Assembly: GCA_951812925.1 (NCBI GenBank)
Contig: OX638371.1
Coordinates: 82,655,697-82,719,696 of the forward strand
Source of the DNA: Calliopum simillimum
Lineage: Eukaryota > Arthropoda > Insecta > Diptera > Lauxaniidae
Length of the DNA stretch: 64,000 nt
Direction: 5' to 3'
Below are positions 1 to 64,000 of the stretch, piece by piece; the stretch's first letter is position 1, and the number at the start of each line of letters is the position of its first letter. A program made the translations under genes and the position numbers. The notes beneath the pieces were generated by a model, which was given only the letters and a program-made list of their open reading frames with translations, did no database searches and was not told the origin of the DNA.

Positions 1-430
1 TAGGAGCATTCGAATGTCAAATTCTGTTTGGACAACATTTGCTTAATATACAAATTTAATACCTCTTCATTTCATAGGACATTAGTGTAGCGGTCTAACG
101 AGTTGATAAATGTAAGTAAAAATAATAAATATAAATAATATATAAGTAAGTAAAAATAATATATCACATGGACGGTCGTGGATTCAAATCCTGGTGCTGC
201 CAGTTTTTTGCTTCTTTTTTTTTATTTCATTGAAAAAACGCTTACCGCAGCATTACAAATAAGCGCTTCAAAAGGCCTTTTGAAGTAAGGCTGCGGTAAG
301 CTTAAGCGCGCTTACATCCTACGACATGCAATGTTAAAAGGAAAGAATAGTTCTTACGGAGCGGAAGCGCTTATTGGTGAAAAAGATGCACTTCAGAAGG
401 CTTTTTGAAGCACTTATTTTCCTCTTGGGT
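1..430 (+). repeat. SINE-like repeat with tRNA-like B box, copy A, cut by window edge
   Basis: Begins at or before base 1. Contains TGGATTCAAATCC (a good RNA polymerase III B box) about 180-195 and a weaker A-box-like TAGTGTAGCGGTC upstream, separated by an AT-rich expansion. A tail with AAGCGCTTC-type inverted motifs ends at CTTTTCCTCTTGGG. Inverted copy at 8118-8521, partial copy at 15490-15720. Confidence 0.7.
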
Positions 431-842
431 ATTTAATAACTATAACTTCACCGTTTTTTTAAATTATTTCTGTGCAAAATTGGCAAAACTAGGTATCGAG
501 CAATTTTTGTGAAAATTAGTTATGTAGTCCAAGGTATTGTACACGTTGAGATCCTCTAGCTGCCAAATCTAGATTTGCTCTAGGGCTTGTAGTTCCTTAG
601 AAAAACAACTCGAAAAACCGGATATTGTGATTTTTTTATATCATCTAAAAATTTAAATTTGCTCTACTGAAAAATTATGATAACAAGCGATACCTAGTTT
701 TGCCATCTTTTTACAGATTTAATGTAACAATTTAAAATTTCATATCTCCAACTTTGTGAGTACTTTATTCAAAAATTTAATCAAATATTACAAAATTCTA
801 TATATAGTAAGTAAATATACTGATATTGCATTGAAAACTTAC

Positions 843-890
843 ATCTTCTCTATCCCATTGCGATCTTAGTTGTTTCACATATTCCTGAAG
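843..890 (-). CDS. Micro-exon, 48 nt (LQEYVKQLRSQWDRED), last one seen
   Basis: Acceptor TATTTCTAG, donor GTAAGTTTTC. Paralogue of 15957-16004. The strong donor means another exon must follow to the left, within the first 840 bases or outside the window; I could not identify it. Confidence 0.7.
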
Positions 891-3800
891 CTAGAAATAT
901 ATACATAGATTTTGATTATTTTTTTAGCAGAGAAAGTAAGTATTCAGTTTATTGAATAGTTTTCATGAGAACAACGTCATAAAAATGGTACTTAAGAGGT
1001 GTCTCAAAAAGAAATTTATCAGGAATGTTCTCAATTCCTATTTCGATCCGAATCGGAATTGTATCAATCTTAAGGTGCTCTGCGTTTCGATTTTGAACAC
1101 CATATCAGAATTACGTTTTAGAAAGACAAATTAAAACCAGAAGCCAATTTTTGCTAGAACAAAAGTTTTGGCCTAAGGTCATATCAATTATTATCCGCAA
1201 TAAACAGGCCTGTTCCGTAATCTGCGTGGTTTTAATTATTTTTCACTTAGGAGGCTTTTTGATGAAAATGGTGAGTCACACTATAAAAAGTACAAGAATC
1301 TTTTTCGTGAAGAATTACAGGTTCTACATATATATAATATTGATTTGTATTTACTGAAAAGTAACTGTTTCGGAAATATTGGATAAAGTCGAATTTGTCG
1401 ACTTTTTGCGGTTTTTTAAGAATATTTCCTAAATGGTTACTTATTGTTAATGCAAATAAATGTTCTTTGTAGAACCTGTAATTCTCCATAAAAAAGATTC
1501 TAATACTTTTTATCGTATGACTCACCATTTTCATCGAAAAGCCTCCTAAATGAAAAGTAATTGAAACCACACGGATTACGGAACAGGCCTGAAAATTTAC
1601 ATTTTTTAAAAGGGTCTCATTTTGGCGCTTTGCTAACTATAACTACGGTTAAGAAGTAAAACTAAGTAAGTGTATAAGAATTGGTAAGCGCTTAGTGAGT
1701 TTTACCTCTTAACGGAGGATTTAATGTAATAATTTCAACTAAAAAAGATCAGACGTTAATAAAATATTCAGATCTTCAACTTTGCAAGTACTTTTCTTCA
1801 ATACTTTAAACAACTATTACAAAATTCCATATACTTAGTAAGTAAATATAATGATGTTGCATTGAAAACTTACATCTTGATAATTTGATACCTGTCCTAT
1901 ACCTTGCTGAACATCATTTGGCTATAAATATATAAACAGATATTGATTATTTTTGTTGTAGAAAAGGTAGGTATTCTGGTTATTGAATAGTTTTTGTAAG
2001 TCGTAAAAATGATACATAACAGCTGTTTCAAAAAAAAATATTTCAGGAGTGTTCTCAATTCCGATTTGGTGAAACAAATGGTTCATTATCAAAACCTCTT
2101 GTAGTTTATTACTTAATTTTATGTATGTATTCTCTTTTAACTCCTAGGAGAAGCATATGGCTAATATGAGACTTTTCCATTTGTTGCGATCCCTTGCGAT
2201 GACTTTGATCTCTTGCCATGACTTTCCCAATTCTTGTATTTCCTTTTCCAGCGACCTTTTCCAGTTGGTTTTGGGTCTACCACGTCCTCTACTGTTTTGT
2301 CGATTCTATTCAAGAGCCTGGCGACAAACTTAACTGTGTGATTTCCGGAGAGTGTGACCAATCCATCTCCATTTGCGCAGCTTGACCTCGATTGCTATAG
2401 CCCTCTGATTGCATTTTTGATGTAGCTCGGCATTTGATATAGTGCGAGGCCACCAAACCTTTAGTATACGCCTTAAGCATTTGTTGACGAATACTTGCAG
2501 CTTGTTTGTTAGTTGTTCAGTAACAAGCCATGTTTCGCACCAATATAACAAAACCGATTTCACATTTGAATCAAAAATGCGCACTTTCGATTTGGTGGAT
2601 GTAACTGAAGAAGACCATATTCTGTTCAGTTGGGCCAATGCGCCTTTTGCTTTTGCTATTCTTGAGTTGATATCCTCTTTTGTTTCACCATCCATGGAGA
2701 TAATGCTGCCTAAATACGTGAAGTTATCGACGTTTTCGATGTCATCACTGCCAACTCTAAACGTGATGTCCTTCCTTTTGTGATTCCAAGACAAGGTCTT
2801 CAATTTTGCTTTGCATATCTGAGTGTTTGGACGATACGAGGCAAATGTCGTCAGTGTAGTCGAGATCTTAAACTTCAACTTAATTTCCGGCGGCTCAGTA
2901 TTGATTTTCCACCCATGGAAGTTTTTAAGAATTTTTCATAGATTTTTTTGTTGTTCTTGACGCAAAAAAGTTTGACCCGGCCTAATATACATACTAAATG
3001 AAACTATTGCACACTGGACTATATAGATTACAACAAATATGAGTCATAAAGCATGACGAACATAAAAAACTTATAGCACACTTACCGGTCCACAAGGTCC
3101 AAGTGTTTCTGGTTCTTCACATTCTGGCTAAAAATTTTAAAAAAAGAATAGTTTATATAGAAATTCACAGATTGACGGTGACACGGCGGTGAAATGGCGC
3201 TTTCGATCTAAACATGAGTGCTCAGTAGAAATTCTTATAAATAGGTATTCTTTGGGGTTTTCTGAATACTGTGGAAAAAAAATTTTGAAAATCCGTCCGG
3301 CCGTTTTTGAACAATTGTATTTTGAGAAATTTACTTAAATTTTCACATGGAACAAAAAAAACCTAAAAAATAAAACCAAAAAAAAAAAACAGATAAAACA
3401 GATAAAAATTTTGACGTATTTTTTAATGCTTAATCCTTAAAGTGCAAACAGCATCATTTTTAGCCATTTTTGAAGTTATATAACAACTTAGGATAGTTTT
3501 TGGCAATGAATCTTGATGCGGTATTTGAAAGTACTTGTTTTGGTCTTCAAAACCCATATATAATTATATCAAAATCTTTCTATATCTCTGAAATATCTTG
3601 AACTAAATTAACGAAAAACCATGTTTTTTGCGGTTTTTCAACTTCTTTGGCTAGGATTTCCGAAAAAAAAAAATATCGTTATAATTCAAAGCGGGCTTTA
3701 GGGACAAAAACTAGTGCTTTAAAATTTGATATCAAGATTTATGGTTAGAAACTGAGTTGTTATATAACTTCATAAATAGCTAAAAATAGTGTTTTTTCCA

Positions 3801-6800
3801 CTTTTAGGTTAGGTGAGATATCCTGAGTTCTGATAAGTTAACGCAATTCCAATACATCTAAAATAACTATTCTGCTTTTGTTTGTTTGTTTTATTTTTTA
3901 GATTTTTTTCCTTTTGTATGGAAATTTTAGTGAAATTTTCAAAACAAGATTTTTCAAAAACGGCCCGACAAATTATTTTAATTTTTTTCCACAGTGAAAA
4001 AAAAAAAAAAATTATGTATCGAGATTTCCGGTAATGTACGGTAGAGTAAAATAACGCAAAATTTTGGGTAAAAAACGTGGTTTTTGGCGATATACGAAAT
4101 TAAGCGTTTTTCATTTTTTACTCGACATGAGGGGGGCTTAAATGAAAAAAACATCAAAGTCAATTTATCTTTCATCAAGGAATTTGCTTGAGTTTTTTCA
4201 CAATTTTTGGACCTGTTATGTGACCGTAATGATCGATTTAAATTTTTTTAACCCATTCCCTCATCGTGTCCCACATTCGGTTTTTCTGAATTTTACGTGA
4301 GTATATTTAGAAAGGTACCCCTACTTCTTCTGAAATGTGTGCTCTCGCGTGTATTATCGGAAATCTTGTTTTTCACAAAAATTTCAGGTAAAAGTAATTC
4401 CTGACAGCCCCTCAATGGGATATACTCATATGTATATTATAAACTGTTTATAAATAACTATGTTGAAATAAGAATAAAGGAGAAAAAAAGCTCATAGATT
4501 TTGCCTAACATTTAAATACTCTGGTTACAAATATTACTTACCGGAGGTTCTGTATATGTTGCATGCACTCTTGGAGAACCCTTATAGTAAAGGATAATAC
4601 ATGAAATAAAAAACAATTTATTACAATGTTCAACGAATTTAAGACTTTTGATTTTATTTGATTCAACCGACTTAAGCACATTATTTATTATTATTTCAAT
4701 TGAGGAGTTGCGTCCAAGAACGCCCTTAGTCGTCTAGGGAATTTTTGCACCCATTGGTTTTTGAAAAGTTTGGGCCCTCAACTACGAGTATATGTGTACA
4801 TAATTGCAATTTTCAATCCTAATCACAAAATGCTGTAGAGAAATATTTATATGACGCTTTAGCGAATAGTACGACGAAATGCCATTCTTCGACTTATGAA
4901 GCTCTTGCACGCAATGCCTCAATTGTTTGATATAGCATTTGGAAGGATTATGTTGGAACATAGGAGTGACGATACTAAATTTCAAATCTGAAAGAAAAAG
5001 TCTATCCAGCAGATTTTTTTGCATGCTTACAAAAAAAATAGTAAAGGTGTTACATTTGGCCTGGCCAAACATTAAATACCCTACACTGCAGTATTTTGAA
5101 AATGTTGCTTATATGGGAGGTGTCACGCCCTTTTGTCCAAGTTCACCCAGTTTTTTCTCAGAGCGTGCATTTATAGTTTTTAGTGTCGAAATTCAGTTGA
5201 GTTATCTCAAAAAACGTTTTAAGTATAGCATTTTAAAGCTTTTGCTTATACAAAAGGTGTCACGCTCACTTGTCCGAATCCGCCCAGTTTTTGCTTAGAG
5301 CTTCCGCTAATAATTCGTAGTATTTAAGTGTATTTTAGTTGAATTGTTGTGAAAAATACTCCTTAAGTTGCATTTTGAATATATTTTTTATATGGGCGGT
5401 AGGCGTGTCCGTGTCCGCACCAAATTTCATTGAATTATCATGGTTAGTTTTCCCGTAAAAAATATTTTCACGCACAGCCAGCCAGACGGACATGGCTATA
5501 CCGACTTAGGAGGTGAAGCTGATCAATAATATATATACTTTTCTATATCTGCCACGCCTCCTTCTCTGCGTTATAAACGGAAGGACAAAGTGAATATACC
5601 CTGGGTGTAGGGTATAAAAAGAATTATTGTTATTATTCATAAATTATCTATAAATTATTCGTTGAGATAAGAATAAGGGAGAAAAAAGCTCATACATTTA
5701 AGCTAACATAATAAATAAAAAAATATTTCTTACTCGTGCAGGAGATTGCGTAAATGTTGGACGCACTCTTGGAGAACACTAATGGTTAATGATAAAACAT
5801 GAAATAAAAAACAATTACAAAACAATTACACTGTACAACAAATTTTAGACTTTTGATTTTATTGGAGTTCGGACAAGGTAATTATTATTCCTTGCTATTG
5901 GCATAATTGGACTGCATTTACAAAATTTTTCCATCACGTCTCAGTTTTGAATTAAAATGGCAAATCAAGACTCATGACTTGCATCCGCACAAAACTAAAT
6001 TAATAAATTTCGTCAGAATTTGAAAAAAAAAATGTCAAACGATGCAGAAAATACCAAAAATTTCAAATTTGCGACCCAATCCTTAAGCTTTTTTTGCCAA
6101 AATAAAGCCGTTATAATAATTGGGCACAAAACTGCGATGAGTTTTTTTTATTTTATATTGGGGGTTATCGTGAATTAATATTCCAGTCTGAGTAAAATTA
6201 CCCCGGAATATTGATTTAACGCTTTGGAACCGGCTGCGACAATACATGTATATAAATTGGGATATGAGGAATTCTCAAAAATTGTGGAATTCTACAGTTT
6301 TTGAGGCACATTCACCAAACTTGGTGGAGAGGTCACTTTTTATATTAGAATCAAAAATTGGAAGGGTGCTTGTCAAAAAAAAAAAAGTAAAAAAAGTTAC
6401 GCATATATATATGAAGCAAAACACGTCAAGTGTACCAGCTGAAAATTTTTTTGTCTCCGATTTCGCTCAAATTTGGCAATATAGTAGTCCTAATATACAA
6501 AGACAATATTCCGGGAGGATTTGGTCCTAGTACTATTAATTGTTAAAATACAGGGTGTTGAAGTTGGCGTTTTTAGTGATTTTCATGAAAAGGTGTTTTT
6601 TCAAAAATTTAGAGCTTACACCAAAGTTTGTAAAGTAACTTGTCCCATTCATTTTTAAATGTTCTTTTTATAAAAAAATATTACATGGTGAAAAAAATTT
6701 TTTTTCACCGAAATATTTTAAACTTAAAAATACTTTTGAATTTTTTTTAAAAAAAAACCCCTCTTAAATTTTTTTTAAAAGTACTTCAAATTAAAGCATA

Positions 6801-9800
6801 ATTTAAAAGCTTTAAAATGATGTGTGACTCAAGATGGTATTCGGTCGTTGGATGTGAGTTTTTGGCTTTTAAACGCCCACAGCAGGCAAAACTCTTTGTT
6901 TACTCAAGAGGAAGGCATCTTACGAAAAAAGCGTTTAAAAGCCAAAAACTCTCATCCAACGACCGAATACCATCTTGAGTCACACATCATTTTAAAGCTT
7001 TTAAATTATGCTTTAATTTGAAGTACTTTTAAAAAAAATTTAAGGGGGGTTTTTTTTTAAAAAAAATTCAAAAGTATTTTTAAGTTTAAAATATTTCGGT
7101 GAAAAAAAATTTTTTTCACCATGTAATATTTTTTTATAAAAAGAACATTTAAAAATGAATGGGACAAGTTACTTTACAAACTTTGGTGTAAGCTCTAAAT
7201 TTTTGAAAAAACGCCTTTTCATGAAAATCACTAAAAACGCCAACTTCAACACCCTGTATTTTAACAATTAATGGTACTAGGACCAAATCCTCCCGGAATA
7301 TTGTTTTTGTATATCAGGACTACTATATTGCCAAATTTGAGCAAAATCGGAGACAAAAAAATTTTCAGCTGGTACACTTGACGTGTTTTGCTTCATATAT
7401 ATATGCGTAACTTTTTTTACTTTTTTTTTTTTGACAAGCACCCTTCCAATTTTTGATTCTTATATAAAAAGTGACCTCTCCACCAAGTTTGGTGAATGTG
7501 CCTCAAAAACTGTAGAATTCCACAATTTTTGAGAATTCCTCATATATTGTCCCAGCCGGATCGAAAGGGTTAAGCAAGATTCATCTAACTAAAAAAAGAT
7601 AGTTTTTGATTCCTTAGTATATTTTCTCAACAAAACGGGCATTCAAGAAGATCTGTCGGATCGACTTAATTTTTTTTTTTCAGATTTGAAATTTTTCCCA
7701 TCGTTTGACAATTTTTCTTGTAAGTTCTGACTTAAAAATTTTTAATTTATTTTTTTGTGGGTGTAAGTCGTGAGTTTTGATTTGCCATTTTATCTGAAAA
7801 CTGAGACTTGACAGAAAATTTTTGTAAATGCAGTCTTAGTATGTCAATAGCAAGGAATAATAATTAAGTACATAGTCGGTACTCAGATATTTTTTTGCAG
7901 TGTTATCAATGAATTATGTACATAGTGCCGCTCAAATGCTTTTCAACTAAAATCAATTTCGAAGAAATACCTAAATATATGCAACGATATTCCTGGATTT
8001 AGTTGAATGCCATTTTAATTAGCATTCTATTATTTAAAAAAACCCCAAAATATTATTCCTCTACCTTACAACAACAACAAAATTGGTGCCCAAGCAAAAC
8101 CAACCATTTTTCCTCCCCAAGGGAAAAAGAAGTGCTTCAAAAACCCTTCTGAAGTGCATGTTTTTCACCAATAAGCGCTTCCGCTCCATAAGAACTATTA
8201 TTTTTTTTTAATATTGCATGTCATATAATGTAAGCGAGAAAAAGCTTACCGTAGCCTTACCATAAAGGGATTTTTGAAGCGCTTATTTGTAATGCAGCGT
8301 AAGCGTTTTTTCAATAAAATTAAAAAAAAAAAAGAAAACAACTGGCCGCACCAGGATTTGAATCCACTACCGTCTGCGTGATAGATAGAAACAGATTATA
8401 TTTACTTACATTTACCAACTCTAGACTGTTACACCAATGAGCGATGATATGAAGAGCTTTTATATTTGTATATTAAGCAAATGTTGTCCAAACAAAATTT
8501 GACATACAAATGCTCCTACAGCCTCACATAGAATCATTGTGTAATCAATTTCAATTCAATGAAGCAAAAGTAAATAAATAAGAGAAAGGAAAATAGAAAA
8601 GTGAAATAAAAAAAAAATTTAACAAATAATATTTTAATGAAAAAAAAAAAAAGAAAAAAAAAAAAAAAGAAAAAAAAAATCACCCGGGCAAGGTTCGAAC
8701 CCATGTTGTTCTTACTGAAGCCTTATACAAAATCATTGTGAAAGTGCTTCTAAATTTCTATGGGGACAAGCACTTTTGAAGTACGCTGATATAGTACTTA
8801 TAGTACATGCCCATAAAATACGAGCCAAAAGCTATTTAGGGCATTATAATGATCATACAAAACAAATTTAACCTTCGTGGATCCAATTTTAATCCCTTTG
8901 TAAATATGAGTGATAGTTTTCTAATTTTTTTAATAGCAACGATTTTTAAAAAAATTCTATCAGGCATGTTCTCAATTTCGATTTTGATCGTAATCGGAAT
9001 GGAATCAATCTTAAGGTGCTGTGCAATTCGAAAATACAAATGGAATCGGAATTTCATTGCAATAAATAAAATTATCTACTGTTTCCAACCCGATTCACTG
9101 AATTGGTGGTTCAATTTCAAAACGCAGAGCACCTTAAGATTGATTACATTCCGATTCCGATCAAAATTGGAATAAAAAAAGATGCCTGTATAAGTTTTGT
9201 AACCAGCCTTCAACTGAATTGCATCTCTAATTTCTTTATCATCTGCTTTAAATCTTTACCTGATAATCATCAACGACCGTTTTTGCAAGACATCTTTTTC
9301 CAGCTTTGTGAACTTGGCACCCAAGATATAAAAAAACCAAAATATTTTTTTACGTAATTTAACCGCGTAGTTTAATCGTTTTCGAGATATCGAGGTTTAA
9401 AACTGAAAACGAAGTTTTCTTTGCAATTATTTATTACGTTTGTAGTTCAAATAATTCTACAAATGATTTTCTACAGCTTCAAACGGTTGTAATAGATGGG
9501 TTCTCACAAACATGTATATATGGCTCAAAATCACCAAGTTGGCCGATTCTAAGATTAATTTTTTGACAAAGTAAGTATGTCACAAATATGTCCATTACTT
9601 GCGCATAGCATTTTCTTATCTAGTCAGTAACTTTGAATTTTTTAAAATAAATATAAAATCGAAAGGTGTAAATCATTAAATGGAAGTAAATGGAATCGAT
9701 TTTACCATAGCCCAGCTGAAAGATTGGCTTTTCAGCTAAGGAAAGTATGATTTTAGTTGCAATGCATTTGAGTGGCACTGTATATATGTGTGTATTTATG

Positions 9801-12800
9801 TAAAAATAAAATACTGACTGTATGGCTCTTATGGGCTTCGAAATAATTTAACCAATTTGAACTAGCCCAATGTGCACAAAAACGGATGAGGATCCGTTTC
9901 GAACCCGTTACGAGTTCATAAAGGTATAAAAAACGTAATCCGCGGTAACGGATCCATTTCGAACCCGAAACGTACATCAAAAACGAATTCAAAATGCTGT
10001 GTTTAAATAAAAAAAAAATAACATTTTGAAGCGCTTATTAGCGATTAAAAAAAAAAATAAAAAGAAAAAAAAGGAAGAAAAATAAAGGGCAAAAATCCAC
10101 CTCTGGTAGGATTCGAACATGGGTAAATCCGTTTCGAATCCGTAAATACTTCAAATACGAACTCAAAACGGATTTGCTTTAATTAATTTTAATGATGATA
10201 AAAAAATTATTTTTGATTTGTTTTTTTTTTTTTTGTTTTTATCATTTTATTTTATAACGTACGATTTTTTGTAAACTTTTCAAATTCTGTTTGAAGAAAC
10301 GTTTTTGATTCCAAATTTTGAGTATGATATTATTTTTTATCAAAAGAAGGGAAGAGAAAGAACACAAAATACTTATAAAAAAACAACAGAAATTTGTTCA
10401 ATATACGAACTTTAAATCTCAACATCAGATAAGTCTACATCAGACAAGTCTGCATCATATCGGTCAATAGCCTAGTTGTCTAACATCTCGTGTATGAATA
10501 GTGATTCCCCTGGAGCCTAAGTTCGCCTCTCGGTCGGGCTAGAATTTTTTTAATTAAAAATAAGCGCTTCACCATTTTTCTTCTTTTTTTTTATAAGCAG
10601 CATTAACATTATTAAAAGCGAATCCGTTTTTAATTCGTTTTTGATGTACGTTACAAGTTCGAAACGGATCCATAAAAGTGGAAAAAACGATTCCCTTTTT
10701 TTTTGGAATCTCGCCCGCAAACAGATCAGTAACGTATACGAAACGGATAATAAGTTCGAAAATATGGACCCGTTACGGATCCGAAACGAGTCCGTTTGGC
10801 ACACTGGGAGTTTTTTTAAAGTTTTTTGTTATGGTGTGATCTTATGAAGGAAAAGTAGCATCCAAGTTCTGACCTTTAGGACTTTTTTTTAATTTTACTT
10901 ACATCGCGCGTTGCATTCCCAGACCCTTGAGAACTATATGATGTTTCATCCTATTGATAAAGACAGTTTAAGCAGATACACACAAAACTATATATATTCC
11001 GCAAAATTTCAAAACTTACGCCAGCAGCTGCGAAAAATTCATCAGTGTCTTCTTCTGTCGGCTGGAAATGATAAAGAAATTTAAAGTATAATAGGTTAAT
11101 AGGTATGCATAATTATTTTACTTAAAGTCGAATATAATAACATGTCGCCAGTAGTTAAAATTAAAGCAATTAGAAAGCTATATTCCATTGAATTTTCTTT
11201 TAAAAACATTTATCACTATCCTTTTGCTTGAAACATTGATGGTGGTGAGGCTCAAATTTCAAAATCATAAAGGTCGTGGAATATATACAATGTGTGCAGA
11301 AAAATCATTATGAAACTTTTTCAACCCTGCATATTGGCTTACAGAAATATAATTTTACATATGTTTATCACATATTCTGGCCTTTCTAGCGATTGTTTTG
11401 ATGACACAGACAATGATGATCTCAGTTCTTATCGTAGAGATTTCAATTACAGCAGTCAACTACATATGTCCGACCACGACTAACAAATCAGAGTAACAAA
11501 AATTCTTTTAAGAAGATAAATGTATCTTCTTGTATTACATTTAACCCGAATAAGAACCAGTTTCAGCATCTAAAATTTTTTAGTTTTCCACTGAACTGCC
11601 CAGTGTAATTAAAAATTTTAAGGAAAACTCTTTTTTTTTTGTTTTCTTTTACATAGAATTTCATATGTATTTTTTTCAATTACCTCATATTGAAGACCAT
11701 CATCATACAACGTCTGAAATTGATTAAAAAATTTAATTCAATATACATATTTTAAGTCATGTACATTAAAGTGGATCAACCACCATACCGGAAAAAAATA
11801 TTTTTGGTAATCCTCGACATCTTGTTAGACATTTCAAAAAAAATTTAGTCTCAGGTGAAAACTTTTAAAAGGCTTTATGTTTTGGCGTGCAAAAAAGGAA
11901 CCCTAGAATCAATGTCCTGAGACAGAGAGCAACCTTCTAATATAGACAAACAAGAAAGTATTTGCTCCAAGAAAAATTCCAACCTTATTAAAGTTTTCAC
12001 CAAAAACAAAGTATTTTATGAAATGTCTAATATGCTAGGCTATAGGCGAACTACAGTATGGACATTATGAGTAACGAAAACCGAGCTCAGATTCTTTTAG
12101 ATAGAACCCCAAATAAAAACTGAAATCAGTAATACGTCACTACAATGAGTTTACCTTGCGTAAAAGTGCAAAAAAAACACCAGCTAGTAAAATTATTCAT
12201 TCTGAAACTCACAACAGTGATTTTTGCACTTTTACGCAAGGATAACTCAGAATCCTGACATGATAGTAAAAAACGAAGTTTTGATTCGTAATAAGGAGAT
12301 CCAATTTTCAAGATTTACTTACAGGGTACGAATAATTTAGTGGATCCGTAACAAATGTTCCATTCACAGCCTGAGGAGGCTTTTGAGAAAAGAAAATATA
12401 GAGCAATTTAATATACATACAATATAATACAAAGGTATATTCTGCAATATTTCAAGACTTACGCAAGTAGGTGTGCTTTGAACAACCGGCTGAAAAATAT
12501 TTTTAAAAAATCTTTATTAAATTTGTACAAATAAAACAGAACAAATTTTGATAACACTCAAACCGTTTCTACGTAGGCTGCTATATATGTATATTACTGG
12601 CCTGGGCAACACTAATGTCAATAGCTTAAATCTGACAACACCATAATAAAGTTTGACATTTTTTAGCATAAACGTACTAAGTACATTTTGACGTACGACC
12701 ATCATTTGTGTTGTTTACAGTGACTTGAAAAAATCTATTTGGCAAAAAAATGGAATTAACTCGTGAACATTTTTCACAACTTTCGACGTGGATTATTACG

Positions 12801-15800
12801 ACAAGAGTGCATCGATGAACTTAAATCTTTGTATGGCAATGAAGCACCATCCTATAGCACTGTGAAAAACTGGTCTAATGAATTCAATCGTTGCCGACGC
12901 TTGCTCAAAGACGAATTCCGTGAAGGTCGTCCAAAAACGGACGTTGTGCCAGAGAACATTGATACCGTGCGTGAACTGATAATGCTAGATCGTCATGTGA
13001 CATACCGTTAGATAGAGGCAGCCTTGGGCATTAGTTCCACTAAAATTCATTTGATTTTGCATGCACACTTAGTTTGAAAAAACGTTTGTTCTCGTTGGAA
13101 ACCCCATAATTTATCAATCGCTTAAATTATCAATGGAAAAATTAATTTTCTTAACTCACTGTAAACAAAACAACTAGCACTTGTACATCAAAACGTTGTA
13201 AGTACGTTTATGCTAAAAAATGTCAAACTTTATTAAGGTGTTGCCAGATTTTAGCTATTGACATTAGTGTTGCCTAGGCCAGAAATATATATAGCAGCCC
13301 ACGTATGTTGTACTTGTATTTTGTGTAGAAATCTGAGTGGTGATCTAAGTTTTTTGTAATGATTTTGCATTTACCGAAAAATCGTCATATTCGCAACTGT
13401 CCTGAAAATAAACAAATAGTTTAATACATTATTTTTAGCATCAACATTGAATACAATAATCCCCATAGGACTACATATGAGGCATTCTATTACAAAATTG
13501 GTATTTTAAATTTGTTCAATAATATCATAGCCAGTGACAATAAAACTGCACTACACGGATTTTCAAAATTTTTACATGAATCGATTTTAAAATTAACTTT
13601 TTCCAAGCTTAAAAATTGAAAAGGTTATAAAATTGTTTGTTGGATAATTGGAAACAGCTATTCGTTGTCCTTTTGTTCATTTTTTCAATTTATTTTACCT
13701 GGAAAGTTTTTCGGGATTTTTGCAAATGAGTTATTTTATAGATTTCGATGTGCTTTTGTAGAAAATGACTAGGTTAACATTATCTTCTTAGAAAGTCTTG
13801 GTCCAAAAATTAAATTTGTTGCTGTTACGGTGCAAAAATATAAACTTTTTAAGAAAATGTTCATGACTTTTTTTCTAGAAATTAGTTTTTTTGTAATTTT
13901 CCAAGGATGAAATATTTGTTTTTGAATTTTTATATTGTAGGGAATGAAATGTTGATTAAGTTAAAAGAAAAAATGTAAGGTTATAACTTACTGCGTGGGG
14001 CGTTGCTGAGAAGATTATATTAACGAAGCAATGATAGAAAATAACTGTCCAAGTGGCACCAACCAGAATGTGGTTAATCCACCTGTCTCGGCAGCATGCA
14101 CATTGGATTTGGAGGCGCGAGAAACATGCATAGTCAGGAATGGTTCTCGTATATTAGGAACCAATATGGTTCGTCAAAATTTTAGAATCCTTTCGAGTGT
14201 AGATGGAAGGCGAAAAATGTCTATACTCCGGTAGAGCATTGAATGGATGGAGCTGGATTTTTATTAAGTTAAAATGTAGCAAAAGCAGTAATGGAATGGA
14301 AACCTATAAACGAAAGACTCATTTGGTGCAGATATTGAAACCCCGCAAGAAATATTACCATCCTCCAAGCATACGTGCCCACCAAGTTGGCAGAGAGAGA
14401 AATCAAATATGAATTCTACAGTCAGCTCGCTGCTGCGATAAACAGAGCTCTCAAGAACGACATCGTAATGATTATGAGTGATTTGAATGCAAAAGTAAGC
14501 TCAGAAAACCTTAACCTTGAGCACGTGATTGGAAGACATGGTTTGGTTACGAGAAACGACAATGGAGAGCTCTCATTGACGCCTGCAATACAGCAGTCTT
14601 GCCATAAAGCATCTAAAGGCAGCATCACCGAAAACGAAGTCGACCACAAAATGGAGAGGGAGTCTGCTGGACCCTCAGACTATCTGGCAGAAAACACCAA
14701 CAGAACCGCCCTAGCAAAGACAAAAATGGAAATCTCTTATCATCCTCGGACGACCAACTATAGAGATGGAATGATTGGAAGAGAGATTGGTCATACCCTC
14801 TAGAAACCACGCATCAAAGTCTGTTGCCCGGCTCTTGAGTGGATTCCACAATGCAGTAGAGGACCGAAAAACAACTGTAAAAGGTCGCTGAGTAAGGAAA
14901 TCCAAGAATCGGGAAAGTCGTCGCTAGAGATCAAGGTCATCGCAAATGATCGCGACAAATGGAGACGATGGCAAACACCGTCATTTTTTAGAAAAATATT
15001 GATTTCTTACGCTGGAAATTTCACATAGGAGTATTTTATTGGCTTTTTTTGAGGTTTTTGCTATTTCCTTTACAATTTTTTTTTTTTGTATTTTTCAAAT
15101 TTTACTTACAGAGGGCGCATTTGGGTCACCTGCATATTCATCGCACGCTGGAGATTCATCACACGCTGGAGATTCATCGCACTCCTGTTGAAGAAAATAT
15201 AGAAATATAGAGCCATTTAATACACATACAATTTTATAAATGTATGTGTATAAATATTTCACTAGAATAAACCATATCTAAATCAGTGATAACCAAAGTC
15301 AATACCGGCGCATTTTATCAATGTATAAAAGCTTATTGAAATCTTTTGTATGCTGTATAAACTGCAATTACCCAAGAGGAAAAATTCTAGCGCTTCTGAT
15401 CCAAGCACTTCAAAAGCACTTGTCCCCATATAAATTTAGGAGCAGAACAACATGGGTTCGAACCCATTTTTTTTTTTTACTTTTTTTTAATATGTTCACA
15501 TGGACGTCGTGGGTTCAAATCCTGGTGCTGCCAGTTTTTTCTTTTTTTTTTTTAATTTTATTGAAAAAACGCTTGCCGCAGCATTACAAATAAGCGCTTC
15601 AAAAGTCCTTTTGACATACAATGTTAAAAAGAAAAAATAGTTCTTACGGAGCGGAAGCGCTTATTGGTGAAAAAGATGCACTTCAGAAGGGTTTTTTAAG
15701 CACTTCTTTTCCCCTTGGGTATTGTATAACTATAACTACACCGTTTTTTTTAAATTATTTCTGTGCAAATATGGCAAAACTAGTTATCGAGCAATTTTTG

Positions 15801-18800
15801 TGGAAATGAGTTATGTAGCCCAGGGTATTATTCACGTTGAGATCTACAAGCTGCCAAATCCAGATTTGCTCTAGGACATGTAGTTCCTTCGAAAACAAAT
15901 ATTACAAAATTCTATATATAGTAAGTAAATATATTGATATTGCATTGAAAACTTACATCTTCTCTATCCCATTGCGATCGTAGTTGTTTCACATATTCAT
16001 TTAGCTAGAAATATATACACAGATTTTGATTTTTTTTTTTTGCAGAAAAAGTAAGTATTCTGGTTATTGAATAGTTTTCATGAGTGCAACGTAATAAAAA
16101 TAGAACAAAACAGATGTCTCAGGAATGTCGATCGGAATCGGAATTGAATCAATTTTAAGGTGCTCTGCGTTTCGAATTTGAACACCATATCGGAATAACG
16201 TTTCAGCAAGACGGATTAAAACCAGATGCCAATTTTATTTATTGCAATAAAATTCCGATTCCATTCTATTTTTCGAAATGTATTGTAGAATAAAATTATT
16301 TTTAGCCCCAACCACTACTTTTCCCGTTCGATAAGTTAAGCTCTTCCAAAATCGGTGCATTTGGGCCAAAAACCGAAAATGACCGATATCTTGAAAACGA
16401 CGTGAAAGAAAAAAAAAATAAGGTGATTTTCGGAATCAGCAGCTGATTTTACATATAAAATGAATAATGGCATTCAATGGTGATTTTGGCTGTAAACTAG
16501 AGTAATCGAAGTTTTTCTAAACTGTAAGAAAAATTTTGTAAATAACCTATATATCTAGAAAGGTGTCATTTTTAAATTTTTTCAAGATTGATGTGACTTT
16601 GAAACAATGCTTATTTGAAAGACCAAGGTTTTAGTTAAAATCGGGCTTTGTTTTCTTAGTTCATTTAGGGAATAAAGGGATATATATGGACCTATCTTGA
16701 AAGAACTTCCTCTCATTCTGAGGTTTTTTTCTAACAAAGACTTTTCTTTAACAAACTTTTTTGATGGTATTCGACGTGAGTAATGAGTCTTTATAAAATA
16801 TATAAAAAAATGTTTCCTATCGGGTATATATACCTCGAAAATCGCAAAAACTTAAAAACCTCAATTTTCCAAACTGTTCTGTAAGCACTTTCGGCAATTC
16901 GATTTTAGAATCATTACCCATTTTGAAAACACATTCAAGATAGTTAGTTAAAATCGCACGGGTCTTGGTGACTAAAACGAGTACTATGGAAAATATAAAC
17001 GAAAAACTAAATCCTCCATTCAAAAAAAAAAACTTATGGCACCTTGCTTACTATAACTGCGGTTAAGAAGTAAAACTGTGTTTACCAATTCCTAAGCACT
17101 TAGTGAGTTTTACCTATTAACCGTCGGTTTAATGTAATAATTTAAAATTGAAAAGGTCAGACGTTAGCAAAATATTTAGATCTTCAACTTTGTGAGTACT
17201 TTTCTTCAATACCTTAACCAAATATTACAAAATTCCATGTACTTAGTAAGTAAATTAAATATAGTGATATTGCATTGAAAACTTACATCTTGATAATTTG
17301 ATACCTGTCCTATACCTTGCTGAGCATCATTTGGCTATAAATATATAAATAGATATTGATTATTTTTGCTGCAGAACAGTTAGTATTCTGGTTATTGAAT
17401 AGTTTTCGTGAGTCGTAAAAATGGTACATAACAGGTGTTTCAAAAAAAAAAGTATATCAGGAATGTTCTCAATTCCGATTTCCGATTTGGTGAAACAAAT
17501 GGTTCATTATAAGAAACTCTTGTGGTTAATAACCTAATTAATGCTACTTAATTATAAATGGTATTCATTGACAATATATAATTAATCATTAGTTAAAAAC
17601 ACGATGCCTAATCTTGTACTGAAGCATCGGAATTCTGCTTGAAGAGTTCCTTTACTTTTTCACCAGCTGTGCTTCCAAGGTAGGTTTTTTAGTTTCTGTA
17701 ATTAAAATAATCGTTTGGACAATGTTTTTTGATGCACCTGTTTTTTTTTTTTCATCCATAGCTAACAATTTTTTAATTCTGATTTTTTTAGAAAATTGGA
17801 CAAAATCTGTTTCCGAACTTTTTATTGATTACTAGATATCTTTTTCGTTTGAAGTGTTGTTACCAAGTGTTATATGTTTTTTTGATTGTCATGTTATATA
17901 GAATATAGCCTGCATGATTATCAGGAAAATTAAAATCTTAAGTATCAAATTTTGCAGGTACAGTCCATATATAAATTGCCTATGTAATAAGTAGGGGAAA
18001 GTGGGGAATCGTGGGCCATGGGGAATCGTGAGCCACCGCCACCTTTTGGCAGTATGTCGAGATAAATAGTTAAATGCAACTGTAATCGTTTTCTCTTAGC
18101 CTCAACTTATTTTTACATTGGTTGTTGACAAACGTACGCGTTTTATTTGCTTTGTACAATACTCGCCCAAAAAAAAGTATCTGCAAAACTTTTTTTGCGT
18201 GTTTGATTTTCATCATTCTTGGACGAATTGCTACGACAAAACACAGGTAAATATGTTTTTTATTATCGTTAGACCTTTGCCTTTCAACATACAAAAGTAA
18301 TTTTGCATGACACTTCAACAAGTCAATTACACGCCGTTGTTTTGCAAAAAGTAGCTTGTGGGGAATCGTGAGCCACTTCGTGGGCCACCCGTGTTTTGAC
18401 AGTTTTCGTATCAATACACATTTGTATGTCGTGTTTATGATGTTTTGTGCAAAATGGAGGCTGTGAATCAATAAATAAAACAATAAATAAATATTTTGTA
18501 TCAAATTTTCCTATTTCCCAACTTGCGTATCTGATTGATCGTGCATAACCCTTCTTCTTCATTTTGTCGATTAAAATAACTTTACTTGTCATTTCAACTA
18601 ATTCAATAAAGTTTTGCATCATAATTGTTTGATTTTTACTTAATTACGGCGGTGGCCCACGATTCCCCACCATTTTTGAAAATTGCAAAAACACTAATTT
18701 TTTTCAAACCACGAAAAGTCGGAAAAATCAAAAGAATTGTTAGAAAGTGTAATAGTCAAAAGTTACCTAACTTCATGTAGAATAACATACCATATTAGAA

Positions 18801-21800
18801 TTTGCGAAATTTTTTATTTTTTTTGAAGATATTTAACAAAATAAAAACGTGGCCCACGATACCCCACCTTCCCCTAATTAATAAATTAAAAAAATTAACA
18901 GTTTATAGCCGCAATTAATTTATTTTAACGAAGAACTAGGTATGTATAACACCAGCCCCTTTTCATTAGGCCCGCCCCTTTTTAAGCCTACTCTCAGTAT
19001 TAAAGTGTTAGTATCGGGTGATTTTTTAAAGGTTTTTTATACAATTAAGGGCCGATTTCACAATGTTCAGTTAAGCCTTAACTAGAACTTTAACTGGCAC
19101 TTTGACATTAAATTTCATACAAAATTTTTGTTTATCTGGAAGTTAAATTTTAACTGGAGATTATGAAAACGGCCCTAAAAAGGTTAAATATTAACCTTTT
19201 AAATGTTTTTTGACTTTTTACGATCGGATAAGAAAAAAAAAAGTTATAGCAGTTAAAACTTAAAATTCAATTTCAATTAAGGAAATTCATACATTTTAGA
19301 AATCAAAAAAAGGCTCTTACTTAAAAATATTGAATTTAAAGGTGATGCAACTAAAAGGACGAAACTTAAAGCTTTGGAATACTTTTTAATCTATTCTGAT
19401 CGGTTAAGAAACAAAAAAGTTATGGACGTTAGAGTTCAAAGTTAATATGATATATTTACAATTTTTGTATTCGCTCGTTTGAGAAAACGAAAAAAAGGAC
19501 TCTTAAAAATTAATTATATCAGTCAATTTTTATACTAGAAATATGTTTTAAAAACCAAGATGTGCAGAGTAACATCAACTTTAATTTTTGCTTATTATTT
19601 TTTTTTCCGACTAACAGTTTTTAAGTTATTTGTCAAAAAATAATTTTTTTGATCTTTGAACCCCCAAAAAGGGGGTTAAACGCCCTTTTGAGCTAAGGAC
19701 TTTTTTGGAAGGTTAGTATAGTCCAGTAAACATCTGTGTCAAGTTTCAAGCCCGCAACAATTTTTTTCTTTGAGATATTTAATTTTACTCTCTTAAGAAT
19801 ATTAATTTTTTAATATAATATATATTTTTTAAATTAAATTTTAATCGAGGTCACTTTAGAAAATTAATGAAAAAAAAAAAAAAAATTGGGGCACTTTTTT
19901 CTCCATATACTTGTACACTGCACTTATATCTTTTCATTCTAATTAAGCCAATAGGGTCCTTTGCGTCATTCTTTTTTTATGGTCTCCCAAAATTTTCTTT
20001 AGAATTCACAAATAAGCAAAAAAACATATTTCCAATAAAGTATCTGTAAACAAAAGGTTAATAAAAAAATCTGCTTAAAAATTACTCTACTACATAGGAA
20101 AAATGTCATTTATTCCTAAAAAGTTAGTTTAAACTAAGGTGTTTAGTAAAATATGCCTGCTTTAAGAATCATGGAACGAATTTTTTTTTTTGTGGCATTT
20201 TTTCTGTCTTTACAAAACTCTAAGTTTACGGGGCTCGTATAGCTATGGTATTAAGATATATTCATTTTTTTCTTTTTAAATTTCTATTAGCTTAAGTATG
20301 TCATCCTTGATGAGTTCATATTTTAGACTCTAACTATGACCCTTTTGGCCGCAATCGCGACACTGTGCGCCGGTCGGCGAAATGACTATCGAAAGGTAGC
20401 TAGCTCTTGCGCTCAGCACTAGTGTTGCCGTACTAAACGGCTACTACCCAAATTTATGTTTAGATATTACATATATGTATGTACGTATATACTCACTGCG
20501 CACACATCCTCTAATCTGGAGCCTACTGCTGCATCTTGCTATGAAACAGTAAATTCATCATTATTCTCGAGAAACAAATTATGAAAAATAATAACTTGAT
20601 CAATACATACAGCTGTTGGCAACTGATTGGAAACAAAGCTACTCGTTGCCTTTTTATTAATTTTTTCATTTCATTTTCTATATATTTTATAAGTATAAAA
20701 TTTATACATTTAATAAATACAGGACATATAAACTTAAAAAAAAAAAACATAATTGCATTCGATGGCATAACATAAATAAAATATTTTATTTAAAAATATC
20801 ACAGAAGCATGGTATGTAATACCTGTTGAAAGGTGCCAGCACCTTATAACGTCTATGCAACGTTGAAGTGGCGCTGTATTAAAACAAAAAGGTTTTCCCA
20901 CCAAATATTAGGGTGGTTAACAATTACTTTTATAGAATCTTTCGTTAAGTTTTTCTTTTATTTTTTGCTAATTATATTTTTGTTTCCAATTAGTTGTCTT
21001 AGTGAAATCTAAAGTTAAAGTAGATAATCGTTCATAAAATATATTTGTGCTATGCCATTGAATGCAATTATGTTTTTATTTAATTTTATATGTCCTGCGG
21101 GTAAGGGGTCAGAATATGGGGTCAGAATTTGCCCGAGGTAAGCATGCCGGTCGTAAGAGGCGACTAAAAGCGGTTGACCAGCCAGGGTGTGGAAGGGCGC
21201 AGCGTTGGACAGCGTTGCGTCTTGCAAGAAAACCCACAATACCTGTAACTGGCACTGACAAGGCGAGTCGATGCCGCCTTAAAATAAGCATCTTGTTGAA
21301 ATCCTTAAGCGTCTGACTGAGTGGGCGGCTCCCAAGTCAGCGTCTGTCCCAGATTGGGCGGCTGTACGTGAAATTGAATTTGGCCAATACATTTGCAGCG
21401 CTTGCCGGATCCAGCCTCAAGCTTATAACTTACTGCGTGGGGCGTTGCCGACAAAATTATACTAATGAAGCATGGATCGAAAAACGATGGAAAATATCTC
21501 TCCAAGTGGTACCCACGAGAATGTGGTTGATCCACCTGCCTCGGCAGTGTGCACATCGGATTTGGAGGTGCAAGAAATATGCATAATTAGGAATGATTCC
21601 TCTATAATCGGAACCAATATGGTTCGTCAAAATTTTAAAATCCTTTCGATGAAAACTCAAACACGCATCGGCTCTTGGAATGTCCGATCTCTTAATGATA
21701 CTGGCAAAATACATCAAGTCGTAAAACAATTCCACAAATTTAACCTTAAAATATTGGGATTAAAGGAGTGTAGATGGAACGGTGCCGGCGAATACGTACT

Positions 21801-24800
21801 ACTTGACGTTTCTATACTCCGGTAGAGCACAAAATGACACCCACAGGGACGGAGTTTGATTTTTGTTAAGCAAAAATGCTATAAAAATATTGATAGAATG
21901 GAAATCTGTAAACGAAAGGCTCATTTGGTGCAGATTTCGAACCCCCGCTAGAAATATTATTCCAAGCATATCACGGCGTGCTTGAACCAAGTTTAAATAA
22001 AAGTTTCTTGCATATGAGTTTTTTGACTGAATTATGTTACGTAATAACTTCACGAATCAAATGATCCCAAAATTAAAAAAATCGAATGGGCCCTTTTTGA
22101 AATAAGGAGCCTTAAGCAATAACTACAAAAAGTTAATACAACTCAAAATTAAAAATATTTGTAACATTTTGCAAACTATTTTTTCTAAACTAATTTGAGG
22201 TCGCTGAACTCGAAAAACGCATTTATTTTTTTTTCCTTGGGGTCGTTCCCAAGATATTCGATAATTCTTCTCGCCACTGTCTTTCAACTAAAACTTGCCG
22301 CTATAAAACGTCCCCGTGAACAATCTGTGGCAAAGTTCGACGTGCTTAAGCTAAAGAACGACGATATCCGCAGATCTTTCGTGAAGAACTTAAAACAGAC
22401 CCGATCGATTGTGATGGAATCATTGAAAGCTGCTTTCTTAAACTCCAGTGAAAAAATACTTGGGTTCCGACCCTCGAATAAGAAACACTGGATGAGCGAG
22501 GAAACGTGGTGTCTTGTTGAAAAAAGAAGAAGCGCGAAAAAACTGAGAGATGACGCTAAAAGTAGAGCACAAAAGAACGTCGCCGAAAAGGCCTTTAACT
22601 CTCTCAATAAAGAAGTCAGGTGTTCGTGCACACAAGACAAAAGAAGAATGTATAACGACCTCGCGACCAAAACCAAAAGCGCTGCTAATGCTCAAAATCT
22701 CAGGCAGCTTTACGATATCACCCGCAGAAATCTCTTAACTTCTGCGGACGACCAACTAAAGAGGTGGAAAGAATATTTTTGTGATATACTAAATCCCACG
22801 TCTACCACATCCCCGCAACCAGAATCACCAACTATGACTGCCGTAGTGACTCGGAGTAGTAGTCGAATACAAACACCACCGCCTATAATCGATGAAATAG
22901 TGAAAGCTATCCAAAGCATGAAAAACAACAAGGCCGCCGGTATAGATCAAATAACAGATGAGCATGTCCCATTACATCAGCTAAGATTCTTCATCCTTTG
23001 ATTTCCAGAATCTGGAGCAAAGAGCGTTTTTCAAAAGATTGGCTACATGGCATGCTAGTCAAATTGCCGAAAAAAGGTGACCTAAGCAAGTGCCGAAATT
23101 ATAGAAGAATAACTTTGCTCTCAGTACCATCAAAAGTATTGACAAAAGTGCTTCCGAACAGGGTAAACGAAAAACTTGATTCAGCCATTCGAAAGCAGCA
23201 AGCTAGATTGCGGCGAAACCGATCATGCGTGGATCAAATCAACACCCTCAGAATAATTGTCGAACAATCAATCATGCGAGTGGCGTGCTGCACTTCAACT
23301 TGTCTTCGTAGACTATAGCGCTGCCTTCGTCAGTGTCTCCCGAGAAAACATCTGGGTTTCACTGCAACGAAGAGGTATTGCCGCAGAGGCCATAAACTTA
23401 GTACGTGCACAATATGAAGGCTTTAAATGCAGTGCTACACAACGGGTTGTTGTCACCGACATTTGAATGTGAAATCGGTTTTGTTATTTGGGTGCGAAAC
23501 ATGGCTTGTTACTGAACAACTAACGAACAAGCTGCACGTATTCGTCAATAAATGCTCAAGGCGTATACTTCAGTTTTGGTGGCCTCGCACTATGTCAAAT
23601 GCCGAGCTACATCAAAAATGCAATCAGAAGACTATAGCAATCGAGGTCAAACTGCGCAAATGGAGATGAATTGGTCACGCTCTCCGGAAACCACACAGCG
23701 AAGTTTGTCGCCAGGCACTTGATTGGAATCCACAAGGCAGTAAAAGACGTGGTAGACCCAAAACCAACTGGAAAAGGTCGCTGGAAAACGAAATACAAGA
23801 ATTGGAAAAGTCGTGGCAAGAGATCAAAGTCATACCAAGGGATCGCAAAAAATGGAAACGTCTCATATTGACCCTATGCTCCTCCTAGGAGTTAAAGGAT
23901 AATACATACTTACACACGAGCTTAGCAAATAATTGAAAACTCTTTGCCAGAATGTTCAGAAGCCTGTTCGTGAAACATGAAACAAAATTTGTCTTAAACT
24001 AGTAGGAATGAAAAGTATACTTTTCGGTATGTCTACATTTTTAATGCGGAAATGATCTCTATAGAAAATGGACTTGCTTGAAAAGCTAAACCATTACAAG
24101 TCGAGCTGAAATTTCAGACAAAGATTTATCTTTCTAAAATAAGTTGTTATGTCTACTTTTGTAAACTTGTTTTCAAAACAGAAGAAAGAATAAACGCACC
24201 ATTCGCGAGAAACAAACCATGAAATATAATGATTTTCAAATCGATACATACCGAACATGATGATGGTGATGTATTGCTTATATGTGGTTCATTTGGGGCA
24301 ACTTGTTGTTCCTGAAATAAAAGAAGTTGATGTCAAATAAAAAAAAAATTAATAAATTGCAACGCTTTACTCAGCTGCTTCTTTTACTACATTACATGGT
24401 CACATGGAAGTTCTTCTTGCCTATGTGATTTTTGAACACATGGGCCGGGTCTTCTTATTTGCGCCATCTCAGCCATTATTTCATTCATAAGATCTATTAG
24501 GTTCACAAAATGACATTTGAATATCAAAGCTTTTTAAAGAGTATTGGGACAGAACTCACCAACAACTGAATTGTCGCACTGGAAAAGAGAAGTTAAAGTC
24601 CAGCGAAATTATTAAAAATAAATAAAAATCGACTATATAAAAATGAGATTTCGTTTGTGTTTGTAAATTTGTTACTTTCTAGCGGGGCAAACTGACAGCG
24701 CTACCAAAATGTAAAGGAAGAAGATGCGCATTATACTCCTTTACTGGGGAAGCGCCCTCCTTCCTATTGGAATATTTCCGTTAAACATTTTTGCATATAA

Positions 24801-27800
24801 AATTTTGCTTAAAATAAACTTGTATTTATTTAGCACTAATAGTTAAATAGCTATCCTTGTTTCTTAGGCTTCTTTTGATCTGGTAGCAATTTTAAAAAAG
24901 GTCGTAATTTTGACTAGAAAAAATGCGAAAAAATTCTTTCCCGGCCGCAAATTGATTAAAATTGTCATAATAAACGTAACTTAAACTAAATTTTTATTTG
25001 CCATGCAATTTTGAAGAGTAAATTTCAAAATATTCATCATAAGGATAAGTTTTAAAGTCAAATTAGATCCACATTGATCAAATCTTGAGGACAAAAAGCT
25101 TTCCCAGATGAAGTGTACCTATATTGTGCAATATCGTCGGGTAAAAAATACAACTAGTCATCATTATTTTTATTGTTTTGAGAAAAAACTTTTAAAATTT
25201 TTTTAGATTTGATTTTTGTTTGAGATTTGGAAGTTTTCTGCTTTTCATTTCTTGTATAAAACTGTTAGGGGACTACATTTAAAAAAACCGACAGACTGAG
25301 GCGTAGAGCCTTTTTTATTCTTATTGTATGTATGTAAAGGGTGTTTTTTTTATAGGTTTGTTTTTTGAATAGAGATAAAACTGGCATTTTGTGGTCAAAT
25401 CTGGCAACTCTAATATCATTTATGTTCAGTTTGGTTTGCCATTTCATCATGAACAGGTTGACAAAAGAACAACGCTTGCAAATCGTGCAAATTTATTTCG
25501 AAAATAATGGTTCAGTTCCCGAAGTTTACCGCAAGCTCCGTCCATTTTATGGTCGACATAATCGTCCATCAGAGCAATTAATTCGGTTAACCATGGGTCG
25601 TTTTCGCACTACGTTTACTCTATGTGATAATACGCATCCGCGGAGACGTCGAACAGTGCGCACCGAAGAAACAATTGCCGCTGTAGAGCAAAATGTTGAA
25701 GAGGACCCGAATGAATCGATTCGCCACCGTGCACAGCAATTGGAGCTTTGTCCATCAACTTTATGGAAGATTTTGCGCAAAGATCTTGGCTTGCGACCTT
25801 ACAAGATCCAGCTTGTGCAAGAATTAAAGCCGCGAGACCATGCAATGCGTCGTGATTTTGGTGTATGGGCCGAAAATGAGATTGATCTTGATGCTGATTT
25901 TCATCGCAAAATTTTGTTCAGTGATGAGGCTCATTTTTGGTTGAATGGCTACGTCAACAAGCAAAATTGCCGCATTTGGAGTGAAGAGAATCCACATGAG
26001 ACCCTTGAGACGCCATTACATCCACAAAAACTGACTGTTTGGTGTGCTCTATGGGCTGGTGGAGTCATTGGGCCATATTTCTTCCGAAATAATGCTGGAG
26101 AGTCAGTTACCGTTAATGGAGACCGGTATAGAGCCATGATAACCAACTATTTTGTTCCCGAATTGGATGGCATGAATGTGGATGAGTTGTGGTTCCAACA
26201 AGACGGCGCTACATGCCACACAGCGCACGTCACAATCGATTTATTGAAGGAAACATTCGATGAGCGCATAATTTCGCGGAATGGACCTGTCAATTGGCCA
26301 CCAAGATCGTGTGATTTGACACCATTGGATTATTTTCTTTGGGGATATGTGAAGTCGCTTGTCTACGCCAACAAACCAGAAACGTTAGGGGACTTGGAAG
26401 CCAACATTCGTGGCGTTATTGCCGACATACGGCCCCATATGCTCGAAAAAGTGGTTGAAAATTGGACCTGTAGAATTGGCTTTATTCGAGCGGCCACATG
26501 CCCGAAATCATATTTAAACATTAATGGCATAAAATTATCCTTCCAATAAAGCCAAATTGATGGACATTAAAACGATTTTCTTGTGTTTTATTTCAATTCG
26601 AAGTTCTACACCTCTAAAAAAAACACCCTTTATGTATTCCCCTTAAACGCTTTTATTCTTATTGCTTCTGTATAATTAATCAAAATATCAAAAAATGTAG
26701 ATGTTTACTTTTAAACCGACGATATTATATGCATCTTATTACATTTTAGTATATTACTTACTGGATCATATGAAGTGTTTTCTTCGTCCAGAAAACTTTG
26801 CGAAAATATTTCAGAGTCTCCAGTTTCGCGCATCATTTGCAACACGTTCCCTATTAAGTTCACAAAATGAGATTTGAATATAAAGCAACTGAAAAAAAAA
26901 GGTTTCGATAGTATCGGAATGAAACTCACCAAGCCTTCCTTTTCGATCCTGAAAAAGAGAAGTAAAAGTCCAATTAAATAATAAAAAAATAAATCAAAAT
27001 TATTAATAAATTACAATGCAATGCCAATTGCCGAAAAAGATTTTAGAGATTTGAACATACATACATGTGTACACTCATATGTACATACTATACAGTAATG
27101 GACAAAAAATAGGGTCACCCATTGCTTCAATATGTTGAGTGTTTCTTTGCATAATCGATTAAGATTTGAGTTGACATTTCCGATTTTTATGAAAATTGCT
27201 GAAAAGTTAGTATTTAACATACGTATAACTGTGGTAAAATAATTTTTCGTAATTCCGAAAAAAATCCAAGATTGCGGCCATATGAAGTCCGATCCAACTT
27301 TTGGAAACTCACATATTTGAAAATTTATAGTTCCACGGATTTTGAACCAATTTTAATGAAATTTTCAGGGTTAGTGTAAAAAAATATGAGCTTTTGAAAA
27401 AAAAAAAATTATACCGGAAAGAAAGCTTTTTTTTTAAGCCAATTTGGGGCTTGGTGCACCCTTTTTGTATTTTGTTAAATATTTTTGCTTAAAAATCTTA
27501 ATCTCATTAATAACGGATAAAAATGAATTTTTAATTTCCGGCACCACAAATCTCGGACATTTACCTGAAGCATTTCTTATGCAAATTGCGAATAAGTAAA
27601 TATTACAATTTTATCAATAATTCTGTTTTAGGAAGGAAAAACTGCTTAAGTCGATATTCGATAAAAAAGCAAAGCAACATAAATACCATACATATAAAAT
27701 AAAATTTAAACTGTTTTGCTTTCTAATCAAATATCGACTTAAGCAGTTATTCCTTCCTGCCACAGAATTATGTATAACAAAATGGGTCGTGGAAGGCATC

Positions 27801-30800
27801 GCACGAACAAAGAGCTCCTACGAATTGTTTTTTAAGTCCTTGTTTCATTGTTTTTGAAGCAATTGCAAGAAAAATCTACAGGTATTTAAGAAACAAAAAT
27901 TTTTCCAGTAGAGCAAAAAAATAAAAGAGCAGATTCCTGAAATAAATTTTTTTCTTCAAAATTTGATGAAATTAGAAATTAGTGAATTCGAAAATTTAAA
28001 AATAAGCTTTCACCGCTTGAGTATAGAGAGGGGGGGGGGTGTCCGTAATTTTTCCTATTTTAGAAAATTCCAACCAACTATGCGATATGACAAAACCATA
28101 CATAATTTAGACACCAAATCTTGCAAAAAAGTATGTTAAAAATTAAAAAAGGTTTTAGAAATTCGATTTACGTTATCAAATTAAGCATGGTTCTATCGCC
28201 CGCGTCACGTATATATGTATGTATCTACATATATACTTGCTGAATTTGGCTAATAAGTTACAGAAAGTCATTCTTTTTTGTAATTCTGAATACAAAACTT
28301 TATATATGTTATTAAAGTTACCCGTTTTGCAGCTTCTTTTTCTTGTTGTTCCTGAAAAAATAAAATTAAATAATTACAAATTAATTAAGAATTAAACAGA
28401 AACAAAAAAAAAAAAATTCTTTTCTTGTTCTTAAGTGTCATTGTGCGCACTGTCCTTAAATGACAGGAATGTTATAAAAAAATCACGACAAAAACAAAAA
28501 AACAAAAATGGGTGATGATTCTAAAGGTTTTTGTCAACACTTTCTACAATAATTGGCCAGAAAATCCCCCCTTTGAGAAACACCCTTTGCATGTATGTTT
28601 CTTCCTCATTTGAAAATCATTGACTTAGCTTCATAAATCATAAATATCATAAATGAGCCGTTTATTTTGAAAGTGGCCTCAGTCTTTTCGGCAAAAGTAA
28701 TGTCATAATATGAATTAGCTGGCATCTTGTTCAGAACAAATAAAATTGAGCTCTGTCTTTACAGAAAATTTACCACATTGTATGAAATTAATGACGTTAT
28801 ATTTAAAAAATAGTATCGAGCAAAAAACCGAATATTACGGCACTTAATATGAATGGCATTACTTTTACCCCGAAACGGACTAAGGCCACTTTCAAAATAA
28901 ACGGCTCAAATAAATAAATTAATCATAAAAAAGTGTGAATATGTAATATTATGATACTATCAGGCCGGGCCGGGCTCGGGCCTCGAAAAAATAATCGTGC
29001 GGACCCGGGCTTTTTTCAAGTGCTTGTTTCGTGTTCGTGTTGGGCCTTGCCTTAAAAATAAGGACCGTGCCTAGCTCTATGTTGTACATACATAAGTATC
29101 TCTGTATCGTCCATATGTGTGTGTGTTACATATAATTTTATTACTTACACATGTAGTACTGCTTGCTGCTGGCTAGAAATTATGAAATAAAAAATTTGTT
29201 AGTTTTTGATTCAAGTTGTAATTAATAAAATAAAACATAATAATTACCTCTCCACATAATCCACTTTGATTCTAAAAGAAAAGAAAAAATACAATAAAAT
29301 TATGAATTTCTAGCAAAAGTATTTGTTCTCGTTACTAATAGATTTGCCCGGACTATAAGTTTTATTCTCGAAAAAAGAATGAAAAAAATGGAACAGTTTT
29401 TGTAGACGCACAATTTCAGACCCTATTAAAAGAGAAGATATCCCAGAAACCATACAAGAAACAGCATTTCTTATGTCAGATTTGGATTAAGTATCGCCAA
29501 AAACATATAAGTGAATAGACTATTTTGATTTTTGTTTTTTTTTTTCCAATTTTTTTTTATGAAAACATAAGTTTCTTAAATATTGTTTAAAAAATTATGT
29601 AACTCCGACCACGCTCCTAAATGTTTCCGATTTTAAATAAAAAAAAAACAAAATTTAAAAAAAAAAATCATCAAAATCGGAGCTGTTCTTGAGGACTTTA
29701 TTGACTCCACTGTATCGAATGAAAGTATGGGATCCCCAGAAGTATATAAAACCAAAAAATTATATGAAGGAAAAAAACGTGAACAACTGCACATTTAAAA
29801 AGCTGTGGGCACTAGAGGGTTAATTGTTCTTAATGTCTAAAAAGAGGGAAGATCAAGCTTCTTGTAGGTCATGTGATTAGAGCAGACGATATTAGAGTAT
29901 TAAGCAGAAAACAGCAAACATTTAGACACTTTGCTTCTCGCTGTAATTCTTTACACCAATATTCAAATATGTAATTAGATATTATAACCTTATATACATC
30001 TGTTTGTACTTACTGCGGAAAGATCTGCTATTCGGGAGCCTCCCTATGAAAAAGTAAATTCAATTTATTCAATGTTTGGAAAATAACTTATATAGGCATG
30101 TCGTGAAATCCGATTGATTTCAATCGGATTTCATTTGGGAGGCTTTTGATGAAAATGGTGAGTCGAACGATAAAAAGTATTAGAATCTCTTTTGTGGAGA
30201 AAAACAGGTTCTACAAATAGTATTGATTTGCATTAACGAAAAAATAACAGTTTAGGAGATATTCTTAAAACACCGCAAAAAGTCGAAAAACTTGATTTTA
30301 TCGAATATTTTCTAAACGGTAATTTTTACGTAAATGCAAATCAATTTTTTTTGTAGAACCTGTTTTCTCCACAAAAGAGATTCTAATACTTTTTATCGTT
30401 CGACTCACCGTTTTCATCAAAAAGCCTCCCAACAGCCAAGACATGCCTGATTATACGCTTATTGAAGCAAACATTTCGTTTAGAAATTAACTTGCTAAAT
30501 GTTTGGAAACTCTTGAATTTTAATAATTTAATACTCGAAACTGGACCCTTCATACTGCCCTCCTAAGCAAGAATGCCGTAACTCCAATTTTCCAAAAAAA
30601 TGAGTTTACGGCGTTTTTTGGTCATCTCGGTTCTGTCCGTCAACCCACAAGAACAGGTTTCGGTATACTTTCATTTTCCTATAAAAACAACTACGACTTA
30701 TGTCGTTTCTCCCAGCTGTACACACAAACATAAGCACAAAAACTCATTTTACAAAAATAATTTATTGGAGTTACGGCATTCTTTCTTAGGACGGCAGCAT

Positions 30801-33800
30801 AGCAAGCTTGTGAAAATCATTTGGAGCAAGCTTATTATAATTGGTTTTATATAATATTTTCCAATTGTTTTTTATTCAATATTTTTAAATTGTTAAATTC
30901 ATGTGCACTTTTTTCGAAAGATGCCTCCCTCTTGAGTAAAAAAGCATTTTGCCTTTCACGGGGCTTTATCACTATGTTTCGAACGTAGCCTGCTGTCCCA
31001 AAAAAGTCTTAACACGTCTTGTTATTTGAGAGCTCTTTCAAATGATATCTTGTAAATTAAAAAATATTCATTTCATTTAAAGCACGATGACTTTTTTCTT
31101 TGAAAAACCGTTTAATTTCGCCTTTTTAAAGCAGGTTTTCGTTTTTTAAGAGGGGTAAAATGTTTTTTGTCAATATTAGAAGGTAGGTTTTAAAGTTCAT
31201 AAAAAAACAAACAAAATGAATATTTTAAAGTTACCCTAAAACAAATTTTTCAAATTGTTTGACAACATTTTATAATTAATGCTAAAAATAAAAATAGTAA
31301 AAATATATTTTTGCTTTGAGCCACCTTTAAAAATGCATTTAAAAATCTGAAAAAATTTCATGGGATGTTGTCATGATGTAGAACGTGATGCCAAAGTATC
31401 AGCAAGAAATTCGAAATTTTTTCTTTTTTAACAGCCCTAATGTACATAAGCATGTAAAATTATTTTTATGCTCTTGCATAAAAATATTCATACCCGAGGG
31501 GAAAAATTTCAAGCGATTCTTAACCAAGCACTTTAAAAGCGCTTGTCTCTATAGGAATTTAGAAGCACTTACACAATGATTTTTCAAAATTTTTTCAAAA
31601 ACCGCCTTAATCTAATGTTATCGTTTTTTCTTAATTCAATTTCGAACAAAAGAGCCATGTCGAATCAAAATTTGTGCTTGTTCAACAAAATTAGATATAG
31701 TAGCCTTTTATGAAAGCCCGTTTATGAACATCTATGGTAGTCATTAACCACGCGTACATACTTACTTAGAAGCATTGACAAAAGTTTATTAAACAAAAAG
31801 GCATTGCTCATTAAGGGGGTTCCTTTAAACATGTGAAAGCCTCGAAAAGCACGAAAACCTAGAAAACTTTCGAGTCTCGTAAACAAAATTTAAAAATTTG
31901 TATGAAAAAAAATTTACCAGGCCTCGAAAACTTTCGAGGAAAATTCGATGCGTAAATAGCCTCAAAAAAGTACGAGAGCGATTGTTGTTAAATGAGTGTA
32001 TTGAAAAAAAAATTTTTGTTTTGAAAATTAAATTAGTAGAGTAGAACGGGGTAATGTCGTGCATGGGGTAATGTCGTGCACTGGCTGTTTTAGCCCAAAG
32101 AATTGAATGATTTACCAACTGTTCGTAAGGTAGGGACCTGCTGACCTACTGAGCTTATGCATATAACACTAGCAATTTTCACCAGTTCGTCTCTACAGAG
32201 TAACCTTTCTTTCAAAACGCACGTTTTCGGGACCATAAAAGTGTTTTTTCATCGGGTCAGAAAAATAATTTTCCTTGAGGGAAAATATACCAGGTAAGTG
32301 TTTTCTGAAACGAAATATCCTGCCAAAGAAAATAAGTATTTGGTTTTCGAAAAAAAATTTGGGCTTCACCGAGTTATCGAAGTTGACCTTTAAAACGACC
32401 ATTGGGGTAATGTCGTGCACGTTCACATACACAAACACAATTTCTCGCTACACAAATGTTGTTACACATGGATGCAACCAATGAAATTATCTTTCGATCG
32501 GATGCTTACTCGTTGCATTCGCTTGAGATGTACGGCTTTATGAGCATGTCAAAGTTGAGTGCACGACATTGCCCCGTTCTACTCTACGCAACATATTATG
32601 TACTTCACACTTGTATAATAATGAATAAATACATGATAATGCTAACTCTCCTCTATTAGAACCACTACCTATCATTTCTCACACATTTTGGTACCTTTAC
32701 TATACTCGGAAAACAATGCACGACATTACCCCACAAATTTTGAGGGGGGTAATGTCACAAACACAATTTCTCGCTACACAGATGTTGTTACACATGGATG
32801 TAACCAACGAAATTATCTTTCGATCGGATGCTTACTCGTCGCATTCGCTTGAGATGTACGGCTTTACGAGCATGTCAAAGTTGAGTGCACGACATTGCCC
32901 CGTTCTACTCTATTGAATATTTTTCAAATTTTATGACTGCTGATACCTTGCTTACACGTTTTAAGAAACAAACTCTTAAACTTTCGAGTATTTCATAGTT
33001 TACGAGATTAAAGGAATCCCCTTATTGTTTGTTTTTTTTAACAGAACTTAAGACATAAAAACCGTTTATAAAGTCGCGGTAAACGGCTAGTAATATATAT
33101 TTTTAGCTAAGTAGATATCATTCCATTGTAATTCAAATATACTTACTGAACAAGATAGGTAGTCTAAACGTTTTTTAACACCTCCAGCTATGGGACACTG
33201 TCCCTATTCGGAATACAATAAGGTATATAATACTTTGTTCTTTTATTAATATATATATCTGTGCCCACACGAGGAAGTACAGCTGAAGTTGATTTTCGAA
33301 GACAAGGGAAAGCAATACAATTTTTTTTTGTAAGCATATGGATCAACTTCAACTGTTATTACGTATTGACACAGGTATTGAAATGTCATCTAAAAAATAA
33401 ATATAATTGGTGACGTCAATTGCAAACTATTCAATCTATTCTTGAAGAAAACGCGAGAAAACATATGGGCTAATCCTGCGTTGCGAACGTTACATTTGTA
33501 CGCATATTTTTAAGTCCTGAAAGCGCTCTGAATGTTAAATTCTTAATTTACCTGCAGTGGTATGTTGCCCTTTGAAAGGACTTTCAGAAGGCATTTAAAA
33601 ATATTTCCTAGCTTGTATCAGTTACAATACAATCGTGCATAAAGTGCTGTTCGCACGTTACAAAAAACAGAAGTCGTTGTGGAGATCAATGTACATTTTC
33701 ATAATTTTTTGCGAATTTTCCAGTATAAACGAAAAAAGCAAAATCCTTCAAAGAAAGAAGAATATTTGAGCATATCGAAACTGCTTTTGAGAGAATCAAA

Positions 33801-36800
33801 GAGTCCTTCGTTCGTACAAAAATTTAACTTATGTGTTGCGCACGTTACGTTGCGAACGTTACAATTTTTATTTTATATATATACATAGGCTATCGAAAAT
33901 TGATACAGCCCCTTTCCAACTAACTTAAACACATTATATTCGGTTGATTTATTTGTGGAAAAGATTGTAAAGGAGTGCAGTGCACACAAAAGTAAAATTT
34001 TTTCTTGGCACCGCATACCACGGTAAAAATACGCTGTTGCAGCTCAACCACTGCATCGATTTTTATGAAATTTGGAAAGCAACGTTATTAAAGACTTCTT
34101 GTTATGTAGCTGCCGGTGCGATGCCCCTAAAGGCGAAATGCATTTCCACGGCTATACCGGTGGACCAATTTATAGGAAAATCGTAAGGGGATTGAACCCT
34201 TAGAAAACATATTGAAAACCTGTAGTTATTTAGTGGGCAATACCGCTCAACTAGTGGCAAAATGCGCTTTTACGGCAACTTTATAATTTTTCTCTTGGTT
34301 GACCTTTTTTCGGATATGCCCATATGAAAAATTGTTTCACTGTCAGAACACAAGAAAACAAAAAAACCTCAAACGATGAAGAAAGTAGCGGTGATCTTAA
34401 ATCTGAAGGAATTCTTTAAATTTATTGAGAAAATGAACAATTTTTATTAAAAATTTATTTATTTCGCTCAAAATTATGAAGATTTTTCTTTGATTTAAGC
34501 GAGATACAGGTAATATAAGAAAGGTACTTCCGTTTTTCTCATTTCTTTTTTTTTTTTTTCAGTACAAATTGTTAGTTTTTTCAATAAATCGGGATTTAAG
34601 AAAATCGGTCAAATCTTTTTTTAAAAAAACCTTGAGATTTGAAATCATCATTATTTTCTTCATCATTTGGCATTTTATTTACTCAAATTTTGACGGTGAA
34701 AAAATGTTCATAAATTATCATGCGGATGTGCAACTTCTCAATTCCTTTTGTAGTTTGAAAATATGAATAGTTAGCATTTAACCTCAAATTTCTAGAAATC
34801 TTTCTGAGCTTTTTTCTCAAAATTAACTATTCCTCAAACAGAAAAAACTTACTGCTTCAGTTTGCCTTCTACACCGCTTATTATAATTTCCCGGATCCTA
34901 AATAAAATACATTATTATAAATATAAATAAAGTTAATTATTGTAATTGAAAAAGCGTAATTTGAAATCAATACTCACATCTGTATATGAAGGGTATTCAA
35001 GATCTGGATCGTCATCAGGATGGCTCTAAAAAATATTTTGTGAAAAGTTTATAAAAAAATCTCATAGAGCAGTAAGATACAAAGGATTTTGCGAATGAGT
35101 CGTCTACACTAATCGTCATTCTTATTTTGACGAAATCTTTTTGTCGCTATTGAAAGTTGCTTTGCTCAGACTGTCAAATAACGTTGCGAAAATGATGGTC
35201 AAAAAAAGTACCGTATTTACAGCTACGTTTATTAGACCGGTTCGATTTTGTTTGAAGAATAAAAATAAAAAACATTTCGAAACTGACTCAAAAGTTAGAT
35301 GGACTCTTAAAAACGATATCTGCATCATTCTTTTCTTATTCTGAGAAACCCCAATTGAGCACTTTTCAATATACTGAAGACCCATTTTGGCCAAAAAAAA
35401 AAAAATCATGTTTTTTGGTCTTAACTTTTTTTTTTTCATTAAATGGATACCCAAGGGTACTGAAAAAAAAAAAACTATGCACGGCGTGCCTGAACTTGTT
35501 TTAAATCGTACATATTTAATACAGAATAACTAAGATATTTTATGAAGCTTCAATACTAATGAGTTTGTTCAGTTGTTTTTCAAAAGCAACGATTCAATAG
35601 TTTACATTTAACCTCAAATATATAAAAATCTTCCTAAACTATTTTCTCAAAATTAACTATTTTTTTAAAAAGCAAAAACTTACTCGTACAGTTTTCTTTC
35701 TACACAGCTTATTGATATTAAACATTCTCGAATCCTAAATAAAATACATTATTGATAACATAAAAAAAGTAAATTTTTTGTAACTGCAAACTTTAGGAAT
35801 GAAAAAAGCGCAATTTGAAATCTGTTTTATTGTGTCAATACTTACATCATCACAAGAAGGATATTCACGATTTGGATCTTCATCAGGAAATAAGTTTTGA
35901 TCGGGAACGCCCTTAAAATTATTTTTATAAAAAAAATCTCTTAGAGCAACAACATACAAATGATTTTGGGAATGAGTCGTCTACACTAGTCGGCATTATT
36001 ATTTTGACGAAATCTATTTGTCAATATTGATGTTGCTTTGCTAAGAACTGTGAAGTAATGATGCGAAAATGATGCTCAAAAGAAGACCATATTAAAGCTA
36101 TATGTGTACCAAATATTTTGCAGTTTACCGTTTGCTAACTAAAATTCAAGCAAAGAACGAATTTTGTCGTGACATAAATATTTTGACATTGACTGTTTTA
36201 CGGCACAAATTGTTGTTTGAACGATCCAAATTTTTATGCTGAGCTTAAAAAAGTAAAAAAAAAACTTTTCGATCTTAGAAACTTTTTATTTAAGAGGCAA
36301 TTAAATTAAAGGTGAATTTTTCGTTGGGTTCGATTTAATAAAAGTTGACTGATAGCGGTCGGATATTAAAGTTTTGATAATTTTGCCTCACTACCGCTAA
36401 GGTTTTTTTTTATAACGAACCAAGTTCCGATAACAATTTCAATTGAAATCAAATAATCCTGCTTGAATAGGTTTTTACTTTGAAAGGTGCAATTGGTTAT
36501 TTGACCAATATCATTTTTTCTCTAAATGCCACCAATTCTTCACCATTATATAAATTTCTCGTGGAAACAAATCCCAATTTTATTAATTTCTTACAAAATG
36601 TCAGCGAATTCATATTATGATACTAGACATATTCCACTTTCGAAAAAAACCCATTCAAGCCCAAAACTTTATATTCAAATGTTTAGTTGAGAAAAACTAA
36701 GTAGTAACGAGGCAAAATTATCACTGTATTTCAACTATTTTTTGATCAATCCCAACAAATAATACACCGTTAGATATTTACATAATTTAATTGCCTCTTC

Positions 36801-39800
36801 AACAAAATTCCAGTTTCAAGTTGAAATCAAAATAGCCGTTCTTTCTACAGATCATGCGCATCACTATGTTCAATTTTGAATGATTTTCAAGTCGCGATTT
36901 TTCATGAACGGTAAGTCGGACGAAAAAACTCTTATAGGGAATTAAACGTTCTACTAAACGTGCAAACTTTTTTCTCTGGGACGAACCGTTATGGAGATAT
37001 TTTGAAAAAACTGTTTTTCTAAATTTTAGTTTTGTTAAAAAAATATCTCCAAAAATTAGGTCATACGAAAAAAAAAACAATCAGCCCAAATATTCTCAAG
37101 AAATTTCTTTCTCACTTATTTTGTTTTTCTTAAAAAATAAATACTCCAATTCTGAATTCTCAAAGAAATATTTTTTCTCTAAAAAACGGAAAGAGAATTT
37201 CTAATTTTTGAAGAATTTCCAAGACTAAGAACCCGCTGGAGTTGCCGCAGTTCTTGCTTGTTTTGCACGTTGAGCTTGAAAAGATTTCAATATGTAGTTG
37301 AAACGGAACCTTTCAAATTATGATTTTTCGGCATATATTTGTTCTTTTCATCCAATTAGCATATCATCTAATATGAAATACATACATAAATCAGGGGTCG
37401 AATAGCCGCATCAACATGTGACGTAAAATCATGTTTTTTCTAATGCGAAATGCATGCAAAAAACACCTGATTTTACGTCACGAATTGAGGAGTGGCCGTA
37501 CCAAAGGGCCTAAGTACCATTTCGAGTCAAAAGTAATGTCATACTTTTTATCTGCTTTATAGTCGGTTATTTGACTGTTATAATTTTTTCAACATAATGA
37601 CATACATTTCAAACTATCAAATAAGTTTTTAGTGGAAACAGAAAACAATGTTATTAATTTGTAACAAAATGTCACCCGTTTCATATAATGACACTACTTT
37701 TGCTTCGAAATGGTACTTAGGCCCTTTGGTACGGCCACTCCTCAATTGTACGTTCACTGATGCGGCGATTTAGCCCCAGGCTTCATTGTTATGTTTGTAA
37801 ATCTAAAGCCTAAGAAATAATGGTTCTTTTGCAACAATAAAAATGTATCAGGTGGAAACCAAAGACGGATTTTAAAAATTTTGGCTTCAGATGAAAAGTA
37901 TTTCAACTGCCTATAAACCTGATGTATTGTTCTTAAGATAGCAGGAAAATGAATAACGAAATATCACTTTTCTCTGCTCCTATTCAGCTTTAGTAAAATG
38001 TTTCAGAAGTGCAAGGATGATAAATATTACTAGAACTTCAGAAAAGACGAATGATTCTTTTGTCGGTTCCATTAGCCTGTTTTTATATCGCATTTAGGTA
38101 AAATACACCTGAAGTTGTAGGTTTTTTGATTAGTTGATAAATCATGCAAACGACGATCAAGGACGTTGTATTTCCATTTAATACAACAGGAAAGGAAACT
38201 TATTGCATTGAGCTATTCAGGCCTTTCACTGATTCCATCGTAAATACGTATTTCGTGAGATCTACGAAAATACTATTATTGATTTCAAGAAATTACGAAC
38301 GCTACTTCGTAATTCGTGGAGTTTGAAGTACTTCTATAATAAAATTAGGATATTTCTTCGCTAGTCATATCTATTCGTCGGAAATTAAAAATAAATTTGA
38401 GTTTCGGATGGAGTAAGTGATCCCAATCTACGAATTTTGAATTCACGTCGTACACAGAGCGAAGAAAAAACAACGTTCGTGAGTGTTTTAGCTACATTTC
38501 GTTGCTGATTTGCATTTAACAACGCTCCAAGCTCATATTTGTATGGTGCGTTGCAAAATCATTCACAAACGTAGTTGAAACTTATTCAACAACGCTGGTT
38601 GCCATGCGTTGTTAAATCCAAATCAGCAACGAAATGTAGTCAAAACACTCACGAGGCGTTGTTAAACTTAAATCAGCGACGAAACGTAGTTAAAACACTC
38701 ACGAAACGTAGTTAAATTAAATCAAAAACAGATAAATCAGAAAAAATTTTTTTTAAAGCATAAAATTAAAAATAAAATAATGTCAGTTTTCATTGCCATT
38801 GACAGGAAAAAATTAAAAATTAAATTAAAAAAAATGTTTTTATTTTTTTTTTTTTGTATTTTATTTAGCAACGCGCGTTGTCAAAGCACTCACAAACGTA
38901 GTTGAAACCCATTTAGCAACGCGTGTTGTTAAAACTGCCACAAGCGAGCCATGTTCAAAATTTGGGTCGCCACGTGGTTGAAATAACTACGTTTCTGCCA
39001 CTTTTGACAATGTTGTTTTCTCTGTGAAACAATCCAAATTCAATAATAGCACTTTCGTAGATTTCACGAAATTCGTATCTACGATGGATTCAGTGATAGT
39101 CTTGATTTTGTTGTAATTTCGTAAAAATTAGATATATGTATGCTCCCACATATTTGGAACTGTGTGATAATGAGCTCAAGAATTTTTTCGCTGATGCATT
39201 CGACCCCGGTACTCGCAATGATTCTTTCTTTTGAATTTCAGGAAATTACGAATTCACTTTGAAGAAAACCAAAATACTTCAATATCAACATTTTTCACAT
39301 TATTCCCTCATAAATTATTGTGGAAAAAACTCTTAATAAATAGTATTACATTTTCCCTTTTTTTTTCAAGTTCATGATGCCTACTTTTTACGCAAAAATG
39401 TTTTTCAAATTTTCAAAGTTCGTTTAGAACATTAGAAAAGTGAAAAGGGAGAAATTTCCCCAAATTCTTTTATTCAAAATATGAGAAAAGAGAAAAAGAG
39501 AAAAAACTCCCAAGAAATTTTTGTTCGGAATTGGGCTGAATATTTTTCTTTAAATGTGTCATTATCCGCAATAAATTCTAAATTTTTCAAGAAATCCTAA
39601 TTTTTGAACCTTGCTAGCTATACTACAGGTCGAACTGGACCAAACTTAAATAAAGCGAGATACATGTAGATACTTACCGAACACACATCTCCAGCTGTTT
39701 GCGAATATTGTGCAGCATTTGGCGATAACTATATAATATAAAAATAGAAGTGAGTAATTAGTATAATATATACACAGTAAAAATTATAGTTTAGTTTTAA

Positions 39801-42800
39801 TACCTGAAAGAATTTATATTGAACAATGACAAAAATGAAATAAATTTCAGACCTTTTTGGAATAAACTTAAACTTTTTTTCCAAAAAAGTTTTGAATTTA
39901 ATTCCAAAATAGTTTAAAATAAATACTAAAGTCACAAAAGAAAACTTTAATTTTATAGTGTGTACTCATAAAAATTCAAGTTTGAGTTCGTTTTTTATTG
40001 ATCCCAAAATTTTAGATCAGGTAAAAATTTCAAATGCTGCAAAAATGGACGTTTCCATGCCACTAAAAAATAAAATTCACCATGTAATACTTTAACTCAT
40101 ATATCCAAAAAACACGAATTTTGAAGGTATGTAGAGGACGCTCGAAATTGCTTTGCTATTTTTTATTAAATACATCATTAAGTACTGCTTTTTTCTTCTT
40201 TAAAATGAGCTATGATGTGGTCTTGTAGGATTTTTCTTAAAAAAGTAAAGATCATTTTAAAATGAAATCATGACATATGTGACAACACTCCACTAAACCA
40301 AAAACAAGTTTAATTTTGTTTGAATGAGTTAATTTAAGCCCTCATGTGTCCAATGCCTTGACCATAGGCTTTTCTGCATTCCATACTTAAAGGAAATTTA
40401 CTGTTTAGCCTGGGGTGTAAATTACACCTTGAGTACGCAAGATTAAAAGAAAAATCAATTGGCAAATGGCAAATAAATTATATTTACGCACAACGTAATC
40501 TTAAAACAGTTATATTTAATTTGTGCAAATACCTTGCCATGTTCAAGAAATATAACATTTAAATACAGAAAAGTACTCAAACACTGAAAATTCCTAGAAC
40601 AAGCTTTTTGTGGGGAGCTTAAACGCGTTTAACTTTCCTTTTTTTAGTTCTAAAGCACTTTTTGTAACCAGCGCAGTCCTGTATTTTTATTTTAACATTT
40701 TTTTTTATACGTATTAAGACCACTCTTTTAGGATTTTAAATAAGTATATGTACTTACCCATGAATTCGCAGACGCACATGGAGTTTGTGGTGGTGATCCC
40801 TAAGAAAAAAAAAATGATAAAGAAATTTTATGAAGTTAAATAGTACGATTAACAACATTACTTCCAGAACATTTATAAAATTTTCCTTTCTAGCAAATGC
40901 ATTGAAGTATCAACACTTGTCAATAACTCAGACACTGTTTACTACCCTGGACCCATCAATGTCAATCAAAAAATGTTTCCGTTTCGAGCACAGTGCTGTA
41001 TTATGTACGACTAAAATTTTTGGTTTCATTTTGGTTTTATATTGTTTAACTGCCATGCGTAAATTGGAGTGTTAGACCAGCGTCAGGCGTATTTTACCAT
41101 CTCTGTCCATACAATTTGTATGGAGCACACCGAAACAGAGACGGTTAAATTACGCTTACGCTCGTTTGACGCTCCAATTTAGGTATAGCTGTAAGGCCAT
41201 GTTTATTATCGAGCGTATTTCGAGCGACAAGAGCCACGAGAATTTACAATCAAAAATTTTTGAAGCAATGTAGCGAGTCTCGCAACTTTTATTTGAAATA
41301 ACTATAATGATTTGTTTTAGCGACCTTTGTATATAAATATTAGATGTTTTTGACTGGCTCTAGGTCATGAATTTAAATTAAAAATTTTCCAAAATCTTTT
41401 AATTTAAATTCATGACCTAGAGCCAGTCAAAAACATCTAATATTGAAATAACTATTTTTATTACATATTTAGGCATTATTCTAAGGTTTAAGCATTTCCT
41501 ATCTTTGGTCACCTCTAGTGAAATTTTCCATAGAATATTTTTGTGGAACAGATTAACCCATATAGTGAAAAGTTAATTTAAGCCCTCATGTTTCCAATGC
41601 CTTGACTATAGGCTTTTCTGCATTCTATACTTAAAGGAAATTGACTGTTTAGCCTGGGGTGTAAATTACACCTTGAGTACGCAAGATTAAAAGAAAAATC
41701 AAATGGCAAATGGTAAATAAATTATATTTACGCACAAAGTATTCTTAAAAACAGTTAAATTTAATTTGTGCAAATACCTTGCCATGTTGAAGAAATATAG
41801 CATTTATGTTTAGAGAAGTACTCAAAGACTCAAAATTCCTAGACCAAGCTTTTTGTGGGGAGCGTGAACGCGTTTAGCTTTCTTTTTTTTTTAGTTCTAA
41901 AGCACTTTTTGTAATCAGCGCGGTCCTGTATTTTTATTTTAACACTTTTTTTTCATACATATTAAGACCACTCTAAAGCACATAATTACGATTTTAAATA
42001 TGTGTACTTACCCATGAATACGCAGACGCACATGGAGTTTGTGGTGGTGTTCCCTAAGAAAAAAAAAATGATAAAGAAATTTTATGAAGTTAAATAGTAG
42101 GGTAAGGGAGGGAAATATGGAATACGTGGGTAATATGGACCACACGGTTATTTCCCACTGCATACATAGGATTTACCGTTATTCATGTTCAAACTTAACG
42201 CTAATACCTAAAGCTTATAATAGGGCAATTTTAACGTTCGGTGAAGTCGCATGTTCTATAAAGTTGATTTTTCTAAAAAAAAAGATCAGTGATAATTTTT
42301 TTCTTGTGAGTATATTTCATTATTTCACTTTAAAGACATCGCGTTTTTAAATAAATGGTTAATTATATAAAGTCAGTGAATACCATTTATAATTTATTAG
42401 CACAAATAAGTTTATTAACCAAAAATGTTTTTGATAAAAAAGACATTTATTTCACCAACACGTGCTGTGGGTAATATGGACCACCAAGGAAAAAAGCCTC
42501 AAAAACAAATGTATTTATCATCTTTTTCAGATGGGGAATCTAGTTGCAGTTTTCATGACGAGTCTGATGGTCATTATATGTAATTCGTTAACTACAAAGG
42601 AAAAAAATGATAAAAAATGCATATAATGTAATACCCTTTACTCAGAAGATCGACGTGGCGAATTTTGGGTTGAATGTGTAATCTGACGTTCTTGGAGTCA
42701 TGGAAAATGTGCCAAATGTGGAAGTGACATTTTTATATGCAACTTCTGTACCAAATGGACTATATGGTCCATATAACACTACACTTTTTTTTTATCTTCA

Positions 42801-45800
42801 TTTTGAGTATTTTCAGTTTTTTAATTTTTGTTCTTTATCCTGATGAGATATTTATCTAAAAGTGAATCAGAATAAAGGTAAATTGTTTCCTTTACTGAAT
42901 GACATAAAATTTATTGTTTTGTTTTATGTATTTTGTGTTTTATTTAAAAAAGAAAGATGGGTGGTCCATATTTCCCTCCCTTACCCTACGAGTTACAACA
43001 TTAACAACTTCCAGAACAATTATATGTGGAACAGATTAACCCATTTAACCCAGTTTTTGGAGAAAATGGTCAAAAAGGCTCTCAAAAATATGTTATAATG
43101 GGTTAAGATGATTTCATGGTAACCTTGGAACAACAATTTTTATCCAAAATTAAGTTTTAGACTTCTACAGAAGGATGGAATTTCGAAAATACGTTTCTTG
43201 CGGGTATTTCATCAAAAAAAAAACCAAAAATAAACTGCTTTTCAAAATCTAAGTTTGGTAAAATACCAAGAATGAAATCAATGTTGTTTGAAAGTATGAG
43301 ATTTTCTAAGAAAAAAAAAAATTTTTTTTGTTTGTTTTACAGTTGCAAATTTTACATGGAGACCATTTTATGTTTTTCTGAAATGGTTTCACTGAAATCC
43401 TTATTAAATTCAAACAAAGTTTTATGAAAAAACAAAAGAAAATCATCACAAAAACTAGTGCAGTCTACTAGTCATCTTCATTGACAAATCTGTTAGACTT
43501 TTTTGATATAAATGTACATAAAACAGATTACTTACCCTTTCTGGCGTACAGGGCTGAAAAAAAAAAATCAAATAAATGCCATTTCAATGCTAAAACTTCT
43601 ACTGTTAAGGTTTTATTGTTTGTAATATTTATTGCTTTCTGATGTGTAGAATCATAATACTCGGTTGTGTCAATTTGTTCTTTGAAGAAACTACAACACC
43701 TTGAGCATATCTGTAGTCAAATCGCCGCTTTAGGAAACGTACAACTCCTGGCGTAAAACTATGTATTTTGCATTATAGCATACGTGAACGTACTATAAAG
43801 TTGGAGGTACACAACTTGCGTAACATACGTTTCATGCGGTTGTTACTTTTCATGCCTCAACTAACATTTATACTCGTTTCATACTTTACAAGCTTTAAGA
43901 TACACACCGCGATTGTGATACTTTTCATTTTCACTATAAATCTAATACATTTTTTTATTTTTTTATAATGCGAGCAAATTGTCTTTTTATTTTTGAAGCC
44001 GGCTAACAAAAAATGTTATCTAATTAAAAAATCACAGCCGAAAAATTTTAATCAATTTAAAGCAATCGAAAAATAAGAGCAAAATAATTTTGTTTAAATA
44101 AGAACCTTTTAATATATATGGTGTTATTCGTCCGATTTACACTTTAAAACTTATGTTAATTTTATAATTTTTATGTTCAATATATTACATCAAACCTCTT
44201 TAACCTCTTTCCATAAATCGAGCTTACGTATACGTTCATTAACAACACTTTCCAATGATGACAAATTGTAGAAAAAAATTCAACGTCTTGAAAATAGTGG
44301 CCCTAATTTATAAGTTTTTTATGCAAATACTGTAGCTTGTTAAAATCAATCAATCAGACAACATCAACATTTTTTAAATCCATCCACAGGTTCCCAACTA
44401 ATAGGATTTCCATATAAGATATAACAGCAACTTCTGACGCCTCCCAATGTGCCAAACGGATTCATTTCGAGTCCGTAACGGGTTCATATTTTTGTACTTT
44501 TTATCCGTTACGTTTCCGTTACTGATCCGTTTACGGGAGAAGTTCATAAAAAAAAAAGCAAATCGCTTTTTCCACGTTTATGGATCCGCTTCGAAACCGT
44601 AACGGATTCGCTTTTAATAATGTTAATGCTGCTCATAAAATAAAAAGAAAAATGGTGAAGCGCTTATTTTTAATTAAAACAAAAAACACAAAAAAAAAAA
44701 ATTACCAACCCCGTCTGGGAGGCGAACCCATGCTCCCCGGGTATTATTTTTCAAACACTAAGCGTTCGACAACTAGGCTATTCGCCAATATTATGTAGAC
44801 TTATCTGATGTTGAGATTTAAAGTTTGTAAATTAAACAAATTTCTGTTGTATTCTGTGTTCTTTCTCTTCCCTTCTTTTGATAAAAAATATTACATACTC
44901 AAATTTAGAATCAAAAACATTCCTTCAAACAGAGGGTTGAAAAGTTTTTAAAAAATCATACACAATAAAATAACAAGATAAAAAAAAACAAATCGAAAAT
45001 GCTTATCATCATTAATATTAATTAAAGCAAATTCGTTTTGAGTTCGTATTTGAAGTATTTACAGATTCGAAATGGATTCTGCCAGGTTCGAATCCTACCA
45101 CAGGTGCAATTTTATCCTTTATTTTTCTTACGTTTATTTCTTTTTGTTTTTTAAAATATACATCATTAACATTTTTAAAAGCGAATCCGTTTTGAATTCG
45201 TTTTTACAATATTATGTAGAAAGTTTAAGTGTGTACCGCCGGCGGTACACATGGCACTCAACGTGTTAAACACAGCATTATTATTAAAAGCAAATCCGTT
45301 TTGAATGTTTTGATGTACGTTACGGGTTCGAAATGGATCCGTTAGCGCGGATTACGTTTTTTAGCCCTTTATGAACTCGTATCGGGTTCGAAACGGATCC
45401 TAATCCGTTTTTGTGCACATTGGGCTGTATCTCCAAAAACTAAAGTCCAAACAAAATTTGGCACAAACTCAAATCCAATTCAGACTAAATACTACAGTTT
45501 CCCGACAATTTAGTTTGTCGTGTAAACCAGCTCTTAATGTGCTGCAAAACTGTCAAAATGGTTTTTTGTTAATGGTTAGAGCAGACGCTATACTTACTTC
45601 TAATCTGGAGTTAACTGCTACATCCTGCTATGAAAAAGTAAATTCATCACCATTAAGAAACAAATAATGAAAAATAATAAGGGTATTCCTTGAAACGTGA
45701 TAACTCTTAAGCCCATGAGTCCGTAAAATTTAAGAGCTTGTTTCTGTAAACGCACCTTTTTGCAAATTTTTAAACAAGTGCGTAAATAGCTTGTTTTACA

Positions 45801-48800
45801 GTTTGAACAGAGGTTTATTATTTTTTGCATTTTTCTCGTATTTGTTCGAACTGGATATATGTGGTTTTGCATATTTTGTCTCTTTTGCAGTATGCGCTTT
45901 TGTTGTTTTTATTCTTTTGCGTTATATAAAATTCTTGCCATTCAATTTTTGAACTTAACAGTGAACAGTTTTAACTTCGTAGATTTGCAAGGCTGTTTAC
46001 AAGTCAAATTTGACTCGAAAAGCTACGAGGCACGCATTAACTACGCTTCATACCAGTTTTGACAGTTCTTTTATGAGGCTCGAAAACTTACGAGTTTGAG
46101 GTCTTTGAGGCATTTACACGTTTTAAGGAATACCCTCATTGATCAATACGTGTACATACGTTGCATGGTGGTGCTGATGTGTTTCGTGAATGTGAACTTT
46201 CTCCTTCTGTACTTGAATCAAAGGTTAATTGGGTATACTTAAAAAAAAGAAGTTGTTATACTAATTATTTACAAAATTATATTCACTTAGTGTAAGTGAC
46301 GATGCTTTTTTTGGCATATCCTTAAACATCTGTTATGTAGTCGTAGCTTTTAAATTAAGTTGTTGAAAATTGTTTCCACTTCTTCCCAAAAGGGAATCAT
46401 TCTTTAGAAAATGCTTAAAGGTCTGTCTGTCCGTCAGGCTGGCTGGCTGTCAGGCTGTCTGTGGAAATACTTTTACGGGAAAACTAAGCAAGATAATTCA
46501 ATGAAATTTGAAACAGAGGCTTTGCCGTAAAAGTTAGCTCGAGGGATTGAAAAAGAGCGAAATCGGTCAAAAGACACGCCCACCGCCCATTCAAAAAATA
46601 TATTCAAAATGCAATAAGAGCATTATTTGCAATAACAGACGCAAAATAAACATAAAAACTAGAGATAGTAAGTATAAGCTCTAAGCAAACACCAGGTGAA
46701 TTCGGACTAGAGGGCGTGGCACCCCCCATGTAACCCAACCACATTTTACTCAAACACTAAAAACATTAATTACAAGCTCTGAGCAAAAACTAGGCAAACT
46801 CGGACAGGAGGCTGTGGTTGGCTCCCATATCGTCGGGTTAAAACTAAAACTAGACATCTAAATTTTTCATGTTTTGAGAAAAAAGCGTCTTAAATTTTTT
46901 GAAATTCGTTTTTTATATGGGATTTTCTAGTTTTATGCTTTTTATCCTTTACATAAAATTGGATGGGGACTGTATTTCAAAAAACTTATAAGACTACGGC
47001 ATAGAGCCGTTTTTTCTTCATGTTTTTGTGTACTTAACTCAAAGCATCAATATATCGTCGGTGCTTACGAAGAAAATCTTCCAACCGAAAGTTGCGGCGA
47101 AGAAAATCTTTCTTTTGAAATTGCGGCGAAAAAAATCTTTTTTGTAATATGCGGACAAGAAAATCACTTTTTATAAAATGCGGCGAAGAAAATCACTTTT
47201 TACAAAATGCGGTGAAGAAAATCACTTTTTGAAAAAATATTTTTTTCAGAGATATTTTTCCTATTCCTTTTTTCGAAAAAATTTGCATTAAAGAGTGATT
47301 TTTTACGCTGCATTTTTAAAAAAGAGATTTTCTTCGCCGCATTTTGTAAAAAGTGATTTTCTTGTCCGCATTCGCGCAAAAAAGATATTTTTCGCCGCAG
47401 TTTGAAAAAAAGGATTTTCTTGTCCGCATTTAAAGCAGAGATAGGCTTCGTAAGCACCGGCGATATGTAGATGTCAAGTTCTAGTTTTAACCCGACAAAA
47501 GTTTCAAAAAGCTGTACTGAAAGCGTTTGCTAAGATAATAAAATCAAATTTCGTGCAGATATTGGGAATAGTTAGTGCAAGATCTAAGCAAAAACTAAGT
47601 GAATTCAATCAAAATTTTAAAATACTGCAGTGTAGAGTATATTATATTTTGGCCAGGCCAAAGGTTACACCCTTACTAGTTTTAGCTATAATCGATACAT
47701 TTTGGTATCGGTTCATTTTTAATGTGTAAATGATCACTAGAGAAAATGGACTTGTTTGAAAACTTAAACATTACAAGTCAAGCTGAAACTTCGAGCAAAG
47801 ATTTATTTTTCTAAAATTGAATGGGTTTTTTTGAAAGTGGAATAAGTCCACTTTTTCATAAACTGAGATATTAAAGGGTTTGCGTACGACTTAATTTAAA
47901 AATATTGGTAAGCGTTATTAAACCGGTGTTAATTGTTTATCACTGTAAATTAATCAAATTTTGTTATGCTGTAAAAGTTTTTACAAGTGTAATAGAAAAT
48001 AGTTGAGTTATTTTGGTCCGAATGGACTTATTCCACTTTCATTTGTAATAAATTTAAAAATTTGTTATACTTTTGTATGACTTATTCCATTTTTACTCAC
48101 AAAATATTTTGTAAATTAAAGCAAAGGAAAATTAAAACTTAGAAAAATTTTACTTTCAAACCTTTTGTTGTTTCTTTTCTTTTCTTTTTGCTCCAGTAGG
48201 GCTCTGAAAATTAGTTACAGCAACAACAAAAACAAAAAGTTCATATCGGACCTACTTTCGGAGATATAGCCTTTGGAAGATTGAGATATATCTTTTATAA
48301 AAATTATTATAAGTTGGGAATCCCTGAAAAGATTTTAATAATATTAGTGTCATACAAAAGATATGTTAACTTTCTACAAAATCAACCTTCGAAAAATTTT
48401 AATCCGAGTCGTGGTTTTAGAGATATTGCAGATTTTCAGAAGTTTTTACCATTTTTTTTTTTTAAAACCATTTTTTTTCCAAAAAGTGTATCATTAATGC
48501 ATAGTTTTAGTAACATTTTATAAAAGCCCAATTTATTTGCTTTCATTTGACATGTAATTTGTACCTGATTTCCTGCACTATCTACTTTTTTAAAGGAAAA
48601 CAAAAAAGTGAACCAAAGAAATTTTCATGAAATTTAGGAAAAAATTACAAGAGCAACAATAATACCAACTACAAAAATAACAATAACAACAATAAAAACA
48701 ACAATTACGATGTTTTTAGATAGTTTTTGATTAATTCCGTTTCCTGTAGACTCTTCCGATGTTTTCCAATAACTTACTTTTTTGTTTTCCTATAAAAAAA

Positions 48801-51800
48801 ATATGTAATGCAAGAACTCAAGTACAAATTACATGTCAGATGAAAGGTAATAAATTGGGCTTTTATAATATGTTACTAAAATTATGCATTAATAATACAA
48901 TTTTCGGAAAAATAGTGCTTTGAAACAAAAAAAATGGTCAAAATTTCTGAAAATTTGCAATATCTCTAAAACCACCACTCAGATTAAAATTTTTTGCACA
49001 TCAATTTTGTAGCAAATTAACATATCTTACGTATGACTCTAATATCATTAAAATCCTTCCAGGGGTTCCCAACTTATAATAATTCTTATAAAAAATACAT
49101 CTCGATCTTCCGATGGCTATATCTCCGAAGGTAGGTCCGACAAGAACTTTTTGTTTTTGTTGTTGTTGTAACTAATTTTCAGAGCCCTACTTGAGCAAAA
49201 AGAAAAGAAAAGAAACAACAAAAGTTTTGAAAGTAAAATTTTTCCAAGTTTTAATTTTCCTTTGCTTTAATTTACAAAATATTTTGTGAGTAAAAATGGA
49301 ATAAGTCATACAAAAGTATAACAAATTTTTAAATTTATTATAAATGAAAGTGGAATAAGTCCATTCGGACCAAAAAAACTCAACTATTTTCTATTACACT
49401 TGTAAAAATTTTTACAGCATAACAAAATTTGATTAATTTACAGTGATAAACAATTAACACCGGTTTAATAACGCTTGCCAATATTTTTAAATTGATTTAA
49501 AAGCAAAATCTTCTACATAGCAGTAGATGAAAAAATGGACTTATTCCACTTTCAAAAAAATCATTTTTGTAAAAATGTTTTTCATGAAAAGTTCTTTTGG
49601 GTAATTTTTGATGAAATCGTGGTCTAACGAGTCTGTAATTTTTAGTATAAAAAGAGGACATATATAGCTAGCTATAACTACCATAAACTCAATTTTTCCC
49701 GAATTGGACTTATTCCACTTTCAAATAAACCCATTCAATTAGTTGTTATGTCTGCTTTTCTTAACTTGTTTTCAAACTCGAGAAACAAACCATAAAATAT
49801 AATGGTTTTCAAATCGATACATACCCAATTTAATGGTGGTGATGTATTCCTTAAAAATGATTCACGATAACCCATATTTGGAGCAACTTGTGGAGCCTAA
49901 AAAAGAAAAAAGTTGAAGTCAAGTAAAAAAAAAAAAAAAAATAGAAAAATTATAAATAAATTGCTGCTTCTCTCACTACACTTTAGTATATTACTTACTT
50001 GGTCCGGAATTGAGGTAATTCGTCCCTAAAATAAAAGAAGTACAAAAAAAAATTATTAATAAATTGCCATACCTTAAGTGTTATGCTGCTTATTTACAGA
50101 ATTATGTTCACTAATGGTGATTTCGTTTCTCAAAAAAATTCTGCATTTTTTCTGTTCTATTGTAAACAAGAACAGGTCAACATTTTACGAGTTCAGGTCA
50201 AAATTGAAAAAGTTCTGCATCTTTAGAGCGTAGAATTTTTAGTCAAGAAAAGAAAACGCTATAAGAGTTAGTTGCGATGCTGCTTTTTGGCATAGCCTGT
50301 TATGTAGTTCTAATTTTTAAAATAAGTTAAATCACAATCACTGATTAGGGTTTTTTACTATAGTTTAGGTAATATTCAAGCGATTAGTAGATTTTTCTGA
50401 GGAATAGACTCAAGCACACGAGCTTAGCAAATATTTCTGTTTACGTGGAAATGTAAACTCACCCGTCTTAAACCTTTATAAATAAAAGAAAAATGTATGT
50501 ACCCTTTGTGAATCTTTACAAAAATCCATGTTTTTTATCTAAACTATGGCAACCCTACCAATCTATCTTCAGCATTTGATACCTGACTGCCGAAAATATA
50601 GCCGTCTCGTTCGTTCTGATGTAAAAACCATTGCTGGCAATATTCGACCAGTTTTTTTGATCAACGAATATAGAAGAAAATTCTGACATTCGTTGAAAAT
50701 TAAGTACACGCGGAAGGTGGAGAATTTACTTAAAACTAAAAAACTTAAATATAATAAATTCTTAAAACCTAAGTAAACCTAAACTTAATTAAAAATAAAG
50801 GTGGGATTCTTAAGCTAACATTAAAGAAAAGTGTTTTGATTGTTCCAAGTGGAGCTAAGCAGTGTTTGTTTTTTATATATGCAATGTGTGTCGTGCAGTG
50901 AGCACGGTGAGACCATTCCATCTTCCTGGATCATCGTCTCCATCATCTCATCGTGTCCACTGCCACAGCACCAGGCTTTGCCATTCTCCGTAGAAGGCCA
51001 ATAGATTTGCATCTCCCGTCAAAAGGGTTCGCCATCTCCGCCTACAGTGTTCAACACAGGTATTGTTACCTTTGAAATTTTTAATATTTAGAAAGTCATA
51101 AAGAAAAAACAAGTTTGGTCCCCGACCAAACAATTCCAAAACTCTTTGCCAGAATGGTCAGAAGCCCATTCGTGACACATGAAACCAAATTTATTTAAAG
51201 TAAGTAGTAGGAATGAAAATTATTTGTTCAATTTAAGTCGATACTTTTTGTTATGGCTTAATATAGAGAAAATGGCATTGCTTGAAACGCTAAACCATTA
51301 CAAGCTGTCGACCTGAAACTTTATAGATTTATCTTTCTAAATTTTAAAATAACTTATTATGTCAACTCTTTCAAAACAGAATAAAGAATAAATGCATCAT
51401 TCTCGAGAACTAAAGCATGAAATAAAATGATTCTCAAATCGATACATACCCAACATGATGGTGGTGATGTGTTCTTTATTTCTGATCCAAATAACGCAGG
51501 ATAATTTGCAGGATAGCCAACTTGTTGTTCCTGAAATAAAAGTATTAAAAAAAACACAAAAAAAAAAAAAAAAATTATTAATAAATTGCAATGCCTTGCT
51601 CAGCTGCTTCTTTTACTACACTTTGGTATATCACTTACTTTATCACATGGAGTTTCTTCTTGGCTCTGTGATTCTTCTTGGCTCTGTGACTCGTCAGCGT
51701 TTAATCTCCTTAAAAGAGCTATTAAATTCACAAAATGAGATTTGAATATCAAATCAACTAAAGAAAAAGTTTAAACAGTATCGAGATAAGACTCACCATT

Positions 51801-53049
51801 AAGCGAAATGTTATCCTGAAAAAGAGAAGTTATGAAGCCAAATGAAATAATAAAAAAAAGTAAAAATCGACTATGTAAAAATAAGAATTCGTTTGCTTGT
51901 TTTTTACTTATGGACTCGGAAACTAACTAACCGATTTGAATAAAATTATCGCAGTATCTTCGTGTTACAACAAGCGGCTCCCGGAAATAACGCCAGAAAA
52001 TTCTACATAAAAAATTATAGCGTTATAGTCCGTGAGCTCTCGTGCAAAAAAAAGATTCATAAAAACAAAATTTTGAGAGTGGGGAAGGATAGTGGTATAA
52101 CGTTTACCGTTCAAGCTATCACAAATTCATGGATTTCAGTTTATAAAGAAATGTATTACCATTACCTTGGTTTTCATACGAATCAAAAGTTTTTATTATG
52201 TCAAAAGTATAAAAAATGCTGTCGTACAAAAATCTTGAAGCGCTTGACGAATCGGACACGCCGAATATGCCAAAATTACGAAATAAAAGAAATTTATTAC
52301 CACAGAGCCAATTTTTGCAGAATTGGTCAATAAAAATATTCAAAATCAAGCGGTTACATTGTCGGATAATTTTATGGGGGGTCTTATTACACAGTGCATC
52401 ACAAAAAATGTCCCTGTTGTCTCATAGTGTTTTTCTGAAAGATAATAAAAAACTAGTAAGGGCGTAAATTTTGGCCTGGCCAAAAATAAATACCCTACAC
52501 TGCAGTATTTTGAAAATTTTGCTTATATGAGAGGTGCCACGCCCTCTTGTCCGAGTACACCCAGTTTTTGTTCAGAGCTTGCATTTATAGTTTTTAGTGT
52601 CAGAGTGAAATTTAGTTGGATTATCTCAAAAAACTTTTTCAGTATAGCATTTTGAAACTTTTGCTTATATGGGAGGTGCCACGCCCCCTTGTACGATTTC
52701 AACCAATTTTTGCTGAGAGCTTTCATTTATAATTTTTAGTGTCTGAGTCGAAGTTGGTTCGAATATCTCAAAAAACGCTTTCAGTATAGCGTTTTGAAGC
52801 TTTTGCTTGCATGGGAGGTGCCACGCCCTCTTGTCCGAATTCGCTCAGTTTTTTATCAGAGCTTGCGCTTACAATTTGTAGTACTTATGTGTATTGTGGT
52901 TGCATTGTCGTGAAAAATACTCCTAAAATTGCATTTTGAATATAATTTTTGTATGGGTGGTAGGCGAGCTAACTTTGACGACGGAGGCAGTGTGCCAAAT
53001 TTCATTGAATTATCTTGCTAAGTTTTCCCAAAAAGTGTATTTCAACACA

Positions 53050-53091
<42 letters not shown>

Positions 53092-56000
53092 CCCAGCCAG
53101 CCAGACAGACAGACGGACATGGCTATATCGACTCAGGAGGTGACGCTGATCAAGAATATATATACTTTTCTATATCTGCCACGCCTCCTTCTCTGCGTTA
53201 CAAACGGAAGGACAAAGTGAATATACCCTGGGTGTAGGGTATAATAAAGAGACACTTGAGGAGTGTTTTTTCAAAAGGGCTTATAACCAAAACGAGGCAA
53301 AAGTAATGTCATACACATTATTTGCATAATAATCGATTAGTGGATAAATCTGACTTTTTTAACTAAATGTAATTAATTTCAAGCCATCAGGTAAACTTTT
53401 CGTGAAAAAAGAACCCAATTTTATTTATTTATAACAAAGTATCAGGCAATTAATATTATGATACTACTTTTGCCTCGTTTTGGTTATAAGCCCTTTTGAA
53501 AAATAACTCCTCACTTATTGTACCGAATATATGTATCAGTGGTTTTTTTCATTTTATGGCACCTCTAAGTTTAAAGTTTGCATTTAATATGAAATTTAGA
53601 GATTTTTTGAAAAAAAAACCATCTGATTCTATACAGAAAAGTATTGCCTCTAGTCAAGTGAACCGTACTGTATATATCTCAATTTTAATTGAAAAATGGA
53701 TATTCTTGGTTTCGCAACTCGTCTTTTCAATTACAAAACGGTTGCCAATAGGCACATATTTAAAGAAAAAAATAAAGTTTAAGTAAAATAAGCAAAATGA
53801 AAAAAAAAAAAAAAAAAAAAATGCAACGCCTCACTACGCTGCTTCTTTTATTACACTTTATTATGTTACTTACTATGTTTTGCGGAGCTCCCGATCCTTC
53901 CGAACATGTGCCGGATTCACCAGTTTGGCCTCTGTTACCCATTAAGTCCAGCAAGTAGTCTATGAAGGTCACAAAATGAGATTTAAATATCAAGCAACTG
54001 AAAAAAAGGCTTCGACATTATCGGGATAAAACTCACCACGAATTGCATTTCCACCGCCCTCCTGAAAAAGAGAAGTTAAATTCCAATGATATAATAAAAA
54101 AAATAAAAATTATTAATAAATTGAAATAGAATGCCAAGGTGCCGTTGCGTCATTGTTCCATCTGATAAGAAATGGTCGAAAGACATTATAGACGTCTGAA
54201 CACAACTTACATATCGTCGACCTTAATTCTAATACGATGTAAGTCAAAATTATCTACTATTCAGGAGCCGAAGAAAAGCGAAATCAAATAGATTCCTAAT
54301 TTATTTTTTTAAGCCTTATTTTGCGAAAATGGACGGGAAGCAAAAAAAATGTCATATGCATATCATATATATGCATATCTCGTGAGAAACCTGCCTTTTG
54401 TGGACTTATTCCACTTTCAAAAAAACCCATCCATGAAGAGATTTATTTTTCTTAATAAGCATCTGCTTTTACTGCAATTTTGTATAAAAACGATTTACAA
54501 ATGTACTTATATTACTTACTTGGTTATATAAAGGTACTTCTGAGTACCGGGTTCTTCCGGACATGATAGTGGAAGTGATGTTTCAGCTTGGTGCAACAAA
54601 AGGTTAACTATTAAAATCACAAAATGATATCCAGTAGATCGAACCGTTTATATTTCATTAGCACTGAAATGTAAAAAAAAAAATTGCATTAAATCTTTGT
54701 TTTTACGAAATACTAAAAGCGATAGTTAACTTCTTGTTACACCAAGGATTCTAAGTGCTTTACATAATGTATGCATAAGAACATATACCATTGATAAGGA
54801 AAATTATATTTTTTGAATGACACAAATTTTGTTTAAATGGTTTTTATCTATACACGAAGGTTTTCGAAGGTTACCCGTAGGTTTCATAATGAAAATAAAG
54901 AATGCCAAGGTATACTAGAGCGTAAACATGCATGGCGTACTATCGACAAGCCTTATCTAGTTCATTCCCCTGAACATCCGAAGGTTTCTTAGTCAAAATG
55001 TAGAATGTTTAGGTTCTCGACACATCCTAACTTGAACGTTAAAAAAATACGGATTTTTGCTTATTCTGAAGTCTGGTAATTTGTTTACATGAAACCTGAA
55101 AGAATTATTACATTTTATGTATTTCATTTCGAATTAAACCAGTATCTGTTTGAAGTTATCGTGATTTAATCAAATAAATTTGCATAAGTTGTCTTAACTT
55201 AACTTACCTCGTCATCATCTTGACAGAACGACTATTTTTATTAATAAAATAAAATAAAATAAAATAAATTATTTATTTAAAGAATATTGAAGTGGAATAA
55301 TCTAGTAAGTGATAAGCCGCCAAAAAGGAGTTAACCGACACAATTTCAGATTTTGTTTTTTTTTTTTAAATTCTGAAAGAGGGTTCTTAAAAGTGGACAT
55401 TTTTTAGGTCGTAATTGAACAGAAACCACATCAAGCTGAGATTTTACTTATAACAACGTTTCGCAATCTCTTAGTGACCTTAAAGAAAATTGAAAAAAGT
55501 TTCAGCTCACTTTTTTGAAACCCACTTTGAGATTTTTGAGCGTAATCGTGGCAATTAAGGCAAAAAAGTTTTTTCTGTAAGATTTTGATGAGAGATATTT
55601 CATTTTCTTCAGAAATTTACGCTGATCTTAAATTCGAAAGAATTTTTTATTTTTTTTTTTTCTTTCTTTCAAATCAGCGTAAGTTCCTGAAGAAAATGAA
55701 GTATCTCCCATCAAAATCCTTTAGAAAACCAATTTGGCGCGGACGTGCGATGAGCTATGTGAGAACCCAGACCTTTTTTTTCTTGTAGCGCAGTGTTATT
55801 CAAGTGAACCTTCTACGGTATAATTTGGTTTTTTGTCGTTTAGTCTTTTTGACGGCTTGGATTCGATATACTGAAGTATGTATGTATGTACATAATGGGT
55901 TTGAATGTATATAAAAATATGAGGTCCATAAAGTGAGCCATACAGGTGTGACAAATTTCGATGTTTTCTGGTTGGGAATTTGGAGCAATTTTCGAGCTTT

Positions 56001-59000
56001 CTGGGGAATTTTTCATTTTCCGGAAAAGCGGAAAAATTGTTCTGTATGGCTTACTTAATTTTTTTTTTTTCAGCCAGACGAATCCGCAGGCAGAGTAAGC
56101 GATGAAATGCTTTAACGCAGAAATTTCGAGCTGACCTTGAATGAAGTGTTTTCCGGAAAACCTTAAATTTCCCCGGAAAATCCCAAAAAATTTTTAAGGG
56201 CTTGCTTTTTTTTCAGCCAAACGAACCCATGAGAATTTGGCGATCATATCATTTGACTCATGAATTTCGAGCTCGAACATCAAAAATGAAAAGTGTTTTC
56301 CAGAAAATCCCAAAAAACATTTTTTTATGGCGGTGCGATGACATAATCCCCACGGACATAGTCCCCATTTCAAAAGTGGGTGTTATGTCCGCAAATTATT
56401 GGATACATAAAGCAAGCCTTAAAAAATTTTTTTGGGAATTTTCGGGGAAATTTAAGGTTTTCCGGAAAACACTTCATTCAAGGTCAGCTTAAAACCAGCT
56501 CGAAGTTTCTGCGTTAAGAGATGTCATCGCTTACTCTTCCCGCGGATTCGTCTGGCTGAAAAAATACACTTAGCCATAAAAAATATCTTTTAAGATTTTC
56601 CGGGAAAAAAAAAAAATTTCTTCGCATCAATTAGTGAACTTAATTGACATGGAAGGTTCTTGCCCAAAACAGGTGACATTAGCGAGTGCCGAAACAATAG
56701 CGGCATTACTTTGTTTTCAAAAAAGCGAAAGACTTGATTCGTCCATTCATAACCCTGCTCTCTTTTCTACCCGTATCAACTTTTCATTTTTGGTTTTGAT
56801 TTGAGAGATGATTTTATCTTCAAAACGGGAGTGAAACAACTTTTAACAATAAATTACCAAAACTGAAAAGCAGTCTTGGTTTTGACGACTATCGTGAGCA
56901 AGACCAAGACACTAGCAGTCTTGGTCTTGGTCTTGCAAAAATATCAGCGTCTTCGTCTCGCAAAATTACCAAGACCAAGAACAAGACTCAAGACCAAGAA
57001 TAATTTTGCTCATCACAACAAATGAGTAAACTGAACTTGGAGATCTTGTTCTAGAATCACAAAATGACGACCATCTTCAGTTATTTTCATCAAAGCGAAA
57101 GCTCAGGAAATTCAAGAATCGGAAAAATCATAGAGGGAGAAAAAAAAATCATAAGGTAGCAACGTCTCATTCTGGGACTACAGTGGCTCACAGCTTATTT
57201 CGTGCAGTAATATTTTTTTAACTTCAAAACACTATATCTTTAAAACGAATACATATATCATTAAATTTTGAACGCAGGCTAAGACGGGCATGTCTATTGT
57301 TCATAATGTGTAAAAGAAAATCCACAAAAATTGTCACAGCTTATTTCGTGCAGATGCTTATTTTCCCTTTGGAGTCAGCGTTTCGCGTTATTTAACGGGA
57401 ATTTCTTTTTCTATGTTCTCTATGTAGTATTCGCAACCAAATGCAGCCTTTTTTTATTTTGATCTTTTACATGTGAGGGTAAAAAAGTGCATTTTGCAGA
57501 AATGCGTCGTCTAGCAGCGAAAATCAGTGATAAGTCATCTTAAGAACGGCCAATCCCTGCGCAAAGCTGCTCAATATGTTAGTTTGAGTCCCGCCTACAA
57601 TGCAAAGCACAATTGAAAGCTTCGTGCAAGTAAATCGGGTCCAAAATAAGGGTTAAATTTCGTAAAATAAAATTTTTAATCCCGCTGACGATCAGTTTTT
57701 TATCTACAAAATTAAAACAACTCACATTATGGACTCCAAAAATAGTCACAAGCTTGCAACATGAACTAAGCAATCCGCAAAGTGCAAAAACTGTCCACTT
57801 CGTGAACCAAGACCACAATTTTAAAGCCTAAGTAGCCCTTCATAAGCAAAAAAAGCCAACATAGCTTACATTCTCTTTGACATCGAGCTCAGTATTAGCA
57901 CGCCCACAAAGATTCGCACTTCTAAAACAGCATCATAATCATGGATGAGTCTAAATTTAACATATTTGAACCTGATGACATGGCATACGTATGGTGGAAA
58001 CGCAATACTGAGCTGAATAGCAAAAGCTAGTAGACTTTTTGGGATGTGTTTTTGCTTATGAAAGATTACTTGGGCTTTGAAGCTGTGGTCGCGGGACACG
58101 CAGCCACCAGTTTTTGCACTGTACGAGTTACTTAGTTCTTGATGTATGTCCTTAATAGTTTTTGGAGCCAATAATGTGGGATTGTATTGATTTTGTGGAC
58201 AATTAATGAATCGTCAGTGGGATTAAAAATTTTGTTTTACGAAATTTAACCCTTATTTTGGACCCGATTTACATGCACGAAGCTTTCAATTGTGCTTTGC
58301 ATTGTATGCGGGACTCAAACTAACATATTGAGCAGCTTTGCGCAGGGATTGGCCGTTCTTAAGATGACTTATCACCGATTTTCGCTGCTAGACGACCCAT
58401 TTCTGCAAAATGCACTTTTAACCCTCACATGTAGAAGATCAAAATAAAAAAAGGCTGCATTTGGTTACGAATACTACATAGAGAACATAGGAAAAGAAAT
58501 TCCTGTTAAATAACGCGAAACACCGGTTTCAAAGGGAAATTAAGTATCTGCACGAAATAAGCTGTGACATAAATTTCTCCTACTCAATCGATTTTTTCCG
58601 CCTTGAGCGTATCTGAATCAATTTTTGTGGATTTTCTTTTACACATTATGAACAATAGACATGCCCGTCTTTGCCTGCGTTCAAAATTTAATGATATATG
58701 CATTCGTTTTAAAGATATAGTGTTTTGAAGTTAAAAAAATATTACTGCACGAAATAAGCTGAGAGCCACTGTATACTCTTTCTAGAATTTATATAGGAAT
58801 ACATACATACATACATAATCAGTGACGTTAGATAATATATTTCTTAACTATTGAATAACTTACTCTATTCAAACAGTCTTGTGTCCTAAAATTGTCTCCC
58901 TCTAGCCATTGCTGTTATAACAAAATACGAACGTCAAATTATATAATTTTCTGAGTACTGATAAACTTACTGATGATGGTTCGTCTTCACCGTGGTAAAA

Positions 59001-62000
59001 TTCAGATGCGGACATACTTCCTGCCCAACTGGGGATATTATTGGGCCCACCACTACACTGATTGCTTACGTTTCCTTCGTCGAAATGGAATTCATCGGGG
59101 GCAGTACCATCTTCATCTGAACGTTGACAGTAAACAACTGTAGGTCCATGGATAATAACTGTTTGGCGGCACTGTTGGAAGAATAAATGCGTGTTTTGGG
59201 TGAAATTTCAATGTTGTTTGCATTAAGCCCACAACTATTAAATTTTTTATAAATAATTTTTTTTTTTACATATGTATAACAAGGGCCTTCAGAGAATGGT
59301 ATCAAATTGTCGACAGCAAAATGTCACATTCGAAGTAATGAACTATTTACATGGAATTCGAACCTGATCTCAATCAACGTTGATATTCAGATGATCGAGG
59401 TTTATTTTTTTTTGGATGCTTTTGATATTGTATTTATTATACACACAAGTAATTCCGCATAGACGCATACTTAAAGTTCACTCCATCTCAATTACCAAAA
59501 TGTTACCAAAAGTCAATCACAATCGTGAATTAAACTAGTCATATGTAGATTGATAGATCTCATTCTACGGAATGCACCCAGCGAGCTTGCCACCAAGTTC
59601 ATAAGAGGAGTAAAAAAGGCAATAGAAGACACGCTAGATCAAAAGCCAGCTGGAAAAGGTAGTTGGAGTAAAATACTTAAAATACAGGAAATCCCTGTTG
59701 ATACATCAAAGTAATTGGATGGAAACTATTTTTGCTTTGCTTCTTTGCCTATTTAGCGTTACAGAAGTATATACGAACTAATAAATTGTTAAAATATTCG
59801 TTCAATTTTAATTGAATGATCTTACCTGTCCACTACAATTAATTATAACATTACGCGGTTGTTCGTCTTCTTCCTCTGGCGATTCATCTTCTCTATAAGT
59901 TTGGAAATTTGCCTCTTCGATTGATTCTTCATCCTCACACGGTGCTTGAGTGATCGCCCTCATGACAGGTGTATTTTCTATACTCCGTATACTCCGTGGA
60001 AGAGAAGGAGTCTGGCGGGAAAGCTATTTAAAGATATTGTAGAATGTTACACATGCTTACGTATGTTTGAAAATATGAACTTATAAACAAGGGCAATTGA
60101 AAAAAAAGCTGAACGCTCCATATTTTGAATGTGATAGTATATAACCTGCCTCGTCCATAATTCCAAACGTTCCCTGAAAGTGATGATTCAGAGAGTTTTC
60201 TGTGGCTTAAATAAAATAAAATCACATTGATAATGTAGACGCGTCCAACTTAATAAGGAAATCCTTTCTAAAATGCGTAACATTCATAAAGCCTGGATAG
60301 TCTGATAGTCCTTTAAATCAATGTGCAAACGTAAAAATTTTTGTTGGCGATATGTAGATTAAACAATCAACAGGTGATTTATTTGTTTGTCTTTATCTTC
60401 TCTATATTTCTTTACTTTAGAGTCTAACCAGAGTAACATAAACCTATCCATTCTAAAAGGATTTTATGATAATTAGTTTAGCTTTATCCCTTTTTTTGAC
60501 ATTGATAAGTCTTAAACTAGGTCTACTGTTAATTGCTCGGAATGCCAAAATGAAAAGTAAATCTCTAGAATAATTATTATCCCAAATTTTGAAGTAAAAA
60601 CAAACAAAAATTATCCTTACCTGTGAGCAATGATCGAAACACCTGTTATAAGCGTCTTGGTAACTACTCCTGTCCGACGTCAAGCATAAAGCAGAAGAAG
60701 TTGGCTATTTAAAGAAAATTTAGTTCAAAAATTTAAAAATTTATTGCATATGAATAAAATAAGCTTAGCTTGTCAAAAAGTATAAACTGACTGAAAACAA
60801 AAATAATTGATACAAAAAAATAATAAAAATTATGTATGCTTCAATGAGTTATTAAGGTATTTTCGGAGACGAGTGTAAATGGCGCGCAGAGGTCTAGAAT
60901 GCGATTCTAGAAGGTCATAAGTCTCTCCTGGTTATCGTCATACTATTATACAAAATACAACGTCTGTCTATCTGTCAGTCTGTATCTCCATAACTCGAGA
61001 ACCATTTGTCTGATTTGCATGATTTTTTTGTTTCTTTCTTACGGAGGTATTTTACATCGCAGAGTTCTAAGATAAATTTTATTTCAAAATACCCTTGGTT
61101 TCGAAATTCGTAAATCAGTTATACGATTTTAATAATTTTTTATACGTACTTTCAAATTATATTACCTCGGCTTTGCCCGTGATATTAAAAATTTCTAGCA
61201 CCGAGAGAAATAACATTCAACACAGCGATTACATTCTGAGACTGCTTGGAAAAGATGAGAATAGGAACATATAAACGTAATGGGCATCGGGAACGGCCAA
61301 ACGAAGTCGATCCCGTGCAACTACCCCACTAGAAAAAAGTTCAGGTTGAGATCCGATTCGGATCAGGCTTGCCTGAAGAATGATCAGGAACGTGTTAGGA
61401 ACATCACACCTCATATGGAACGGACCTGATCCGGATTCCATAAAGTTTTCAGGAACGGATCAGAATATTTCAGGTCCTCATCAGAAAAGTAATATATTCA
61501 TTATTTAGGATCGGATCATATCCATATAAATTAATTTTAATTTCGTCCGGCCACAAAACGCTTTCCTAAAATATTTTGTAGCAGTTTTTATGATATAAAC
61601 ATAACAACCACCTGAAATGTGTTTGAGAAAACTTTCTGTGGTCGTTTTGATATGGAATATTTATTTAGTTCTGCAAATTTGATGCGATACTGATTTAAAC
61701 AACGCACTTGGACCGTGTTAAGATTTTTGGTATCAGATCTTGATGAGGAACTGATCAGATGGCCGTATTAAGGAATACCTGATCCAGATCTGATCCTTAT
61801 CCGGAATTCCTAAACTAATTTCTTGTCGGGTAGTTTTGAATAAAAAAATATCAGCTTCTATGTCTTCGACCCGTTGAATCCTAATCTGGTTAACATTTTT
61901 AAAAATCAAAATGGCGTACAATTTTCTCATAAAATCACAACAAAATTGTCGCTAGGAGAGTTTTTCAGGAGTCTGATTCCAAATTTGTGATCGGCTTTTT

Positions 62001-63225: not shown

Positions 63226-63229
63226 CTGA

Positions 63230-64000
63230 AAAAGAAAAGATCAAATTAATGACATATTAATGTTAAAATTTTCTGCTGTTAAGGTTTTGGTGCTTATAAC
63301 AAATCGGATCCGGATCAGATCTACTACTATTGGAACGCACACGGATCAAAAATTTGGAAACTTCGTAGCATTGGCAAAAATATATATAAAAGTCAAAACA
63401 TAAATATTATTTATAAATTATACTACTTTTATGATTTTTAGTCATTATTTGCAAGAAAAGAAAATTCCATGCATTTTTCAACTTAGAAAATTATAACACT
63501 TAGGATAAGATAATAAAAACTAAAGCTTATAAAATTAGTATAATTTTCAAATACTCAACATAAACCATTTTAATTATTTATAAATTTTAAAAATAAATTT
63601 TAAAAAGTTGAACAATTTAAAAATCTTTGTTAAAAAATGTGACTACGATCCTAATCCTAATTAAAGCGATTATTAAGAATTCGATAGTGTACAAAGAATT
63701 TCAAAGTATAAAATTGTTGGGGCTCTCAATGTTCTGGCTGTATATGGTGCTGTTAGGTGACTGTTTTAAGAAACTCAGTTTTAACTAAAGTATTGTCATA
63801 TTATAGAATAGAATGAACCTGTAATAAAATCTAATATGTAATGCCTCTCTAATAAGCCTATGATCACAAAAATTTGAGCACTTTTTATTTTTCCTAATAA
63901 ATTCTAAGCCGGGTATACAAAAAAAATGATCTGACGCAACAAATTAAAGAGCATAAATGAGTTAAGGAAAGTAAATATCAAAACTCTTTGGGTTTTTTGC
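63230..64000. other. Intron or upstream flank, nothing seen
   Basis: AT-rich, with a short GGATCCGGATCAGATC match near 63306 to the 61320 element family. The 5' exon must lie beyond. Confidence 0.45.

Follow-up and report, generated by a model that had tools for sequence, protein, structure and literature searches.

A minus-strand array of duplicated phase-0 micro-exon cassettes that may form one very long, partly diversified gene

The minus strand of the window, that is, the whole 64-kb stretch of DNA analyzed here, carries an excess of candidate micro-exons, and we propose with moderate confidence that they belong to one very long gene (or a short run of like genes) made of symmetric phase-0 cassettes, which were duplicated and some of which were diversified by selection. 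This confidence is reduced because a codon-level signal of selection comes from a single cassette family and because the exon chain was heavily curated. One gene is likely, rather than a few neighbors. A preliminary description of this DNA had proposed about 50 exons and 853 codons on one strand, in good agreement with our curated model of 48 exons, all on the minus strand, which extends from 843 to 63225 and amounts to 2,556 nt or 852 codons. With a donor just past 843 and an acceptor ahead of 63225, neither position is a gene end, and the locus exceeds the window on both sides. Two points are added to what had been observed before: cassettes were duplicated along with the introns beside them, and some exons diverged faster than those introns.

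Exons of the curated model have a median length of 46.5 nt (range 18-201). The size range of 18-100 nt initially given for the array accommodates 46 of the 48, the two others being 186 and 201 nt long. Likewise, the initial view that nearly all exons are symmetric and in phase 0 stands for the 40 exons that are 0->0 (a multiple of three) and for the 44 that start in phase 0, but not for eight asymmetric exons. These form four linked pairs, in which a D1 exon (19-25 nt, 0->1) is joined by a D2 exon (80-98 nt, 1->0) completing the codon begun in D1; the sum of each pair is a multiple of three and the frame is kept jointly. The suggestion that any cassette could be skipped in frame was therefore too broad: it applies to 40 of the 48 exons, whereas D1 and D2 of a pair could be skipped in frame only as a unit. 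No stop codon occurs across the 852 codons, which is partly owed to how candidates were selected, and 29 of the 48 exons use a GTAAGT donor, a hexamer that the minus strand contains 40 times, donors having been partly chosen by score. Exon boundaries were refined by comparison with duplicated copies. For the 14 exons devoid of a clear duplicate, splice score and frame are the support, complemented at 28322 by a weak flank match, and some of these exons may be wrong. Curation also replaced a split exon (58991-59020 and 59070-59171) by 58971-59171, which reads through as one 201-nt exon, and the end of a D2 copy at 24399 by 24396; weak candidates at 30649, 32223, 50559, 55208 and 246-290, among others, were excluded before the final count.

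The excess of micro-exons was measured with approximate insect splice matrices not trained on this genome. Candidates were counted by summed splice score if they were non-overlapping, phase-0, symmetric, frame-open and 15-130 nt long. At a summed score of 11.5, the 64-kb window contains 47 candidates on the minus strand and 15 on the plus strand; the reversed (uncomplemented) sequence contains 25 and 18, and 20 shuffles a mean of 15.4 with a maximum of 26. About a third of the candidates at this loose threshold are expected by chance. At 14.5, the counts are 28 and 5 in the window, 7 and 6 in the reversed sequence, and a mean of 3.4 (maximum 9) in 20 shuffles, which bears out the one-strand array reported at the outset. 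Model exons reach the two scores in 40 and 27 of the 48 cases, respectively. Phase-aware chaining (penalty 15) gives a score of 220.9 on the minus strand (51 exons, 36 of them 0->0) and 95.7 on the plus strand (24 exons, three 0->0), against a mean of 33.9 and a maximum of 41.9 in eight shuffles (8-20 exons, 0-4 of them 0->0). Chance or base composition as the source of the exons is ruled out by these chain scores and by the candidate counts. At penalty 13 the chain contains 72 exons, among which 33 correspond exactly to the curated model, five have other ends, and 34 are absent from the model, having been discarded by hand as weak sites or stretches within mobile elements; reciprocally, 10 of the 48 curated exons are absent from this chain.

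Self-comparison and flank searches place about 34 of the 48 exons in duplicated cassettes with recognizable flanking introns, assigned to families A, B, C, D1-D2-D3, E1-E2, F, G and H. Each copy brings along its splice sites and the flanking intron sequence, and where homologous flanks determine the boundaries, copies differ in length by multiples of three (D1, 19/19/19/25 nt; D2, 98/89/80/86 nt; D3, 60/72/81 nt; E1, 45/51 nt). Exons listed below lie on the minus strand and, apart from D1 and D2, are 0->0. The exon at the upper end of the window, 63208-63225 (family G, 18 nt, PCTPGR, splice scores 10.8/11.4), is a duplicate of 43536-43553 (18 nt, PCTPER). Next to it are exons that have no duplicate, namely 60621-60704 (84 nt, for which the chain favors an inner acceptor at 60669), the acidic exon 59826-60011 (186 nt), the longest exon of the model at 58971-59171 (201 nt), and 58864-58911 (48 nt), the last three supported by the chain and by splice score.

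The D module is the most elaborate cassette. Its four D1-D2 copies lie at 54037-54061 (25 nt) and 53874-53959 (86 nt), 51797-51815 (19 nt) and 51639-51718 (80 nt), 26930-26948 (19 nt) and 26762-26850 (89 nt), and 24560-24578 (19 nt) and 24396-24493 (98 nt, with a weak donor). D3 occurs in three copies, 51450-51530 (81 nt, C-end NTSPPSCW), 49825-49896 (72 nt, NTSPPLNW) and 24252-24311 (60 nt, NTSPSSCS), and in weaker ones: 46160-46237 is D3-like (78 nt, NTSAPPCN) with weak flank support and is absent from the chain. The 30-nt exon 28322-28351 has the EQQ start of D3 and an upstream flank 74-75% identical to D copies over 51-54 nt. Exon 49999-50025 (27 nt), identified by flank matches and splice scores, combines a D3-type acceptor side with a D2-type donor side, as if it were the product of recombination between cassettes. 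Moreover, a degenerate D cassette lies on the minus strand at 54456-54630, in which a D2-like part is recognizable and the D1 donor is not seen, and which suggests cassette decay.

Other duplicated exons of this half are those of family C at 45598-45627 (30 nt) and 20497-20538 (42 nt), of family F at 42012-42053 and 40758-40799 (42 nt each), and of family E, in which E2 (35846-35911, 66 nt, with a weak acceptor scoring -1.3) and E1 (35684-35734, 51 nt) recur as E2 at 34978-35025 (48 nt) and E1 at 34853-34897 (45 nt). Among them are exons with no duplicate: 39678-39728 (51 nt; the chain favors a different acceptor), 30014-30043 (30 nt, with a match to an inverted repeat in the flank upstream), 29248-29271 (24 nt; splice score and frame), and the uncertain exons 33147-33203 (57 nt, modest splice scores) and 29149-29172 (24 nt), both absent from the chain.

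Family A has four copies of 48 nt, A2b (17287-17334), A1b (15957-16004), A2 (1874-1921) and A1 (843-890, which may instead use an inner acceptor at 884 and which the donor follows directly), arranged in a manner that we read as a local duplication followed by duplication of a block of about 2 kb. The H2 exons 15110-15184 (75 nt) and 12323-12379 (57 nt) have their upstream intron in common, and that of 10903-10950 (48 nt) is 72% identical over 81 nt to that of 12323-12379. Similarly, the downstream intron of the H1 exon 12463-12489 (27 nt) is 71% identical over 70 nt (E 5e-5) to that of 11020-11061 (42 nt). The B exons 5734-5778 (45 nt, weak sites, absent from the chain) and 4542-4580 (39 nt) are duplicates of each other. 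Exons 13375-13401 (27 nt) and 11684-11713 (30 nt) rely on splice score and frame and 3086-3127 (42 nt) on the chain and splice score, all three being devoid of a duplicate, as is the uncertain exon 12213-12254 (42 nt), which overlaps a small inverted repeat.

This anatomy would result from growth in many rounds, in which a single cassette or a small block was copied along with the adjoining intron and the splice sites. Given a common phase, the gain, loss or skipping of a cassette would leave the frame intact, and duplication would supply spare cassettes, some of which selection could then rewrite. The choice of cassettes by splicing would be a further source of variety, and isoform diversity may exist.

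The distribution of the families raises the question of a cluster of neighboring micro-exon genes of one family, with the chain spanning gene boundaries. We regard such a cluster as rather unlikely, though it fares best among the alternatives. Families C, D and G span 20-63 kb and families A and H 0.8-17 kb, the two halves being joined by short weak matches alone, and the longer exons (84, 186 and 201 nt) sit together at 58.9-60.7 kb, as could be expected of separate genes. Nevertheless, the model exons are all on one strand, and a scan of the window for signal-like ATG exons with a strong donor found none on the minus strand, three on the plus strand and none or one in each of six shuffles, a scan that is blind to first exons lacking a signal. 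If the start of the gene lies outside the window, no first exon encoding a signal peptide is expected inside it.

The predicted peptide of 852 residues contains 16 lysines, 49 arginines and 38 cysteines, with cysteines in 28 of the 48 exons, and a version of 851 residues is rich in S, P, E, D and Q. In the latter, cysteine amounts to 4.5%, compared with 2.5% in base-shuffled exons. Lysine is reduced to 1.9% from 6.4% in the shuffled exons, while arginine (9.3% in the shuffles) is better kept. The peptide falls on the disordered side of the charge-hydropathy line, and the product is probably a disordered chain. It has 12 N-glycosylation sequons where 7.4 are expected, an enrichment that is not clear since 5.4% of the shuffles reach 12.

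Homology searches returned no relative. An earlier 756-residue version, which included four weak exons later excluded and was devoid of D1 and most D2 exons, had no Pfam family at E<=1 and no homologue at E<=10 among 4,440 word-sharing candidates, and a 243-residue stretch with two D1-D2 pairs had none at E<=10 among 178. Both versions were searched as joined exon peptides. These searches covered proteins of 0.55-1.75 times the query length (about 416-1323 and 134-425 residues), and a protein that evolves fast may have no words in common with its relatives; the length limit and the speed of change weaken the negative result. Arthropods are represented in the database: the best 120 of 6,400 matches of a transposase encoded in the window include named entries from a spider, flies and a copepod. 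For the final 852 residues, Pfam gave one chance-level match under the family cut-off (E 0.26) and the PDB one chance-level match (E 0.65), neither being meaningful, which rules out a known protein domain as the identity of the locus. Known structured RNAs are ruled out by the absence of any Rfam match at gathering score in the window, and tRNA genes were tested and ruled out as well. As no relative was found, the coding status of the locus rests on its anatomy and on its pattern of substitution.

As to function, a secreted product facing a fast-changing partner, such as an effector, a venom or salivary protein, or a reproductive protein, would be the most likely, and an effector role in particular is a guess by analogy. 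Fast-diverging patterns of this kind are familiar from effectors, venoms and reproductive proteins, which is why a secreted interaction protein is placed first and a structural extracellular protein is considered a serious rival. The latter would be of the glue, silk, cuticle or eggshell type, with disordered, cysteine-bearing cassettes turning over under loose constraint. The S/P/E/D-rich disordered composition, the enrichment and wide spread of cysteine among the exons, and the recurrence of little-changed F and G cassettes all fit such a protein. However, loose constraint would allow exons to diverge at most at the rate of introns, and A exons are several-fold above it. Silks usually carry simple sequence repeats, and the predicted peptide is devoid of repeats of that typical kind. 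Overall, we consider a structural protein unlikely.

The evidence for accelerated change is best in family A. In gapped alignments of A1 and A2, the flanks are 79-94% identical and the exons 52-64%; as unrelated sequence aligned with gaps yields 61-67%, the A exons are at chance level. Without gaps, A1 and A2 differ at 26 of 48 exon positions and 34 of 201 flank positions (Fisher p 3.8e-7), and the second A block at 23 of 48 and 31 of 191 (p 1.1e-5), two comparisons that are not independent because the block itself was duplicated. Read in the predicted frame, the two blocks have pN values of 0.61 and 0.57 and pS values of 0.24 and 0.12; their introns differ by 0.16-0.17. Both alternative frames are interrupted by stops, with pN at 0.46-0.58 and pS at 0.48-0.92. 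This codon pattern supports the predicted frame as well as selection for amino-acid change, for which family A is the one source of sequence evidence. After the block duplication, A exons changed little (4 of 48 and 1 of 48 positions). In sliding profiles of two A comparisons, identity falls within the limits set by the predicted splice junctions; a D comparison shows a clear drop at D2 and a slight one at D1.

The remaining families present a mixed picture. D1 exons differ, without gaps, at 13/19, 9/19 and 13/19 positions and their flanks at 34/108, 19/97 and 22/107, an excess in the exon with p of 0.004, 0.02 and 7e-5, respectively. Intron differences in family D are 0.11-0.24 and pN is 0.39-0.64; since pS is equally high (0.36-0.77) and the alignment is gappy, replacement of segments or misalignment accounts for the pattern as well as point selection does. 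E2 exons differ at 14 of 48 positions and their flanks at 20 of 162 (p 0.012), with pN and pS at 0.29 each. Conversely, G exons are kept better than their flanks (2 of 18 and 81 of 201 differences, p 0.02), and F exons are perhaps more conserved as well (2 of 42 and 31 of 190, p 0.054). Among 30 pairs of cassettes, the exon is less alike than either flank in 19, including three H2 pairs that are weak because most of their flanks score close to chance (z 0.2-2.6, a single one reaching 7.4). The 11 pairs in which the exon is not the least alike are both recent A pairs, B, C, one D2, three D3, E2, F and G. Cassettes therefore differ, some being rewritten and others kept. Following duplication, some exons would have been driven toward a different peptide while their introns drifted more slowly, as the nonsynonymous excess in A suggests. 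The same process could underlie the excess exon divergence observed in D1, D2 and E2, and one pair hints at it for H, whereas G and, less clearly, F stayed conserved.

Alternatively, exon divergence would be ordinary and the introns unusually alike, either homogenized by gene conversion or constrained by RNA structure related to splicing. Related intron flanks between tandem exons are expected in mutually exclusive arrays of the Dscam type, and synonymous change is raised along with nonsynonymous change in D and E2. In family A, however, pS is near intron divergence and pN several times higher, a sign of change in the protein more than of constraint on introns, and we find constrained or homogenized introns an improbable explanation. 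A decaying or non-coding locus, made of gene remnants with splice-like sites, is very improbable. The D2-like remnant at 54456-54630, the weak-donor D2 copy at 24396 and the remains of mobile elements inside introns are compatible with decay, which is at odds with 852 codons free of stops (in part a result of candidate selection), with length changes by triplets, and with the conservation of G and, at p 0.054, of F. Finally, chance splice-like sites in repeats have a negligible probability, for even though shuffles reach up to 26 candidates at 11.5 and nearly half of the chained exons (34/72) failed curation, the 47 candidates observed at that score, the 28 against a shuffle maximum of 9 at 14.5, the chain scores and the divergence profile locked to the exons contradict them.

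To our knowledge, micro-exon-rich, fast-evolving genes occur in few animal groups only, as families of shorter genes. According to excerpts of the articles cited, the coding region of schistosome micro-exon genes (MEGs) consists mainly of exons <=36 nt, mostly symmetric (PMC4671649, PMC8293314), as are 26 of the 33 micro-exons of MEGs 26-32 (PMC4671649); a tapeworm genome paper likewise names micro-exon genes (PMC7653826). As portrayed in these excerpts, MEGs resemble the predicted gene by a coding region of very small exons, most of them symmetric (here 40 of 48), whose skipping would not shift the frame, and also by products with unstructured hydrophilic parts, by being described as lineage-restricted and by a proposed role in host interaction. 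In contrast, exons <=36 nt make up 15 of the 48 here and 367 of 2,556 nt, or 14% of the coding bases, too few for strict membership, which is ruled out. MEGs also have a long 5' exon with a signal peptide and a long 3' exon. Our locus reaches at least 852 codons and has both gene ends outside the window, within which no signal-like first exon was found.

According to the excerpts, aphid bicycle genes average about 17 exons, phase 2 prevails almost throughout their internal exons, and many members carry a CYC motif, some homologues being devoid of it (PMC9168663). Like the locus, these genes are rich in small internal exons that almost all share one phase, and they have rapidly diverging proteins and, as far as the excerpts tell, no sequence homologues beyond their own group. 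The locus differs by its phase 0 (44 of 48 exon starts) and its exon number of at least about 48. There is no CYC motif in the 851- and 852-residue versions, and the bicycle gene-structure classifier, applied to the part of the gene inside the window with the published coefficients (PMC9168663, in part) and assumed 100-nt terminal exons, returns a logit of about -204. Membership is ruled out by phase, motif and classifier together. The likeness to MEGs and bicycle genes is hence one of architecture only, as had been judged at first sight.

Two further systems share features with the locus. Tandem duplicated exons with related introns and very many possible isoforms recall arrays of the Dscam type. 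The variable exons of Dscam are longer, mutually exclusive and encode parts of Ig domains, whereas most cassettes here are micro-exons and could be included together. In snake venom genes, accelerated exon change or switching of segments follows duplication (PMC2711939, PMC2474615, excerpts), with coding segments radically changed and faster than expected for proteins, as in the locus. Those are separate toxin genes, as opposed to duplicated cassettes in one locus without recognizable domain. No comparable gene was found for a fly in the portions of open-licence PMC articles that were searched.

A bolder interpretation, which is tentative and falls somewhat short of probable, is that of an independently evolved hypervariable gene of more than 62 kb, with some 50 or more interchangeable phase-0 cassettes duplicated along with their introns and peptides rewritten faster than the introns drift; through duplication of cassettes, selection and splicing, it would do within one gene what other organisms do with large families of separate effector or venom genes. 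If true, a giant phase-0 micro-exon gene outside the known groups would represent convergent use of one trick. Such a gene would easily be overlooked by ordinary annotation. The locus could allow a direct test of whether symmetric micro-exons speed the trial of new peptides, and the co-duplicated introns would provide an internal yardstick by which selection on cassettes could be measured without a second species.

Mobile elements are also found in the window. A stop-free transposase frame (25356-26549, plus strand) is situated within an intron and runs antisense to the gene; it matches Pfam DUF4817, its relatives are named DD41D transposase, and its best match is 98% identical, a Musca autumnalis protein being 86% identical over 82% of the length. 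Named relatives among the best 120 of 6,400 matches come from a spider, muscid flies and a copepod; elements of the transposase type move between species. A reading frame on the minus strand (2330-2935) carries Pfam DUF6451, while those at 22189-23001 and 14339-14803 on the plus strand have no Pfam match above cut-off; we take all three to be remains of non-LTR retrotransposons, which they resemble. Introns also contain long inverted repeats that are imperfect (65-85% identity in self-comparison) and reminiscent of foldback elements, at 5860-7889, 47805-49576, 57179-58773, 3268-3995, 12570-13305 and 62123-62962. Stretches 1-429 and 8116-8518 form an inverted pair, 81% identical and containing a tRNA-promoter-like stretch, which is possibly a SINE. 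Finally, a tandem array with a 142-bp unit in 2.6 copies extends from 52507 to 52882 and is related to 5014-5622.
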